Of a DNA stretch of 64,000 nucleotides, positions 1-64,000 are shown in pieces. The notes beneath the pieces were generated by a model. The model made no database searches and was not told the DNA's origin. It saw only the letters and a program-made list of their open reading frames with translations. Origin of the DNA: Sedimentisphaerales bacterium (GTDB lineage: Bacteria; Planctomycetota; Phycisphaerae; Sedimentisphaerales; SM23-30); NCBI GenBank assembly GCA_016928435.1, contig JAFGKT010000075.1:28489-92488 (forward strand). Reading direction: 5' to 3'. The position numbers and the translations under genes are program-made. Within the stretch, counting starts at the first letter, position 1; every line of letters starts with the position of its first letter.

Positions 1-546
1 TGTCCGTACGGCTTCGGCGCCCATTTCCGCCTTGAAAGAATCACCGTACTTCTCGACGGCGCGACGGCAATCTTCTTCGCTGAGCAACTCCCGCAACTTC
101 AAAGGCGTATCGCCTGGATCGCTAACCACATAATCCTGGAAATAAATCACCTTTTCCAGATCGGAGGTTTTCATGTCCAGAAGGTTAGCCAGGCGCGAAG
201 GCATGGCTTTGAAAAACCAAATGTGTACCACCGGCGCAGCTAGATTGATGTGGCCCATGCGCTTACGACGCACCACCGACCGCGTAACCTTGACGCCGCA
301 GCGATCACAAATGATACCCTTGAACTTGGTACCTTTGTACTTACCGCAGGAACACTCCCAGTCCCGTTCCGGGCCGAAGATGCGTTCGCAGAACAGACCG
401 TCCTTCTCCGGACGATATGTGCGGTAATTGATCGTTTCGGGTTTGCGTACCTCACCGAAAGACCAACTGCGAATATCGTTGGGGCTAGCCAGGCTAATCT
501 TCACGGAACCATAATCGTTAATGCGATCATAGATCGAATCGACCAT
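1..546 (-). CDS. rpoC: RNA polymerase beta' subunit, N-terminal part (cut by window edge)
   Basis: This is the start of the beta' subunit of RNA polymerase; the window edge removes the rest, including the NADFDGD catalytic loop. The 182 visible codons begin [17 protein letters not shown] and contain the N-terminal zinc ribbon, with cysteines in the pieces [10 protein letters not shown] and [10 protein letters not shown], followed by the conserved RRKRMGHI region. The ATG at 546 lies 95 bases after the rpoB stop, with AGGAGTG upstream, so it is the last visible gene of the leftward ribosomal protein and polymerase cluster. The identification is secure. Confidence 0.97.
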
Positions 547-641
547 GTGGTTCACTCCTTTATAGTTACAGGCTTTTGTTTCAAAGCTCCAAAACGCTTA
601 TGTTCATTTTCAGTTGACGCTGATTGCGCTACACAAACACG

Positions 642-4379
<3,738 letters not shown>

Positions 4380-4589
4380 GTTTTTTTGCCTCGTAATCAA
4401 GGATTCGCCAGTCATCCATAGTCCAAGTTTCACAACTTAGAGCTGCTCGAGTTTTTCGCCAATCACACACCCGTATGAGCCTATGACATTTTGACGCAAC
4501 CCGTTAAACTTGGGTACGACGATCGCTTACTACAAGTCCGCTCATATGCACTAGGCCGTTTTTTTGGCTCGGCCCGCAAAACAACCAAA

Positions 4590-4631
4590 GGATGTCGGGC
4601 AGCTATCGCAATACGACGGCGCCCGGCATCC
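4590..4631 (-). promoter_or_regulatory. rplL-rpoB intergenic hairpin, probable attenuator or processing site
   Basis: On the minus strand the arms GGATGCCGGGC and GCCCGACATCC pair over 11 positions with one mismatch, around a 20-base loop. They are followed by the U-rich stretch TTTGGTTGTTTT. In E. coli the same gap holds a partial terminator and an RNase III site that lower rpoBC output relative to the ribosomal proteins. The position and shape suggest the same job here; the poor U-run fits incomplete termination. The function is inferred. Confidence 0.6.
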
Positions 4632-4648
4632 TCGGTTTGATACAATAA

Positions 4649-5062
4649 TTAAGCAAGTTTTACAGAGGCGCCGACTTCTTGCAGCACTTTGGCCAAAGCT
4701 TCGGCGTCTTCTTTGCTCATGCCTTCTTTGATCGGCTTGGGAGCGTTGTCCACAAGGTCCTTGGCTTCTTTCAGGCCCAGTCCCGTAGCGGCACGAACTT
4801 CTTTGATAACCTTGATCTTCTGATCACCGGCCGACTCCAAAATGACATCGAAAGAGGTTTTCTCTTCGGCTTCTTCAGCGGCGGCGCCACCGGCCGGACC
4901 AGCGACCATGGCCACTGCACCAGCGGCAGGCTCGATACCATGAACTTCCTTCAGGTAATCGCCAAGTTCCTTGGCTTGCAGCAAGGTCAAACCAACAATC
5001 TTGTCACCCAAAGCCTTAATGTCATCACTAAATGTCTTTTCTGCAATTGCTTCTTCAGTCAT
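4649..5062 (-). CDS. rplL: Large ribosomal subunit protein bL12 (L7/L12)
   Basis: Stalk protein of the 50S subunit that recruits translation GTPases. It has 137 residues: an N-terminal dimerisation region ([18 protein letters not shown]), an Ala/Gly/Pro-rich hinge with [10 protein letters not shown], and the C-terminal globular domain with [20 protein letters not shown]. The ORF extends 11 codons further upstream, but ATG 5062 ([11 protein letters not shown]) is chosen because AGGAG lies 9 bases before it. It follows rplJ, the usual pair, since L10 and L12 form the stalk together. Confidence 0.96.
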
Positions 5063-5234
5063 GTTCTTACAACTCCTAATCTCAAAACTTTTCAACTAAA
5101 CCAATAGCCAAGATACCTTAATCTTGTTTAACCCTTGCGGGGCAGTTGGATCAGCAAATTTACCAATTAATCAACAAAGTCGACTCACCAAACACCGGTT
5201 CAACCAAAGCGACATATTCCAATCACCGTTGAAC

Positions 5235-5765
5235 TTAGGCGGCTTGGCCTTCTTCGAGTTTCTCAATGATGGTCTTGATGCACCCTGCGATGTTGCCCGC
5301 GGGACTATTGATAGCACCGGCAATACGTGCGCCGGGTGACTTGGCGATCATGATAACCGCGGCCTGAAGTTCGGCGCGACTGGGCAACTTCGATAAAGCC
5401 TTTGTGGCTTCAGCATCCAAAGGCTGGCCATCCAAATAGCCGCCTTTGACTTCCAATTTATCGTACTCTTTCGCGGCTTCAATAACGGCTTTGACAACAT
5501 CGACAATGCTGTCACCGCCATAGACGACCGAACAAGGCCCGCTAAGAACCTCTTTCATGCCATCCATGCCCAACTCAGCGAAAGCAGCAGCTGCCAAGGA
5601 ATTCTTGACCACTATCAGCTTAATGCCTTTATCCAACAATTCACCGCGAAGTTTATTATTGGCGGTGCCACGGATCCCGCGGATCGACACTATCGCACAT
5701 TCATTGACACCTTCTAAGCTGGCTTTCAACTCGGCCTGCATAAGGTTTTTTACTCTGGTACTCAT
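5235..5765 (-). CDS. rplJ: Large ribosomal subunit protein uL10
   Basis: Base of the ribosomal stalk that binds 23S rRNA and carries L12 dimers. It has 176 residues with the family pattern of an N-terminal rRNA-binding domain (GIKLIVVKNSLAAAAF) and a C-terminal helix (GCIKTIIEKLEEGQAA). The start is ATG 5765 (MSTRVKN), just inside a TTG that is also in frame, with AGAGG upstream. It lies between rplA (89 bases upstream) and rplL (172 bases downstream). L10-L12 usually represses its own messenger; no clear leader structure was identified in the short upstream gap. Confidence 0.95.
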   Translation of the reverse strand: MSTRVKNLMQAELKASLEGVNECAIVSIRGIRGTANNKLRGELLDKGIKLIVVKNSLAAAAFAELGMDGMKEVLSGPCSVVYGGDSIVDVVKAVIEAAKEYDKLEVKGGYLDGQPLDAEATKALSKLPSRAELQAAVIMIAKSPGARIAGAINSPAGNIAGCIKTIIEKLEEGQAA

Positions 5766-5854
5766 CAACAGCCTCTTTTCACTAAAGTCGTTTCCGACCG
5801 GATATCGAGCTTAAGGACAAAACAACTAAAAACCTGCCCCAAACATTACAACAC

Positions 5855-6535
5855 CTAGGCCAACAACAATTGCACCGACGGACTCATGGTCGCGCTGATG
5901 CAAACTTTATTAATAAAGGACCCCTTTACCACCGAAGGACGCATTTTTTTGATGTTGTCCATAAAAGCGGTAATATTTTCTTCGAGTTTTTGGTTCTCGA
6001 AACTAACCTTGCCGACCAACGCGTGAACATTGCCGCCGCTGTCGTTGCGAAATTCAACTTTGCCGGCAGCATAGTCTTTTACAGCCTGGGCAATGTCAGC
6101 TGTAACGGTACCGCTCTTGGGCGAAGGCATTTTGCCCTGCGGTCCCAGAACCCGACCTAGTTTACCAACTTGCCCCATAGCTCGAGGGTGAGCGATGGCA
6201 ACATCAAAATCAAGCCAGCCGCCTTGTACTTTCTTTACCAGGTCTTCCAGACTGGCTTCGATAGCACCGGCTGCCAAGGCCGCCTTGGCGTCATCGCCTT
6301 CGCAAAACGCGACTACCTTCAATGATCTACCAATACCATGAGGCAGAGAAATAGCGCCTCTAATGGCCTGATCAGCCTGTCTTGGGTCAATTCCCAGATG
6401 CATTACACATTCAACCGACTGGTCGAACTTTGTGGTAGCCCAACCTTTGATCTTCTGCACCGCCTCAGCTAACGGGATAGCTTCTTTTACCGCACTGGTC
6501 ACGTCGCTTTTGTAGCGTTTGCTTCGAAAACGCAT
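5855..6535 (-). CDS. rplA: Large ribosomal subunit protein uL1
   Basis: L1 stalk protein of the 50S subunit, 226 residues, a normal length. The two-domain L1 fold is marked by GISLPHGIGR-type sequence (AISLPHGIGRSLKVVAFCEG), the family signature around AMGQVGKLGRVLGPQGKMPSPKSGTV (given here in pieces: VGKLGRVLGPQGKMPSPKSG) and the C-terminal FMDNIKKMRPSVVKGSF. It is downstream of rplK by 110 bases in the classical nusG-rplK-rplA order. In other bacteria L1 represses the rplKA messenger; that is family knowledge and not shown here. Confidence 0.96.
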   Translation of the reverse strand: MRFRSKRYKSDVTSAVKEAIPLAEAVQKIKGWATTKFDQSVECVMHLGIDPRQADQAIRGAISLPHGIGRSLKVVAFCEGDDAKAALAAGAIEASLEDLVKKVQGGWLDFDVAIAHPRAMGQVGKLGRVLGPQGKMPSPKSGTVTADIAQAVKDYAAGKVEFRNDSGGNVHALVGKVSFENQKLEENITAFMDNIKKMRPSVVKGSFINKVCISATMSPSVQLLLA

Positions 6536-6645
6536 TTTTCACCTCGCGAATACATTCGCTCCCACTGTCACCGGCCGTGGTTTGCCGTCAATAATTTCAC
6601 CTACACAAAATACATTACATCCAGCCTAAAGGCCCGACGATAATG

Positions 6646-7077
6646 CTAATCGACAATTTCAATCCCCATGCTGCGAGCGGTGCCCGCGATAATCTTAGCG
6701 GCTTGCTCGGGACTAAAAGCATTGAGGTCTTTGGTTTTTGTCTTAACAATGTCCTTAATCTGAGCTTTGGTTACGGTGCCCACTTTTTCGCGGTGAGGTT
6801 CGCCGCTTCCTTTGGCTACACCGGCAGCTTGCTTGAGCAAAACCGCCGCAGGAGGACTCTTGATAATAAAATCAAAAGACTTATCCGGATAAACACTGAT
6901 CTCGACGGGGATGGTCGTTCCGTTATATTCCTTGGTTCTATCGTTGAACTGTTGAACAAACTGCCCGATATTTACACCGTGCTGACCCAAAGCCGGGCCG
7001 ATCGGCGGTGCCGGTGTGGCTTTACCACCAGGTGCCTGTAATTTGATCAGTGCTACAATCTCTTTTTTCTTCGCCAT
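6646..7077 (-). CDS. rplK: Large ribosomal subunit protein uL11
   Basis: L11 binds the GTPase-associated region of 23S rRNA. It has 143 residues, the usual size. Visible are the N-terminal signature [20 protein letters not shown] followed by [10 protein letters not shown] and the C-terminal rRNA-binding domain ending [18 protein letters not shown]. It lies between nusG and rplA, as in most bacteria. Confidence 0.97.
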
Positions 7078-7169
7078 AATTTACTCGCTATAGATTCACT
7101 ATTGTTTTGTGTACTGTAAATCTTTGATCTCTGGCACGGCTTACCTGCCGGCCCCGCCCGAAAACCCCG

Positions 7170-7733
7170 TTAGGATTTTTCGATCTGCCAATATTCGATA
7201 TCCAAAGGAGTAGGCCGACCGAAAATCGTGACTATTACACGCACGGTGCCTTTTTCAGCGTCAATGTCCTCAACCGATCCTTCCATACCTTCAAAAGAAC
7301 CGCCTTTTACTTTGATGGCGTCGCCCTTTTGGAATTCCATTTGTACCTGAGGGCTCTCTTCCGGACGCTCGGCTTGGTTGAGCATCTTTGCGACATCAAC
7401 ATCGCTCATCGGACTGGGTTTGCCTTCGGTGCCGATGAAATCACCAACACCATTGGTCTCGTTGATGACAAACCAAGACTTCTCCAGCAAACTGCCGTCC
7501 TCGGAAGTGGCCATCTCGACAAAAACATACCCTGGGTAAAGTTTACGCTCGTAAACCCGCTGCTGGCCGGCACGTACACGCTTCACCTTTTCAGTCGGAA
7601 CCAATATCCGCCCGATCTCGGTCTGCAGGCCTTCGATTTCGACCTTGCGCGCAAGCGCATCGCGTACTTGCTCCTCACGATTGGAGGCTACACGCAAAAC
7701 ATACCAGCGTTTTTCCAGTGCTTCTTCGGTCAC
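7170..7733 (-). CDS. nusG: Transcription termination/antitermination factor NusG
   Basis: NusG binds RNA polymerase and couples it to Rho or the ribosome. The N-terminal NGN domain begins KRWYVLRVASNREEQVRDAL and contains KLYPGYVFVEM; the C-terminal KOW domain contains GDAIKVKGGSFEGMEGSVED and the typical GRPTPLDIEYWQIEK end. The open frame reaches back to a TTG inside secE, but GTG 7733 (VTEEALEKRW) is preferred: it follows the secE stop by 17 bases, has GGGA 8 bases upstream and gives a normal 187-residue protein. The start is less certain than the identity. Confidence 0.93.
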   Translation of the reverse strand: MTEEALEKRWYVLRVASNREEQVRDALARKVEIEGLQTEIGRILVPTEKVKRVRAGQQRVYERKLYPGYVFVEMATSEDGSLLEKSWFVINETNGVGDFIGTEGKPSPMSDVDVAKMLNQAERPEESPQVQMEFQKGDAIKVKGGSFEGMEGSVEDIDAEKGTVRVIVTIFGRPTPLDIEYWQIEKS

Positions 7734-7750
7734 GAATAAAATCCCAAACT

Positions 7751-8170
7751 TTATATTACCTGAAGTACGCCGATCCAATTAAAGAACCAGGCAAAAGCAT
7801 GGTCCACAACAGCTAAAAGAACAGCTACGATCGCAACAGTAATAATAACCACCTTGGTTGAGCTGACGATCTCTTTCTTGCTCGACCAAGACACCTTCTT
7901 CATTTCACCTTCGGTGGCGATCATAAAATCAGCGTACTTGGGGGTATTGACAATCTTGAATATGAACCACGCAAAAATCGCCAAAAGCACCACAGGCACA
8001 AGGGCTTGAGTCCACACTCCCTTGACCGGCCCGAGATAATCATCGTCCAGCAGCACCGCTAGTTTATTGTAAAGGGCATAACAACCATATATAGACAAAA
8101 TACCCAGGCCCGCCGCGGTGCCGAGACGTGTATAATAACCTTGTCCTTTTTTGTAGAACTTCAGTGCCAT
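7751..8170 (-). CDS. secE: Preprotein translocase subunit SecE
   Basis: Essential small subunit of the SecYEG channel in the inner membrane. At 139 residues it is longer than the single-helix SecE of many Gram-positives. Two hydrophobic segments lie at about residues 15-38 and 56-73. The conserved amphipathic cytoplasmic motif EMKKVSWSSKKEI (about 87-99) precedes the essential last membrane helix (VVIITVAIVAVLLAVVDHAF). It sits upstream of nusG and downstream of tRNA-Trp, a standard arrangement. Confidence 0.93.
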   Translation of the reverse strand: MALKFYKKGQGYYTRLGTAAGLGILSIYGCYALYNKLAVLLDDDYLGPVKGVWTQALVPVVLLAIFAWFIFKIVNTPKYADFMIATEGEMKKVSWSSKKEIVSSTKVVIITVAIVAVLLAVVDHAFAWFFNWIGVLQVI

Positions 8171-8189
8171 TTATGTGTCCTCATCAAAA

Positions 8190-8263
8190 CAGGCCAGGAG
8201 GGAATCGAACCCCCAACCTGCGGTTTTGGAGACCGCTGCTCTACCAAATTAAGCTACTGGCCT
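8190..8263 (-). tRNA. trnW: tRNA-Trp (anticodon CCA)
   Basis: A full cloverleaf reads on the minus strand: acceptor arms AGGCCAG and CTGGCCT with discriminator G, D arm in AGCTTAATTTGGTAGAGC, anticodon arm GCGGTCTCCAAAACCGC with CCA in the loop, and T arm GGGGGTTCGATTCCC. CCA is not encoded. It sits between rpmG and secE, a common location for tRNA-Trp. Confidence 0.96.
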
Positions 8264-8289
8264 AGGTTGATGTTCTCTGACTGTGCCAA

Positions 8290-8457
8290 TTATTTTTTAC
8301 GTAATTTATGAACGGTGTGCTTCCGTTCTTTTTTGCAGTACTTTTTGAGTTCCATCTTGGGAACTCCACCCATGGTATTGACCTGCGTACGATAATTGCG
8401 TTCACCGCACTCAGTGCATTCCATCGTAAAGAATTCTCTTTTGGCTGCCTTGGCCAT
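8290..8457 (-). CDS. rpmG: Large ribosomal subunit protein bL33
   Basis: A 55-residue basic ribosomal protein beginning MAKAAKREFFTMECTECG and ending KERKHTVHKLRKK, with the L33 core NYRTQVN and KMELKKYCKK. It has the first CxxC pair and a third cysteine (KKYC), but lysine/glutamate residues stand where the fourth cysteine of zinc-binding L33 would be. The ATG at 8457 is the only start that preserves the family length. It lies between tuf and tRNA-Trp in the conserved tuf-rpmG-trnW-secE-nusG order. Confidence 0.93.
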   Translation of the reverse strand: MAKAAKREFFTMECTECGERNYRTQVNTMGGVPKMELKKYCKKERKHTVHKLRKK

Positions 8458-8483
8458 TTTGCCACTCCAGCAATTAATTTAGT

Positions 8484-8531
8484 CGGGGCGATCTGACTGA
8501 AACGTCTTTACATATCAATCAAATCGCCCCG
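8484..8531 (-). other. Perfect 9-bp stem between tuf and rpmG
   Basis: CGGGGCGAT (8484-8492) and ATCGCCCCG (8523-8531) form a perfect 9-base-pair stem around a 30-base loop in the gap between the tuf stop and the rpmG start. There is no U-run on either strand, so it is not a simple terminator. It could be a processing or stabilising element of the tuf-rpmG messenger; the role is unknown. Confidence 0.45.
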
Positions 8532-8587
8532 GTTATTGTCAACAGTGCCGCGATATCAAAGAAATGATTACGCGACGCCACACATTA

Positions 8588-9793
8588 CTACTCAAGAATC
8601 TTGGTCACCACGCCGGCACCCACAGTACGGCCGCCTTCGCGAACCGCAAAACGCAGGCCTTCTTCCATGGCGATCGGATACATGATTTCGCCTTCCACGG
8701 TGATATTGTCACCAGGCATGCACATTTCCGCGCCGCCCATCAGCTTAATTCCGCCGGTCACGTCGGTGGTACGGAAGTAGAACTGCGGACGATAACCATT
8801 GAAGAACGGGGTATGACGGCCACCTTCCTCTTTGGTCAACACGTAAACTTCGCCTTCAAACTTGGTGTGAGGAGTGATGCTGCCTGGTTTGGCAAAAACC
8901 TGACCACGTTGCACTTCGTCCTTGTCGATACCACGCAGCAAGCAACCGACGTTGTCACCGGCTTGACCTTGATCCATGGTCTTGTTGAACATTTCCACAC
9001 CGGTAACGGTGGTCTTGCGGGTTTCGCCCAGACCAACGATCTCGATTTCTTCACCCATCTTGATAACGCCGCGCTCGATACGACCGGTACCCACGGTACC
9101 ACGGCCCTTGATGCTGAAGACGTCTTCAACCGGCATCAGGAACGGCTTGTCAATCTCGCGCTGCGGTTCAGGAATGTAGCTGTCGATAGCGTCCATAAGC
9201 TCTTGGATGCACTTGGTCGCTTCGGGATCGGTCGGGTTGCTTGCCGCACCCAGGGCCGAGCCGTGTACTACCGGAGCGTTGTCGCCGTCGAACTCGTACT
9301 TGCTCAGCAGTTCGCGAACTTCCAGCTCTACCAGTTCCAGCAGTTCCGGATCGTCAACCAAGTCAACCTTGTTCAGGAACACTACCAAAGCCGGCACGTT
9401 TACCTGACGGGCCAACAGCACGTGTTCGCGGGTCTGGGGCATCGGGCCGTCGGCGGCCGACACTACCAGAATAGCACCGTCCATCTGGGCAGCACCGGTA
9501 ATCATGTTCTTGATATAGTCAGCGTGACCCGGGCAGTCGATGTGAGCATAGTGACGATTGTCCGTCTCGTACTCTTGGTGACTGGTGGCGATAGTCAGAA
9601 TTTTGGTCGCATCACGACGGCCCTGGCTTTCCGAAGCCTTGGCTACTTCGTCATAACTAACCGCTTTGCACAAACCCTTGGCTGCCTGAACAACCGTGAT
9701 AGCGGCAGTCAAAGTTGTCTTACCATGATCGATGTGTCCGATCGTACCGACATTTACGTGAGGTTTAGTTCTTTGAAAAACGTCTTTGGCCAT
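8588..9793 (-). CDS. tuf: Elongation factor Tu
   Basis: GTPase that brings aminoacyl-tRNA to the ribosome. At 401 residues it is slightly longer than the E. coli protein. The G domain has GHIDHGKT at residues 19-26, the switch II piece [13 protein letters not shown] and NKVD. Domains 2 and 3 follow, with [15 protein letters not shown] and the end [21 protein letters not shown] 9793 is preceded by AGGAGG-like sequence. It follows tRNA-Thr, and the + strand composition is unremarkable for a highly expressed gene. Confidence 0.98.
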
Positions 9794-9964
9794 GCTGGCG
9801 TCCTCCTGAATCTTTGGGGACCTATGTTATGTTCTCTTTGTTTTATACCAATGGCTGCCCGCAACAATCAGTGGCCAAATCCACAAGTCGAGCAACCTTA
9901 CACAACTAACTATACTATTAGCCGCTAAGCTACCTACCGCAAAGCACCAAAAGCTCCGCAAAAA

Positions 9965-10036
<72 letters not shown>

Positions 10037-10411
10037 GGTCACCCACCGCAAAAGACAATGACAACCCCGCAACATCATCGCCAACCGCCCTAAAGCGGCA
10101 ACAACCATAGCAGTTAGACACTCCAGGCGTAACACGCCCGGGCGCCGTAGAATGGATTAATATAAAGCTCCCGCATCGTGAATGCCACCGAAAAATGGCA
10201 AAAAAAACACTTTTTTGGCCTGGCCGATATCAGTAGTAGCAGGCGGGTTATATAAATAAATAACAATCTACAATGTTGCCTGACTGCACAACGCGCAACA
10301 TGCGAATCTTTGCTGGTCTGGCTGGAGTTCTGGGCTGGTTTGCCCGAGTCCTCGAATAAACCCGCCCCAAGTTTCACCGCGACGCCCTGTCAGGAAACTT
10401 GGCCGTTTTTA
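10037..10411. other. Gap without a recognisable gene
   Basis: This 375-base gap separates the YacL-type gene from tRNA-Thr. It contains a near-palindrome of A and T runs (GGCAAAAAA and TTTTTTGGCC, about 10196-10220) that could act as a terminator for the leftward YacL gene. An 87-codon open frame here has no recognisable feature. The promoter of the tRNA-tuf cluster should also lie here, but no convincing -35/-10 pair was singled out. Confidence 0.4.
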
Positions 10412-11578
10412 TCAGCTTCTATCGTCTCGGGATGGCCGCGACGAGCGAGAATAAGGCCTATTGTCGCGTGAGCCCCGGCCGGGCCGCTGGTTCACACGGC
10501 CTTCGGAACTATCCAGCGCAGGCGACGAACCGTCATCCATCCGCGCGAAAATCATCCGACCCGCCGAAGTCTGCAATACCGAAGTAACCACCGGCTCGAC
10601 CTCCTGATTAAGGTAGCCCCTGCCGTTATCCACCACAATCATGGTGCCGTCATCCAGATAGCCGACCCCTTGGCCGTTCTGGTCCCCCGGCTTGACCAAC
10701 TTAACCAGGATATTCTCCCCGGGAAGCAGAATCGGCTTCATCGCGTTGGCCAAATCATTGATATTGATCACGTCCACACCGCGAATACTGGCAACCTTGT
10801 TCAAATTATAGTCATTGGTAACCAGCTTGCCGCCCAGTTTTATACCCGTAGCCACTAGCTGATGGTCCACTGGTTCTGCTTGCTCCGCAGCGCTAAGGTG
10901 AACCTCTTGAACTGTAATATCAATATTCTCAGTACTTTGCAGCACATTTAGCACGTCGAGCCCTCGCCGCCCCCTCGTACGCCGCATCCGATCCGCCGAG
11001 TCGGCTATGTTCTGCAACTCATTAAGGACAAAACGCGGCACTATCAGCGGAGAGTTCAGGATTTTGGTCGCGGCAATATCCGCGATCCGGCCGTCAATAA
11101 TCACCGAAGTATCCAGAATCAGCGGACAAACACCCTTCGTCTGCTTGCTAAACTCCACATACGGAATAATAAACCGAAAATCATCCTTTGTCTGCATAAC
11201 AAACGTAATCGCCAGATAACAGCAGAGAATATTAATCGACAGCTTCAGCGGATCCTTGGCATACATCAAGGCTGTGTCCGCCGGAACCCTATAGACTTCA
11301 TAGAGAAAATCGAGGATCGAATTGAACCCCAATCCAATCAGCAAGCCAACCAGCAAACCAAAGAATATCCCCGCCAACGCCGCCAGAGTTTTCCGCCGAA
11401 CCAGCAGGTCAATGGAAAAACCCATTATCACCACCACCAAAGCGAAAGCGAACACAAGGTTCCTAAATTCCCCCGCAACAGTGGAAGTTCCCCGAGACAA
11501 TTCCACGTTGCTGAAGCTGAACATCACCGTCGCGGCAATCAGCAACACAAAAATCGCACGTACAAACCAAGATACCAT
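10412..11578 (-). CDS. YacL-type membrane protein with PIN and TRAM domains
   Basis: A 388-residue protein with four hydrophobic segments in the first ~130 residues, then a PIN-like nuclease domain starting at CPLILDTSVIIDGRIADI (acidic residues typical of PIN active sites) and containing RGRRGLDVLNVL and KLVTNDYNLNKVA. A TRAM-like beta domain follows (GENILVKLVKPGDQNGQGVGYLDDG). The tail is rich in Arg, Ser and Asp and looks disordered. This is the architecture of B. subtilis YacL, whose role is poorly known. RNA or nucleic-acid binding at the membrane is inferred from the domains. Confidence 0.85.
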   Translation of the reverse strand: MVSWFVRAIFVLLIAATVMFSFSNVELSRGTSTVAGEFRNLVFAFALVVVIMGFSIDLLVRRKTLAALAGIFFGLLVGLLIGLGFNSILDFLYEVYRVPADTALMYAKDPLKLSINILCCYLAITFVMQTKDDFRFIIPYVEFSKQTKGVCPLILDTSVIIDGRIADIAATKILNSPLIVPRFVLNELQNIADSADRMRRTRGRRGLDVLNVLQSTENIDITVQEVHLSAAEQAEPVDHQLVATGIKLGGKLVTNDYNLNKVASIRGVDVININDLANAMKPILLPGENILVKLVKPGDQNGQGVGYLDDGTMIVVDNGRGYLNQEVEPVVTSVLQTSAGRMIFARMDDGSSPALDSSEGRVNQRPGRGSRDNRPYSRSSRPSRDDRS

Positions 11579-11949
11579 ATAGCCTCCGGTATTTATAAAA
11601 AGTATGGCAATATATACCGCAATTCCCGATGGTCAACGGTCAATTACAACCATTATATATGCCAACATCAACATGTCGGCATTTTTATCACATAAAGTAT
11701 TTTATAATAAGTAATTATATAAAATCATATCGCCGAGACGCCCTGGACACACCTCCGTAAGACAGCCATAATGCACGCTCGTATATTTGGCATATCACCA
11801 GAAAAATCACATATAGACGATGTGACAAACCATGTGCATCAGCCGACTTAAAACACGAATTCCCTAAAAACTAAACGTGTAGGCTAGATACTACTTGGGC
11901 GATAACAATCCGTCAAGTACGAAGTTACAGCACCGAACAACCGGGCACA
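11579..11949. other. AT-rich gap without a gene
   Basis: A 371-base AT-rich stretch between two leftward genes. The only structure seen is a short imperfect hairpin (GCCAACAT with ATGTCGGC, 11661-11680) followed by ATTTTT on the + strand. No gene lies upstream of it on that strand, so its meaning is unclear. Nothing else was recognised. Confidence 0.35.
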
Positions 11950-12600
11950 TCAGATGTCGAGCAACTTGGGCAGTTGCAGCGGATGTTCAATTATCCCCAC
12001 AGCACCGTTGAGTATCAATTCGGTCCGGCAGCGAAACCCCCACGTCACCCCCACCGGGAAAAAGCCCGCCGAAGTCGCGGTCTTCATGTCAACCGCGCTG
12101 TCCCCCACATAGGCAACCTTCGATGGTGCTACCTGCATTTCCTCGGCTATGGCCAACGCCGCGCCCGGCACCGGTTTCAGCGCGTAGCCGTCACGATGGC
12201 CCCAAACACAATCAAAATACTCCCGACCCAACAATCGCGCCACCACCTCTTGCGTAAAACCGTCGCCTTTATTGGACAAGACCGCGAGTTTACGCCCGCT
12301 CTGCTTCAGTTGATCGAGCATCTCCGGCACCCCAGGGTAAGGCCTCGACGAGTCAGCATAATGTTCGGCATAGTATTGACTGTGCAGCCCCAGCAATTGC
12401 TCAGCCAAATCCTGCCGGTCATCGGGCAACGAACGCTCGATCAACTTGCGTACACCATCGCCCACCCGCTTGCGATACGACGCCGGTTCATGCGTCGGTA
12501 GATTAAGCTGCCTTAGCCCATGATTGACGCTCTCAGCTAAATCATCGAGGCTATTTACGAGCGTGCCGTCAAGATCGAATATCACTGCTTGGTATTTCAT
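11950..12600 (-). CDS. gph: HAD-family phosphatase, phosphoglycolate phosphatase type
   Basis: A 216-residue HAD hydrolase with all core motifs: the nucleophile motif FDLDGTLVNS (Asp9, Asp11), a cap domain of about 65 residues, motif II LAVLSNKG, the lysine in LKPVPGAA and motif IV YVGDSAVDMKTA. The small helical cap and length match phosphoglycolate phosphatase (Gph) or the related pyrophosphatase PpaX. Substrate cannot be read from the sequence. It lies 50 bases upstream of nothing on its strand and downstream of the BshC-like gene by about 50 bases, so the two may share a transcript. Confidence 0.8.
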   Translation of the reverse strand: MKYQAVIFDLDGTLVNSLDDLAESVNHGLRQLNLPTHEPASYRKRVGDGVRKLIERSLPDDRQDLAEQLLGLHSQYYAEHYADSSRPYPGVPEMLDQLKQSGRKLAVLSNKGDGFTQEVVARLLGREYFDCVWGHRDGYALKPVPGAALAIAEEMQVAPSKVAYVGDSAVDMKTATSAGFFPVGVTWGFRCRTELILNGAVGIIEHPLQLPKLLDI

Positions 12601-12650
12601 GTTGTGAACTCTCGGTCAAATTTAGCAGGTTTGAACGTCGGAATATGCAC

Positions 12651-14309
12651 TCACAAGTGCTTGATCGTAAGTCCTTGCTGCAATTCTTTCCGGTCAAAAA
12701 GCCCAAAGAAAAACTCACGGTTAGCAGACACATTAGCATTTTCAAGCTGAGCTGTCATTCTTTTTTCCGCGGCAAGCAACTCTTGCCTCTTTTTATCGAG
12801 AAGACCGCTTAGTTGCTCATTAACGTCACGAATCTTTTCAAATGCCGCTCGACGCTGCTGGGCTGAGCCGTTCGCCGACCGCAGTTTACGCGAGTCTTCT
12901 ACTGCTTGCCGTCGCTGTTCGAGCAATTTCGCTACATCAGCCTGACCCGCGACCGAGTCATCGATATGACGTTGAGGATTATAAAGCAGCTCACGTTTAA
13001 GTCGTTGAATCCGAGATCGCTCAGTGTCAATCGCAGTCAGGCTCGGCTCGCAGTCGGCAAACAAATGTATTGTCGCGCTGGCCACAGCGAACCTCGGCGG
13101 TTCAACCCCATAAAACAAACGAATAAAACCATCGGTTACTTGATCGTAACGTCCCCCGCCGATACCGTGTACAAAATAATCCGCTAAGAACAAACGAACA
13201 AATGCCGTCAGCATCAGTGCCTTGGGACGCAATGCCATATTGCCTTCCTTCAATAATCGCCGCAACTGCCCCACAGCCTGCATATTCGGTTCAAACGCCT
13301 CCGCCGGTATCTCGAGCAACGCGTTATCTTGGTCACCCAAAAATATCTTGCCCGCCGATTCGTAAACATACAAAGAACTGCGCGAATGTTGCTCCCGCAA
13401 TATCCAAAAAGGCATCTCAATCTTGTTGTCATCGATAGTAAGATCAGGTAAAGGCTGCGATTGATTACGCACACGGTTGGCTGCGCGAAATTCTCCCAAA
13501 GCTTGATTGTAACAACTGCTCATCCGCCGCCGTTGCAGCAGCAAATCCAAAAAGAATCCCGTAAAGGCTGATGAACCACTCATCTCCGAGAGCGGCAAAT
13601 CACACCAAGACACATTAATCGCCTCCGCCAAGTAGCGATTCAGCAAAACGAAAAACTCACCCAGATTGCCCCCGCGCCCCGCGATTCGTTCCAGCGTCTC
13701 AACCAACCGTGCCATCGGCTGCTTAAGTTTCTCAGGCACCGTCAGAGATCGCAGTTTCGCAACAATACCACCAACCTCCGCGACACTCGGCACCGGCAAA
13801 AGCTCGACCGGCATAGATAACTGATCCGGACAGAACGGCAAATGCTGCACCGACAGCTTGCCCGCACTATCAATCGGCACACTTAGACTGCTATGCTTGG
13901 GCAAATCGCTATCCACTGCCACATTCCAGACCACACCCCCTATCGCCCGCGCCAAAAAGTCCGCCAGAGTGTACTTGATCAGAATGCCGCAATGATAGAA
14001 CTGACATTGATGCCCGGTGAGTATCAAAGGCGTGGAATAATCGCCGACAGCATCATAAGTGACTTCCCCACCCCCAGCCTTACCAGGCCGCAACTTCTGA
14101 GCATAACACCTGACCACTTCCCCCAGCTCCTGCCGTGCCTCGCGCCGCATCGAAGGCAAATCACTGTCAAGAATCTGCAAAGAAGATTGCGACAAGACCA
14201 CCCGATTGATATCGATCGCCTTGAGCATTTCCCCAATGGTCGGATAAAGCAACTGCTCGCCGTGCTTTTGAGGTGTATTGAGAACAACTGGATAATTGGA
14301 ATCGGTCAT
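12651..14309 (-). CDS. Uncharacterised protein resembling BshC (bacillithiol synthase family)
   Basis: A 552-residue soluble protein. A central stretch TGHQCQFYHCGILIKYTLAD resembles the TGQQ...GPLY region of BshC, and WNVAVDSDLPKHS matches the position of its following motif. The C-terminal third has FVHGIGGGRYDQVTDGF and then a coiled-coil-like segment (about 470-530). The match is weak, and active-site residues cannot be confirmed. ATG 14309 (MTDSNYPVVL) is chosen because it overlaps the stop of the upstream glycosyltransferase as ATGA, implying translational coupling; an upstream in-frame start would overlap 45 bases. No bshA or bshB was seen in the window. Confidence 0.45.
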   Translation of the reverse strand: MTDSNYPVVLNTPQKHGEQLLYPTIGEMLKAIDINRVVLSQSSLQILDSDLPSMRREARQELGEVVRCYAQKLRPGKAGGGEVTYDAVGDYSTPLILTGHQCQFYHCGILIKYTLADFLARAIGGVVWNVAVDSDLPKHSSLSVPIDSAGKLSVQHLPFCPDQLSMPVELLPVPSVAEVGGIVAKLRSLTVPEKLKQPMARLVETLERIAGRGGNLGEFFVLLNRYLAEAINVSWCDLPLSEMSGSSAFTGFFLDLLLQRRRMSSCYNQALGEFRAANRVRNQSQPLPDLTIDDNKIEMPFWILREQHSRSSLYVYESAGKIFLGDQDNALLEIPAEAFEPNMQAVGQLRRLLKEGNMALRPKALMLTAFVRLFLADYFVHGIGGGRYDQVTDGFIRLFYGVEPPRFAVASATIHLFADCEPSLTAIDTERSRIQRLKRELLYNPQRHIDDSVAGQADVAKLLEQRRQAVEDSRKLRSANGSAQQRRAAFEKIRDVNEQLSGLLDKKRQELLAAEKRMTAQLENANVSANREFFFGLFDRKELQQGLTIKHL

Positions 14310-15097
14310 GATTGACAGTTGCACGCTTTGTGCCATGCTAAGCAACCGCAAGGCTGGCTGCTATCCGCACACCACCCAACCTTTTCCATCGATTGCTCGA
14401 ATACCTCCATATAATGGCGTAAACGATTGCTAACATTATCGAGATTGCCGCCGAAGTAGCGATTGGGGTCATTATAGATCAAACTGACAGGTATCTCACG
14501 AACTCGCAAACCATGATACGCCGCCTGTACCCAAAACTCCAGCGGAATCGCATAACCGCACTCGGTCAGCTCCAATCGAGCCACCGCCGAAACCCGATAA
14601 GCCTTAAAACCGCAAAAACTATCTGTAAGATCAAGCCCCAACTTTTCATTCACCATAGCGGTGATGATTTCATTAACGCTGCGTCTCTCTGCCGGAGGTG
14701 TAGAGTATTCCGAAATCGGGCAGAGATAACGCGACCCGCTGATAATATCAGCGTCATCGTTGCAGATAGCTGAGAAAAACACCGGTATCAAATTCGGATC
14801 ATGCTGCAAATCACAATCCATGGTGATCATCCACTGGGCACCGCAGGCTTGAGCGAAATGAAAAGCGTCGATGATCGCTTGGCCATAACCTTTGTTGCAA
14901 GGCCGACTGATCAAATTAATGTCAGACCGCCGGACCAGCAATTCCTTCGTACCGTCAGTACTGCCGTCGTCGATTATCACGATATCATCAGTGTATCGCC
15001 GGGCCTGATCCAGCACTTTACTAATGTACTTACGCTCATTGTAAACTGGAATCGCCAGCAACACCGACTGTCTGGCTTTGAAATCTCGATATTTCAT
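14306..15097 (-). CDS. Glycosyltransferase family 2 (dolichol-phosphate mannosyltransferase-like)
   Basis: A 263-residue GT-A fold enzyme with the signature pieces AIPVYNE, IIDDGSTDGT, NKGYGQAI and MDCDLQHDP, the last holding the metal-binding DxD. FCGFKAYR and the LEFWVQAAYHGLRVREIPV stretch match polyprenyl-phosphate sugar transferases. It lacks a C-terminal membrane domain. It probably transfers a sugar from a nucleotide sugar to a lipid or polymer; the substrate is unknown. Its stop overlaps the start of the BshC-like gene (ATGA). Confidence 0.85.
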   Translation of the reverse strand: MKYRDFKARQSVLLAIPVYNERKYISKVLDQARRYTDDIVIIDDGSTDGTKELLVRRSDINLISRPCNKGYGQAIIDAFHFAQACGAQWMITMDCDLQHDPNLIPVFFSAICNDDADIISGSRYLCPISEYSTPPAERRSVNEIITAMVNEKLGLDLTDSFCGFKAYRVSAVARLELTECGYAIPLEFWVQAAYHGLRVREIPVSLIYNDPNRYFGGNLDNVSNRLRHYMEVFEQSMEKVGWCADSSQPCGCLAWHKACNCQS

Positions 15098-15199
15098 GCA
15101 AATATGATAGGCAAAGCACTCTTTAAAGTCAAACAGTCAAGGCTAAACATTACCCATCTTGCCTGTTTTGCCAATTTGCTTGCCCAATCCCTTCAACCA

Positions 15200-15227
15200 T
15201 TGCTTTTACTTAGTCAATAGCCATAAT
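15200..15227 (+). promoter_or_regulatory. Possible sigma-70-like promoter of larE
   Basis: TTGCTT (15200-15205) and CATAAT (15222-15227) are separated by 16 bases, in an AT-rich stretch 55 bases before the larE start. Spacing and match are modest, so this is a candidate only. Confidence 0.3.
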
Positions 15228-15281
15228 ATAGTATTATATTGCCCATTTAACAACACTCTCCTTTCAAAACCATAACATTCA

Positions 15282-16100
15282 ATGAATCATACGAATCTAT
15301 CAACCAAACTCGCTCACCTAAAAGACATCTTGCACAGCTACACCAAAGTAATCGTCGCGTATTCCGGCGGTACCGATAGCACATTCCTGCTCAAAGTCGC
15401 CCTCGATACCTTAGGTCGCGAAAACGTCCTAGCCTGCATCGCCCTAAGCGAATCATTCGCCCAGAGTGAATATCAACAAGCCCTGCAACTAGCCCGCCAA
15501 ATGCAAGCGGAAACCGTAACCATTAACCCCAACGAAATGCAAGACCCCCAATACCGCGCCAACTCCGCTCAGCGTTGCTTCTATTGCAAACAACATCTAT
15601 TCGCCAAAATGACCGAACTCGCCCAACAGCGTAACATACCCACCATAATATCCGGCGACAACGCCGACGACCCCAACGACCATCGGCCAGGCCTAGCCGC
15701 CGCCAAAAATTTCCACATCGCCAGCCCTCTACTAGAGGCCTCCCTCACCAAAGCCGACATCCGAACCCTAAGCAAACAACTCCAACTGCCCACTTGGAAC
15801 AAACCCGCCCAACCGTGCCTGGCTTCGCGAATAAGCTACGGCTTAGAGATATCCGCTGATCGCCTGCGCCAAGTAGAACAAGGCGAACAATTCCTCCGCA
15901 CCCTGCTCCCAGGACAACCACTGCGAATGCGCCATCACGACCAACTAGTCCGCATCGAAGTACCCACCGAACATATCGCAAAACTAACCGACGAAAAACT
16001 ACGCGAAAAAATCGTAACCTTCTTCAAGCAACTAGGCTTCAAATACGTCACCCTAGACCTGCAAGGCTTCCGCAGCGGCTCCGCCAACGAAGTACTCTAA
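15282..16100 (+). CDS. larE: ATP-dependent sacrificial sulfur transferase LarE
   Basis: LarE adenylates and then thiolates the nickel-pincer nucleotide precursor of lactate racemase-type enzymes, giving up its own cysteine sulfur. The 272-residue protein has the PP-loop SGGTDS at residues 28-33, the conserved RCFYCK (99-103), GDNADD and KPAQPCLASR, where Cys179 corresponds to the sulfur-donor cysteine of the Lactobacillus enzyme. No extra C-terminal cysteines for an iron-sulfur variant are seen. larA, larB and larC are not in the window. The gene is on the + strand, yet its coding strand has more C than G, against the usual coding trend. Confidence 0.9.
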   Translation: MNHTNLSTKLAHLKDILHSYTKVIVAYSGGTDSTFLLKVALDTLGRENVLACIALSESFAQSEYQQALQLARQMQAETVTINPNEMQDPQYRANSAQRCFYCKQHLFAKMTELAQQRNIPTIISGDNADDPNDHRPGLAAAKNFHIASPLLEASLTKADIRTLSKQLQLPTWNKPAQPCLASRISYGLEISADRLRQVEQGEQFLRTLLPGQPLRMRHHDQLVRIEVPTEHIAKLTDEKLREKIVTFFKQLGFKYVTLDLQGFRSGSANEVL

Positions 16101-16119
16101 CCAACACCATCCGCCAACT

Positions 16120-16175
16120 TTAGCCCCCGAACGTAAGCAATATTTATATTGCTCTAGCTCGGCGGTTCAAACTCC
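16120..16175 (-). repeat. Dispersed hairpin element, family 1, long form, inverted copy
   Basis: Read on the minus strand it starts near GTTTGAACCGCCGAGCT, has an inserted stem around AATATAAATATT and ends CGTTCGGGGGCTAA. It is the only family-1 copy left of the skew switch and the only one on the minus strand. It matches the long form at 50764-50825. It lies between larE and the downstream convergent gene. Confidence 0.8.
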
Positions 16176-16192
16176 AATCCACAATCAATCGC

Positions 16193-17419
16193 CTAACCAT
16201 CTCCTCGATAAACTACTGTACCCCCCACCATCGTCAACTTCACCTGCCCATCGCCATCCAAAATATCCGCCGGCACATCCTCCGCGCCAATCCCCCGATC
16301 ACTAACCGCAACCGCCACAATATCCGCAGCCTTACCAACCGCCAGCGACCCAATCTCATCGGCCCAACCCAACGCCCGCGCGCCGTTAATCGTACCCATC
16401 GCCAATATCGTCTCCGCCTCAAGCTGCGGATAACGCCGCCGCAAAAAACGCATCTCATCAAGAATGCTCAGCGAATCATTACTAGCCAAGCTGTCCGTCC
16501 CCAAACAAACATTGATCCCCATCGCCAGCATTTCCCGAAACCGATGATTGCGATGCCCAAAAAAATCCGCCGAACGCGGACAATACGCCACACTGTGCCC
16601 CCGCCCCGCCAACAAAGCCAAATCCTCATCGTCCGCGTAATTCACATGCGCCAACAAAAAATCACGCCCCGAAAGCTCCATCCCCAAAAAATACCGGATC
16701 GGCGAAACCCCAACCGGCTCAAAACTCCCATCCCATCTTCCAATCCTCTTCAAATACGCAGGCCAAATCCCCGAACCGTCCCGCAAAAAATCCGCCTCCG
16801 CCACCGTCTCCGCCAAATGCGTCGTCAGCAAAACATCACACTCCGCCGCCGCTTCATACAACTTTCGATTCGTCGAATACGGCGCATGAGGCGACACCCC
16901 CACTCGCATCAACCCATCATCACTCCGCTCCCACACACACTGCGCCAAATAATCCAAAGGCCCCACAACATCCTCCCGCAACCCAATCAGCTCCGCGAAC
17001 GCCACCTTACGAATCCCACTCTTAGCCAACTCCGCCCGCGCCCGATTCTCATGGCTAATATCACCAACCGTAGTCACCCCCCCCGCCAACGATGCTTCAC
17101 ATGCCGCACCAATCGTCCCTGCGATATCATCCCCCAACTCCGTCCGCAACTCAACAATCCGCCCCACCCATTCCGTAAAATCACCCTCGAACGGAACCCG
17201 CCCCCCCAAATCCGACAACTCCAAATGTGTATGCCCATTAACCAACCCCGGCAGCAAAACACAATCCGGAAGATCAACCACCGCCGCCCCAGAAAACTCC
17301 CCCAACAAATCACTATACTCACCAACCCCCAAAATCCGCCCACCATCAACAGCAACCCCCCCCCGCCCAACAGCAGCAGCCCCACCCAACCAAACACTAT
17401 GCCCACGTAATATCAACAT
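16193..17419 (-). CDS. mqnX: Amidohydrolase, probable aminodeoxyfutalosine deaminase
   Basis: A 408-residue metal-dependent amidohydrolase. Metal ligands are visible in NGHTHLELS, TTHLAET, LLAHVNYADD and GTDSLASND, with the C-terminal beta domain ending KAADIVAVAV. This set fits the ATZ/TRZ-type deaminases, including aminodeoxyfutalosine deaminase. mqnC and mqnA lie 3 kb away on the same strand, which makes the menaquinone role likely; guanine or adenosine-type deamination remains possible. ATG 17419 is preferred over GTG/TTG codons just upstream. The gene contains long G tracts on the sense strand. Confidence 0.65.
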   Translation of the reverse strand: MLILRGHSVWLGGAAAVGRGGVAVDGGRILGVGEYSDLLGEFSGAAVVDLPDCVLLPGLVNGHTHLELSDLGGRVPFEGDFTEWVGRIVELRTELGDDIAGTIGAACEASLAGGVTTVGDISHENRARAELAKSGIRKVAFAELIGLREDVVGPLDYLAQCVWERSDDGLMRVGVSPHAPYSTNRKLYEAAAECDVLLTTHLAETVAEADFLRDGSGIWPAYLKRIGRWDGSFEPVGVSPIRYFLGMELSGRDFLLAHVNYADDEDLALLAGRGHSVAYCPRSADFFGHRNHRFREMLAMGINVCLGTDSLASNDSLSILDEMRFLRRRYPQLEAETILAMGTINGARALGWADEIGSLAVGKAADIVAVAVSDRGIGAEDVPADILDGDGQVKLTMVGGTVVYRGDG

Positions 17420-17688
17420 CACCAAAGTGTATCAGCTCCCCCACCACGGTCAACTTCAAAGAGATCACAACTTTCTACCATTACATTCAGTTATCCAAGA
17501 TAACACCCTTGTTTGCAGTCTCTCCTACTGATATACTACCTGCGATCTAGGGTATTTGTCTGGTCGGGCCATATTCGTATGGCCAAATTTGAGTGTTTAC
17601 TCGCAAGCCGTTAAGAACACAATGTTGACATACTTTAGACATAGCGGGCTGGTTTAAATGGGCTAAAAAGAGAACAGAGGCCAAAACG

Positions 17689-19125
17689 ATGAAAATTGGA
17701 CGAAATCAAAAATGTCCTTGTGGGAGCGGAAAGAAGTACAAGCATTGTTGTGCCAAACCTGAGCCATCGTTTGACCCGGTTATTGCAGCTACTGAATTGA
17801 GCTTACGTGATCGAAACATCATCTTATTTAATGAAATCTTTGATATTTTTAAGATAAATGAGGGAATTGACTGGTCAGATATCCAATCAACAATATCTGA
17901 CGACCAAATTCGTCATATGTATCAAATTGTTGCAGATTTGTGGCACTATAAAACAGACATCGGGTCACTATTGCCCAAGCCAGATAACAAGCTTCGCGCA
18001 TTGTATCAAGGCGACATCGCTCCTGAACTTCTGGTGAGAAATGTATTTCGATTTAGTCTTTATGCTGATGAAATTCTTGTGGTTAGCCCATTCTTAAATC
18101 CATGGGGAATAAGAGAAGAATATAATCCCATAGATAATCCTGCGCAGCATAAGGTGGATGCACTCAAACTTGTCTTCTTCGCAATACAAATGGCACCTTG
18201 GATAGATGCCGGGCTAGTTAATCTCATACCAGACCCCAGCGATTATGATCATCAACTGAAAATACGTACTTGGAAAATGGCAGAGCAACGAATAAAAAAA
18301 GATATGCCGACAGACGAAGATATGGCTCCAGAATTGAATCGTACCGAAGAAGAACTCCGTTCTATTCTGCTTGCATCACCTAATGAATATCTTATCAGAA
18401 AAATGAGGCAATACAACTCTGACGTATCGGAAAAGGAAATTAAAGGCGCACTTGAATATGTGGATCAGTTACGAGAACAATCCCTATTTATGCCTATGCA
18501 GACTTTAGATATGATGGGGCCCCAATTACTTTCACTTCGTTTAGGTGTGAATCTAGAAATGGCATTGTATCTATGCCAAAGCACTGGTGCATTTCCGTAT
18601 ACAAATGTCAAATATAGATGGAAAGAGCTACAGTCCGTCAAAGAATCATTGCCTACCGATGCAGAAATCTGGACCCCATTGACCAAAGCATTTTCTGATT
18701 TAGATTTTAGGTTCCTTGATAACATTAATACATCCTTCGCGTGCAATATGCGTAAGGAGAATAGATTGGAAGGTTTCCGTACGTTTTTGCGACGAATGTG
18801 GTCTACTCTTAACAACGAAGATGACTTAACCAAACTTCAATCCAAATCCAGAGATTTTGCAGATGAGCTATCAGATGAATATCACAAAGCTAAAGCAGAA
18901 TGGGACAAGATTGACACCGATTTGATTAAATGGCTTGGGGGGACCATCTCTACTGGAATTGGAGCTAGCGGATTAGGAGCAATTATTGATGGCAAACTTG
19001 GAATCGCGGCTGGAGCGTCGTTTGCCATAAAGGCGGTAACTGAACTAGTTGCCGCAAAAAGAAACCGAAGGTCGTTCCGCGAGAAAGTTCCAATGTCTGT
19101 ATTCATAGATTTGAACGGAAAATAA
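17689..19125 (+). CDS. SEC-C motif protein of unknown function
   Basis: A 478-residue protein that opens with a SEC-C zinc-binding motif (CPCGSGKKYKHCC, Cys9, Cys11, His19/Cys20, Cys21), as in the SecA tail and many accessory proteins. The remaining body is not recognised. It is mostly helical and acidic, and a Gly/Ala-rich hydrophobic stretch (about residues 418-450, including GIGASGLGAIIDG) could insert in a membrane. GAGG stands 10 bases before the ATG. Base and codon use are clearly more AT-rich than the neighbours, and it points opposite to the menaquinone genes on either side, suggesting acquisition by transfer. Confidence 0.6.
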   Translation: MKIGRNQKCPCGSGKKYKHCCAKPEPSFDPVIAATELSLRDRNIILFNEIFDIFKINEGIDWSDIQSTISDDQIRHMYQIVADLWHYKTDIGSLLPKPDNKLRALYQGDIAPELLVRNVFRFSLYADEILVVSPFLNPWGIREEYNPIDNPAQHKVDALKLVFFAIQMAPWIDAGLVNLIPDPSDYDHQLKIRTWKMAEQRIKKDMPTDEDMAPELNRTEEELRSILLASPNEYLIRKMRQYNSDVSEKEIKGALEYVDQLREQSLFMPMQTLDMMGPQLLSLRLGVNLEMALYLCQSTGAFPYTNVKYRWKELQSVKESLPTDAEIWTPLTKAFSDLDFRFLDNINTSFACNMRKENRLEGFRTFLRRMWSTLNNEDDLTKLQSKSRDFADELSDEYHKAKAEWDKIDTDLIKWLGGTISTGIGASGLGAIIDGKLGIAAGASFAIKAVTELVAAKRNRRSFREKVPMSVFIDLNGK

Positions 19126-19230
19126 ACTATTCAATCAGCCGACCAGGAAGGCCTCATCAGCCCATGCTGTTTGGTTTTGGGGTACAAGACTTGTTAGGCT
19201 GGAATTTTCGCAACCGTCCGCGCGTAGTGC

Positions 19231-20004
19231 CTAGACTTTGACGTACTTTCGCCCGTTGATCTGAGGCAGCCGCGATTGCGCCGGCCCCGTGCGAGTGGTT
19301 CCCGTCTCTGGAGCTGCGAGCTGTTGCTCCATCAGCATTTCCTCAAGATCACCAGCTTTATTTTCGCGTTCCAGGCTTTCCATGAACTCTTCCGCGGTCT
19401 TCAAACGCCGCCGGGCCAGTTCGCGCACCGAATCAAACCGAAAACTCTCGCGCAGCCGCGCCGACCAGTAATCGTATTCGATCTTGCGTTTCCAGCTCAC
19501 CAACGCATCGCTGGCACCCCGCCCATGCACCACATACCGGCGGAACTCGTTAAAAATCCCCACTGCCCCCATATCATCCAAATTGCGCGCATCCGAAAGT
19601 ATCATCGCTTCGATCAGCGTCGTAGAACGATTCCCAGACTCAATAACAATACTGCAAACCCGCTCCATCTGCCGCGGGTTGATCAATTCCTGCAATTTCT
19701 CCTGGATAATCTGAGCCGAAAAGTCCCGCAAATCCTCATCGGTAAGGTCGGCTAACACCATCCGCGCCGCCCGATCCTCCTGGTTGGCGTACCGGGCGAA
19801 GCCCGCGTCCCGGAAAAGAGCCGCGATATTCAAGCATTCCTGGTCCACCTGGAACCGCTGCGTATCGGGCAACCGAGCGATACTGCCGCAATGGCGCATT
19901 ACCCGCCGGGCACGATCGATGAGGTAACGGTCGGGCGTACCCTTTATGGTAGGAACTGCTAGAACTTGATCGGATATTTCCTGAATTACGCCTAGATTGG
20001 CCAT
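19231..20004 (-). CDS. HD-superfamily-like protein with altered active-site residues
   Basis: A 257-residue protein whose layout resembles the YedJ-type HD phosphohydrolases: RARRVMRHCGSIARL, LNIAALFRDAGF, DARNLDDMGAVGIF and a C-terminal helix with FMESLERENKA. In the family the second motif reads HD; here it is RD, and the first histidine is replaced by arginine. The late aspartate (DARNLDD) is kept. The protein may be catalytically dead or have changed chemistry. ATG 20004 (MANLGV) is chosen because AGGAG stands 6 bases before it; a TTG lies 18 bases upstream. Confidence 0.55.
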   Translation of the reverse strand: MANLGVIQEISDQVLAVPTIKGTPDRYLIDRARRVMRHCGSIARLPDTQRFQVDQECLNIAALFRDAGFARYANQEDRAARMVLADLTDEDLRDFSAQIIQEKLQELINPRQMERVCSIVIESGNRSTTLIEAMILSDARNLDDMGAVGIFNEFRRYVVHGRGASDALVSWKRKIEYDYWSARLRESFRFDSVRELARRRLKTAEEFMESLERENKAGDLEEMLMEQQLAAPETGTTRTGPAQSRLPQINGRKYVKV

Positions 20005-20171
20005 CGCGGACTCCTGTGCCAATTGTCATCTATGCCAAAAACCAAGGCGACCCAGCGGCAAAAAGAGCATTCCCCGCTAAACTCGCCATTTAGCATATAT
20101 CGGCCCGACCATCGACAATCCTTGAATCCCACCGACCAAACAGTCCCATTCCGCTCAAAATCCGCGTCAGT

Positions 20172-20225
20172 GAAAAAAGGGGACTGGCTCCGCAGCGTCA
20201 GCGGAGGTGCCTGTACCCTTTTTTC
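20172..20225 (-). terminator. Symmetrical hairpin after mqnC, terminator-like on both strands
   Basis: GAAAAAAGGG (20172-20181) and CCCTTTTTTC (20216-20225) flank an inner perfect stem CTCCGC/GCGGAG (20188-20193 with 20201-20206). On the minus strand this gives a GC stem followed by TTTTTT starting just after the mqnC stop. Arms with A and T runs work in both directions. Confidence 0.65.
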
Positions 20226-20227
20226 GC

Positions 20228-21382
20228 CTAGCCATTAATATTGCGATAATAGAAGTCCCGCTGTTGCGGCTCAAAACCCGCATTGCGTATCAATCCCCGC
20301 AGCGTCTCCAACTCCAACATATAGCAAGTCCCCGCCGCGGAAACTACATTCTCCTCCATCATCAGCGACCCAGCGTCGTCGCAGCCCGCTAATAAGCTCA
20401 ACTGAGCGATTTTTGCCCCCATAGTCACCCAAGAAGCCTGAATATGCCCCACATTATCGAGAAAAATCCGCGCCAAAGCCGTCATTCTAAGCTGCTCCAC
20501 CGCGTCAGCCGTGACCAATTCCCCCCGCTCGCGAGGTCGACCACTCGCCTCATCATACTCCGCCCGAGCCCCCAACCGCGTATTACGCCCCTGGAAAGGC
20601 CAACAAATAAACGCTGTGAAATACCCCCCCTCACCCGTCCGCTCGCGATACGCCAACGATTCATCCTGCAAATCCCGCAAACGCTGCAAATGCTCAATCC
20701 GCTCCGCCACCGTCTCCACATGCCCAAACATCATCGTCGCCGTCGTACAAATCCCCATTCGGTGCGCTTGCCTGCTGACTTCCAGCCATTCTTCCGCCGA
20801 GCACTTCCCCGGCGAAACCTCCTGCCGCACCGAATCCACCAGTATCTCCGCCCCACCCCCAGGAATACTGTCCAACCCCGCTTCCCGCAAACGCTCCAGC
20901 AACGTTCGCAAAGGCATATCAAAATGCCCCGCCATGAACGCAATCTCAGCCGGCGAAAACCCATGGATATGCAACCCCGCAAAACGCCCCTTTATCCCCC
21001 TCAACAAATCCTCGTACCACGAAAGCCCCAAAGCCGGGTTCATCCCCCCCTGCAGCAATATCTGCGTCCCCCCCAACGCAACCAACGGTTCAATCTTAGC
21101 ATTAACTTCCTCAACCGTCAGCGTATAACCGCCCGGATCCTTACCCCCCACACTAAAAGCACAAAACGAACAAGCAGTCCCACAAATATTCGTATAGTTA
21201 ATATTACGCTCGATCGCGTAAGTGCGAACCTCTGACCCATGCAGCAAATCAGCAATCTCCCCACCCCGCCGACACAATTCATGCAGATTCCCATCACGAT
21301 ACAACTGCTCCGCCCGCTGCGCCGTTATCCGCTCCACACCCCTTCGCCCCACCGCAGCGACAAAATCCGCACAAGTAACCAT
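20228..21382 (-). CDS. mqnC: Dehypoxanthine futalosine cyclase (radical SAM)
   Basis: Radical SAM enzyme of the futalosine route to menaquinone that forms cyclic dehypoxanthine futalosine. The 384-residue protein has the cluster motif CGTACSFC in the context NINYTNICG, then LVALGGTQILLQGGMNP and LHIHGFSPAEI, all typical of MqnC, plus IPGGGAEILVD and AGTCYMLE. The related MqnE would be an alternative but the length and motifs favour MqnC. Its ATG overlaps the mqnA stop by one base (TAATG), so the two are translated together. Confidence 0.88.
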   Translation of the reverse strand: MVTCADFVAAVGRRGVERITAQRAEQLYRDGNLHELCRRGGEIADLLHGSEVRTYAIERNINYTNICGTACSFCAFSVGGKDPGGYTLTVEEVNAKIEPLVALGGTQILLQGGMNPALGLSWYEDLLRGIKGRFAGLHIHGFSPAEIAFMAGHFDMPLRTLLERLREAGLDSIPGGGAEILVDSVRQEVSPGKCSAEEWLEVSRQAHRMGICTTATMMFGHVETVAERIEHLQRLRDLQDESLAYRERTGEGGYFTAFICWPFQGRNTRLGARAEYDEASGRPRERGELVTADAVEQLRMTALARIFLDNVGHIQASWVTMGAKIAQLSLLAGCDDAGSLMMEENVVSAAGTCYMLELETLRGLIRNAGFEPQQRDFYYRNING

Positions 21383-22233
21383 TACACCGTTGATTCCGTA
21401 GCGGAAGGTTCGCTGACCGGACTATAAAAACGCAAAGGTCGGCACTTATCGATCAAACCATACTGCTGAGCCAATTCATAAAACCGACAAAGCCCCCGTT
21501 GTTGGCGTTTCCCGAAGTCAAAGCAAATATTTTCCGCGAAATACCGCTGCGCCACTTCGTTAGAAAAACCATGCCGCCCGGCATAAGCCGCAATCACAGC
21601 GTCAATATTCTTGCGCCCTTCAGTGGCCGCGTTCTGCAGCAACTCACATAAATGCCCATCAACCGTCTCACTCGGACACGCCCAAAACGCGTAAACAAAA
21701 GGCAACGACGTCAGCTCAAACCAAGCCTGCCCCAAATCCAACTGGTAAGGCCAATTCGGCAACTGACCCAAAACCTTATCACCAATCAACAACACCGCTT
21801 GCTCCGCTTCAATCGGTCCCGCCAAAGGCTTCATCGGCAACTCGCGTCCAAACCGCAACTGCCAAACCACCCCCGCCAACACTATCGAAGTGTGTGAATC
21901 CCCATCACATGCCAAGCATTCAATCTCATCCAAAGGCCGTCTAGACATTATCCGCACTGTAAGCACCTCGCCCTGCGAAGCAATCGCCGCAATAGGCAAA
22001 ATAAACCAGTCTTGGCTCGTCCGCTGATAGTCAATACTAGGCACTAAAGCGCAATCGACACTGCCGGCTTCCATCAACCCCGCCAGACGCGAAGGAACAT
22101 CAAAACTAACATCCACCCGATCGTTATCTGCCAGGGTATATGTCAAAGGCCGGGTATTGAAAAAGCTCACCGCCCCCACCCGGTACCTATCACGCCCAAC
22201 CAGTCTCTCTGTTGCATCGTTGTTTTCTGTCAT
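21382..22233 (-). CDS. mqnA: Chorismate dehydratase
   Basis: MqnA dehydrates chorismate to 3-enolpyruvyl-benzoate, the first step of the futalosine pathway. The 283-residue protein has the periplasmic-binding-protein-like fold typical of the family: RVGAVSFFNTRPLTYTL at the start, VPSRLAGLMEAGSVDCALVPS, then LIGDKVL and LTSLPFVYAFW. It is the first gene of a two-gene unit with mqnC and is divergent from yggS across a 100-base gap. Confidence 0.87.
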   Translation of the reverse strand: MTENNDATERLVGRDRYRVGAVSFFNTRPLTYTLADNDRVDVSFDVPSRLAGLMEAGSVDCALVPSIDYQRTSQDWFILPIAAIASQGEVLTVRIMSRRPLDEIECLACDGDSHTSIVLAGVVWQLRFGRELPMKPLAGPIEAEQAVLLIGDKVLGQLPNWPYQLDLGQAWFELTSLPFVYAFWACPSETVDGHLCELLQNAATEGRKNIDAVIAAYAGRHGFSNEVAQRYFAENICFDFGKRQQRGLCRFYELAQQYGLIDKCRPLRFYSPVSEPSATESTV

Positions 22234-22333
22234 AGTTGCTTATTATACCTCGATTAATGCCGCTGACAAGGGCATGAACCCCTAAGGAAAAATTCCTTGG
22301 CCCCACGCCGCCCTTGCCCTATAATCAGCCATC

Positions 22334-23077
22334 ATGAAAAAAAGGATCGCTGACAATCTGCAACGGATTCGTGACAATGTAGCCGAAGCCTGCCTCCGCA
22401 AAAATCGCGATCCCAACGAAGTCAGAATCGTCGCGGTAAGCAAAACCGTCGATGTAGATGCCATTCTTTCCCTTTTGGAACTGGGACATTTGGAACTGGG
22501 TGAATCACAAGTTCAGCAGCTAATCCAACGCGACGCCCGAATCCGCGAAACCCTGGCCCGACAGCGCGAACTGCACAGCACCCCTGAAAGCCAAGCCCTG
22601 CCGAGGCCTCATTGGCACATGATCGGCCATCTTCAGCGCAATAAAGTCAAACAAGTACTTCCCCTGGTGGACATGATCCACTCGGTCGATTCCCTGCGTT
22701 TGGCTGAAGAAATCAACACCGGCGTCGCCAAGTCCGGCCTAGCCCACAAAGCCAAAATCCTCCTGCAAGTCAACACCAGCCAAGAAAAGCAAAAGTTCGG
22801 CCTGGCTGTCGGTGCCGTCTCAGCTCTGGCTGAACAAATAAAAACCTTGCCCAATCTCGAAATCGCCGGCCTAATGACCATGGCGCCGCTCACCGACGAC
22901 GCGGAAATCTCCCGGTTTTGCTTCGGCCGACTGCGCGAAATCTTCGAGGAAATGCGCGGCGAACGAATCGTCGGCCCTGAATGCACACACCTTTCAATGG
23001 GAATGAGCCAGGACTACATCGCAGCCGTCGAAGAAGGCGCTACTATCCTGCGTATCGGCTCCGCTCTCTTTTCTTAG
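22334..23077 (+). CDS. yggS: PLP-binding homeostasis protein, YggS family
   Basis: A 247-residue single-domain alanine-racemase-like protein without a C-terminal domain. Visible are RIVAVSKTVD with the PLP lysine at residue 37, GESQVQQ (usually GENRVQE), WHMIGHLQRNKVK, HSVDS, LLQVNTSQEKQKFGL, GLMTMAP and the phosphate-binding LSMGMSQDY. It helps keep pyridoxal phosphate and amino-acid pools in balance. It is alone, divergent from mqnA. Confidence 0.93.
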   Translation: MKKRIADNLQRIRDNVAEACLRKNRDPNEVRIVAVSKTVDVDAILSLLELGHLELGESQVQQLIQRDARIRETLARQRELHSTPESQALPRPHWHMIGHLQRNKVKQVLPLVDMIHSVDSLRLAEEINTGVAKSGLAHKAKILLQVNTSQEKQKFGLAVGAVSALAEQIKTLPNLEIAGLMTMAPLTDDAEISRFCFGRLREIFEEMRGERIVGPECTHLSMGMSQDYIAAVEEGATILRIGSALFS

Positions 23078-23190
23078 ATCCGAGAAATAACTACGTTGCC
23101 AAAGCATTAGGCTGTAACAAGCTATTGTCTTTCGCTGACACTAATTGTCCTTTGAGCTACTCGGTACTCTAACAGAAAAAGTGTGCCCTC

Positions 23191-23820
23191 ATGAGGGAAC
23201 CTATTCGCAGCTATCTTTATAGTCTGTATATTTCTTGGCGTACGGGCAATATGGATGGATTCCGCCCCAAAATATTGGCATACCATCGTAACGTCATAAG
23301 GATTGGCAAAGGTGCCCGTTTGATTGTGGGCAAACGTCTGCATCTGTCAACCAGGCCCACAGCATGGCCCGGCGGGTGCTTCATAGAACTGGGAGCCAAC
23401 AGCACAATCCATTTCACCGGCTACGCCAGTATCCGCGCCGAAGTCCGAATCGAAACCACCGAGAATGCTAAAATAACCATTGGTGATCGTTGTATTGTGA
23501 GGGAACGCGCACGCATCAATGCCAACCAGGAAATCACCCTTGGCGACCGCACAGGTATCGGAAATAGTACCATGATCTCCGACGGCGATTTTCATCCCAT
23601 AATCGAAAATGGCAAAGTGCAGCAAATGACCGCGCCCGTTCATATAGGCGACCACATATGGGTCGGCGCTCACTGTATTATCCTAAAGGGAGTTACCATC
23701 GGCAACGACACCATGATCGGAGCCGGTTCGCTGGTCACCAAAGACATTCCCGATCATGTTGTCGCATTCGGCCGACCTGCCAAACCCCATCATAGTATCG
23801 ACAGTTGTTTTCGCAACTAA
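23191..23820 (+). CDS. Left-handed beta-helix acyltransferase (LpxA-like, maltose/galactoside O-acetyltransferase type)
   Basis: A 209-residue protein with hexapeptide repeats through the body (IELGANSTIHFTG, ITIGDRCIVRERA, ITLGDRTGIGNS) and the catalytic-site pattern of O-acetyltransferases: DGDFHPII (His), HIGDHIWVGAHCIILKG and VTIGNDTMIGAGSLVTKDIP, with a terminal FGRPAKPH. It probably acetylates a sugar or polysaccharide building block; the acceptor is unknown. It is convergent with mnmA, 5 bases apart. Confidence 0.85.
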   Translation: MREPIRSYLYSLYISWRTGNMDGFRPKILAYHRNVIRIGKGARLIVGKRLHLSTRPTAWPGGCFIELGANSTIHFTGYASIRAEVRIETTENAKITIGDRCIVRERARINANQEITLGDRTGIGNSTMISDGDFHPIIENGKVQQMTAPVHIGDHIWVGAHCIILKGVTIGNDTMIGAGSLVTKDIPDHVVAFGRPAKPHHSIDSCFRN

Positions 23821-23825
23821 CCCGC

Positions 23826-24896
23826 TTACCGCCCCGGCGATGCTATCCAACCGCCCCCCAATACAAATCCATCCTTATCGTAAAACACCGCCGCCTGACC
23901 AGGCGTAACCGCGCTAACCGGCTCAGCAAAATCCACTCTCACCCTACCGTCGTCTAACGGCGTAATCTTCGCCGGCGCCCCACGATGGTTGTAACGTATC
24001 TGGGCCGAAACCTCCAACGAACCCACCGGCCGATCGACCAACCAAATCATATTCTCAGTCACAAACGTACCACTAAGCAATTCCTCCCGGCTGCCCAGCA
24101 CCACCGTATTAGTCTCAGCATCCAATCGAATCACATACGCCGGGTCACCCAACGCGATCCCCAACCCCCGCCGCTGACCTATCGTATAACGAAAAATCCC
24201 ATTATGTTCGCCCAACACCTCCCCAGCGGAATTGATAACCACGCCCGGCTTAACCAATTCCGGCGCGTGTTCCGCCACCACCCGAGCATAATCATCATCC
24301 GGAATAAAACAAATTTCCTGCGATTCGGATTTGTCGTGTATCGGCAACTTCAATTCTTGAGCGAAACTGCGTACCTGCACCTTGTGATAATCACCCAAAG
24401 GCAGCAACACACGCCCTTGGTTTTCTCGCCCCATACCGAACAGCACGTACGATTGATCTTTCTTATAATCCCACGCCCGGCACAAACGCGCCCCCTGCTC
24501 CGTCTGCGCCATTCGAGCATAGTGCCCCGTCGCGAAAAATTTCGCCCCCACCTCATCCGCATGATCGATCAGCGCGCCGAACTTCAAACGCCGATTACAC
24601 AACACACAGGGATTAGGCGTACGGGCATGGCGATACTCATCCACAAAATAATCCACAATCCCCTTGAGCTGCTCGCGAAAATCCAGCACATCCAATTCAA
24701 TGCCCAGCATATCCGCCACTAGCCGCGCATCGTCCGCCCCGTCGGTTGATGCGTCTCCGAAAGTATCCTCCCCCGCTACGCCCAATCGCATATACACCCC
24801 GCGCACTTCATACCCCGCCCGCTGCAGCAGCGCCGCCGTAACACTGCTGTCCACCCCCCCGCTCATCGCCACCAATACCGTATCCTTACGCGCCAT
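23826..24896 (-). CDS. mnmA: tRNA-uridine 2-sulfurtransferase
   Basis: MnmA thiolates U34 in tRNAs for Lys, Glu and Gln. The 356-residue protein has the PP-loop SGGVDSS, the first catalytic cysteine in NPCVLCNRRLKF, ATGHYARM, DYKKDQSYVL and the second cysteine in SQEICFIPD, followed by the C-terminal beta domain with GQRRGLGIALGDPAYV. ATG 24896 (MARKDTVLV) is preferred because AAGGA stands 5 bases before it; an upstream ATG would add 5 codons. Confidence 0.95.
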   Translation of the reverse strand: MARKDTVLVAMSGGVDSSVTAALLQRAGYEVRGVYMRLGVAGEDTFGDASTDGADDARLVADMLGIELDVLDFREQLKGIVDYFVDEYRHARTPNPCVLCNRRLKFGALIDHADEVGAKFFATGHYARMAQTEQGARLCRAWDYKKDQSYVLFGMGRENQGRVLLPLGDYHKVQVRSFAQELKLPIHDKSESQEICFIPDDDYARVVAEHAPELVKPGVVINSAGEVLGEHNGIFRYTIGQRRGLGIALGDPAYVIRLDAETNTVVLGSREELLSGTFVTENMIWLVDRPVGSLEVSAQIRYNHRGAPAKITPLDDGRVRVDFAEPVSAVTPGQAAVFYDKDGFVLGGGWIASPGR

Positions 24897-24929
24897 CAAA
24901 ATCCTTATCATTCCCTCCGCAAACCAGTG

Positions 24930-24977
24930 GGGTGGGTAATTTTAACATCTTGTTCAATGTTACCCACGCGGTTCTCT
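24930..24977 (-). repeat. Palindromic repeat, family 2, left copy
   Basis: Arms GTGGGTAA (24932-24939) and TTACCCAC (24960-24967) with an inner GAACA/TGTTC pairing, then CGCGGTTCTCTG. The reverse complement matches 63885-63933 almost perfectly over about 45 bases. It lies between mnmA and the deaminase gene. Confidence 0.8.
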
Positions 24978-25004
24978 GACCAATCGGTTGCGGTTTAACC
25001 ACTC

Positions 25005-25589
25005 TTACGACTGCTTACTGTTATAAATCTCCCCACCCTCCTCAGCGTATAGCTGAAGCAACTCAACCGACTTATCCCGCAGCACATCTTCAATCACTTT
25101 TATGCCCCGCCGCTCCAGCAGTGCCATCCAATAATTGGGTTTATCACCTTCATCAAAGCCTATCGCCCGAGCGTCATTGTCCCTCGCGCCGCAAACCAAC
25201 CGAACAATGCCCGACCAAGCCAACGCCCCCAAACACATCGCGCAAGGCTCGGTAGAACTGACCAACTCATAACCCCCTTCGCCCACCAAAGCAAGATCAT
25301 AACTGCCCAACGACTGCTGCGCCAGCGAAAGCGCCATCATCTCCGCGTGGGTTATGGAACAATTGCTCGTTTGAACAATGTTGACTCCGACGGATATGAG
25401 CTTACCGGTATCTTGAGCAAACACCGCCGCGGCAAAAGGCCCCCCCGTCTTACGAGCGATATTCTCCTCTACCAAACTCAGCACAAACTCCATACGCCGC
25501 TCATCGTCGAGCAACGGTTTATTACACTTACGCGCAACAGGCCCAACCCAATCAGGCAGAGCAAGAGTAAGCTGGTACTTTTTCGCCAT
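25005..25589 (-). CDS. CMP/dCMP-type nucleobase deaminase (guanine deaminase-like)
   Basis: A 194-residue zinc-dependent deaminase with the metal motifs THAEMMALSLA (His-Ala-Glu) and EPCAMCLGAL (Cys-x-x-Cys). KTGGPFAAAVF is the usual substrate loop. Size and the TEPCAMC context resemble bacterial guanine deaminase (GuaD) of the cytidine deaminase fold more than tRNA adenosine deaminase TadA. Substrate is not proven. It follows lon by 24 bases and probably shares its messenger. Confidence 0.75.
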   Translation of the reverse strand: MAKKYQLTLALPDWVGPVARKCNKPLLDDERRMEFVLSLVEENIARKTGGPFAAAVFAQDTGKLISVGVNIVQTSNCSITHAEMMALSLAQQSLGSYDLALVGEGGYELVSSTEPCAMCLGALAWSGIVRLVCGARDNDARAIGFDEGDKPNYWMALLERRGIKVIEDVLRDKSVELLQLYAEEGGEIYNSKQS

Positions 25590-25613
25590 AGATTACGCTC
25601 CGAACTCGGTCAG

Positions 25614-28388
25614 CTATTTGGCTTCTAAGGCCAACTTCAACACTTTTTCGACCCGTTTGACGAACTGAAATTTAATGCCTTTTAGAACGTTCTTAGGCAA
25701 ATCTTCCAGATTTTTGCGATTGCGCTCCGGAAGAATAACCGTCTTGATACCAGCCCGCTTGGCGGCGATGACCTTTTCCTTCACCCCGCCGATCGGCAGC
25801 ACCGAACCGGTAAGCGTAATCTCGCCGGTCATGGCGATATCATGTCGTACCGACCGACCAGACAACAACGACGCCAACGAAGTAAACATCGCCAAGCCTG
25901 CCGACGGACCATCTTTCGGTATCGCCCCGGCGGGAACGTGAATGTGAATGTCACGCTTCTTCAACGCCTCTTCGTCAGCTATAGTTTCAAGCAAATCCTT
26001 GGGCAACTTCACCCGTCGCACGCTGCCGTCCGTCACCGCCAGGTTTTTCAGCACACTAAATGCCGCCTGGGCTGATTCCTTCATCACATCGCCTAATTGT
26101 CCGGTAAGCAGCAACTGACCGCTACCAGGCATAATCGTCGCTTCGATAAAGAGAATCTCACCACCCACCGGCGTATAAGCCAGGCCCGTCGCCACGCCCG
26201 GCACACTGCTGCGCATAGCTAATTCCGACTCGTACAGAATCGGACCAATCAACTTGCCCAACATTGTCGGGGTTACCGTAGCGCTTTTGCGTTTGCCCTC
26301 GGCGATATCCGCAGCTACCGCTCGGCATACCGAAGCGATTTTGCGCTCTAATTCACGAACCCCCGCTTCGCGCGTATATGACTCTATGAGAGCCAGCAAC
26401 GTCTCATCGCCCAACTTGAGCTTCGACGCCGTCAGACCGTTCTCTTTAAGCTGGCGCGGCACCAAGTAACGCTTGGCAATCGCCAACTTGTCGTCAGTCG
26501 TATAACCGGGTAGCTCCAAAACTTCCATACGGTCACGCAATGCCGGGGGAACCGGCCCCATGTAATTCGCCGTCGCGATAAAAATCGTCTTGGAAAGGTC
26601 AAACGGCTGATCGATATAATGATCCGTAAAGGTGTTGTTCTGTTCGGGATCGAGCACTTCCAGCAAAGCCGACGCCGGGTCGCCTCTAAAGTCCGCGCCG
26701 ATTTTGTCCAACTCATCCAGCATGAATACCGGATTGTTCGTACCGCATTTGCGCAGTTCTTGGATAATACGTCCGGGTATCGCGCCGATATACGTCCGGC
26801 GGTGGCCTCGAATCTCCGCTTCATCACGCATACCGCCCAAAGACACACGCACAAACTCCCGACCCATGGAAGCGGCTATGCTTCGGCCCAGCGAGGTCTT
26901 GCCTACCCCAGGCGGACCAACCAGACAAAGAATCGGACTGCGACCTTGCGGATTCAATTTACGCACCGCCAAGAACTCCAAAATCCGCTTCTTTACCTGA
27001 ACCAAATCATAATGATCGCGATTGAGAATACGACGCGCTTTGACCAAATCGAGTTTGTCGCGACTGCTCTTGGACCAGGGCAGTTCGCAAAGCCATTCAA
27101 TATAACTGCGAAGCACACTGAACTCCGGGCTGATCGAATGTATTCGCGACAAACGTTCCAGCTCCCGCATGGCTTCATCTTCGACCTTTTCCGGCATTTG
27201 CGCATCAATAATATCTTGCTTGAGTTCCGCTATGTCCTGCGATTTCTGATCGGTTTGGCCCAGCTCGGTCTGAATCGCCTTTAGCTGCTCCTGCAAAAAG
27301 TACTCGCGCTGGGTTTTGTCGATTGATTGACTAACCTGCTGATGAATCTTATCCGAAAGCTCCAACAGCTCCAATTGACCCGCCAACGCGACCGATAGCT
27401 TTTGCAGGCGTTCTTCGACGTCGATGGTTTCCAGCAGTTCTTGCTTTTTGTCGATGGGAATATTGATATTGGCTGCGAGAAAGTCCGCCAACGCGCCGGG
27501 GTCTTCGATGTTGCTCAACACAACATTCACTTCATCGGGGATGTTGGGGGCAAGTTGAATCATTTTTTCCGCGGTATGCCGAATGTTGGCTGCCAGAGCC
27601 TGCAGCGTTTTGCTCGGCTTGACTTCGGAAGTGATAACCTCGATCCGCGCCTGCATGAACGGTTCTATCGAAAGCCATTCCACCACCTTGAAGCGTACCA
27701 AGCCATGCACCACCAGGCTGTTTTGGCCGTCAGGCAATTTCAATGTTTTCAATACGGTAACCGCTGTGCCGGTCGGATACAGGTCGTCGGCGGTAGGGTT
27801 GTCAATACTGGGGTCTTTTTGGGTGATAACGCCGATAACGTTGTCGGGCTGATTGAGCGCTGCCTTGTCATTTGCCGTGATCTCGTCAATTTCTTGATTG
27901 AGTTGGCCTTCAGCCAAGGCCGCCAAAAGCCGCCGACTGCGAGGCCGCCCCACCGCCAAAGGAATAACCGTTCCAGGAAACACAACCACATTGCGTAAAG
28001 GCAAAATCCCCAACTCAGTGGGAATCAGAAAATGATCGAAATCCGCTTCGGTCTTTGTTTTCATACCGACGCGCCGCCGGGTCGAGCGCAATCTAGGCTG
28101 CTCTTTGCCGCGAGCGACCGACCTGGCTGTAGCCTTATCGCCGGCCTTAGACTGCACCGTAATCTGTCGCGTCGCGGGGGGCAGTTCTATCCCGGTGGAA
28201 TTCACATCCACTTCATCCGGATCGATAGCGTCGGTGTCTAATTGACAGGTATCCCAGATAGAATCGCCGTTGGGCTCGGCCGGACTTTCAGACGGACCAA
28301 TCTCAACCTCCGGTTCATCGCGGATCGGTTGTTCGTTGGGATCACTTTTCTTCTTACGGGTGGTTTTTTTGCGTTTTGTCTCGCTCAT
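25614..28388 (-). CDS. lon: ATP-dependent Lon protease with an extended N-terminus
   Basis: Cytoplasmic AAA+ protease, 924 residues. After a ~110-residue low-complexity Lys/Glu/Asp-rich extension comes the LON substrate domain (GILPLRNVVVFPGTVIPLAV). The AAA module has Walker A GPPGVGKT near residue 490 and HRRTYIGAIPGR. The protease domain has the catalytic serine in KDGPSAGLAMF near 828 and the lysine in GGVKEKVIAA near 869, so it is fully active by sequence. It degrades damaged and regulatory proteins. It is followed closely by the deaminase gene and preceded by the HtrA gene at 265 bases. Confidence 0.96.
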   Translation of the reverse strand: MSETKRKKTTRKKKSDPNEQPIRDEPEVEIGPSESPAEPNGDSIWDTCQLDTDAIDPDEVDVNSTGIELPPATRQITVQSKAGDKATARSVARGKEQPRLRSTRRRVGMKTKTEADFDHFLIPTELGILPLRNVVVFPGTVIPLAVGRPRSRRLLAALAEGQLNQEIDEITANDKAALNQPDNVIGVITQKDPSIDNPTADDLYPTGTAVTVLKTLKLPDGQNSLVVHGLVRFKVVEWLSIEPFMQARIEVITSEVKPSKTLQALAANIRHTAEKMIQLAPNIPDEVNVVLSNIEDPGALADFLAANINIPIDKKQELLETIDVEERLQKLSVALAGQLELLELSDKIHQQVSQSIDKTQREYFLQEQLKAIQTELGQTDQKSQDIAELKQDIIDAQMPEKVEDEAMRELERLSRIHSISPEFSVLRSYIEWLCELPWSKSSRDKLDLVKARRILNRDHYDLVQVKKRILEFLAVRKLNPQGRSPILCLVGPPGVGKTSLGRSIAASMGREFVRVSLGGMRDEAEIRGHRRTYIGAIPGRIIQELRKCGTNNPVFMLDELDKIGADFRGDPASALLEVLDPEQNNTFTDHYIDQPFDLSKTIFIATANYMGPVPPALRDRMEVLELPGYTTDDKLAIAKRYLVPRQLKENGLTASKLKLGDETLLALIESYTREAGVRELERKIASVCRAVAADIAEGKRKSATVTPTMLGKLIGPILYESELAMRSSVPGVATGLAYTPVGGEILFIEATIMPGSGQLLLTGQLGDVMKESAQAAFSVLKNLAVTDGSVRRVKLPKDLLETIADEEALKKRDIHIHVPAGAIPKDGPSAGLAMFTSLASLLSGRSVRHDIAMTGEITLTGSVLPIGGVKEKVIAAKRAGIKTVILPERNRKNLEDLPKNVLKGIKFQFVKRVEKVLKLALEAK

Positions 28389-28653
28389 GCAGCGTTAGTT
28401 TCCAATATAAGAATACAAATCGACTCCTAAGTACAGCTCCAGCCTCACGCCGCACTTAACAATGGTCTCAGCAGGAACACAGCGGAAGATTCACTGATAA
28501 CATAATCTGCCCCCAGCTTCGGCATCGGCATAAGATCAGCCTTGCCCCAAGGGTATCGGTAAGCTTAGCGGCAAGATAGAGAATTGTCAAACACAGCCCG
28601 GCGTAAAGCCTGGCCCAATCACATACAAGAGGTTTTTACAGCGGTAATTACGA

Positions 28654-30174
28654 TTATCGCACCGACCCCTGGATCAGCACGGTACGCCGCCCTATCGGGC
28701 TGACCAAAGACAACTGCATTGCTCCAGTCTCAAAGTCTGTTTGACTGACAATGTCACGCAATTGATCCACTGTCTGTATCGCTGCGCCATTCACATGGGT
28801 AATTACCTCACCGACACGCAAACCACAAAGTTGGGCCAACGACCCCTGGATCACTTCGACAATGATCACCCCCCTGGTCTTTGAATCCAGTCCGTAAAAA
28901 CGCGCAGCCTCCGAATCGAGCTGCCGCACCGAAACCCCCAACCGCGGCCCGTTTCCATGAGGCGATTGCGAACGACCAGGCCCATCAGAACGATTACGCG
29001 GGTCCGACTGCGCCAACCAATGATTTTGCTCCTCCATCGCCTTGGCGACATCGCGGTCACCCAAGACTATATCAAAGTCTATCATCTCGCCGTCGCGCCA
29101 GACCGAAAAAGTCGCTTCCGTTCCCGGAGCCATCGTGGCAATAAGATTACGCAATTGGTTATCATCGACAATTGGATTGCCGTCGATCGCTGTGATGATA
29201 TCAAAACCTTCGAGCCCCGCTTCAGCAGCCGGAGTGTTCGGAACTACCAGGTGTATCAGCACGCCTTCGACGTCCTCGGGAAGCTCAGCCAAAAACTCCG
29301 GAAGATCTCTGCTCAACTCCAAAATATACTCCTCAGGTAGATTACGCAGTTCCTCCAGAGTCCTATTCTGCATCGTCACTCCTAGATAACCGCGACGCAC
29401 CTGTCCGTGAGCGATCAGTTCGCTCGTGACAAAACGCACCAAATCACTAGGCACAGCAAAACCATAGCCCGCTGACACACCCGTCGGACTGAGAATATTG
29501 GAATTGATGCCGATCACCTGGCCGTAGAGATTCACCAACGGACCACCGCTGTTACCCCGATTGATTACCGCGTCGGTCTGGATGAAATTTTCGTAAGCCC
29601 ATGGGTTTACGTCACCACCCACGCCGCCTCGCAAAACCCCGGTTTGTCGGCCGAGAAAACTCACCACACCCGTCGTAACCGTCTGCTGCAAACCGAAAGG
29701 AGAACCTATCGCGATGACAAAATCACCTACCTGCAACTCCGAAGAATCGCCCAATACCGCGTAAGGCAATTCTTCATCGCCCGGGTCAATCTGCACCACC
29801 GCTAGATCGGTATCAGGATCGCACCTTACGTCTTGCGCCGAAAAACGACGCCCGTCCGGCAGAATAATATCAACTTCACTGCCGTCAGCTACCACATGAT
29901 TGTTCGTCACCACATAACCGGCTGGATCAATTATAAAACCCGAACCCAAACCCAAAGGCTGACCGTTATTACCACGCACATCAATGAAAACCACCGCAGG
30001 CATTACCTGCTGGACAGCCCTACGGAAGGTGTTGTTAATCTGCGCTGCCAGATCGGTCTCGGCCGCAGTCAGAGGCTCAGGCGGCACCGCGAACGAAACC
30101 GCCGGCACTGTCAAAACCGCCAGCAAAAACCAAATTACCGCCACTTTCCGATTAAACCCAATAGCTCGTAACAT
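28654..30174 (-). CDS. HtrA/DegP-family periplasmic serine protease with two PDZ domains
   Basis: A 506-residue envelope protease. A signal peptide or anchor occupies residues 10-29 (VAVIWFLLAVLTVPAVSFA). The trypsin-like domain has His93 (VTNNHVVADG), Asp123 (DTDLAVVQID) and Ser209 (NRGNSGGPLVN). Two PDZ domains follow: one around GYLGVTMQN to AGLEGFDIITAIDG, the other around LCGLRVGEVITHVNG. It handles misfolded proteins in the periplasm. Between the PDZ domains a stretch rich in Arg, Asp, Ser and Pro looks disordered. Lon lies just downstream, so two quality-control proteases are neighbours. Confidence 0.92.
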   Translation of the reverse strand: MLRAIGFNRKVAVIWFLLAVLTVPAVSFAVPPEPLTAAETDLAAQINNTFRRAVQQVMPAVVFIDVRGNNGQPLGLGSGFIIDPAGYVVTNNHVVADGSEVDIILPDGRRFSAQDVRCDPDTDLAVVQIDPGDEELPYAVLGDSSELQVGDFVIAIGSPFGLQQTVTTGVVSFLGRQTGVLRGGVGGDVNPWAYENFIQTDAVINRGNSGGPLVNLYGQVIGINSNILSPTGVSAGYGFAVPSDLVRFVTSELIAHGQVRRGYLGVTMQNRTLEELRNLPEEYILELSRDLPEFLAELPEDVEGVLIHLVVPNTPAAEAGLEGFDIITAIDGNPIVDDNQLRNLIATMAPGTEATFSVWRDGEMIDFDIVLGDRDVAKAMEEQNHWLAQSDPRNRSDGPGRSQSPHGNGPRLGVSVRQLDSEAARFYGLDSKTRGVIIVEVIQGSLAQLCGLRVGEVITHVNGAAIQTVDQLRDIVSQTDFETGAMQLSLVSPIGRRTVLIQGSVR

Positions 30175-30388
30175 ATTATAAATCTCTCATTATCAAAGGC
30201 TTAAATGCCAATAGCTCTAGTTTTTCTTGCTCCAAGGCCCCCGCCGCAACTTCCTAGCTGTATTATAGTACGCTCGCCGCGGGATATCCGTTCATGGCGT
30301 ACGAATCGAGACTTTTCTGCCCTCAGCCCACTTTTGGCGAGATATACCTTAGATATTACCGGCACGATTATGATACACGCTGGATTGA

Positions 30389-31237
30389 CTAAAGTGCCTT
30401 GATCGCCGCTCGAAAAGCGTCAATATTCTCGGCGTTCATGTGGTAACAGTGGTCGTTATCCGGGAATCGCCTTGCCGCTACGTCGGCGACATACTCTTGA
30501 GCCGCCTTCAACATCATAGGCGCTACTTGGCAATAAGTCTTGACAAAACGCGGAGCTGAACCACCGGGCAATCCCATAACATCATGTAAAACAATAACTT
30601 GCCCGTCACAGCCGGGACCGCTGCCGCAACTTATAACCGGCACCTCACAGCGTTTGCTGACCTCCGCAGCCACCTCCGCGGCCACACACTCCAACAACAA
30701 CGCCACCGCCCCAGCCTGCTGCATCGCCAGGCAATCCTTAACCAAATCCACCGCCTGCTCAACCTGCCTGCCTTTGACAATAGTAGCGGTTTGATACGCC
30801 GATTGCGGACGATAACCCAAATGAGCGATCACCGGAATATTCGCCTTGGCTAAATCCGCCACCAAATCGACATAACGATGATCAACTTCTACCTTGACCG
30901 CGTCGCAGCCGGCTTCGGTCAGGAACCGCCCGGCGTTACGTATCGCGTCGGCCTTGCTGGTCTGGTAGCTCAGAAAAGGCATATCACCGATCAAAAACAC
31001 ATTGGGCCCACCTCGACGAACCGCCGCTGTAATCGCGATCATCATATCCATAGTCGCCGGGAGAGTACTATCATACCCCAATATCACCTGCGCCAGCGAA
31101 TCGCCCACCAAAATGCTGTCGATCCCCGCTTGCTGCAATAATGCCGCGGTGTGGGCATCGTAGCAGGTCAATACGGTTATAGGACGCTGCTGTCTTTTAA
31201 ACTCCAACAGTTGAGCTAGATTAACTCGCTGTGACAT
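30389..31237 (-). CDS. panB: 3-methyl-2-oxobutanoate hydroxymethyltransferase
   Basis: First enzyme of pantothenate synthesis; it transfers a hydroxymethyl group from methylene-tetrahydrofolate to ketoisovalerate. The 282-residue TIM barrel shows LTCYDAHTAALLQQAGID, ILVGDSLAQVILGYDST, LIGDMPFLSYQ, AVKVEV and HLGYRPQSAYQ. The usual H-x-G-L/T-PQ segment and the C-terminal SCGSGPGCDGQVIVLHD are present. It lies 93 bases after the DAHP synthase gene on the same strand. Confidence 0.94.
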   Translation of the reverse strand: MSQRVNLAQLLEFKRQQRPITVLTCYDAHTAALLQQAGIDSILVGDSLAQVILGYDSTLPATMDMMIAITAAVRRGGPNVFLIGDMPFLSYQTSKADAIRNAGRFLTEAGCDAVKVEVDHRYVDLVADLAKANIPVIAHLGYRPQSAYQTATIVKGRQVEQAVDLVKDCLAMQQAGAVALLLECVAAEVAAEVSKRCEVPVISCGSGPGCDGQVIVLHDVMGLPGGSAPRFVKTYCQVAPMMLKAAQEYVADVAARRFPDNDHCYHMNAENIDAFRAAIKAL

Positions 31238-31330
31238 ATAGTTTTATTCTCCAACAATCCGCCGAGACATCCATCGCGGGGCAATGTAACTAACACGCCG
31301 ATCCTACACTAATGATAAGCGTTTCGGCGG

Positions 31331-32356
31331 TCAAGGTAAAGGCGAGTTCTTCTTACCCAACAACTCCGCCAGTGGACGCAATTTGCTCATTAGATTTGAA
31401 AAGTCATCAAACGTAAGCGCCTGCGGGCCGTCACAAAGGGCGCTTTTGGGATCGGGATGGACTTCGATTATGACCCCGTCGGCCCCGGCCGCGACTGCCG
31501 CCTGCGCTAACGGCGCTACTGCCCAATTTACCCCGGCTGCGTGGGATGGGTCCACAACGACCGGCAAATGCGACAAGCGCTTTATCACCGCCGCGGCGGA
31601 AATATCCAATGTGCTGCGTGTAGCTGTTTCAAATGTACGAATGCCTCGTTCGCAAAGGATCACATCGAAATTGCCTTGCGAGACGATGTACTCAGCGGCC
31701 TGGAGCAATTCCTCCACCGTGGCGGACATGCCTTTTTTGAGCAGAATGGGTTTGCCGACCTTGCCCGCGGCTTGGAGCAATGAGAAGTTCTGCATGTTAC
31801 GAGCGCCGATTTGCAAAACATCCGCGTATTCAGCAACCAATGGCAAAGTCTCAGTATCTTTCACTTCGGTAACGATGGGTAAACCGGTTTCGTCGCGGGC
31901 TTGGGCCAATATCTTCAGGCCCTCTTCCGCCATGCCTTGAAAGCTGTACGGATTCGTTCGCGGCTTGAACGCGCCGCCTCGCAACAATTGGGCCCCGGCT
32001 TTTTTTACCGCTTTCGCTGTCGCTAGAACCTGCTCATGCGACTCAACCGAACAAGGACCCGCGATAACCGTTAGAACATCGCCGCCGATTTTATGATCGC
32101 CAACCTTAACAATGGTGTCTTCGTGCTTGACTTCACGTGATACCAATTTGTAAGGACGCGACACCCGTACGCACTGGGCGATCCCTTCGTGCAGCGCGAA
32201 AACTTCCGGATCGATAGCGGTCTGGTTGCCGGTTATGCCGATGGCCACGCGGGTAGAGCCGGGAATCTTGTTGGGAGTGAAACCTAAGTTGCGAATATGT
32301 TGGCAGACCTGCTCAACCTGTTGGGCGGTGGCATCGTTACGCATTACGATAAGCAT
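31331..32356 (-). CDS. aroF: 3-deoxy-7-phosphoheptulonate synthase (AroA/AroF type I-beta)
   Basis: First enzyme of the shikimate pathway, condensing PEP and erythrose 4-phosphate. The 341-residue protein has an N-terminal ferredoxin-like regulatory domain (MLIVMRNDATAQQVEQV to about residue 70) as in the Thermotoga enzyme. The barrel has VIAGPCSVES, LLRGGAFKPRTNPYSF, ADVLQIGARNMQNF, KPILLKKGMSAT, CERGIRTFE and VVDPSHAAG. The N-terminal domain allows feedback control by aromatic amino acids in the family. It is the last leftward gene before the change of base skew. Confidence 0.95.
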   Translation of the reverse strand: MLIVMRNDATAQQVEQVCQHIRNLGFTPNKIPGSTRVAIGITGNQTAIDPEVFALHEGIAQCVRVSRPYKLVSREVKHEDTIVKVGDHKIGGDVLTVIAGPCSVESHEQVLATAKAVKKAGAQLLRGGAFKPRTNPYSFQGMAEEGLKILAQARDETGLPIVTEVKDTETLPLVAEYADVLQIGARNMQNFSLLQAAGKVGKPILLKKGMSATVEELLQAAEYIVSQGNFDVILCERGIRTFETATRSTLDISAAAVIKRLSHLPVVVDPSHAAGVNWAVAPLAQAAVAAGADGVIIEVHPDPKSALCDGPQALTFDDFSNLMSKLRPLAELLGKKNSPLP

Positions 32357-32662
32357 TGATGATAACCTCTGTGTTTGGAACGCTTAAGGGAACCTCTGAT
32401 AATTCAATTTTGGCTGAGATGCGGAATGGGCATACATACAATAGATATTAACACTGGAGATATCATCGGCATTTGGGGCGGAGCAGGCAAGGGGTAATTT
32501 GTTCGGATGCTCCGTGGTAGAAATCGAATAATTGTGTTATTGGGGCCTTGCAAGTGATGCGATATTGGAGTATATTAGATGGTTTACGGCTTGGTGCAAG
32601 TGAAGTAAGTTCCGCCGAGTAAATGATTTACGTTTTCTATTTGTTGAAATTGGAGTTGTTTG
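32357..32662. other. GC-skew switch point, candidate replication origin region
   Basis: Within this 306-base gap the + strand goes from C-rich to G-rich and stays so to the window end. Example 60-base lines: 15901-15960, inside a + strand gene, has 24 C and 12 G; 38161-38220, inside a - strand gene, has 31 G and 8 C; 32461-32520 has 23 G and 10 C. The direction of change is the one seen at bacterial origins. No DnaA box matching TTATCCACA was found in the gap, so its role is inferred from composition only. Confidence 0.45.
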
Positions 32663-32740
32663 ATGGGTAAACCCAGACGTCGTCGTAAGGTCGGTAGCAA
32701 AAAACGTCGTGCTCGCTGGAAGGTACGCAATCGCAAGTAA
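32663..32740 (+). CDS. Very small, strongly basic protein (ribosomal THX/bS22-like)
   Basis: A 25-codon gene reading MGKPRRRRKVGSKKRRARWK then VRNRK and a stop; 16 of 25 residues are Arg or Lys. GGAG stands 7 bases before the ATG. Composition and size are like the small ribosomal proteins THX and bS22, which bind rRNA in the 30S subunit, but the sequence is too short to assign. A rho-independent terminator lies about 150 bases downstream. It is the first gene right of the skew switch. Confidence 0.6.
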   Translation: MGKPRRRRKVGSKKRRARWKVRNRK

Positions 32741-32833
32741 TTAGACACTTGGGGCTAAGTTGGGCAACGATAGCTTTTCTACGTAAAATGCTTATTGCTA
32801 GAGACTTAAAGCGTATATACAGCTAGTTTTCGC

Positions 32834-32854
32834 GTGTGCAAACAAGTTGCACAC
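32834..32854 (+). repeat. Short palindrome, family 3, copy A
   Basis: GTGTGCAA and TTGCACAC around ACAAG, followed by CCCTACGG. The same element recurs at 35915, 44710 and 45685, always intergenic. Confidence 0.8.
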
Positions 32855-32888
32855 CCTACGGGCTGAAGATAAAGTGATGTACATTAAG

Positions 32889-32915
32889 AACACCCGAAGC
32901 AATTTGGGTGTTTTT
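32889..32915 (+). terminator. Rho-independent terminator
   Basis: AACACCC (32889-32895) pairs with GGGTGTT (32906-32912), followed by TTTTT. It probably ends the transcript of the small basic gene at 32663. Confidence 0.7.
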
Positions 32916-32959
32916 CTATGCGCAGTTCGGGGCAAAAAAGAGAACACAGACATATCAGA

Positions 32960-33245
32960 AACGCGCGGGGCGCTGCAACGCAATGAAACAACAGTGCGGT
33001 GGTTTTGGGGGTAGCGAAAATGAGAGATTTGTTGGGATACAGGCGCGCTTGGTTTCGTAGGTGGGCGTATGAGGACGGGAAGTGAGATGCGCAAAGGTTT
33101 GGCGGGAGCGCGCGGGAGTGGGATAGGTGAGAATGGACGATCAAAAACTAGCAGAAATTTGTCGGTTTTGATTGGTTTTGGTTAGAAATGGGGCTGGAAT
33201 TTTCAGAAATTCGGAAGTTTTTTGGGGGTGGCTGATTTTGCGCGG
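32960..33245 (+). repeat. Diverged ~300-bp repeat, family 4, copy 1
   Basis: This non-coding stretch shares ordered blocks with 61107-61447: CGCGCGGGGCG near the start, AATGAGAGA..GTTGGGATA with GCGCGCTTGGT, then AGAAA..GTCGGTTTTGAT..GGTTTTGG, and GGGGTGGC with TGCGC at the end. Open frames inside are not conserved between copies. No function is recognised; a structured RNA or decayed mobile element is possible. Confidence 0.7.
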
Positions 33246-33280
33246 TTTGGTAGGTATTAGTTTTGCGCAATGAGGAACCG

Positions 33281-33455
33281 AACCACGAATGGACACAAAT
33301 ATTCGCTAATAAATTGGCTCCGCAGTATCTATTGATGATTGTTTTTCAATATCATTTTTGATTACTAAAACAATATTGATGGATACCAATGGACACGAAT
33401 AAAGGCATGATTGTAGTTCATTGGTGGTTGCAAAAGCATGAACGGTTACGGAATT
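33281..33455 (+). repeat. Diverged ~180-bp repeat, family 5, copy 1
   Basis: Shares with 56473-56655 the ordered pieces AACCAC.AATGG.CAC, AAT.GCTCCGC, GCATCTATTGAT/GTATCTATTGAT, TTTTCAATATC, CACGAATAAAGGCAT, CATTGGTGGTTGC and GGTTACG. It lies about 90 bases before an ECF sigma gene; the other copy lies about 70 bases before an anti-sigma kinase gene. Confidence 0.75.
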
Positions 33456-33541
33456 GTTGAAATAATTAGACTGAAATGGACAGCTCGATTGTGTATTAGA
33501 TGAAGGATGATCATTCTGGTGCATAGCTAGCGAGGCGAGAC

Positions 33542-34084
33542 ATGCTGGAAGACAGATTGCTGTTGTGGAAATTCAAGCGCGGGTCAAGCGAAGCGCTGGA
33601 GAGGATCTACGACAAATACGAGACATATCTGATAACGGTCGCGACGGCTCTGTTGAACAACACCCACGCAGCGGAAGATGTGCTGCATGATTTTTTTGTT
33701 TCGTTTGTGCAATCGGCTGAGAAGGTAAAGCTGAACGGCAATTTGAAATCGTATCTGGCGGTGTGTGTGGCGAACCTGGCTCGGAATAAGATTAAAAGAA
33801 GGCAGATAGAGCCGGGGTCGTTGGATGACGGAGACAGCATTGTTTCGACAGAATCGGAACCGGATTTGCTGGCGATGCAGAAAGAAGACGTCGCTAAGCT
33901 GAATGAAGCTATGGCACAACTGGCGTATGAACAGAGAGAAGTTATTGTTCTTCATTTGCAGGGAAATATGAAATTTACCCAGATCGCGAAACTTAGAAGT
34001 ACTTCGGTGAATACAATTCGCAGTCGATATCGTTACGGCTTGGATAAACTGAGATCACTGCTGAACAGCGAGGTGATCATATGA
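33542..34084 (+). CDS. ECF-type RNA polymerase sigma factor
   Basis: A 180-residue extracytoplasmic-function sigma factor. Region 2 spans AHAAEDVLHDFFVSFVQ-like sequence (THAAEDVLHDFFVSFV) and the -10 contact stretch NLKSYLAVCVANLARNKIKR; region 4 includes LAYEQREVIVLHLQGNMKFTQIA and a helix-turn-helix ending NTIRSRYRYGLDKLRSLL. It has no extra domains. Its stop overlaps the start of the next gene as ATGA, so both are translated together; that gene encodes the likely anti-sigma partner. Confidence 0.9.
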   Translation: MLEDRLLLWKFKRGSSEALERIYDKYETYLITVATALLNNTHAAEDVLHDFFVSFVQSAEKVKLNGNLKSYLAVCVANLARNKIKRRQIEPGSLDDGDSIVSTESEPDLLAMQKEDVAKLNEAMAQLAYEQREVIVLHLQGNMKFTQIAKLRSTSVNTIRSRYRYGLDKLRSLLNSEVII

Positions 34085-35508
34085 AATCGCTGAAAGACAT
34101 TAAAAAAATTGTTAAGCAATTCAGTATCAAACCTCGATCAGAGATGCGAAGCAAGGTACTCAAGGACGCTTTGGATGTCCAGAGAAGCCAGAAGCATTTG
34201 TCTGATATGAGTATATGGAGAATGATTATGCATAGTAAGATTACGAAATTGGCAGCGGCAGCAGCGGTGATTATCATTTGCATTGGAATCTTCACCATTT
34301 TGAATCATAGCGCGAAAACAGCCTATGCAATCGAGCAAACAATTACAGCAATGCGGTCTATAAGTTCCGTTCACGCATATTGTACGGATTGGGACGGCAG
34401 CAGAGGCGAGGTATGGGTGCAAGTTAATCCGGTAACAGGCGAAGAAGAATATTGCTACAGTGATATAGGCAACCTAGTGATAGTGGGTACACCGGAGGTA
34501 ACGTATTACTATCAAACAGACGAGAATAGGGTGCGAATCCGGGCGGGATATGTGACGGCTTCGGATGTACGTTTTTCCTATTTCTTCGAAGATATGATAG
34601 CGTTGATGGAACAGTACGAAGGGGAGCTTACCATCAATAATCAATACGACGAAGAACTGCGACGAGATGTGATTATAGTACGAGCATATATTCCTGACCA
34701 GCCTGATATGCCGGAAAAGGAGTTTGTGGTGCGGGTGGATCCGCAGACGAAATTGCCAATCAGCATTGAGGTGACCATATGTGCTGCCGGTAACGGCGTT
34801 AAGAGTGTGGATCGGTTAGAATATAATTTGCCGATACCGGAAGGGATATTTGAGTTTGAGATTCCCGAGGGGGCAGAGGTAGTAGATGAATCACGATATC
34901 CGGAAGCAAACGAGTGTTTCGACAGAGGTAGAAGGGCCTTGGCGGCAGGAGATTTTGCTCAGGCGAAGGAACTTTTTGAGCGGGTCATAGCTATACAGCC
35001 AATGCGTAACAGGGCGCATTATTGGCTGGGCGTTACTTACTGTAATCTCGGTCAATACGATACAGGCATTGCGCAGTTTACAGCAGTGATAGATATGTTT
35101 GGTGAATATAATATGGATGTTCCATACGCAAGATTCACGCGGGGGTTGGCCTATGCGGCAGCGGGAAATGAGCAGGCGGCGAATGAGGATTTGTTAGCGG
35201 TATTGCCGACGATGATCGGACATCTGAGAGATGGAGAACGCAGAGGCAACCACTTTGACGGTACAGATGATCCACTTCTCCGAGATCGTAACGAAGAGCA
35301 GCAGATACGGAGCGCGGAGTTGAGCAGAGCGAATATGATACGGCGGCTGCGGAAGATAACGGGGGAAGATTTTGGTTTTGATGTTTATGATCGGGAAGCA
35401 TACGAAGTGCCCGAGGCAGTGATCGAGGCTTGGGAGCGGTGGTACGCGGAGTCGCCCAGCATTGAGATTGATGAAGATTATGAGTTGGAGTTTGTGTTAC
35501 CGGACTAG
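34081..35508 (+). CDS. Probable membrane anti-sigma factor with TPR-like C-terminal region
   Basis: A 475-residue protein. Residues 1-50 are basic and helical and could bind the sigma factor made from the overlapping gene. One membrane helix lies at about 56-74 (LAAAAAVIIICIGIFTILNH). Beyond it a beta-rich domain (about 85-265) resembles the extracytoplasmic outer-membrane-lipoprotein-type fold seen next to such sigma genes. Residues 275-370 hold tetratricopeptide-like helices (ALAAGDFAQAKELFERVIAI and AHYWLGVTYCNLGQYDTGIA). The tail is acidic. The anti-sigma role is inferred from gene order and topology; no zinc motif is visible. Confidence 0.65.
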   Translation: MKSLKDIKKIVKQFSIKPRSEMRSKVLKDALDVQRSQKHLSDMSIWRMIMHSKITKLAAAAAVIIICIGIFTILNHSAKTAYAIEQTITAMRSISSVHAYCTDWDGSRGEVWVQVNPVTGEEEYCYSDIGNLVIVGTPEVTYYYQTDENRVRIRAGYVTASDVRFSYFFEDMIALMEQYEGELTINNQYDEELRRDVIIVRAYIPDQPDMPEKEFVVRVDPQTKLPISIEVTICAAGNGVKSVDRLEYNLPIPEGIFEFEIPEGAEVVDESRYPEANECFDRGRRALAAGDFAQAKELFERVIAIQPMRNRAHYWLGVTYCNLGQYDTGIAQFTAVIDMFGEYNMDVPYARFTRGLAYAAAGNEQAANEDLLAVLPTMIGHLRDGERRGNHFDGTDDPLLRDRNEEQQIRSAELSRANMIRRLRKITGEDFGFDVYDREAYEVPEAVIEAWERWYAESPSIEIDEDYELEFVLPD

Positions 35509-35510
35509 AG

Positions 35511-35555
35511 GTCGCGAATGGCGATGGATCAATTGATCGATGGTAGTTGGTTTGT
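35511..35555 (+). repeat. Post-stop repeat, family 6, copy 1
   Basis: Begins 3 bases after the stop codon: GTCGCGAATGGCGATGGATC followed by AATTGATCGATGGTAG. It is about 80 per cent like 60778-60820, which follows the mlaD stop directly. In that copy GTCGCG and CGCGAC form a perfect stem. Confidence 0.7.
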
Positions 35556-35560
35556 ACCGA

Positions 35561-35610
35561 GTTCGAACCCCCCGGTGTGTGACGTGCGGAGCTAAAAGTT
35601 TCGGTTGTGG
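35561..35610 (+). repeat. Hairpin element, family 1, degenerate copy
   Basis: Keeps the left flank GTTCGAACCCCCCG and a later GCTAAAAGTTT, but the stem arms are eroded. It lies 41 bases before an intact copy. Confidence 0.5.
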
Positions 35611-35650
35611 TTGGTGTTCCATAGGTGATTTGGTTTGTTTTGCACAGGGA

Positions 35651-35688
35651 ATTCTAACCCCCGAACATGAAGTTCGGGGGCTAACTTT
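35651..35688 (+). repeat. Hairpin element, family 1
   Basis: Arms CCCCCGAAC and GTTCGGGGG around ATGAA, then CTAACTTTGGGG. Perfect 9-base-pair stem. Confidence 0.85.
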
Positions 35689-35825
35689 GGGGTATGGAAG
35701 GTTGGCGGGATTGGATAAAGGTTAGTGAGGACATAAGGGGTGATGGATTTTTTTGTTGGGTTGATTTGCTTTTTGGGGAATTGAATTGTAGGGTATAGGT
35801 GATCTTCTTCTTCTCTTTCTCTAAA

Positions 35826-35852
35826 GCCTACTTAGGAGTGGGCATTTTTTTT
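35826..35852 (+). terminator. Rho-independent terminator of the sigma/anti-sigma operon
   Basis: GCCTAC and GTGGGC pair (one G-T) around TTAGGA, followed by ATTTTTTTT. It lies about 320 bases after the anti-sigma stop, past two hairpin elements. Confidence 0.7.
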
Positions 35853-35914
35853 GCGCAGGCGGGGTTATTATCGGGCGTGGGTGGGGGGCGATATGGCGAT
35901 ACAGGATATGGTGC

Positions 35915-35935
35915 GTGTGCAAACTAGTTGCACAC
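35915..35935 (+). repeat. Short palindrome, family 3, copy B
   Basis: GTGTGCAA and TTGCACAC around ACTAG, followed by CCCTACGGG. Confidence 0.8.
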
Positions 35936-36021
35936 CCTACGGGTTGGTGGTATTATTGGAGATTGTTGGGCAAGGAAATCTGTTTTTTGACTGAGGGCGA
36001 AAACGCAGAACAGGGAGCAAG

Positions 36022-37737
36022 ATGGATCCGATTAAGATATTGTATTTTGTTGTGGGCTTTGTGGTTTTCATGGTGGGGTTTCGGTATTTCAGCATTGTGA
36101 AGAATCTGCTGAATTTTCGTTTCAGGAGGCCTAGCGGGGAACTGAAGGAGCGGGAGGATTTGCCGGGCTATTTGGAGGAGTTATTGCCTTGGTATGAGAA
36201 TAAGCTGGCAGAATTGGGGTTTGAGTTTTCGCAATTGTATTTGATTGATTCGTGCATAGTGGCAAGTCAGAGCCAAAGCTGGAATTTGGTTTATTATAAT
36301 GAGGAGAGCGGTTGTTATGCAGAGCTGGTGGTAAAACCTATGCCGGAGGCGTACGAGCCGGTGGGGGTTGCATTTAGCAGTGATTTTTCTGATGAAACTC
36401 ATTTAGCAACGAGCAGTGGTATGGAAACGGATATTATTGGCGAATTGCCAAATACAATATTGCATTTTCCCCGGCCAGTGACGATTGAAGAGCAATACAA
36501 AACACATTTGGAGAAGCTAAAGAGTTTGGGACGAGAAGGAATTTGGTTGAGCCCAGAGGAAAGTTTAACACGCGGTACAAAAGATAGCAACGACTATATT
36601 GAATGGTTGATTGACAATGGGTATTTGAAGGCGCAGGATGAATTTAGCTGGCAGTTGCGTTTGAAGATGGCTATGAAACAAGCGTTCAAGGTTATAAGGG
36701 TTGCTGGGAAATGGCGGACATTGAAGGCGGCTCAGCGGAAGGTTCGGGGGGAGCAGGGGATGGTGGTAGAGGTGCCGATCGAGGCGGAGGTTGATGCTTA
36801 CTTGAGTATGGAGGAGTTGACAGAAAAACGTAAGAGCGGGTTTGGGTGGAAGTTGCTGGTTTTTGTTGCGAGTTTGGCTTTGGGGATCGCGATTTTCGGC
36901 GGTGCGTTTTCGTTTGACTTTGCATTGTCGCTCGCGGCCGCTTTGATTGTGCATGAGTTGGGACATTATTTGGCGATGTTGGTGTTTGGTTATCGAGACA
37001 GGCAGATATTGTTTTTGCCTTTCGGTGCAGCGACGTTGGGTAAAAAAAAGGGCGCGAGTGCAATACAGCAGGCGGTGGTTTTTTTGGCGGGGCCTGGGTT
37101 GGGTTTGATCGTTGGGAGCGTGTGTATGCTGCTTGCGTTAAAGCTGCACTATAGGCCTTTGTTTTTTAGTGGTGCGTTTTTTTTGGTGCTGAACTATATA
37201 AATCTTTTGCCGATCGTGCCATTGGACGGTGGGAGGTTGTTTGAGTTGGCGTTGTTTGGGCGGGTGCCGGTGATGAAGTCGGTGTTTTTGGTTTTGAGTC
37301 TGGCGGCGGTGGTATTGGCGGGGATTCTATTAAAAGACACTATTATAGGGTTCTTCGCGATTTTTATGTTTATGGGGATGAAGCGGAGGTTTTCGATAAA
37401 TTCGTTTCATGCGCAACTGGCGAAGGAGATCAAGCATGGGCGGATCGAGGCGGAGAAGGAGGTTTTGCTGGGTGAGGTTTTTGGGTGGTTGAAGGAGAAG
37501 GAGTTCGCGAAGCTGCCATTTGCGGAGAAATACAAGATCGCGGATGAGTTGGTGAGTGAATTGATGCGGAAGCCGTGCGGGGTGGGGACATCGGTTGCGG
37601 CTTTGGGTTTGTATGTTTTTGTGGTAGTGTTGCCGGTGTTGATAATGGTGGGGACACTTTTGTATTGGGGAGTGCTGGGGCGTTTGATGGAGAGGTTTTC
37701 GGCGGGCGAGGGATTTAAGCCGGGGAAGAAGTTGTGA
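36022..37737 (+). CDS. Membrane zinc protease of the site-2 (M50) family with a large N-terminal region
   Basis: A 571-residue protein. A first membrane helix (about 5-22) is followed by ~260 soluble residues that are not recognised. The M50 core starts near residue 280 with several helices; the zinc motif HELGH lies at about 310-314 and the second motif LLPIVPLDGGR at about 394-404, supplying the third ligand. Further helices follow, and the last is near the C-terminus. Such proteases cleave membrane-bound anti-sigma factors or other regulators. A sigma/anti-sigma operon just upstream on the same strand is a candidate system, but that link is inference. Confidence 0.8.
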   Translation: MDPIKILYFVVGFVVFMVGFRYFSIVKNLLNFRFRRPSGELKEREDLPGYLEELLPWYENKLAELGFEFSQLYLIDSCIVASQSQSWNLVYYNEESGCYAELVVKPMPEAYEPVGVAFSSDFSDETHLATSSGMETDIIGELPNTILHFPRPVTIEEQYKTHLEKLKSLGREGIWLSPEESLTRGTKDSNDYIEWLIDNGYLKAQDEFSWQLRLKMAMKQAFKVIRVAGKWRTLKAAQRKVRGEQGMVVEVPIEAEVDAYLSMEELTEKRKSGFGWKLLVFVASLALGIAIFGGAFSFDFALSLAAALIVHELGHYLAMLVFGYRDRQILFLPFGAATLGKKKGASAIQQAVVFLAGPGLGLIVGSVCMLLALKLHYRPLFFSGAFFLVLNYINLLPIVPLDGGRLFELALFGRVPVMKSVFLVLSLAAVVLAGILLKDTIIGFFAIFMFMGMKRRFSINSFHAQLAKEIKHGRIEAEKEVLLGEVFGWLKEKEFAKLPFAEKYKIADELVSELMRKPCGVGTSVAALGLYVFVVVLPVLIMVGTLLYWGVLGRLMERFSAGEGFKPGKKL

Positions 37738-37772
37738 TGAGGGTGTTGTCGGGGTCGGCGAGAGAGAGCGAT

Positions 37773-38816
37773 TTATTTGGTGAGGTGGCGGCGGCGGAGT
37801 TGGCCGCAGGCTGCTTGGATGTCTTGGCCTCGGGATTGGCGTAGGTGGGCGTTGATGCCTAGTTGGGTTAGGCGGTTTAGGAAGGCGGAGCAGGTTTCGT
37901 CGGAGGGAGCGGAATAAGGTGAAGATTCGACGGGGTTGTAGCGGATGAGGTTGACGTTGGAACGGACTTTGCGGCTGAAGTGGGCGAGTTGTTCGGCGTG
38001 TTTTAGGGAGTCGTTGACGTCGGCAAGGAGGAGGTATTCGAGGGTTACTTCGCGATGAGTGGCGGCGTAGTAATCTTGGAGGGCGGCGAGGATTTCGGTT
38101 AGGGGGTATTTGCGGGAGAAGGGGATGAGTTGGTCGCGGAGAGATTGGTCGGCGGCGTGGAGGCTGAGTGCGAGGGTGACTTGGAGGGGCTGCTGGGCGA
38201 GTTGGCGGATTTGGTCGGGTAGGCCTACGGTGCTGATGGTGATGTGGCGGGCGGCGATGTTGAGGGCGTAGGGGGCGTTGATGATCTGGGCGGCTTTGAT
38301 GGTGGCGGGGTAGTTGGTGAAGGGTTCGCCCATGCCCATGATGACGATATGGCTTAGGCGTTGGTCGGGCGGGAGTGCGGAAGCGGCCCATAGGGCTTGT
38401 TCGACGATTTGGCCTGGGGTTAGGTTGCGCTGGAGGCCTTGACTGCCGGATGCGCAGAAGGAGCATTTGACGGGACAGCCGACTTGGGAGGAGAGGCAGG
38501 CGGTGTTGCGATCGGGGTTGGGCATAAGGACGGTTTCGACGAGGGCATCGTCGGGGAATCGCAAGAGGGCTTTGATGGTGCCGTCGTCGGAGGTGAGGGT
38601 TTGCTGGACGGTGGCGGAGGAGATGGTGAAGGATTCAGAGAGTTGGGCGCGAAGGGGTTTGGCGAGGTTGGTCATCTGTTGGAAGTCGAGGACTTTTTCT
38701 TGATAGATCCAACGAAGGATTTGGTCGGCGCGGAAAGCGGGGAGCGATTGGGCTTGGAGCAGCGAGCGTAGTTCGGTTTGGGTGTGGTCGAGGATGTTGG
38801 GTGTTGGGTTGGTCAT
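37773..38816 (-). CDS. rlmN: Dual-specificity 23S rRNA/tRNA methyltransferase RlmN
   Basis: Radical SAM enzyme that makes 2-methyladenosine in 23S rRNA (A2503) and some tRNAs. The 347-residue protein has the N-terminal helical domain (FRADQILRWIYQEKVLDF), the cluster motif GCPVKCSFCASG, the pattern HIVIMGMGEPFTNYP and SLHAADQSLRDQLIP, and a C-terminal conserved cysteine in SPYSAPSDETCSAFLNRL that serves as the methyl carrier site. It follows ubiD by 27 bases on the same strand. The + strand here is extremely G-rich (31 G to 8 C in one 60-base line). Confidence 0.93.
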   Translation of the reverse strand: MTNPTPNILDHTQTELRSLLQAQSLPAFRADQILRWIYQEKVLDFQQMTNLAKPLRAQLSESFTISSATVQQTLTSDDGTIKALLRFPDDALVETVLMPNPDRNTACLSSQVGCPVKCSFCASGSQGLQRNLTPGQIVEQALWAASALPPDQRLSHIVIMGMGEPFTNYPATIKAAQIINAPYALNIAARHITISTVGLPDQIRQLAQQPLQVTLALSLHAADQSLRDQLIPFSRKYPLTEILAALQDYYAATHREVTLEYLLLADVNDSLKHAEQLAHFSRKVRSNVNLIRYNPVESSPYSAPSDETCSAFLNRLTQLGINAHLRQSRGQDIQAACGQLRRRHLTK

Positions 38817-38843
38817 AAGAAGATATTTCAGTTAAGAGGGATG

Positions 38844-40295
38844 TTAGATGTTGTATTCGGTCCAGCGGTTGTCGACGAGGTTTTTGATTTCTTTGGGCAT
38901 TTGGATTATTGGGGGCCAGGGGCGTTGGGGGCCTTCGCCGGGGATTTTTCTGGTTGCGTCGATACCCATTTTGCTGCCTGCGCAGAGGTGGGGTGCGGCG
39001 TGGTCTAGGGCGTCGACTGGGCCGTCAACTATTACGGTGTCGCGGCGAGGGTCAACGTTGGCGCCTAGGCGGAACATTACTTCGTCGATGTTTTGGACGT
39101 TGACATCGGCATCGAGGACGACGATGAATTTGCTGAACATTAGTTGGCCCATGCCCCAGAGGGCGTGCATGACTTTGCGGGCGTGGTAGGGGTATTGTTT
39201 GTCGATGGAGACGAAGCAGTAGTTGTGGAATACGCCGAACGCGGGCAGGTGGTAGTCGATGACTTCGGGGAGGAACATGCGCACGGCGGGCAGGAAGATG
39301 CGCTCGGTGGCGAGTCCCATGTAGTAGTCTTCCATGGGGGGTATGCCGACGATGGTGGCGGGGTAGATGGGGTTTTCTCGCATGGTGATGGCGGTTGCGG
39401 TGAAGCGGGGGTACATTTCGGGCATGGAGTAGTAGCCGGTGTGGTCGCCGAACGGGCCTTCGGAGACGAGGTCTTGGGGATCGACGTAGCCTTCGATGAT
39501 GATTTCGGCTTGGGCGGGAACTTGGAGGTCGCAGGTTAGGCAGTTGACGAGTTCTACGGGTTTTTTGCGTAGGAAGCCGGCGAATGCGATTTCGTCCATG
39601 TTGGGCGGGAGCGGAGCGCTGGCGGCGTAGCTGAGGGCGGGGTCACCGCCGAATGCTAGGGCGACGGGCATTTTTTCGTTGTGGGCAGCGTAACTGCGAA
39701 AGTGAGCAGCGCCGTCGTGATGGACTTGCCAATGGGCGGCGCAGTGTTGGGAGTCGAGCTGCTGCATGCGATACATGCCGACGTTGCGGGCGCAGGTGTC
39801 GCGGTGTTGGGTGTAAATGCCGGCAAATGTGATGTAGCGGCCGCCGTCGAGGGGCCAACATTTCAGGATGGGCAGCATGTTGAGGTCGACGTCGGAGCCT
39901 TGATATTGGATTTGTTGGCAGGGAGCGTTTTTGACGGTTTTGGGGGCAAAGGAAGCGAGTTGGGCGAGTTGGGGGAGTTTTTTGACTTTGCCCATGAAGG
40001 TGGCGGGCAGTTCGGGTTGGATGAGAGTTTCGAGGCGGGAAGCGATTTCGGAGAAGTCATTGACGCTTAGGGCTTGGCACATTCGGGCTTTGCTGCCTAG
40101 GGCGTTGATGAGCAGCGGTAGGGATGAGCCTTTGACGTTTTCAAAGAGGAGCGCGGGGCCTCCGTTGGGGGATTTCATGACGCGGGAGGCGATTTCGGTG
40201 ATTTCGAGTTCGGGATCGACGGGGGCGGAAATGCGGCGAAGATCGTTATTGGTTTCGAGTAGAGCGATGAATTCAGCGAGGTTTTTGTATGACAC
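38844..40295 (-). CDS. UbiD-family prenylated-FMN decarboxylase
   Basis: A 483-residue decarboxylase of the UbiD family, with the typical start LAEFIALLETNNDLRRISAPVD (in pieces: DLRRISAPVDPELEITEI), GPALLFENVKGSSLPLLIN, GRYITFAGIYTQH and the acidic motif EGPFGDHTGYYS that lies in the prFMN site. In organisms with the futalosine pathway a UbiD homologue decarboxylates the naphthoate precursor of menaquinone; the mqn genes elsewhere in the window make that plausible. The start is GTG 40295 with AGGA upstream. No ubiX (flavin prenyltransferase) was seen. Confidence 0.85.
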   Translation of the reverse strand: MSYKNLAEFIALLETNNDLRRISAPVDPELEITEIASRVMKSPNGGPALLFENVKGSSLPLLINALGSKARMCQALSVNDFSEIASRLETLIQPELPATFMGKVKKLPQLAQLASFAPKTVKNAPCQQIQYQGSDVDLNMLPILKCWPLDGGRYITFAGIYTQHRDTCARNVGMYRMQQLDSQHCAAHWQVHHDGAAHFRSYAAHNEKMPVALAFGGDPALSYAASAPLPPNMDEIAFAGFLRKKPVELVNCLTCDLQVPAQAEIIIEGYVDPQDLVSEGPFGDHTGYYSMPEMYPRFTATAITMRENPIYPATIVGIPPMEDYYMGLATERIFLPAVRMFLPEVIDYHLPAFGVFHNYCFVSIDKQYPYHARKVMHALWGMGQLMFSKFIVVLDADVNVQNIDEVMFRLGANVDPRRDTVIVDGPVDALDHAAPHLCAGSKMGIDATRKIPGEGPQRPWPPIIQMPKEIKNLVDNRWTEYNI

Positions 40296-40473
40296 AGATG
40301 GGTCCTATGTTTGAAAGGCTGAACCGCGACGACAAGGTCAGGTTTTTTTTACGCAGATTACGCCGATTTTCGCAGATTTTTAAAAATGGCCAAAGGCAGA
40401 ACGAAAGTATAAGTGGTTTGGTGTTGGGTACAATGCAAACAATAGGTCAGAAACCGTTTGGGTAACAATTTGA

Positions 40474-41913
40474 TTATTCTTGGGTGGTTTCGTTTGGGTG
40501 CTGAATTGGGGTTAGCTGGTCGCGCAATTGCATGAGCCAGGTTGGTGATACGGGTGGTTGGTCTTTAGGGGCAGCTTCGGTTGATTCGTTGGCGGTGATG
40601 GGAGGCAGATTGGTGGTGGGTTGGATGCTGACGACGATAGCGACCCATTGGTTGGGATTGACGGGAATTTCGGTGTCAGGGGTGGGCGCGGGGATGGTGG
40701 AAGCGATGGGCAGGCTTGTCGTTTGGCATGGTTCCTGCAATTGGCGTGTTAGCATTTCGTCGGGACACGGTGGAGTTGGGCATGGTTCGATATCGGCTAG
40801 GGGTTGGAGGCCGAGCATGGGCGGTTCGGCTTCGGCGACGGTGAGCGGGCCGATGACTGGGGCGGATTGCGGTTGGTTGGGTGCAGCTGGGCCGGCAGGA
40901 GCGGCGCCGGGGGCTGCGGGTATGCCGAGAGAAGGAGCAGTTTCAGCTTCGGCGGGCGCGGACGGGGCGGCACGGCGGTACTGTAATTGCTCGTTTGAAG
41001 CGGCAACCAGTTCGGTATCGGTCGCGGATTGGGCGGTGCTGTGTTGGGCGAGTAGTCGCGGGATATAGGGGCGTGGGTCGGTGGCGAGGGCGATTAGCTG
41101 GGATTCGGTGATGTTGGGTATGGAGACTTGATCTTGGGTTAGCGGGTCGGTGAGGCTCACGACGAGAGCATGTTCGTATTGATCGGGATTTTCGAGACGC
41201 TGATATAAGGAGCGAAGTTGGTCTGGCGAACACATAAAGGCGTAGGTGTAGGCATGTTCTTCGAGATCGGCATTAAGAACGGGGGTAATATAGTTTTCAG
41301 CGAGGAACATTTCGAGGATACGGGCGTCCGCGATGGGTTGATCGGTATCGAGCTTTAGGTTTAGGGTGATGTATTCGGGGGCGTCATCGGGCAGAGCTGA
41401 ATCCATTTGCAGACTGGTGCTTCTGGTTTGGGGCACGGCATTATCAGCGGCGGCGATTTCTATGCCTTCCAGGGATTCGGGCAGATTTTTGGGCGGTGCG
41501 ATGGCGACGATTGGTTCTTGATGATGGGTAGCATTGTTGGGTTGGAAGAGAACGCGATAAGCGATGGTGACGACGCCCGCGGTTAAGACGAGGATCGCGG
41601 CGGCGGCGGTGAATTTGCGCCAAGCGAGGTGACGTTTGCCGATTTGTTCGTTGAGTTCCTGGCTGGATTGGCCGATGAGGAAATCGCGTTCCAGGGTGTG
41701 CTGGATTGATTCGACGAGATCGACGGGGATAGGTTCGTGGGGGATTTGCTGAACGGATTGGGAGACTTGGCGGAGTTCTTCGAGCAGTTGACGCGCGGCG
41801 GGGTCTGTGGCGAGACGATCCTCGAGCTTTTGCGTTTGGGCGGGGGTTAATTCGCCGTCCAGGTACGCGTTGAGCAGCAGGGCCAGGTCTTGTTGTTGGT
41901 TGTCAGATGCCAT
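40474..41913 (-). CDS. Probable anti-sigma factor, single-pass membrane protein with a Pro/Ala-rich domain
   Basis: A 479-residue protein. The N-terminal ~95 residues (LLNAYLDGELTPAQTQKLED) have the zf-HC2-like helical pattern of anti-sigma factors, but the usual HxxxCxxC zinc ligands are absent. One membrane helix lies at about 103-122 (FTAAAAILVLTAGVVTIAYR). Outside, a region with alternating strands (170-270) is followed by a Pro/Ala-rich, low-complexity stretch (about 330-440). The ECF sigma gene just upstream on the same strand is its likely partner. The function is inferred from position and layout. Confidence 0.7.
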   Translation of the reverse strand: MASDNQQQDLALLLNAYLDGELTPAQTQKLEDRLATDPAARQLLEELRQVSQSVQQIPHEPIPVDLVESIQHTLERDFLIGQSSQELNEQIGKRHLAWRKFTAAAAILVLTAGVVTIAYRVLFQPNNATHHQEPIVAIAPPKNLPESLEGIEIAAADNAVPQTRSTSLQMDSALPDDAPEYITLNLKLDTDQPIADARILEMFLAENYITPVLNADLEEHAYTYAFMCSPDQLRSLYQRLENPDQYEHALVVSLTDPLTQDQVSIPNITESQLIALATDPRPYIPRLLAQHSTAQSATDTELVAASNEQLQYRRAAPSAPAEAETAPSLGIPAAPGAAPAGPAAPNQPQSAPVIGPLTVAEAEPPMLGLQPLADIEPCPTPPCPDEMLTRQLQEPCQTTSLPIASTIPAPTPDTEIPVNPNQWVAIVVSIQPTTNLPPITANESTEAAPKDQPPVSPTWLMQLRDQLTPIQHPNETTQE

Positions 41914-41952
41914 TTTGATATTCAGCGGCGGGCACGACCCGCGGTAGCACAG

Positions 41953-41995
41953 GGTTCTAACCCCCAGAATGAACCTGAGGGCTAACGTTGGGTAC
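41953..41995 (+). repeat. Hairpin element, family 1, between sigma and anti-sigma genes
   Basis: GGTTCTAACCCCCAGAATGA then ACCTGAGGGCTAACGTTGGG. Arms CCCcCAG and CTGaGGG differ from the CCGAAC type in both halves. It lies inside a sigma/anti-sigma operon, antisense to it. Confidence 0.75.
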
Positions 41996-42004
41996 AGGTT
42001 TATT

Positions 42005-42631
42005 TTAGGTTTTGGTCGATGGGTGCTGCGGAGCTTGTTGGATTAATTGGTTACGTAATGTCATACGGGCTCTGGATAGTCGGCTTTTTACGGTGCCGAC
42101 AGGTACTTCGAGAACTTGGGCGATAAGGGCGTAGTCCATTTGTTCGATGTCGCGAAGTACGACGACGGCTCGGGCGTCGGGCTCTAGTTGATCCAGGGCG
42201 TTGATGGTTCGTTGATACTGCTCGTTGAGTTGGGCCTGGTGAGCTGGTGACGGGCTGTTTGGGTCGGCTAGACGGGCTAGCTCGGCGGCCTGTCCTTGGG
42301 CCAGGTCGGGCTCAACATTGAGCGAGTGCATATGCAATTTTTCCTTACGGCGGCGATGGTTGATACTCAGGTTGATGCCTATGCGAAAGAGCCAGGTGTA
42401 AAAACTGGACTGGCTGCGAAACTTTTTTATGGCCTGCAGGGCGCGGACGAAGGCGTCTTGGGTTAGCTCGAGGGCGTCATCATGATGGCCTACAACGCGG
42501 TAAATAGCGTTAAACAAACGACTTTGGTACCTTTGAATGAGCTGGCCGAACGCTGTCATATTGCCGGCGCGACTTAGGCTTACAAGCTGCTGGTCGGTCT
42601 GGGCGGCGATTTCGGCTGTAGTCTCTTTCAT
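42005..42631 (-). CDS. ECF-type RNA polymerase sigma factor
   Basis: A 208-residue sigma factor with region 2 in FGQLIQRYQSRLFNAIYRVV, DDALELTQDAFVRALQAI and FYTWLFRIGINLSINHRRR, and region 4 in LEPDARAVVVLRDIEQMDYA followed by the helix-turn-helix LEVPVGTVKSRLSRAR. It resembles the RpoE-like branch. The downstream gene on the same strand, 91 bases away, is a membrane protein that is probably its anti-sigma factor. Confidence 0.92.
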   Translation of the reverse strand: MKETTAEIAAQTDQQLVSLSRAGNMTAFGQLIQRYQSRLFNAIYRVVGHHDDALELTQDAFVRALQAIKKFRSQSSFYTWLFRIGINLSINHRRRKEKLHMHSLNVEPDLAQGQAAELARLADPNSPSPAHQAQLNEQYQRTINALDQLEPDARAVVVLRDIEQMDYALIAQVLEVPVGTVKSRLSRARMTLRNQLIQQAPQHPSTKT

Positions 42632-42747
42632 TGGTTTTGACCGGTGAGGGACGAAAAAGTTCCGAAAAATTAGGAAATTATGAGATTGTTAGTAACTCAA
42701 ACGGATCAATTTTCGCGTGGAATCGCCTTCGGCGAGGCTTATTCTTT

Positions 42748-42780
42748 GCTGGATTCCCGCCTACGCGGGAATGACACATT
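42748..42780. repeat. REP-like palindrome
   Basis: TGGATTCCCGCCTACGCGGG followed by AATGACAC, with stem CCCGC/GCGGG and flanks TTCCCGC/GCGGGAA. The same sequence type is found as a dispersed element in many unrelated bacteria. Confidence 0.7.
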
Positions 42781-43167
42781 CTATTTTAGCCAGATTGTTA
42801 GTAAATATAGTTTAGTTGGGTTATTTTGGCGGTTTTCGGACGTTAAGTCAATGTTAAATTGAGAGTTGGAGTGGTGGGGTGACCCGCAGATTTCGCTGAT
42901 TGACACAGATTTTTGAATCTGCCAGGGGCAAGTATTGGGCATCGGAGGATTTGTTGGGGGCACAAGGTGAGTGATTGGTCAGGGATTTTTGGACAGGATG
43001 ACAGGATGGGCTGGATTTGAATCTGCCAAGGGCGTAAAGGCAGCGATTGGATGGTAAGGAAAGTGAATTTAATTGGATACTACAAGGAGGTCGTTTTAGA
43101 TGATTGACAGGGCTTTGTCTTATCAGAGGCTGGTCGGTTGCGGTGATGGGATTAGGTGGGGAAAGTT
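42781..43167. other. Gap with decayed short repeats
   Basis: This stretch before purB holds two related pieces, CAGATTTTTGAATCTGCCAG (near 42906) and GATTTGAATCTGCCAAGGG (near 43014), plus GGACAGGATGACAGGATGGG. No gene is recognised. Confidence 0.5.
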
Positions 43168-43210
43168 GGGTTCGAACCCGCCGAACTAAAGTTCGGGGGC
43201 TAACGTTGCG
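43168..43210 (+). repeat. Hairpin element, family 1
   Basis: GGGTTCGAACCCGCCGAAC then TAAA and GTTCGGGGGCTAACGTTG. Stem of 9 positions with one mismatch, about 50 bases before purB. Confidence 0.85.
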
Positions 43211-43257
43211 GTTGTTGGCTGGTTGACGGTTGTGGGTTTGGGCGGTATGCTGGGGAC

Positions 43258-44691
43258 ATGAAAACTGCAAATATATATGAAAATCCGTTGGTTAGTCGTT
43301 ACGCTTCCGGGGAGATGCTGCGGGTGTGGTCGCCGAGCTTTAAGTTTGGTATGTGGCGGCGGCTTTGGTTGGCATTGGCGGAGGCTGAGGCGGAGTTGGG
43401 GTTGCCTATTAGCAAGGGGCAGTTGGGGCAGATGCGAGCGCACTTGGACGATATTGATTTTGGCAAGGCGGCCAAGTACGAGAAAAAGTTTAGGCATGAC
43501 GTGATGGCGCATGTGCATACGTTTGGTGATGCGGCGCCGTTGGCTCGGGGGATCATTCATTTGGGAGCGACGAGCGCGTTTGTGGGTGACAATACGGATT
43601 TGATTCAGATGCGGGCTGGGTTGGAGCTGGTGCGGGCACGGCTGTATAAGGTTATAGATTTGCTGGCGAAGTTCGCGAAGAAGAATCGAAAGTTGGCGAC
43701 GTTGGGCTATACGCATTTTCAGCCGGCCCAGTTGACGACGGTGGGTAAACGGGCGACGCTTTGGTGCTATGATTTTGTGACGGACATCGAGGAAGTGCAG
43801 CACCGGTTGGAGACGATTGTTTTTCGCAGTGTGAAAGGAACGACGGGCACGCAGGCATCGTTTTTGAAGCTGTTCGAGGGGGACCATAAGAAGGTGGTAC
43901 GGCTGGAGAAGATGGTGGCGAAGAAGATGGGGTTTGATGATGTTTCGCCGGTGAGTGGACAGACGTATAATCGCAAGATTGACGCGAATGTGGCAGCGAC
44001 GTTGGGCGGGGTGGCGCAGTCGGCGCATAAGCTGTGTAACGATGTGCGGCTGTTGGCAAATTTGAAGCAAATGGAAGAGCCGTTCGGGAAAGATCAGATC
44101 GGCTCTTCAGCGATGGCGTATAAGCGGAACCCGATGCGTTGCGAACGGGTGACGAGTTTGGCGCGGTTTGTTATGAGCTTGGTATCGTCGCCTGCTATGA
44201 CGGCGGCGGAACAGTGGTTCGAGCGGACGCTGGATGACTCAGCGAACAAACGGTTGGCGGTGGCGGAAGCGTTCTTGGCGGTGGACGCGATATTGGTGAT
44301 TTTGGCGAACGTTGTTGATGGGCTTGTTGTTTATCCGAAGGTGATCGAGGCAGCGGTGGACGCGGAATTGCCTTTCATGGCAACGGAAGATATTATGATG
44401 GCGGGAGTGCAAGCAGGCGGGGACCGGCAGGAATTGCATGAAGTGATTCGCAAGCACAGTCACGCGGCAGCGGCGGAAGTGAAGCTGCATGGAAGGAAGA
44501 ATGATCTAATCGCCCGGCTACAGGCGGATAATGCTTTCGCGAAAGTAGATTTGAAGGGCGTGCTGGACGCCAAGCGTTACATCGGGCGGGCGCCGGAGCA
44601 GGTGGATGACTTTCTGCGGGAAGTAGTTGGGCCCTTGCGACGTAAGTACCGGAAGTTTGCGAAGGTGGTGGATGTGGAGCTGCGGGTTTGA
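43258..44691 (+). CDS. purB: Adenylosuccinate lyase
   Basis: Catalyses two fumarate-releasing steps of purine synthesis. The 477-residue protein belongs to the larger, eukaryote-like branch: it starts [18 protein letters not shown] and has [14 protein letters not shown] (catalytic His), [18 protein letters not shown] and the signature loop [15 protein letters not shown] with the catalytic serine. The C-terminal domain ends VVDVELRV. No other purine gene is adjacent. Confidence 0.93.
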
Positions 44692-44709
44692 CGGCAGATA
44701 AATTGCCGC

Positions 44710-44730
44710 GTGTGCCAACAAGTTGCACAC
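44710..44730 (+). repeat. Short palindrome, family 3, copy C
   Basis: GTGTGCCAACAAGTTGCACAC, followed by CCCTACATAG. One base off perfect symmetry. Confidence 0.8.
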
Positions 44731-44782
44731 CCTACATAGCTGATTGGGAAAGACGTGAAGTTGTGATGATGGAGGTGCCGCG

Positions 44783-45676
44783 ATGTTGAAGTTTCGTTGT
44801 GAGCATTGTGAGAAGAAGATTTCGGTGCCTGACGAGTATGCAGGCAAGCGGGTTCGGTGTCCGGGCTGTGAGGAGGCGGTGAGTGTGCCGGAGGAGTCGA
44901 TGGATGGGGGGATGATGGATGAGCTTTTGAGTTTGCCTGAGGTAAAGGCAGGTGTGTCAGAGGTCGAGGTGCCAAGCGCGGCGCCATTGGTGAACAGGCC
45001 GGCGGAGGAAGAAAAACCCGATGTGAGTTTTTTGGGTGTATTCGCGTATCCGTTTAAGGGGGCGGGTAAGTATATAATACTGGCGTGTCTTCTAATTGTG
45101 ATTGTTCGTGATACGCTTATCGGAATTCCTATGATAGGTCGTGCGGCAATGGCAATTGGTTTGTTGTTTTCGGCGTATGTTTCGGCTTTGCTGCTTTCGA
45201 TAATTTCCAGTTCGGCCAACGGGGACAGTGAAATGCCGGACTGGCCTAACCTTTCATCTTGGTGGGATGATGTGATAGTGCCGGTTGTTTCGGCTTATGC
45301 GCTGGTGGTGATTTGGTTTTTGCCTGCGATAGTTTATAAGTATGCGGCGAACGATTTTTCTGCGGAGATTTATTGGGCACTGATTGGTTTAGGGTGCCTG
45401 GTTTCGCCGATGGTTTTGCTGGTTGCGGTTCTGTTTGGTTCGTTGCAGGCGATAAATCCGGTTTTGATAATGGGTTCGATATTTAAGATATTGCCCTCTT
45501 ATTTGGGGGCGGTGGCACTTTTGCTTTTGGTGGTGGGTGCGGAAGTGTTGCTCAGTTATGTGAATTTTTCATTTCGGTATTTGGAAGTGCTTTTGGGGAT
45601 ATATTTTTCGATTGTTGTGATGCGGATTCTGGGTTTGATTTATTATAAGAATGAGCATAAACTGGGTTGGTTTTAG
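44783..45676 (+). CDS. Zinc-ribbon plus multi-pass membrane protein of unknown function
   Basis: A 297-residue protein. The N-terminus is a zinc ribbon, Cys6/Cys9 (FRCEHCEKK) and Cys26/Cys29 (VRCPGCEEA), a type common in planctomycetes. An acidic linker runs to about residue 80. After it come about five hydrophobic helices (near 90-110, 118-138, 165-187, 195-220 and 230-290). GGAGG stands 9 bases upstream of the ATG. Substrate or role is unknown; DUF4013-type membrane domains are a possible match. Confidence 0.6.
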   Translation: MLKFRCEHCEKKISVPDEYAGKRVRCPGCEEAVSVPEESMDGGMMDELLSLPEVKAGVSEVEVPSAAPLVNRPAEEEKPDVSFLGVFAYPFKGAGKYIILACLLIVIVRDTLIGIPMIGRAAMAIGLLFSAYVSALLLSIISSSANGDSEMPDWPNLSSWWDDVIVPVVSAYALVVIWFLPAIVYKYAANDFSAEIYWALIGLGCLVSPMVLLVAVLFGSLQAINPVLIMGSIFKILPSYLGAVALLLLVVGAEVLLSYVNFSFRYLEVLLGIYFSIVVMRILGLIYYKNEHKLGWF

Positions 45677-45684
45677 CCAGTTGC

Positions 45685-45705
45685 GTGTGCAAATGAGTTG
45701 CACAC
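45685..45705 (+). repeat. Short palindrome, family 3, copy D
   Basis: GTGTGCAAATGAGTTGCACAC, followed by CCCTACGG. It lies 16 bases before a family-1 hairpin. Confidence 0.8.
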
Positions 45706-45720
45706 CCTACGGTATAATGA

Positions 45721-45760
45721 GTTCGAACCCCCAGGATGAACCTGGGGGCTAACGTTGGGT
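45721..45760 (+). repeat. Hairpin element, family 1, CAGG/CCTG arm type
   Basis: GTTCGAACCCCCAGGATGAA then CCTGGGGGCTAACGTTGGG. The arms CCCCCAGG and CCTGGGGG pair perfectly although both differ from the GAAC/GTTC type. Confidence 0.85.
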
Positions 45761-45801
45761 ACAGGCTTGCACATTGTGCTTGTTTAAGTTAGGAATTTTT
45801 G

Positions 45802-46479
45802 ATGCAGGATTATAAGGGTGAGTTTATTGAGTTTTTGGTTGGTGCTGGGGTTTTGACGTTTGGGGATTTTGTGACGAAGAGCGGGCGGAAGACGCCTTAC
45901 TTTGTTAATACGGGGAATTATCGGCTGGGGAGCCAATTGGGGCAGTTGGGGCGTTTTTATGCGCGGGCGCTGCGGGAGGGTTGGGGTGATGGTTTTGATA
46001 ATTTGTATGGGCCGGCGTATAAGGGGATACCGTTGGCGGTGGCGGCGGCGATTGGGCTGAACGAATTGTACGGGCAGGATGTGTCGGTGACGTTTAACCG
46101 TAAAGAGGCGAAGGACCATGGGGAGGGCGGGTCGCTGATCGGACATAAGTATGACGGCAGTGAGAAGGTGGTGATTATTGAGGATGTGATGACGGCGGGG
46201 ACGAGTGTGCGGGAGTCGATGGGGTTGCTGGCGGAGCAAGGTGGGCCAAGCGTGGAAGGTGTGATTGTGTCGGTGGACCGGATGGAACGCGGGACGGGCG
46301 AACTGTCAGCGGTGCAAGAGGTGGGGAAAGATTTCGGGTTTAAGGTGGAGGCGATTGTGAATGTGCGGGAGATTATTGCGTATCTGCATAATCGCCAGGT
46401 GAAGGGGAAGGTGTATATTGATGACGTGGGCAAGGCGAAGATGGAGGCTTATCTATCAGATTACGGAGCGGAGTATTGA
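45802..46479 (+). CDS. pyrE: Orotate phosphoribosyltransferase
   Basis: Joins orotate to PRPP to make orotidine monophosphate in pyrimidine synthesis. The 225-residue protein has the PRPP-binding motif KVVIIEDVMTAGTSVRE, the flexible-loop region FNRKEAKDHGEGG and the N-terminal FGDFVTKSGRKTPYFVNTG. The ATG at 45802 follows AGGA by 8 bases; an in-frame TTG lies just before it. It is followed after 35 bases by a DUF1569 gene. Confidence 0.93.
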   Translation: MQDYKGEFIEFLVGAGVLTFGDFVTKSGRKTPYFVNTGNYRLGSQLGQLGRFYARALREGWGDGFDNLYGPAYKGIPLAVAAAIGLNELYGQDVSVTFNRKEAKDHGEGGSLIGHKYDGSEKVVIIEDVMTAGTSVRESMGLLAEQGGPSVEGVIVSVDRMERGTGELSAVQEVGKDFGFKVEAIVNVREIIAYLHNRQVKGKVYIDDVGKAKMEAYLSDYGAEY

Positions 46480-46514
46480 TACGATGGACGTGACGCTTTC
46501 TTGAGGTAATTCGA

Positions 46515-46967
46515 ATGGCTAAGCGACAGTTGACGTTTGGGAATTTGGATGAGGTGGTGGCGGAGATTGATCGGCTGCATAGGGATGGGTATGAGCAGGT
46601 GGGCAAGTGGGACTTGGCGCAGATCTGCTGGCATTTGAGTTTTTTTGTGCGCGGGGCGGTGGAAGGATTTGAGCTGAAGGCGCCGTGGATTATTCGGGCG
46701 GTGTTGGGGCGGCGGATGCTGAAGAAGATATTGGCGGGTGAGGCGATTAAGGAAGGGGTGAAGATACCGGATATTATGCGGCCTGGGGAAGGGCTGGACG
46801 AGGCGGAGGAGATTGCGAAATTCAAGGAATTGATCGAACGGTTTAAAAAAGCGGAGAAGTTGTATCCATCGGGCTTCTTTGGAAAGTTGACGCGGGAGCA
46901 GTGGGAGAAGCTGACGCTATATCATTGTGCGCATCATTTGGGGTTTCTGACGGCGAAACAAGATTAA
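46515..46967 (+). CDS. DUF1569 (DinB-like) domain protein
   Basis: A 150-residue protein with the DUF1569 features: an early W-DLAQICWHLSFF segment with histidine and a late LTREQWEKLTLYHCAHHLGF with a histidine pair. These resemble the metal site of four-helix-bundle DinB/YfiT proteins. Thiol-transfer or other metal chemistry has been seen in the superfamily; the role here is unknown. GAGG lies upstream of the ATG, 35 bases after pyrE. Confidence 0.75.
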   Translation: MAKRQLTFGNLDEVVAEIDRLHRDGYEQVGKWDLAQICWHLSFFVRGAVEGFELKAPWIIRAVLGRRMLKKILAGEAIKEGVKIPDIMRPGEGLDEAEEIAKFKELIERFKKAEKLYPSGFFGKLTREQWEKLTLYHCAHHLGFLTAKQD

Positions 46968-47078
46968 GGTTAACCACGAAGGGCACGAAGATCACGAAGA
47001 GATAGAAGATTAGTGGCCGGGGGCGGGCGGGGGACAAATAGGGACAGGCAGTTGGATGAGATAAGTAATTGCGTCGAT

Positions 47079-47117
47079 TTCGGACCCCCAGAATGAACCT
47101 GGGGGCTAACGTTGGTT
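47079..47117 (+). repeat. Hairpin element, family 1, CAG arm type
   Basis: TTCGGACCCCCAGAATGAA then CCTGGGGGCTAACGTTGG. Arms CCCCCA and TGGGGG pair. Confidence 0.8.
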
Positions 47118-47175
47118 GGTGTGGGCGAGGGGGAAGATGTAGACGAATTGAGGTTATAAGCAAACGACCGCTTTA

Positions 47176-47616
47176 TCAGGGTACACATCCCTGGCAGGGG
47201 TCAGAGGCTGATTCTTGGGTCTGTTGTTGTGCTTCCTGTTGGCGTCTTATTTCGCAGCATGTTAGAGGGCGCGGGGGGAGTTCGTCGAGCAAGGGTTTGA
47301 TTGATGGTGGTGGGCCGGGCTCTTGGTCTTCGTAACAGCGTGAGACGGCCCACATGGTGCTGGTCCATTGTTCTTGGGAGATGAACTTGCGGTGGTGCTG
47401 GTCGAGCTGCTGGACAAGGGTGGGCAGGGCATTTAATTTGCGTTCGAGGACGGCCTCGCTTTGGCCCTCCTGGAGCTGGTAGACGTCAGCGGCCATCTCT
47501 AACAGTGCAATACTGTTTTGATGAGATATGGTCCTGAATGAATTTAGGCTGGCTAGGACAAAGCCGATGATGCAGCCTACAAGGATGAGGGATAGTATTT
47601 TTAGTGCTTTTTTCAT
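47176..47616 (-). CDS. Small membrane-anchored protein of unknown function
   Basis: A 146-residue protein with an N-terminal membrane helix or signal (MKKALKILSLILVGCIIGFV). A following soluble part is helical, and the end is rich in Gln, Pro and Cys (RPLTCCEIRRQQEAQQQTQ, then DPCQGCVP). No family is recognised. It follows the lipoprotein gene by 14 bases on the same strand, suggesting a two-gene unit. Confidence 0.55.
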   Translation of the reverse strand: MKKALKILSLILVGCIIGFVLASLNSFRTISHQNSIALLEMAADVYQLQEGQSEAVLERKLNALPTLVQQLDQHHRKFISQEQWTSTMWAVSRCYEDQEPGPPPSIKPLLDELPPRPLTCCEIRRQQEAQQQTQESASDPCQGCVP

Positions 47617-47630
47617 TTGGTACTCAGTAT

Positions 47631-48038
47631 TTACTCGGCAGGAGCGAAGTATAGGCCGAAGGTTGCGTCGGTGAGGTCGATGTCGTTATTGAATGCTGTG
47701 TCGAGAGCTTGGGTTCCCATTGCACGCTGGAACGAGTGGTAGTCGCCGATGGGCAAGCTTCTTGTGTATACTGCGATGTTTGTGTGTTCTTCTATGTAAT
47801 ATGCAGTGCCACTTGAGGGGGCGCGGAAGTGAATTTCTAAAGCGCGGCTTATAAACTCGGCGTTTTCGGGCAGTTCGCTTTCAACGGGAGCAATATCATG
47901 GATGGTGCGCGATGGGGTACCGGCTTGGGTGCATTCAGCAGTGGTGACTGATCTGGTGCATGGGGTCGCGATTATACAGCCGGTGATCGCGGTAAAAGCA
48001 GATAGGGTGATAATGATTAGGGTGATTGTTTTGTGCAT
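47631..48038 (-). CDS. Small predicted lipoprotein
   Basis: A 135-residue protein starting MHKTITLIIITLSAFTAITG with a lipobox (AITGC) for lipid modification and export. The mature part has EIHFRAPSSGTAYYIEEHTN and ends DATFGLYFAPAE; nothing known is matched. ATG 48038 is chosen because GAGG stands 5 bases before it and it places the signal peptide at the N-terminus, 17 codons inside the longest open frame. Confidence 0.65.
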   Translation of the reverse strand: MHKTITLIIITLSAFTAITGCIIATPCTRSVTTAECTQAGTPSRTIHDIAPVESELPENAEFISRALEIHFRAPSSGTAYYIEEHTNIAVYTRSLPIGDYHSFQRAMGTQALDTAFNNDIDLTDATFGLYFAPAE

Positions 48039-48301
48039 CACGTCCTCGCTTTCGTAAATGAGTCGTCCAATATTTCCCAATATATTCAAGAGGATAGTGG
48101 ATTTCGGGCCGTCTGCAAGTTTTTTTCAGAATTGGAGATAAGGCTGGCTGGATAATCAACAGGCAGCAAGGTTTGTGTGCTGTTTTATTTCTGCTTACAA
48201 CGCATGCTGCAATATGTTTTATAACAACCGTTTATGGTTTTTGAGTGAAATATATTCAAAAAATCTTTGCTTTCAGGGTAATTGTGTCGAATAATATAAA
48301 T

Positions 48302-48365
48302 GGAATCTGAACTACGGCAATCCGTAGCTAGGATTCCCCCGGCCCCCCACAAGGGGCCTTTTTTT
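48302..48365 (+). ncRNA. Candidate small RNA: nested double stem plus terminator
   Basis: An outer stem GGAATC/GATTCC (48302-48307 with 48332-48337) encloses CTACGG/CCGTAG (48312-48317 with 48322-48327, loop CAAT). Four bases later GGCCCC/GGGGCC (48341-48346 with 48353-48358) is followed by TTTTTTT. No + strand gene precedes it; both upstream neighbours run leftward. AATAATATAAAT just upstream could be a -10 region. A 64-base transcript is inferred. Confidence 0.5.
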
Positions 48366-49134
48366 ATACTCTGACAATGCCTTGGGGGTCGTCACGCGTA
48401 GCTTTCCTGCAAAGAACATTATCAAGCCTATCGAAGTAATTATTTGCGCCCTTGTTCTTGATATAAGAGGCAGGCTTGTGCTTTTGAAGAAGAAAGAAAG
48501 CCACTGTATCTACCGCTTGAATGAAATATGAGTCTTGGGAATCTCTATGGTTTGGGTCCTCGATTACGTATTGAAGTTTAAGATTTCGCGATGCCCCAGG
48601 ATGTATATTTGAGGGGACATAGTTGTAGTATCTCATTTGACGGACCAATTGTCGTAGTTGTTTTGTTTGGCCATTGTCAGGGAAAATCATACCTCGCTCA
48701 TCAGCGTTTTTCGGTCCGGGAAAATTGCGATAGCTGATAGTATTCTCAAATCTTTGGATAAGTCTTTGCCAAGCAGCAGAGAAAACATCGAAATCTGCCG
48801 CTTTGCCCTGCTTGTCTACCAGCACATTGATGACTCGGGCTTCAGGTAGATTCTCTATTTCGTCAATAAAATGCCGTAAGATGGTTAATCGAACCGGCTT
48901 CGATATGTGGCGGAGTTTTTCGGTTGTTCGAGAAATCATCCGAGCAGCATGAATTTCTTCACGAACTCTAAGACCAAATGCGTTTGCCATTCTCTTCTTG
49001 AACTCGTACAGACGAGTCAGGCAATCACGCCAGCGTAACTCATGGACAATAAGCCCCGAAAGAATGTAGTAGCGACTGGGAGAGTCTTTTGACATCCCAC
49101 AATCTCCACTCTCATCGACATACATTAAATACAT
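48364..49134 (-). CDS. DUF3800 protein
   Basis: A 256-residue protein with the DUF3800 start MYVDESGDCG, whose acidic residues suggest an RNase H-like fold, and later motifs ILSGLIVHELRWR, REEIHAARM and the late acidic QAVDTVAFFLLQ. Members are common on mobile and defence-rich regions, but their role is unknown. ATG 49134 is chosen because GAGG stands 8 bases before it. Base use is more AT-rich than in neighbouring genes, which hints at transfer. It ends against the candidate small RNA. Confidence 0.75.
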   Translation of the reverse strand: MYLMYVDESGDCGMSKDSPSRYYILSGLIVHELRWRDCLTRLYEFKKRMANAFGLRVREEIHAARMISRTTEKLRHISKPVRLTILRHFIDEIENLPEARVINVLVDKQGKAADFDVFSAAWQRLIQRFENTISYRNFPGPKNADERGMIFPDNGQTKQLRQLVRQMRYYNYVPSNIHPGASRNLKLQYVIEDPNHRDSQDSYFIQAVDTVAFFLLQKHKPASYIKNKGANNYFDRLDNVLCRKATRDDPQGIVRV

Positions 49135-49188
49135 ATTTTGCACCTCAATAAGGAATCAAATCTAGTAATTCTTTCACAAGAAAGACTA

Positions 49189-50565
49189 TCACTGTTTGAT
49201 GAGTGCTTGGATGTCGTTGATTAGGGATTGGGTTTGTTGGGGGGTTTGGGACTCGGCCATGATACGCATTATGGGTTCGGTGTTGGAGGCGCGGAGTTGG
49301 ACCCAGGCGTTGGGTAGGTCTATCCGGATGCCGTCGGAAGTATCTACTTTTGCGTTTAGTTTTTGGGCGTTGGCGGTGTAGTGGTCGCGGACTTTGGTTA
49401 GGACGGCGGCGGTTTGATCTTGGGGGCAGGGGAATTTGGTTTTGGTCATGTGGTAGGCGGGGATTTCGGCGACGAGTTGGCTGACGGTTTTGCCGGTCTC
49501 GGCGAGAAGTTGGAGGATGAGGGCAATGCCGACGAAGCTGTCGCGAACCGGGCCTACGCGTAGGTCGATGATTCCGCCGTTGCCTTCACCGCCGATGACG
49601 CAATTGTTGGCGACCATGGCGTTGGCGACATGGGCTTCGCCGACGGGGGTGCGAAGTACGGTGCAGCCGGCGGCAGCGGCGAGGTCGTCGATCATGCGAG
49701 AGGTAGAGAGATTGACCGCGGCGAGGCCTGGGTTTTTGCTGAAGATATATTTGGCGGCGAGTGCGAGGGTGTATTCTTCGCCGATGTATTTGCCTTTTTC
49801 GTCGATGATGGCTAAGCGGTCGGCGTCAGGATCTTGAGCGAAACCAACGGCGGCGCCGGCAGAACAGATCTGGGGACCTAGCTCGGCGAGGTTGTCAGCG
49901 GTGGGCTCGGGAGTGTGGGCGAAGATGCCGGTTGGTTGGTTGTTGAGATGGATGAGATCGCAGCCGAGTTTTTCGAGCAGTTGGGCGGTGCCGACGCAGC
50001 CGGCGCCATTGACGGAGTCGAGGACGACTTTGAATTTTTTGGAAGCGATGAGATCGGGGTCGCAGATTTCGAGGGTGCGGTTGATGTGGACGGAGTGGGT
50101 ATCGGGGTTGGATTCTGTGGATTGGCAGTCGAGGGCGGGGAGCGGATTAAAGTTTTGATCGAAGTAGCGTTGTTGGATTTGTTTGACCTGGTCGGCGGGG
50201 AAGGCGATGCCGTCGTGGCGTAGGAATTTTATGCCGTTCCATTGTACGGGGTTGTGGGAAGCGGTGATGACGACTCCGCCTTGGCATTGGAGGTGGCGGG
50301 TCATGAGGGCGGTGCCGGGTGTGGTGACGATGCCGAGATCGATGATGCGGCAACCGGCAGCCATAAGGCCGGCCGAGAGCGCAGCACAGATCATGGGACC
50401 CGAAGGACGGCTGTCGCGACCAATGGCCACGGCAGGAACAGAGTTAGGGTCTTGCTGTTTGAGGAAACTGCCGAACGCCAGGCCGAACCGGGTGGCTTCG
50501 ACGGGGCCGAGAGATTCACCAATTATGCCGCGAACACCGCTTACGCTTACGATTAATGGGGTCAT
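49189..50565 (-). CDS. glmM: Phosphohexomutase, phosphoglucosamine mutase type
   Basis: A 458-residue alpha-D-phosphohexomutase. Visible are the N-terminal VSVSGVRGIIGESL, the phosphoserine loop VITASHNPVQWNGIK, the metal loop DPDADRLAIID, the sugar-binding loop GGEGNGG and the phosphate-binding RASNTEPIMRIMAE. GlmM makes glucosamine-1-phosphate for peptidoglycan and lipopolysaccharide. Phosphomannomutase cannot be excluded, since sequence alone does not settle the sugar. Confidence 0.85.
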   Translation of the reverse strand: MTPLIVSVSGVRGIIGESLGPVEATRFGLAFGSFLKQQDPNSVPAVAIGRDSRPSGPMICAALSAGLMAAGCRIIDLGIVTTPGTALMTRHLQCQGGVVITASHNPVQWNGIKFLRHDGIAFPADQVKQIQQRYFDQNFNPLPALDCQSTESNPDTHSVHINRTLEICDPDLIASKKFKVVLDSVNGAGCVGTAQLLEKLGCDLIHLNNQPTGIFAHTPEPTADNLAELGPQICSAGAAVGFAQDPDADRLAIIDEKGKYIGEEYTLALAAKYIFSKNPGLAAVNLSTSRMIDDLAAAAGCTVLRTPVGEAHVANAMVANNCVIGGEGNGGIIDLRVGPVRDSFVGIALILQLLAETGKTVSQLVAEIPAYHMTKTKFPCPQDQTAAVLTKVRDHYTANAQKLNAKVDTSDGIRIDLPNAWVQLRASNTEPIMRIMAESQTPQQTQSLINDIQALIKQ

Positions 50566-50611
50566 TTTTTTGCCTTTTGAGTTTCTTGTAGAATATTTGA
50601 TTAGTTGGATG

Positions 50612-50650
50612 CAGAACCCCCGAACATGAAGTTCGAGGGCTAACGCTTGT
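50612..50650 (+). repeat. Hairpin element, family 1
   Basis: CAGAACCCCCGAACATGAAG then TTCGAGGGCTAACGCTTG. Arms CCCCCGAAC and GTTCGAGGG with one mismatch, just upstream of glmM. Confidence 0.8.
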
Positions 50651-50763
50651 TAAGTATTATGGGGGAATGTGGGGGGAATGTCAAAGGGTTGGTGGGAGGG
50701 AGCCAGAGGCGGGTTAGGGGCGAGAATGGGAGTTGATGGTTGGAGGAAATTAGGATTTAGAAT

Positions 50764-50825
50764 GGGTTCGGACCCCCGAGCTAAAGCAACATAAATATTG
50801 CTTACGTTCGGGGGCTAACATTGGG
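50764..50825 (+). repeat. Hairpin element, family 1, long form
   Basis: GGTTCGGACCCCCGAGCT, then AAGCAA and TTGCTT around CATAAATA, then ACGTTCGGGGGCTAACATTG. The insert adds a second stem. It matches the inverted copy at 16120-16175. Confidence 0.85.
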
Positions 50826-50836
50826 GTGCGAGTGGT

Positions 50837-51751
50837 TTAGTGGTCGGCGTTGAAGGCGGGATGGAAGATGGCGGTGCCGGTGGGGATTTGGTTGGTGAAT
50901 GGCAGTACGAAGAAGACTTCGCGGGGGACATCGGGATAGACGAGGTCGGGCGGGTTTATAAAACCGAAGCGGTGATAGTAGTGGGGGTCGCCGACAAGGG
51001 CGCAGCCGGCGGCGTTGAGCAGTTTTAGGGCATACAGGCCGGCGTTGATGAGGGCGGTGCCGATACCTTGGTTTTGATAGGCGGGCAGGACGGAGATGGG
51101 GCCGAGGCTGAACCAGTTAGGGGTGCCGTCGGAGATGGTTACGGGTGAAAAGGCGATGTGGCCGACGACTTGGCCGTCGAGTTCGGCGACGAAAGAGATG
51201 GTGAGGGCATCGGCTTGGCGCAGGGCAAGGATGACGAACTGTTCGGTTTGCTGACTGATGGGATGATTCTCGAAGGCGGCGATGGTGACTTGGGTGATGG
51301 GGTCGATGTCAGCGGGGGTTTCGTTGCGGATGATTAGTTGGGTCGCAGTGTTTTCGGAGAAAAACTTGCAGATTACTGTGTGGTTGATAGGTGAATTGAG
51401 CGAAGACTGAGCCGCTGGGCTATTATCAACTTGGGCGAGTTTGCGTTCTCGAACAAGTTGAACCAAAGTATCGACGTCTGTTGCTTGGGTTTTGTGGGCG
51501 ATGAAGACGGATTCGACATCGGCTGGGGAAACGCTTTCTTCTGCATGTTTAAGTTGTATATATGCATCAATAATTAGGTTGGGATCATTACCGCGTAAGC
51601 GCATGCCGATGATCTGAGCGAATGATACGGGAACTCCGGAAGACAAGGCGCGGAGCCAATGGCGAAGCACGAGCGAGAAACCAACAAAATAACCAAGGCA
51701 TACCATAACCAGGACAATAATAATGATTATGATCAATAAAGAATGCCCCAT
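50837..51751 (-). CDS. Fusion of a FloA-like flotillin N-terminal membrane domain with a GNAT acetyltransferase
   Basis: A 304-residue protein. Residues 1-28 are a membrane helix. Residues 35-105 read like the start of FloA (YqfA) flotillin-like proteins: FAQIIGMRLRGNDPNLIIDA, LKHAEESVSPADVES and AHKTQATDVDTLV. The flotillin coiled coil and oligomerisation region are missing. After a linker rich in Ser and Asn, residues 137-300 are a YhbS-type GNAT fold with the acetyl-CoA loop YQNQGIGTALINAG (225-238) and YYHRFGF. ATG 51751 is chosen because GGAG stands 6 bases before it; an upstream ATG would add 8 codons. It presumably acetylates a target at the membrane; the substrate is unknown. Confidence 0.7.
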   Translation of the reverse strand: MGHSLLIIIIIIVLVMVCLGYFVGFSLVLRHWLRALSSGVPVSFAQIIGMRLRGNDPNLIIDAYIQLKHAEESVSPADVESVFIAHKTQATDVDTLVQLVRERKLAQVDNSPAAQSSLNSPINHTVICKFFSENTATQLIIRNETPADIDPITQVTIAAFENHPISQQTEQFVILALRQADALTISFVAELDGQVVGHIAFSPVTISDGTPNWFSLGPISVLPAYQNQGIGTALINAGLYALKLLNAAGCALVGDPHYYHRFGFINPPDLVYPDVPREVFFVLPFTNQIPTGTAIFHPAFNADH

Positions 51752-51890
51752 TGGTTTCTCCGATGCTTGGTTCATTCAAGGATAATATGCAGAAGCATAT
51801 TATGGGGGTAAAGAGGGGAAATGTCAAAGGGAAGGTGCGAACCGCGATAAAGGAGACAGTGAGTTCGGTTGGTGAATGGTGTAAGTGAGT

Positions 51891-51923
51891 CAAAACCCCC
51901 TGACAGGTCAGGAGGCTAATTTG
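51891..51923 (+). repeat. Hairpin element, family 1, TGAC/GTCA arm type
   Basis: CAAAACCCCCTGACAGGTCA then GGAGGCTAATTTG. Arms CCTGAC and GTCAGG pair; the flank GGCTAA is kept. Confidence 0.7.
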
Positions 51924-51953
51924 CAGTTGGCACAATGAGTTTGAACCACGGTG

Positions 51954-53369
51954 TTAGCGGCTGATGGAGTGTTCTAGTTCTTTTAGGATAGCTTCCATTT
52001 TCATTTCTCGCCGGCCGGCGGGGGTTTCCCAGATGGCGTTTTTGTCGGCGGACTTTTTGATTAGTTCATCGACTTTGCGGCAAGCTAGGATAACGGTGGC
52101 GTGGTTTTTGTTGCCCATGAAACGGCCGATTTCGGGGAATGACATTGAGGTGTGTTTGCGCGCTAGGTACATAGCGACAGAACGCGCGAGGCTGACGGTT
52201 CGGGTTTTGCGCGAAGAATGCACATCGGCAGGGGTGATGCCGAAGAAGGTTGCGACGGCGGACTCGATGTCGGAGAGGTGAACGATAGGGTCGGTGCGGG
52301 TGATGTGGTCGGCGAGGGCTTCGTGGGCCATGGCGAGATTGACGGGGGTGCGGGATAGGGAGGAGTAGGCGATGACTTTGAGTAGTGCGCCTTCGAGTTC
52401 GCGGATGTTGGCGCGGAGGTGTTCGGCGATGTATTCGATGACGGCATCGGGGATTTGTTTTTTCATTTCGAGGGCACGCTGGCGTAGGATTGTGCAGCGG
52501 GTTGCGAAGTCGGGGATTTCGACTTTGACTACCATGCCGGATATAAAGCGGTTGACGAGGCTTTCGGAAAGTTGGCCGATCATTTTGGGGTGCGCGTCGG
52601 AGGCCATGATGACCTGTTTGCCGGCGGTATCGATGGCGTTGAAGGTGTGGAGGAATTCCTCTTGGGTAGCTTTTTTGCTGGCGAGGAAGTGGACGTCGTC
52701 GATAACGAGCAGTTCGGTATTGCGGAAACGACGGCGGAAGCTATCGAGTTTGCCCATTTTGAGAGCTAGTACGAACTGGTTGGTGAAGTCTTCGCCTGAT
52801 ACATAGGTCCAGTTGAGGTCTTCGCGAGCTTCGGCCATGCAGTTGCAGATGCCTTGGAGCAGGTGGGTTTTGCCGAGGCCGCACCCGCCGTGGATAAAGA
52901 GCGGATTGAAGACCTTACCTGGCTCATTGATGACGGTTTTGGCGGCGTTATAGGCGAGTTGATTGGACGGCCCGACAACAAAATTATCAAGCTTAAGGCG
53001 CAAACGTGAGGAACGGGTGAAACGATTGGTGCGGCGCTGTAGTGGTGATGGATTGGCGTTGCGTGCGACGGATTCGGCTTGGGAATCAAGCTGACGGCGT
53101 CTTTGACTGCCGAACAGTTCTGGGTCGATAGTGAATATGACTTTCATTTCGCGATGGGTGACTTCGCGCACGGCTGCTTGAATTTGATCGCTGAAGTGAT
53201 TTTCGATCCAACCGCCGATGAAAAGGTTTGGCACGCCGACTTTTAGATAATTATCTTCGATGGCGAGCTTGGTGGAGTTTTTGAACCAGATTTTATATCT
53301 TTGAGGCCCAACTTTGTGGGCAATAATTGCATTTATTTTTTCAACATGGTCGTCCGCAGTCATCGTCAT
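51954..53369 (-). CDS. dnaA: Chromosomal replication initiator protein DnaA
   Basis: A 471-residue initiator. Domain I is residues 1-80. A basic linker (about 88-120) precedes the AAA+ domain, which starts LDNFVVGPSNQLAYNAA, with Walker A GGCGLGKT (161-168), LLVIDDVHFLASKKATQEE and sensor NIRELEGALLKV. The DNA-binding domain carries ARSVAMYLARKHTSMSFPEI and MGNKNHATVILACRKV, where most bacteria have GRDHST/T in the box-recognition loop. ATG 53369 has a strong GGAGG 7 bases before it. rnpA, rpmH, dnaN and gyrB are not adjacent. Confidence 0.96.
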   Translation of the reverse strand: MTMTADDHVEKINAIIAHKVGPQRYKIWFKNSTKLAIEDNYLKVGVPNLFIGGWIENHFSDQIQAAVREVTHREMKVIFTIDPELFGSQRRRQLDSQAESVARNANPSPLQRRTNRFTRSSRLRLKLDNFVVGPSNQLAYNAAKTVINEPGKVFNPLFIHGGCGLGKTHLLQGICNCMAEAREDLNWTYVSGEDFTNQFVLALKMGKLDSFRRRFRNTELLVIDDVHFLASKKATQEEFLHTFNAIDTAGKQVIMASDAHPKMIGQLSESLVNRFISGMVVKVEIPDFATRCTILRQRALEMKKQIPDAVIEYIAEHLRANIRELEGALLKVIAYSSLSRTPVNLAMAHEALADHITRTDPIVHLSDIESAVATFFGITPADVHSSRKTRTVSLARSVAMYLARKHTSMSFPEIGRFMGNKNHATVILACRKVDELIKKSADKNAIWETPAGRREMKMEAILKELEHSISR

Positions 53370-53538
53370 ATCATTACCTCCATGTTTTTATAGTTAAGTT
53401 ATATATGTCAATAAATACCTGAAGCGATGCTGTGTTCAGGAAGAAGGATTGAGCCTCCAATAACTCACAGAACTGTTGCTCGCTGACCTCAATATTAGGA
53501 TTTGATTAGTAGCTTGCAACGAGAAAGAATTGGTTTTC

Positions 53539-53636
53539 TTATCCACATTATATTTGCAATGATTTTGTATAGACTTATGTCAGAAAAAAAAATCAGACAC
53601 ACAAGTTTTGCACAGGCTAAAGGGGTATGTGGAAAA
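53539..53636. promoter_or_regulatory. Cluster of DnaA-box-like sites upstream of dnaA
   Basis: TTATCCACA (53539-53547, perfect consensus, + strand), TTTTGCACA (53606-53614, + strand) and TTTTCCACA read on the minus strand (53628-53636) all fit TTWTNCACA. They lie 170-270 bases upstream of dnaA in AT-rich sequence. They may be an origin or an autoregulatory site for dnaA. Confidence 0.6.
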
Positions 53637-53867
53637 CCTGTGGAATCGAGATTTCCAGCATTGGTATGGCCGAAAACCAACATGAATCTATCAGAATTTC
53701 ACAAAGAAAAGTAACAGGTGGGTAGGTGCGAATTGCGTAGGGGCGGCTGAAGGCATAGGGGCTGTAGAATATTCAATGGTATTGAAGGGTCAGGGCGTAT
53801 ATTCACCGCAAAAGAGCGTAAAGAAAGGGTTTGTTGGGTTTGCAATGGCGTTGGTGAGGTCAGGGAA

Positions 53868-53884
53868 GCCGGCAGGATGCCGGC
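53868..53884. repeat. GCCGGC hairpin, copy 1
   Basis: GCCGGC and GCCGGC around AGGAT, with AGGTCAGG.A upstream. Repeated at 54012. Confidence 0.7.
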
Positions 53885-53923
53885 GGTACATGGTTGGGAA
53901 ATGGGACCTGATTGGCGTTCGAC

Positions 53924-53948
53924 CACCCTTTAGCTACGCGAAAGGGTG
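53924..53948. repeat. Hairpin with CACCCTTT arms
   Basis: CACCCTTT and AAAGGGTG form an 8-base-pair stem around AGCTACGCG. It lies between the two GCCGGC hairpins in the 940-base gap before the STAS gene. No coding gene is recognised in that gap. Confidence 0.7.
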
Positions 53949-54011
53949 CCACCCAGTAATGGCAAGAAAGGGTTTTGATTGCGTGTACAATGAAGTCGCA
54001 AGGTCAGGAAT

Positions 54012-54028
54012 GCCGGCAAGATGCCGGC
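54012..54028. repeat. GCCGGC hairpin, copy 2
   Basis: GCCGGC and GCCGGC around AAGAT, preceded by AGGTCAGGAAT, matching the flank of the copy at 53868. Confidence 0.7.
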
Positions 54029-54310
54029 GGGACATAGATGGTCTATTTGTTTGGCTTGGGCGGTTGAAGGGGTAATGAGGGGGCATTTCGACGAAGTTTG
54101 AGAAAATTGGATTTTCGTTCAGACGGGATTGTGATCGGTCGATATTGCTTATGGAGAACGGGGTATGGGAATGCTCAAAAGGCTATTGCAGAACAATGTT
54201 TTGCAACTACGCGGACAGTTCGTCTGCTGGGTCGGGGTTGGTATAGGCTAGGGAACGTAGTATATGACCCGGTTTCACTTGAGTTAGGGATTTAGGAAGG
54301 AAAGAGAACC

Positions 54311-54709
54311 ATGGAAACACCCTTTGCCCCGAGTTTTTCCGCGAATTTGCAGGACATAAACGAAAAAAATATCACTATCACGCCACCAAACAGCAGCTTG
54401 GATGACACAGTAAGCGAATCATTCAAACAAAAAGCGATGCAAGCATTAGGCAGGCGGGGACATGCTGATATCACAATCGATATGGAACAGGTGACCTCGG
54501 TGGATTACAGCGGGCTTGGGTGCTTACTCTATATTCTTAGGCAAGTTACAGCGATCGGCGGGGAAGCGAGACTAAAGGGGGTTTGCGAGAATGTGCGTAG
54601 GCAATTGGCAACAGCACGAATCGAAAGACTGTTCAAGATTGTCGGTGCGGGGCCTGAGGGCGACAGCATAGAAGAGTGCGATTCGGTGGTTGCGGCGGGA
54701 GCCTATTAG
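54311..54709 (+). CDS. STAS-domain protein, anti-sigma factor antagonist type
   Basis: A 132-residue single STAS domain. Residues 50-110 contain ADITIDMEQVTSVDYSGLGC and LYILRQVTAIGGEARLKGV, the fold of SpoIIAA-like antagonists. The serine in VDYSGLG stands where the phosphorylated serine of DSSG lies, with Tyr in place of the first Ser. It may act in partner switching with the RsbW-like kinase encoded 2 kb downstream. AGGAAAG precedes the ATG. Confidence 0.75.
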   Translation: METPFAPSFSANLQDINEKNITITPPNSSLDDTVSESFKQKAMQALGRRGHADITIDMEQVTSVDYSGLGCLLYILRQVTAIGGEARLKGVCENVRRQLATARIERLFKIVGAGPEGDSIEECDSVVAAGAY

Positions 54710-54767
54710 GAAATGCTGCTTACGTTTTGAAGCTGCGATCGGTTCTGGTTGGGTGCGAATCGGCAAT

Positions 54768-54810
54768 GGGTTCGAACCCGCCGAACATAAAGTTCGGGGG
54801 CTAACAGTGG
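54768..54810 (+). repeat. Hairpin element, family 1
   Basis: GGGTTCGAACCCGCCGAAC then ATAAA and GTTCGGGGGCTAACAGTG. It lies between the STAS gene and rfbC. Confidence 0.85.
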
Positions 54811-54919
54811 GATTGCGGGCAATTCGATTTTGGGGGAGAATGAGGGTCTTTCACCAGGGCGGATAAGGTGATATAATTGATATAGGATTAATGCCTTCAT
54901 AATAAAAGAAAGGGCTGCG

Positions 54920-55486
54920 ATGGGCATCAAGGTACGCAACCTATCAATTCCTGATGTGCAAGTTATTGAACCAGAGGTATTTGAGGACGAGCGGGGGTTT
55001 TTTCTGGAAAGCTACAATCAGGGGAAGTTTCATGAGCTGCTGGCGGAAGTGGATTTTATCCAGGACAATCACAGCCATTCACGCAAAAACACTATTCGCG
55101 GGCTGCATTACCAGTTGGCCCATCCGCAGGCGAAACTGGTATATGTGGTTACGGGTAGGATTTTGGATGTGGCGGTGGATGTGAGGCGTGGTTCGCCTAC
55201 GTTCGGGCAGTGGGTCAGCGAGGAACTTTCCGAGGACAATCACCGGCAACTGTTTATACCAGAAGGGTTTGCGCACGGATTCTGTGTATTGAGCGATTAT
55301 GCGGATGTAATGTACAAATGCAGCGATTTCTACCATAGTGATGACGCGTACGGGTTGTTATGGTCGGACCAGGCGATTGGGATAGACTGGCCCATCACTG
55401 AGCCGATCTTGAGCGTTAAGGATCGGGACAACGCGACGTTAGCGACGGTTGATCCTGAGACACTGCCTGTATTTGTGGAAGAATGA
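54920..55486 (+). CDS. rfbC: dTDP-4-dehydrorhamnose 3,5-epimerase
   Basis: Cupin enzyme of dTDP-rhamnose synthesis, 188 residues, normal length. Conserved pieces are EVFEDERGFFLESYNQGKF, DNHSHSRKNTIRGLHYQ with the catalytic histidine (RGLHYQ), VDVRRGSPTFGQW, FIPEGFAHGFCVLSD and YKCSDFYH. No other rhamnose gene is adjacent, so it is either isolated from its pathway or serves another dTDP-sugar. Confidence 0.93.
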   Translation: MGIKVRNLSIPDVQVIEPEVFEDERGFFLESYNQGKFHELLAEVDFIQDNHSHSRKNTIRGLHYQLAHPQAKLVYVVTGRILDVAVDVRRGSPTFGQWVSEELSEDNHRQLFIPEGFAHGFCVLSDYADVMYKCSDFYHSDDAYGLLWSDQAIGIDWPITEPILSVKDRDNATLATVDPETLPVFVEE

Positions 55487-55519
55487 TCGGTTTTGGCGTG
55501 GGGAACAGGGGCAAGTGAG

Positions 55520-55756
55520 ATGAACAAGAGGTTGGGCAGAAGGCGATTTTGGAGGCGATTGGGGTTAGGGGCTATGGCAGGACTGCTGACCGTAATTGCT
55601 TTTTTTGCAATAGGTTGCAACGCAGGACAAATTGCCGGCGATACGCTTGACGGGGCAGCGGAGGTCGGACGGGCAACAGGTGGGTTTTTCGCTGACGTTG
55701 GGGGATTTGTGTTCGACAACACAATTGGGCATTTGATTCCAGACCCTAACGAATAG
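55520..55756 (+). CDS. Small predicted lipoprotein, glycine-rich
   Basis: A 78-residue protein. The basic start MNKRLGRRRFWRRLG is followed by a hydrophobic stretch and a lipobox-like FAIGC. The mature part is 45 residues, Gly/Asp-rich (GDTLDGAAEVGRATGG). No family is recognised. An upstream TTG would add 9 codons; the ATG at 55520 gives a standard signal peptide. Confidence 0.55.
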   Translation: MNKRLGRRRFWRRLGLGAMAGLLTVIAFFAIGCNAGQIAGDTLDGAAEVGRATGGFFADVGGFVFDNTIGHLIPDPNE

Positions 55757-56042
55757 GCTTGGCGGTTGTTTGGCAGAGTTTTTTGCTGTGGGTTGCGAAG
55801 GTGCGGCGGGAGCGGCATAGCGTCTGAGGGGAACAATCGGGAAATTATGTTTTTTACGATGGTGTGATGCTATGTTCTACGGCCGTTTGTGATGAAGGGC
55901 AATATAATTGGGGACGCGGAAAGGTATTGTGGGAAAAGCGGCAGTATTTTTTTGGCAAGCGGCCGATAATGAGGATATAATCTGGTTTTACATATACGAG
56001 GCAGCAATTTCACAGAGCAAGTGAATAGGCCAAAGCAATTCA

Positions 56043-56444
56043 ATGAGTAGTCAAACACAAAAGTATCTTTCGGTTGTTGCACTGCTGGGGCTCTTGGCAG
56101 TTGTTTTTAGTGGTTGCGCCGAGCCGCTCAGTTCGGGTGATCCACTGGCTGACTTAAATGACGAATACGCACCGGTTCGGATAGCGGCGATCAAGTACGT
56201 CGCGGAAAACCATGTGACTGAGGCGGTTCCTCGGTTGGTTTCTCTGCTGCTGCATGACGATGGCGTGGTACGATTTTACGCTATCCAAGCGTTACGAGAA
56301 ATAACGGGTAAGGATCACGGTTATCGTTATAGCGATGACGCGGCGAGTCGCGCAGCGGCGGTGGACCGTTGGTACAATGACGAAGAGATATTCGGAAATC
56401 AGCCGGTTTCGGAGCGCAGCAGCGGGGGTATTCCGATTATTTAG
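56043..56444 (+). CDS. Lipoprotein with a HEAT-like repeat
   Basis: A 133-residue protein: signal with lipobox (VVFSGC) at about residues 20-25, then a HEAT-like pair of helices (VRIAAIKYVAENHVTEAVPR and VVRFYAIQALREITG) and an end rich in Ser, Gly and Ile. It is probably a protein-binding lipoprotein of the envelope. Function is unknown. Confidence 0.6.
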   Translation: MSSQTQKYLSVVALLGLLAVVFSGCAEPLSSGDPLADLNDEYAPVRIAAIKYVAENHVTEAVPRLVSLLLHDDGVVRFYAIQALREITGKDHGYRYSDDAASRAAAVDRWYNDEEIFGNQPVSERSSGGIPII

Positions 56445-56472
56445 AATATAGGTAAGCGCTCACAGTAAAGAG

Positions 56473-56655
56473 AACCACAAATGGGCACGAATAATAGCTA
56501 ATTTGCTCCGCGGCATCTATTGATTGTTGGTTTTCAATATCGTCTTGATTTTTGATTCCTGAGACGGCACGAATAGGCACGAATAAAGGCATTAGGCATG
56601 GACGGCTATTGTGGTGCATTGGTGGTTGCCTGAGTGTGAATGGTTACGAATATAA
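56473..56655 (+). repeat. Diverged ~180-bp repeat, family 5, copy 2
   Basis: Matches 33281-33455 in the ordered blocks described there, including GCATCTATTGATT, TTTTCAATATCGT, CACGAATAAAGGCATT and GTGCATTGGTGGTTGC. It lies 71 bases before the RsbW-like gene. Confidence 0.75.
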
Positions 56656-56725
56656 ATACTGTTAGGATGGCAGAAGTGAGATTTCGCACTTTATAAGGTG
56701 CGGTGGACATTAACAGGAGTTTTTG

Positions 56726-57172
56726 ATGAGCAGCGACAGCAAGCTCAAGCCAATAGAAGTTAAGATCGTAGCTGATCCGAATTATGTTTCGGTGGTACGT
56801 TCAGCGGTTCGTTCGGCAGCGGCATTGGTGGGGATGGCTGAAGAAGACATTGACAGCGTGAATCTAGCGCTGAGCGAAGCGATAACGAATGTTATCAGGC
56901 ATGGTTACGGGGGCAGTTGCGACGAACCGATCATATTGAATATAAATCACCTAACTGATGACCCTGATGGTGAAGCGTTGGAGTTTGTGCTTCGCGACTT
57001 CGGCAAGCAGGTTGCTCCGGAGACGATAAAAAGCCGGGATCTAGATGAGATTCGGCCGGGCGGGTTAGGGGTTCATATTATAAAATCGATCATGGATGAA
57101 GTGTCTTACGATTGTGCTGAGGAAAAAGGAATGACATTACGGATGGTAAAGCGAGTAAAAAGGGCACCGTGA
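56726..57172 (+). CDS. RsbW/SpoIIAB-like anti-sigma serine kinase
   Basis: A 148-residue HATPase_c protein with N box LALSEAITNVIRHGYGG and G boxes LRDFGKQV and GGLGVHIIKSIMDEV. This is the layout of anti-sigma kinases that phosphorylate STAS partners. ATG 56726 follows AGGAG by 7 bases; TTG 56723 also fits. A STAS gene follows 75 bases downstream, and the two may form one operon with the Mla genes. Confidence 0.85.
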   Translation: MSSDSKLKPIEVKIVADPNYVSVVRSAVRSAAALVGMAEEDIDSVNLALSEAITNVIRHGYGGSCDEPIILNINHLTDDPDGEALEFVLRDFGKQVAPETIKSRDLDEIRPGGLGVHIIKSIMDEVSYDCAEEKGMTLRMVKRVKRAP

Positions 57173-57246
57173 CACTGCATTATGAGTATGGATTAAACAG
57201 AGCGGTTAGCAGTTAACTGGGACGTTAGGAAGGCAAGAGTGACGAG

Positions 57247-57597
57247 ATGTCAGAAGCAGATAAAACAGGGGTGGTAAAGAATATCCGAAACGAGCAAAAC
57301 GCTGTGGTTCTCGAACTGCGGGGCGACATTGACATGAGTCGTTCGAGTGAGCTGCGCGAGCAGATATTGGACGTATTGCAACAGAAGCCGGCGGCATTGG
57401 TTATAAACATGACTGATGTCGCATTTATGGATTCATCGGGACTGGCTACCTTGGTTGAAGCGATGCAATTGTCGCAGCGTCACGGCAGCTCGCTGAGGCT
57501 TACGGGTTTGGCGACTCGTGTTAGGAGTGTGTTTGAGATATCGCGTTTGGATACTATCTTTGAGATATACGAAAGTGAATCAGAGGCACTAAGTTAA
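57247..57597 (+). CDS. STAS-domain protein, MlaB or anti-sigma antagonist type
   Basis: A 116-residue STAS domain with the classic phospho-site: VAFMDSSGLATLVEAM. The core VVLELRGDIDMSRSSELR and LRLTGLATRVRSVFEISRLD match antagonists such as RsbV. Its stop overlaps the start of mlaE as TAATG, and MlaB is a STAS protein in the E. coli Mla complex, so it could be the MlaB of this system. It may also be a partner of the RsbW-like kinase just upstream; both roles are possible. Confidence 0.8.
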   Translation: MSEADKTGVVKNIRNEQNAVVLELRGDIDMSRSSELREQILDVLQQKPAALVINMTDVAFMDSSGLATLVEAMQLSQRHGSSLRLTGLATRVRSVFEISRLDTIFEIYESESEALS

Positions 57598-58451
57598 TGG
57601 CTGATGCGCAAGAAAAAACGAAACAGTCTTGGATCATATCGTTTGTGGGCGGCATTGGCGCTTTGGTGCTGACAGCAAGTCAACAGTTTTTCAGCACAAT
57701 CGGCGGGATGTTCTTGCTGTTGTATGAAGCGGCTTTGGTTACGCTTAGGGGTTTATTTTTGCCTGGCGCGAAGATAGGGCGTGAGGCGTTGTGGTTTCAG
57801 ATGATTCGCGTGGGGGTTCGAGCGATACCGATTATCGTGCTGGTGGAGTTGGCGATTGGAATGATTTTGCCTTTGCAGATGTTTCCGAAGCTGAATGAAT
57901 TCGGTCAGGGCGATCAGATCGCGACTGTGAACGCTATCGCGGCGTTTCGAGAATTGGGGCCTTTGATGACGGCGGTGGTTCTGAGCGGTTTCGCGGGGGC
58001 GAGCATCGCTGCGGAAATCGGGACAATGGTAACCAACGAAGAAATCAAAGCGCTGCAAGCAATGGCGCTGAACCCGGTTAGTTTTCTGGTTGTGCCTCGT
58101 ATGCTGGCGACGATGCTGATGATGGTGGTTTTGACGATATTCGCGGACTTGGTGATGGTTGGCGGCGGCTGGCTGACGGGTATGCGTTTGGGGGTCGATC
58201 CGGATGTCTATTACCAGCTTTCGGTAACAGCGGTGGATATCGCGGGTTTTATAACGGGCTTGGTTAAAGCGGCAATTTTCGGCGTACTCATCAGCTTGAT
58301 CGCTTGCTACCTGGGCTTGTCGGTTAAGGAATGGGAAGGCAGTAACGGTGTCGGCCAAGCAACGACCAATACGGTGGTTTACAGTATTGTCGCGATTATC
58401 GGCGCGGACGCGGTATTTACGGTGATATTCTACGCGTATGGGTTGTTTTAG
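57597..58451 (+). CDS. mlaE: MlaE-type ABC transporter permease
   Basis: A 284-residue inner-membrane permease of the lipid-transport family, with about five to six helices and the conserved region AFRELGPLMTAVVLSGFAG followed by ASIAAEIGTMVTNEEIKAL. It works with the MlaF ATPase and MlaD to move phospholipids across the envelope. Its ATG overlaps the STAS stop, implying coupled translation. Confidence 0.9.
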   Translation: MADAQEKTKQSWIISFVGGIGALVLTASQQFFSTIGGMFLLLYEAALVTLRGLFLPGAKIGREALWFQMIRVGVRAIPIIVLVELAIGMILPLQMFPKLNEFGQGDQIATVNAIAAFRELGPLMTAVVLSGFAGASIAAEIGTMVTNEEIKALQAMALNPVSFLVVPRMLATMLMMVVLTIFADLVMVGGGWLTGMRLGVDPDVYYQLSVTAVDIAGFITGLVKAAIFGVLISLIACYLGLSVKEWEGSNGVGQATTNTVVYSIVAIIGADAVFTVIFYAYGLF

Positions 58452-58536
58452 GAACCCGGAGACAATCGGAAAAGTAAAGTACCCGGCAATGATACTGTAA
58501 TATTGTAGAGACGGAACAAAGGCGAAGAGCAACTCA

Positions 58537-59406
58537 ATGGCAATGGAGCACGAAAACATAAGTGAAGAAGCGGTTATCGAGCTGGACGGCGTAACGAAAA
58601 GTTTCGGTACGCAAAAGGTGCTGGACGGTGTGAATCTTCATGTCAAGCGTGGGGAGATCATGGTGGTAATGGGCGGCAGCGGTTGCGGCAAAAGTACTCT
58701 GCTGAACCACATGATCGGCGCGTTGACTCCTGACAGCGGCAGCGTGAAGTTGTTCGGGCGAGATTACGCAACGATGACTGACGAAGAACTGGCTGAAACA
58801 CGGATGCGTTTTGGTATTTTGTTTCAGTCGGGTGCGTTGATTAGTTCATTGACGATCGGCGAGAACGTAGCGTTGCCTTTGCGGGAACACAAATCGCTGG
58901 ATGACAACATCATTGATATTATGGTAAAGATAAAGTTGGAGCTGGTTGGTTTGCGTGAGCATGCGGATAAGATGCCGGCGCAGCTTTCTGGGGGCATGAA
59001 AAAGCGCGCGGGTTTGGCTCGGGCGGTTGCGCTAGATCCGCAAATATTGTTTTACGATGAGCCTAGTGCGGGGTTGGACCCGGTGACTAGTGCGCAGATT
59101 GATCAATTGATAATCGCATTGACGCGCAAATTGCACGTAACGAGTGTGGTGGTGACTCACGAGATGGATTCGGCTTTTACGATCGCTGATCGGATGTGCA
59201 TGTTGGATTTGGGGAAAGTCATGCGGATCGGGTCGCGCAAGGAATTTGAGGATTTGCGGGACGCGGCGGACGGCGAGTTGAAGTCCGAGCAGGACTTATT
59301 GATCCGTCAATTTTTGCGGGGCGGGGCAGAAGGGCCGATCACTGACAGACAGCAAAGCAGCGGGTATGCTGACGATTTGTCGTTGGTAGCGACGCGCACA
59401 CAATAG
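58537..59406 (+). CDS. mlaF: MlaF-type ABC transporter ATPase
   Basis: A 289-residue ABC ATPase: Walker A GGSGCGKST, Q loop ILFQSGALISS, signature LSGGMKKRAGLARA, Walker B QILFYDEPSAGLDP and switch VVVTHEMDSAF. The MKKR signature variant is typical of the MlaF/TtgB lipid-transport group. It lies 85 bases after mlaE. The C-terminal ~30 residues extend beyond the core and may contact MlaB. Confidence 0.92.
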   Translation: MAMEHENISEEAVIELDGVTKSFGTQKVLDGVNLHVKRGEIMVVMGGSGCGKSTLLNHMIGALTPDSGSVKLFGRDYATMTDEELAETRMRFGILFQSGALISSLTIGENVALPLREHKSLDDNIIDIMVKIKLELVGLREHADKMPAQLSGGMKKRAGLARAVALDPQILFYDEPSAGLDPVTSAQIDQLIIALTRKLHVTSVVVTHEMDSAFTIADRMCMLDLGKVMRIGSRKEFEDLRDAADGELKSEQDLLIRQFLRGGAEGPITDRQQSSGYADDLSLVATRTQ

Positions 59407-59448
59407 AAATTAACAGAAGTATTAATAAACGGGCAATGGAATTTGAGC

Positions 59449-60777
59449 ATGGCAAAAAGAAGTCTTAACGAGGTAAAAGTCGGCATAACGGTTCTGGCGG
59501 CGCTGGCGTTAACGATGTATATCGTGATAACTTTGGCGGACTGGTCGAATTTGTTTACGACGAAGAACGATATAACGATGTCCCTGCCTTATGATTTGGG
59601 TTTGCAGGGTTTGGATGTCGGCAGTACGGTGTATGTCGGCGGGGCGAAGATAGGGCAGATAGTATCGACGCGTATCGATCCGCCGAGCGCGGACGGCGAC
59701 CCGTGCGCCCTTGATAACGGTAGAGTTTATTTCACGATGCGGATACCGGCATCGTACCCGTTGAGATCTGATTGCCAATTGGCTGTGGAGAGCAATATGC
59801 TGGGCAGTCAGGCGAACCTTGCGATTTACAGCATGGGCACGCGTGATGGTGAGCTTTTGATGGACGGCGCGGTGCAGGAATTGGGGAAAGAAAACTTTTA
59901 TGGCGGCGCGATGGCGAGTCTGATGCGGCGGTTCGATGAAAAAGACCCGTGCAGCTGGATATGCATTATGGACCATCAATTGGATGTAAACGCGAATGAC
60001 AGTCTGTTAGGGAATTTGGTGGCGGCTTCGGCGTCGGTGGAGAGCTTGGCGGCGGCGGTGGATACTGAGCTTACGCTTGATCCGGAAGGGCAATCGGTAC
60101 GAAGTCAGATTCGGGCGATAATTGAAAATATCCGAGTGGTGCTGGCACAGGAACTGGACCGCGAGAACGCGGAAGCGGCTTTGGCGAAGATAAACGCGGC
60201 CTTGGACCGTATGAATTCGATTTTGACCACAACGGATGAATGGACCACGACAAACGCGCCGGTGTTGACGGATACGGTGAGCCATGTGCAGGGAATCGCG
60301 GCGGAGACGCACGAGGCGCTGCCGGGAATAATTGCTCAAGTTGATACAATTTTGGGTAATGTGAACGAGAGTATGGATATTGCCAGGACTGCTCTGCTGG
60401 ACGCGCAGGCGTTGATCAGGGATGGGCGTCAGATGGTGATTGCCAACCGAGCTAAGGTGGATCGGATTGTGGATGATCTGCGTGAGGTGGCGATCAATCT
60501 GCGGGTGACGAGCCGTGAGGTTCGTCGGGCGCCATGGCGGATTCTGTACACGCCTACCAGCGAAGAGATTGAAATGGAAGCGGTAGTGGAAACAGCGGGG
60601 AGATTTGTTTATGGGGCGGAACGATTGAGCGACTTGTCAACAGAGTTGCGGGAAGCGCTGGAAGCGGATGGCGAAGCTGCGGACCCGGAACGGATACAGG
60701 CGATTATAGATCAACTGGAAGAAACGTATGGGCACTTCGAAGAAGTTGAAACGGAACTGTGGGATAGAATCCAGTAG
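59449..60777 (+). CDS. mlaD: MCE-domain substrate-binding protein, MlaD type
   Basis: A 442-residue protein with an N-terminal membrane helix (about 12-31) and an MCE domain starting near residue 38 (ITMSLPYDLGLQGLDVGSTV and YVGGAKIGQIVSTRIDP). The rest is long and helical (about 180-440) with repeated amphipathic helices, longer than E. coli MlaD and more like the extended MCE proteins that form tunnels. It would carry lipid through the periplasm. ATG 59449 is chosen; a TTG lies 6 bases upstream. Confidence 0.85.
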   Translation: MAKRSLNEVKVGITVLAALALTMYIVITLADWSNLFTTKNDITMSLPYDLGLQGLDVGSTVYVGGAKIGQIVSTRIDPPSADGDPCALDNGRVYFTMRIPASYPLRSDCQLAVESNMLGSQANLAIYSMGTRDGELLMDGAVQELGKENFYGGAMASLMRRFDEKDPCSWICIMDHQLDVNANDSLLGNLVAASASVESLAAAVDTELTLDPEGQSVRSQIRAIIENIRVVLAQELDRENAEAALAKINAALDRMNSILTTTDEWTTTNAPVLTDTVSHVQGIAAETHEALPGIIAQVDTILGNVNESMDIARTALLDAQALIRDGRQMVIANRAKVDRIVDDLREVAINLRVTSREVRRAPWRILYTPTSEEIEMEAVVETAGRFVYGAERLSDLSTELREALEADGEAADPERIQAIIDQLEETYGHFEEVETELWDRIQ

Positions 60778-60820
60778 GTCGCGAATCGCGACGGATAGAT
60801 TGACCGACGGTAGATGGTTG
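60778..60820 (+). repeat. Post-stop repeat, family 6, copy 2
   Basis: Starts directly after the mlaD stop: GTCGCGAATCGCGACGGATA then GATTGACCGACGGTAG. GTCGCG and CGCGAC form a perfect stem around AAT. It matches 35511-35555. Confidence 0.75.
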
Positions 60821-60979
60821 GGATAAGACGTTCGGCGTTGGTCACTACTACAAGGAAGTACACGAAAAGACTAGTTTGCCAAAGGCGGGGTTGGTGCGAC
60901 AATGGGGGCGGTTGGTCAGGGATTTTTATCCACAGAGCGGCAATGGGATTTGTTGTTGGTTGGGATTGTGATGGGTAAT

Positions 60980-61020
60980 GAGTTCGAACCCGCCGAACAT
61001 AAAGTTCGGGGGCTAACAGT
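60980..61020 (+). repeat. Hairpin element, family 1
   Basis: AGTTCGAACCCGCCGAAC then ATAAA and GTTCGGGGGCTAACAGT. It lies in the 900-base gap after mlaD, which has no recognisable gene. Confidence 0.85.
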
Positions 61021-61074
61021 TATGATTGTTTGTTGGGGATGATGATTGTTTTGGGGATTTTTGGCGTCAGATAT

Positions 61075-61091
61075 GGTATGCACAGCATACC
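61075..61091 (+). repeat. Palindrome with CCCTAC tail, possible relative of family 3
   Basis: GGTATGC and GCATACC around ACA, followed by CTACAGCGG. It shares the symmetric design and the CCCTAC tail with the GTGTGCAA elements and, like copy A at 32834, precedes a family-4 repeat. Confidence 0.5.
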
Positions 61092-61106
61092 CTACAGCGG
61101 TGATTG

Positions 61107-61447
61107 AGCGCGCGGGGCGGCGAGTGGAAAATGCGCAGAGGCAACCAAGTGCGCGCCTGCGTTAAGGGGGTAATAAATGGGCGCGAAATGGGATAAGTGC
61201 GCGGAATTGAGAAGCGGGAATGAGAGAGTTGGTGGGATATGGGCACGCTTGGTATTAGAGTTGGGAGCTAGGGGCGCGGCATTGCGCAGCGCGAAGGATT
61301 ATCAGGAGCGCGCGGATGCGGGAAGTGGGAAAATTGGCGTTCAGAAATTGACAGAAACTCGTCGGTTTTGATCGGTTTTGGGTAAGAATAGAACGGTTTT
61401 TGGCAGAAATGAAAGCGTTTTTAGGGGTGGCGAATAATGCGCAATTT
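61107..61447 (+). repeat. Diverged ~300-bp repeat, family 4, copy 2
   Basis: Shares ordered blocks with 32960-33245, including CGCGCGGGGCG, AATGAGAGAGTTGGTGGGAT with GCACGCTTGGT, GTCGGTTTTGATCGGTTTTG and AGGGGTGGCGAATAATGCGC. It is 50 bases longer than copy 1. No coding gene is supported in it. Confidence 0.7.
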
Positions 61448-61680
61448 TTTATGGAGCGGATGTGAGAGGGCAGGGAATTGTTTTTGGCTTGATGGGGTTT
61501 TTGCGGGGTGGTATGATTTGGGGGCGGTTGGAATTTTTGCATAGATTGCCAAGAAGTGGATAGGGAAATTGGAAGAATTGAAGGAAGGACATGAAAAATG
61601 TACCGGGGACCTTTAATTCGCGTGAATTGGTTGATTGTATGTTTTAATAGCTCAAGTCTATAAAAGAAACGAGATAGATT

Positions 61681-62553
61681 ATGAATAAACATCTAAGAAC
61701 CTTATTGATTTTAATCGCATTTACATGTGCGATTATTGCTTTATTTGTTTGGACTAATGATGTACCCAAAAAACTGTCAGAGCGTTGGGTGTGGCGTATA
61801 ATTTCAACTGTTGTTTCAGCGGCTTTGACCTTTTTTATTATTTGGTATGAATATTTCAAGTCGCCCAAGGAAGACAAGCATAATACTATTACAATTACAG
61901 AAGAGATAAAATCGAAATTATATTCATTATATGATTCAAGAAAACTAGACTTGCCAGGTGAAATTGAAGCTGGCGACCATTTAGATCACAGTGCCTCGTT
62001 AAGGTCCGTAAAGAAATTCTTTAAACATAAAATAGATCTTTTAAATTTTTATGCTCAATATTCATTTAGTAAATCAATTGAAGACGTTCCCATTGGAGAA
62101 TCTGGCCAATTATGTTTATTAAGTTGGCAAAAATTATATGATGATAAGCGGTCAGCAATTAAAAGCTTGATTTACTCGGTATTGACTTCACTGTTTGGAG
62201 TTGTTGTGTTTGAACGCAAAGTTTTTACGTTTAAAACATTTCATTTGCTGAAAGTTCAGGAGTTGCAAAAGCTTAGATACTTGCATTTGAAACTTTTGGT
62301 GATTGGAATAATAACCCGGATTTCAGTTTATGTATTGTTGTTTATAACGATCTGGTTTTCCTTTAAATGCTTCCTGGGCATGTCAGAAAATTATGTTAAA
62401 AGCATCTCTATCGCCTTACTTTCCATGCTTGGCTTAGGTCTATGTGCGTTTCTGCTATACCAGTCCAAATATGTTTTTCTGCCAAATAAATTAAGACATA
62501 TTTCTCGAAAAGAATTTTTATTATTAAGCATTGACCCGATCCATGGTGTTTAA
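61681..62553 (+). CDS. Four-helix membrane protein of unknown function, AT-rich
   Basis: A 290-residue protein with two membrane helices near the start (about 6-25 and 39-60) and two near the end (about 201-225 and 236-258). Between them lies a charged cytoplasmic region with a moderately hydrophobic stretch at 156-172. No family is recognised. The gene is markedly AT-rich and its third positions are unlike the G-rich neighbours. Repeats flank it on both sides, suggesting a recent insert. No partner gene is adjacent. Confidence 0.5.
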   Translation: MNKHLRTLLILIAFTCAIIALFVWTNDVPKKLSERWVWRIISTVVSAALTFFIIWYEYFKSPKEDKHNTITITEEIKSKLYSLYDSRKLDLPGEIEAGDHLDHSASLRSVKKFFKHKIDLLNFYAQYSFSKSIEDVPIGESGQLCLLSWQKLYDDKRSAIKSLIYSVLTSLFGVVVFERKVFTFKTFHLLKVQELQKLRYLHLKLLVIGIITRISVYVLLFITIWFSFKCFLGMSENYVKSISIALLSMLGLGLCAFLLYQSKYVFLPNKLRHISRKEFLLLSIDPIHGV

Positions 62554-62609
62554 TAATCGCCTTGGTCAACAAAACGGGGGCTGACCTGTCCGCTTTATTC
62601 TGCACAATG

Positions 62610-62650
62610 AGTTTGAACCCCCGAGCGGTGACTCGGGGGCTAACAGTTTG
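62610..62650 (+). repeat. Hairpin element, family 1, GAG/CTC arm type
   Basis: GTTTGAACCCCCGAG then CGGTGA and CTCGGGGGCTAACAG. The arms CCCCCGAG and CTCGGGGG pair perfectly with a different loop. Confidence 0.8.
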
Positions 62651-62770
62651 GATTGTTGGTTAGAGTGATGTTTGTTTTTGGGGATTGGCGGCATCAGGGA
62701 TGGATACCAGGCACTACGCGTGCAGCGGGATTGGCGCTGGTATGACAGAGTCATTACGATATGCACATGG

Positions 62771-62810
62771 TGTTCGAACCCCCGAACATGAAGTTCGGGG
62801 GCTAACGGTT
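62771..62810 (+). repeat. Hairpin element, family 1
   Basis: TGTTCGAACCCCCGAAC then ATGAA and GTTCGGGGGCTAACGG. It is the cleanest copy, 120 bases after the previous one. Confidence 0.85.
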
Positions 62811-62871
62811 ATGGTTGGTTGTGGGGTGGTGGTTGTTTGGTGGGTTATGTTGCGTCAGGAATTAATGTGGA

Positions 62872-63852
62872 TTAGGGGGTGATGATTTTTAGGACGGCGT
62901 TGAAGTCGGGGCAATAGTGGGTGCAGAGGGATTTTGTGCCGCTTTGGGGGATGTTGCCGGTTGCTAGGCCTATGGGAGCGAAGCCTGCTAGGAGGATGGA
63001 GCAGATTCCGGCGCCGCTGTCTTCTAGTCCTATTACGGAATGGCGGTCTTTGAAGTCGATGCCTAGTCCGACGCGGCAGGTTTCGGCGTAGAGCCAGGGG
63101 TGGGGTTTTGGTGATAGTTCGCCGAGTGTTCCGGGTTGGCTGGGTCGGATGGCGTGGCCGGCGGTTATGATGGCGTCGTAGAAATCTTGGGGGTCGGGCA
63201 TTTTGAGAGTGCGGAATGCGGAGAGGATTTCGGGCCAGGCTTTTTCGTATAGGCCTGATGTTACGAGGCCTATTTTTATGTTTTGGGCTTTGAGTTCGAG
63301 GAGGAATTCTTTGAGGCCTGGCGCGGGGACGAAGGCGTCGGTGCGGCCTCGGCCAGCCATGATTTCGGCCATTTCGTGATGGGTGTGCTGGAAATAATAT
63401 TCGCGGGCGGCTTCGACGGTTTTGTCGGGGCAATATTTGGTGATGCAATATTGGAGGTGTTCGGAGACGCTGTGGCCCGATACGTGGGGCAAGTCAGCGG
63501 GTTCGAGTTGGAACTTGGGATTGTCGAGCAGGGACGCGATGGACTTTTCGATGATCCAAACCCAGAATGGTTCGCTGTGTACGCTGGTGCCGTCGAGGTC
63601 CATGAGGACGGCGCGGAGGGGTTTTTGAATTTGGACGGGGTGGACGGGATAGTAAGCGGGATACCCCATGGCGGAGTTGACGTAGGCGATGGTGTGGGTT
63701 TGGTAGGCGATGAATTCGACTTTGCGGTCGCCGGTTGCGGTGACGGAGATGACGCCTTCTCGGCCGGGCCGATGGATGCCGTCGGTGCATTGGTCGAGGG
63801 GGATCATGCCGGAGTCTGGGGGGATGGTGCCGATGTTGGGGATGGTTGTCAT
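62872..63852 (-). CDS. HAD-family phosphatase or beta-phosphoglucomutase-like protein with N-terminal extension
   Basis: A 326-residue protein. An unrecognised 80-residue extension is followed by a HAD domain: nucleophile motif AVLMDLDGTSVHSE (Asp85, Asp87), cap region with VSGHSVSEHL, motif II IGLVTSGLY, lysine in LSPKPHPWLY and motif IV VIGLEDSGAGICSILLAG. Motif and cap resemble beta-phosphoglucomutase or 2-deoxyglucose-6-phosphatase relatives. Substrate is unknown. The + strand of this leftward gene is strongly G-rich. Confidence 0.75.
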   Translation of the reverse strand: MTTIPNIGTIPPDSGMIPLDQCTDGIHRPGREGVISVTATGDRKVEFIAYQTHTIAYVNSAMGYPAYYPVHPVQIQKPLRAVLMDLDGTSVHSEPFWVWIIEKSIASLLDNPKFQLEPADLPHVSGHSVSEHLQYCITKYCPDKTVEAAREYYFQHTHHEMAEIMAGRGRTDAFVPAPGLKEFLLELKAQNIKIGLVTSGLYEKAWPEILSAFRTLKMPDPQDFYDAIITAGHAIRPSQPGTLGELSPKPHPWLYAETCRVGLGIDFKDRHSVIGLEDSGAGICSILLAGFAPIGLATGNIPQSGTKSLCTHYCPDFNAVLKIITP

Positions 63853-63884
63853 ATTGATAGGTTATCCTGAGTTAGGTTTTGGAC

Positions 63885-63933
63885 AGGGAACCGCGTGGGT
63901 AACATTGAACAAGATGTTCAAAATTACCCACCC
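63885..63933 (+). repeat. Palindromic repeat, family 2, right copy
   Basis: GTGGGTAA (63895-63902) and TTACCCAC (63924-63931) with GAACA/TGTTC inside, preceded by GGGAACCGC. It is nearly identical to the reverse complement of 24930-24977. Confidence 0.8.
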
Positions 63934-64000
63934 TAATTACATGACAAAAAGGCTGTTCGTCGATTACTATAGCTTATTGAAACAAAGGCTATTTAGTAAA

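Follow-up and report, generated by a model that had tools for sequence, protein, structure and literature searches.

Hairpins of one dispersed family in the genome of a Sedimentisphaerales bacterium (G000) take a single orientation relative to GC skew at nearly every site, and this strand polarity is the strongest feature and the strongest new fact of the present analysis. These are probably REP-type hairpins, likely mobilised by a divergent predicted Y1 (HUH) transposase and likely inserted by way of single-stranded DNA as the fork passes, on its lagging-strand side.

A dispersed family of intergenic hairpins

The window (the whole stretch of 64,000 nucleotides analysed) contains thirteen hairpin copies and one degenerate copy, as the original prediction had stated, and all 14 coordinates were inspected (Table 1). 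The thirteen copies scored 39.6-64.8 bits against a covariance model, a match by construction since the same copies went into model building. Two model-independent patterns also recovered the family. When up to 3 mismatches were allowed, the right flank GGGGGCTAACGTTG was matched 15 times in the window versus 5.8 expected, a number reached by 0 of 100 shuffles, and the strict pattern GTTCGAACCCN{8,30}GGGGGCTAAC had 21 genomic occurrences but none when read backwards. Covariance-model searches of 1.1 of 3.07 Mb yielded 204 matches, and removal of 47 at 24.1 bits or less left 157 copies, a density not to be extrapolated to the genome because the 61 searched stretches were mostly picked for holding copies. 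At first look 150 of 1389 candidates were scored, which gives a lower bound.

The base of the hairpin is constant (CCCCC/GGGGGCTAA), the apical stem arms vary, and in a 128-copy profile the stem is followed on its 3' side by CTAA (96-97% per base), equivalent to TTAG on the 5' side of the other strand. The proposal that the arms change as matched pairs was borne out, with 12 double-changed cells versus 4.0 in shuffles for 16 sequences, and 144 versus 50.5 for the best 150 matches (0 of 500 shuffles as high). The latter alignment is free of opposite-strand echoes, which the 157 matches outscore. The stem types vary from genome to genome. The copies had furthermore been described as intergenic throughout; none of the 14 overlaps a gene from our rough in-house caller, although some mechanical ORFs do overlap them. 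This caller failed to pick up some ORFs, and it also supplied the genes for the gene-strand comparisons below. Across the examined stretches, 2 of 137 copies overlap a called ORF. Integron attC sites, in which the outer bases run RYYYAAC...GTTRRRY, were considered by eye and rejected, as the outer bases here are GTT...AAC and GTT pairs only weakly with AAC (82% of cells).

Table 1. Hairpin copies and replication-related features of the window, with covariance-model scores in bits.
Feature	Position	Strand	Remarks
Hairpin, long-loop CCGAGC...GTTCGG type	16112..16178	-	44.4 bits; left of skew flip, opposite strand to others
GC-skew sign change	31500..33250		-0.2 to +0.3; element orientation differs across it
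Degenerate hairpin copy (GTTCGAACCCCCCGGTG...), broken stem	35561..35600	+	read in sequence; falls short of E 0.1 in covariance-model search
Hairpin, CCGAAC/GTTCGG type	35645..35692	+	62.1 bits
Hairpin, CCAG/CTGA type, partly decayed	41948..41993	+	50.9 bits
Hairpin, CGCCGAAC/GTTCGG type, additional G in left arm	43164..43211	+	58.1 bits
Hairpin, CCAGG/CCTGG type	45715..45760	+	60.2 bits
Hairpin, CCAGA/CCTGG type	47072..47117	+	49.8 bits
Hairpin, CCGAAC/GTTCG type	50604..50651	+	51.7 bits
Hairpin, long-loop CCGAGC...GTTCGG type	50760..50826	+	53.5 bits
Hairpin, CCTGA/TCAGG type	51883..51927	+	39.6 bits
dnaA	51954-53369	-	gene
Hairpin, CGCCGAAC/GTTCGG type	54764..54812	+	63.0 bits
Hairpin, CGCCGAAC/GTTCGG type	60976..61024	+	61.5 bits
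Hairpin, CCGAGC/ACTCGG type	62605..62651	+	51.6 bits
Hairpin, CCGAAC/GTTCGG type	62766..62813	+	64.8 bits

Strand polarity and GC skew

The original prediction overlooked that the copy at 16120 lies on the opposite strand to the other 13, with a switch in the sign of GC skew between them, so that orientation reverses with the skew within the window. The flip at about 32 kb, 20 kb from dnaA, is likely the origin region; a DnaA-box cluster sought at the flip was not found, and an exact DnaA box is present at 53539, just upstream of dnaA. Across this genome, orientation agreed with local GC skew in 107 of 109 good copies and with intergenic skew in 97 of 97, one of 98 having been set aside for weak intergenic skew. 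With few exceptions, the strand reading hairpin-CTAA is the G-rich one. Five of 121 collapsed loci break the polarity, three of them less than 400 bp from a contig end, and among the 20 weakest copies (24.8-30 bits) 18 are polarised, as obtained by subtraction. Skew is a proxy for fork direction: of 15 tRNA genes only 10 are on the G-rich strand, and dnaA is on the other one.

Two related genomes, G027 and G019, showed lower agreement in wider 10 kb skew windows (63/84 and 26/33, respectively), and 51/61 and 21/23 with intergenic skew after 23 of 84 and 10 of 33 copies with weak skew were set aside. In G000 gene strand is independent of skew. In G027, by contrast, gene direction itself follows the skew strongly (140:35) and element strand also correlates with gene strand (p = 0.004), so that polarity there is not separated from transcription.

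Polarity as a by-product of composition, with the elements inserting into a G/T-rich target word that happens to be more frequent on the leading strand and no fork coupling involved, appears unlikely. Element flanks are indeed rich in G and T, and the counts of intergenic words differ strongly between the strands (GGGG 7.9:1, TGGGG 10.8:1). These values are, however, the maxima among 240 four-letter and 1024 five-letter words, whereas the elements stand at 107:2 and 97:0, and one of 3222 six-letter words reached 32:1; a target of six or more letters may still be involved. Furthermore, the flank profile shows no sharp target word, and G027 and G019 lean the same way at a mean skew of only about 0.09 and 0.11.

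Other repeats in G000 are polarised as well. A GTAG-footed REP family lies on the C-rich strand in 17 of 19 cases by one count and at 18 of 19 loci by another, the same sign as the TTAG-hairpin strand, and families D17 (24/24) and D13 (15/16 loci) favour the G-rich strand. Near-complete polarity and these three further families could be read as host selection for direction marks on the chromosome, like KOPS or Chi, after unoriented spread. We hold this to be improbable, as several unrelated polarised families argue for a common insertion process and not for separate host functions, stem types that differ between genomes would be odd for a mark read by a protein, and even the weakest 20 copies are polarised.

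The selection for a folded RNA or DNA hairpin that had been proposed is upheld by the compensatory changes as far as the paired hairpin is concerned, but not in its RNA part; a terminator, mRNA 3'-end protector or riboregulator would account for a stable, covarying stem and for the placement between convergent genes of 32 among the 111 copies that have a gene on either side (66 of 468 gaps above 50 bases generally), but is very improbable given that element strand in tandem-gene gaps does not follow gene strand (7/20/18/20, p = 0.12) or, by exact pattern, leans against it (3/17/14/14, p = 0.016), that the 128-copy profile lacks a T tract, that Rfam at gathering score returned only two tRNAs in the window, and that ordinary REPs are also reported downstream of genes in the available text of PMC3733652. 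The single orientation on the G-rich strand instead suggests that the family likely spreads at the replication fork, by way of DNA that is single-stranded there.

Transposase genes associated with the hairpins

The suggested search for a REP-associated transposase (RAYT) was positive. Two Y1/HUH genes of one divergent RAYT family, on contigs C72 and C41, lie beside copies; they are 44% identical and are the only ones of this family in the G000 assembly, which is 85% complete. Against Pfam PF01797 (Y1_Tnp, cut-off 23 bits) the C72 protein scored 25.8 bits and the C41 protein, narrowly below, 22.1 bits. Scores against NCBIfam NF047646 (REP_Tyr_transpos) were 27.6 and 23.9 bits, below the curated cut-off of 80. 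The predicted structure matches solved Y1 transposases, suggesting a Y1 fold. The residue at position +4 from the tyrosine is His in 95, Gln in 12 and Arg in 1 of 108 parsed proteins, a further 12 of 120 being unparseable. In the C72 protein the two residues of the Tyr-x3-His motif are Tyr139 and His143, putatively catalytic. A third Y1 gene (C25, L039), the top scorer in both libraries, was rejected: other repeats surround it (AAAGGGGTCTGACCCCTTT) and its 20-kb stretch holds no model match.

Of 19 transposase genes from this and related genomes, 18 have within 200 bp a hairpin whose 3' foot is CTAA or TTAA, compared with 8 of 240 control windows, and seven of the 19 have hairpins on both sides. 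This count covers 19 of 25 loci, excluding L113 (same contig as L115) and the weak matches L129-L133. The flanking hairpins are direct at C41 in G000 and inverted in L110, L112, L117, L121 and L124. Inverted neighbours also occur beside relatives' transposase genes (L122). The CCTGA/TCAGG stem type of the window also sits directly 3' of the C72 gene. The high copy number, together with transposase genes that have hairpins nearby, indicates a REP/RAYT-type system. Transposases are fewer than stem types (two versus about nine, the latter grouped by eye), and of 21 genomes without a strong transposase match, five (G009, G027, G038, G016, G060) still hold 5-108 hairpins.

Proposed mechanism

How RAYTs move REPs is unsettled; one proposal, modelled on IS608, is single-strand transfer coupled to the fork. 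Here, both the fork step and any assignment of the active strand are inferred. The transposase would recognise the folded single strand of the hairpin, cleave close to the conserved CTAA, which reads TTAG on the opposite strand, and paste or copy hairpins at the fork; matched arm changes would then reflect selection for foldability while subfamilies diverge. Two versions of this model fit. In one, as for IS608, the active strand would be hairpin-CTAA, entering the lagging-strand template where it is exposed; in the other it would be TTAG-hairpin, incorporated at Okazaki gaps as the new lagging strand is made. Fork coupling as such is favoured over a choice of active strand. According to the available text of PMC6006769, the conserved 5' foot GTAG marks the active strand in E. 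coli REPs; if a conserved 5' foot does so here, the TTAG-hairpin strand would be active and not the lagging-strand template, so that the sign would be wrong for the simplest IS608-like model.

A REP family that follows the replication strand at well over 100 sites is a genomic test of fork-coupled transfer, and a small enzyme, defined hairpins and matched stem types offer a system for finding the active strand. Furthermore, REP orientation might give fork direction for draft genomes and MAGs. We found no account of how REPs are oriented with respect to replication in the open-licence papers searched. Replication-linked orientation bias of transposable elements is reportedly already in print, in Gomez 2014 on transposable-element orientation.

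Comparison with known systems

The system is a variant REP and not a canonical one: its foot is not GT[AG]G/CGTC, its doublets are not inverted, and the Y-motifs tabulated for RAYTs are missing. With the REP/RAYT systems of Proteobacteria (GTAG REPs, BIMEs, REPINs), as far as described in the available text of Nunvar 2010 (PMC2817692) and Bertels & Rainey 2011 (PMC3116915), the hairpins share short, intergenic, high-copy hairpins, several subfamilies per genome and a Y1 gene flanked by hairpins. In contrast to the GT[AG]G foot there, the foot here is TTAG/CTAA, neither GT[AG]G nor CGTC appearing in the 128-copy consensus profile, and orientation is tied to GC skew. Neighbours within 300 bp are direct in 38 of 38 pairs from three genomes, with 0 of 38 forming inverted REPIN/BIME pairs; E. 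coli REPs split 27:23. The closest earlier hint of polarity found is in SBW25, where the available text of PMC3116915 places five forward tandem arrays near 2 Mbp and six reverse near 4 Mbp.

TnpA-Y1 class 3 (Quentin 2018, PMC6006769, available text) is similar in its occurrence in Planctomycetes, its atypical high-copy flanking hairpins, and its NHVH and W-then-T motifs (89 of 120 proteins here). It differs in having Y----Q, where Y---H predominates here (95/108), and a CnGA hairpin foot in place of TTAG/CTAA. The GTAG-/CGTC-tagged palindromes of Di Nocera 2013 (PMC3733652, available text) are likewise dispersed and include Planctomycetes, but neither tag is in the present consensus and many families there comprise mostly opposite-oriented units. 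Unlike IS200/IS605 elements (IS608, ISDra2), the system has two diverged genes and no set of near-identical copies, and its repeats are single hairpins, not two-ended elements. The chances are even that it constitutes a REP/RAYT class beyond those in the literature found, marked by its TTAG/CTAA foot, its Tyr-x3-His transposase, one orientation to the fork and freely diversifying stem types, which would leave a genome-wide record of fork direction and make REP spread replication-coupled.

Hairpin family and paired stem changes

The original prediction listed thirteen copies and one degenerate copy of a dispersed hairpin in the window, and direct reading of the sequence at all fourteen places confirmed this, the degenerate one being at 35561. 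The covariance model that recovers these thirteen copies was itself partly built from them. A profile of 128 copies defined a conserved hairpin unit of approximately 48 bases, ordered as CA(A/T)TG(A/G)GTTCGAACCCCC, a variable apical stem and loop, and GGGGGCTAAC, beyond which the DNA is G/T-rich with little further conservation.

Matched changes in the two arms of the apical stem, also predicted originally, were found both in the model alignment and in a model-free check. Among the 150 best model matches, standard pairs comprised 91.6% of pair cells and both-side changes occupied 144 cells versus 50.5 in shuffles, in an alignment that is fitted to the structure and in which related copies inflate double-change counts. 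Pairs with double changes numbered 6 in these matches versus 4.9 in shuffles, which by itself is not unusual. Using the exact pattern in three genomes, the three outermost insert pairs were all complementary in 43 of 64 distinct inserts (4.8 with arms shuffled, 13 at the largest), and these 43 inserts represented 15 different arms.

Associated transposase

A search for a REP-associated transposase (RAYT) in the window's genome (3.07 Mb, 80 contigs, 85% complete) yielded three Y1_Tnp genes, two of which belong to one family adjoining the hairpins. The gene on contig C41 is flanked by CCGGG-type and CCGAAC-type hairpins in direct orientation, and that on contig C72 ends in a CCTGA-type hairpin with a stem identical to that of the window copy at 51883. 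Structure prediction for the C72 protein gave a match to solved Y1 transposases, among them the REP transposase in complex with its hairpin. Upstream of the C72 gene, its 3' end and hairpin occur a second time, an arrangement suggestive of head-to-tail stacking of elements. The third RAYT-like gene, which scored higher, has AAAGGGGTCTGACCCCTTT palindromes around it and is apparently unrelated to the hairpin finding.

Locations of repeat families, genes and transposase loci
Feature	Location	Strand
GTAG-footed REP-like family, GTAGGGTGTGCAAC...GTTTGCACACGC	window 32832-32859, 35913-35940, 44708-44735, 45683-45710	-
Third hairpin family, GCCGGCAAGATGCCGGCGGTAC (D17)	window 53865-53893, 54009-54037	
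Dispersed repeat of ~140 bases around ACGAATGGACACGAATAA (D13), no obvious hairpin	window 33312-33450, 56477-56648	
dnaA	window 51954-53369	-
Transposase gene 3' end and hairpin	L040 (C72) ~1405-1490 and ~1970-2056 (repeat pair)	-
Third RAYT-like gene (ORF)	L039 (C25) 1462-2169	+

Five named relatives of the transposase protein derive from Planctomycetota, Phycisphaerae and Phycisphaerales MAGs, one of them on JAUVYV010000044.1, and have hairpins with other stems close by. A hairpin with a CTAA or TTAA foot was present within 200 bp of the transposase gene at 18 of 19 loci, compared to 8 of 240 control windows. Across 148 genomes of the order, the pattern AACCCCCN{6,24}GGGGGCTAA was present in 72, and the reversed pattern gave one match in total. 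In a set of 35 genomes chosen because their hairpin numbers were high or zero, every genome with a strong transposase match had at least six hairpins (14/14), and five genomes contained hairpins with no strong transposase match. The protein family is large: of 7995 candidates scored, 5515 matched at E <= 0.001.

Orientation relative to GC skew

Near 32 kb in the window GC skew switches sign, from roughly -0.2 to +0.3. Left of this flip there is a single copy, which is a minus-strand one; the remaining twelve good copies all lie on the plus strand. Orientation was compared with skew sign in 61 stretches of the same genome, mostly picked for holding copies. Copies of at least 40 bits agreed (hairpin-CTAA strand on the G-rich strand) in 107/109, 106/109 and 103/109 cases using 2.5, 5 and 10 kb on each side, respectively, and those of at least 30 bits in 133/137, 132/137 and 128/137. 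Agreement was 103/109 with skew taken from DNA 1-6 kb away and all copies masked by 150 bases, 97/97 with skew from intergenic bases alone, 116/121 with copies within 500 bases collapsed, and 37/41 with one copy per contig. Genes in these stretches showed no such bias despite the very strong skew: 275 ran with it, 309 ran against it and 52 were classed as weak. Copies between tandem genes agreed with skew in 63 of 65 cases, whichever the gene direction.

Two related genomes, G027 and G019, gave agreement at 2.5 kb of 72/84 and 28/33, and of 31/32 and 19/19 where |skew| exceeded 0.1; 10-kb windows lowered agreement to 63/84 and 26/33, and intergenic skew gave 51/61 and 21/23. Genes of G027 are strongly co-oriented, and therefore polarity there is inseparable from transcription. 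Neighbours within 300 bases were co-oriented in all pairs in the three genomes (7/7, 25/25 and 6/6). Spacings of direct copies recur: 9 of 25 G027 pairs are spaced by 61-64 bases, and 8 of 16 pairs from the window's genome by 84-92 bases.

Other repeat families of this genome were also polarised. The GTAG-footed family had GTAG on the C-rich strand in 17/19 copies (18/19 with a wider window), the GCCGGCAAGATGCCGGCGGTAC family lay on the G-rich strand at 24/24 collapsed loci, and the ACGAATGGACACGAATAA repeat was polarised at 15/16 loci.

Replication strand and proposed mechanism

Support for the G-rich strand being the leading one comes from rpoB and tuf, which lie on it, and from an rRNA operon piece whose two hairpin copies share its strand; tRNA genes (10/15 on the G-rich strand) lend weak support, and dnaA is on the opposite strand. 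The skew flip is sharp (window 31500-33250). The gene dnaA lies approximately 20 kb away with an exact DnaA box upstream, which suggests that the flip region is the origin region; no DnaA-box cluster was found at the flip itself.

Spread of the hairpins by fork-coupled insertion is the mechanism suggested by three features taken together: an enzyme predicted to act on single strands, its hairpin substrate, and orientation that almost always follows what is likely the replication strand. A target word alone would be too weakly asymmetric to account for the polarity unless it had at least six letters. Fork-coupled insertion could take two forms. Read as hairpin then CTAA, with the G-rich strand active, the sign would fit insertion into the lagging-strand template. 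If the order is instead TTAG followed by the hairpin, as in GTAG REPs, the new lagging strand would be the active one. The GTAG-footed family, which carries GTAG on the C-rich strand in 17/19 copies, leans toward this second form.

Comparison with known systems

The hairpins and transposase are a real, widespread REP/RAYT-type system of the order. Its foot and its transposase motif are both unusual, neighbouring hairpins are direct and not inverted, and polarity with GC skew is strong. GTAG REPs of E. coli K-12 were split 27 to 23 in orientation in a small sample of six 50-kb stretches, many of them in alternating pairs. Unlike inverted REP doublets, the hairpin neighbours described here are direct, and inverted hairpin pairs do occur beside transposase genes of relatives. 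The residue at +4 from the presumed catalytic tyrosine, after the HuH motif, was His in 95 and Gln in 12 of 108 parsed proteins, and this histidine presumably binds metal. In the table of Quentin et al. 2018 (PMC6006769), the Y1 classes have Gln or Asn at that position or, for class 3, Y----Q.
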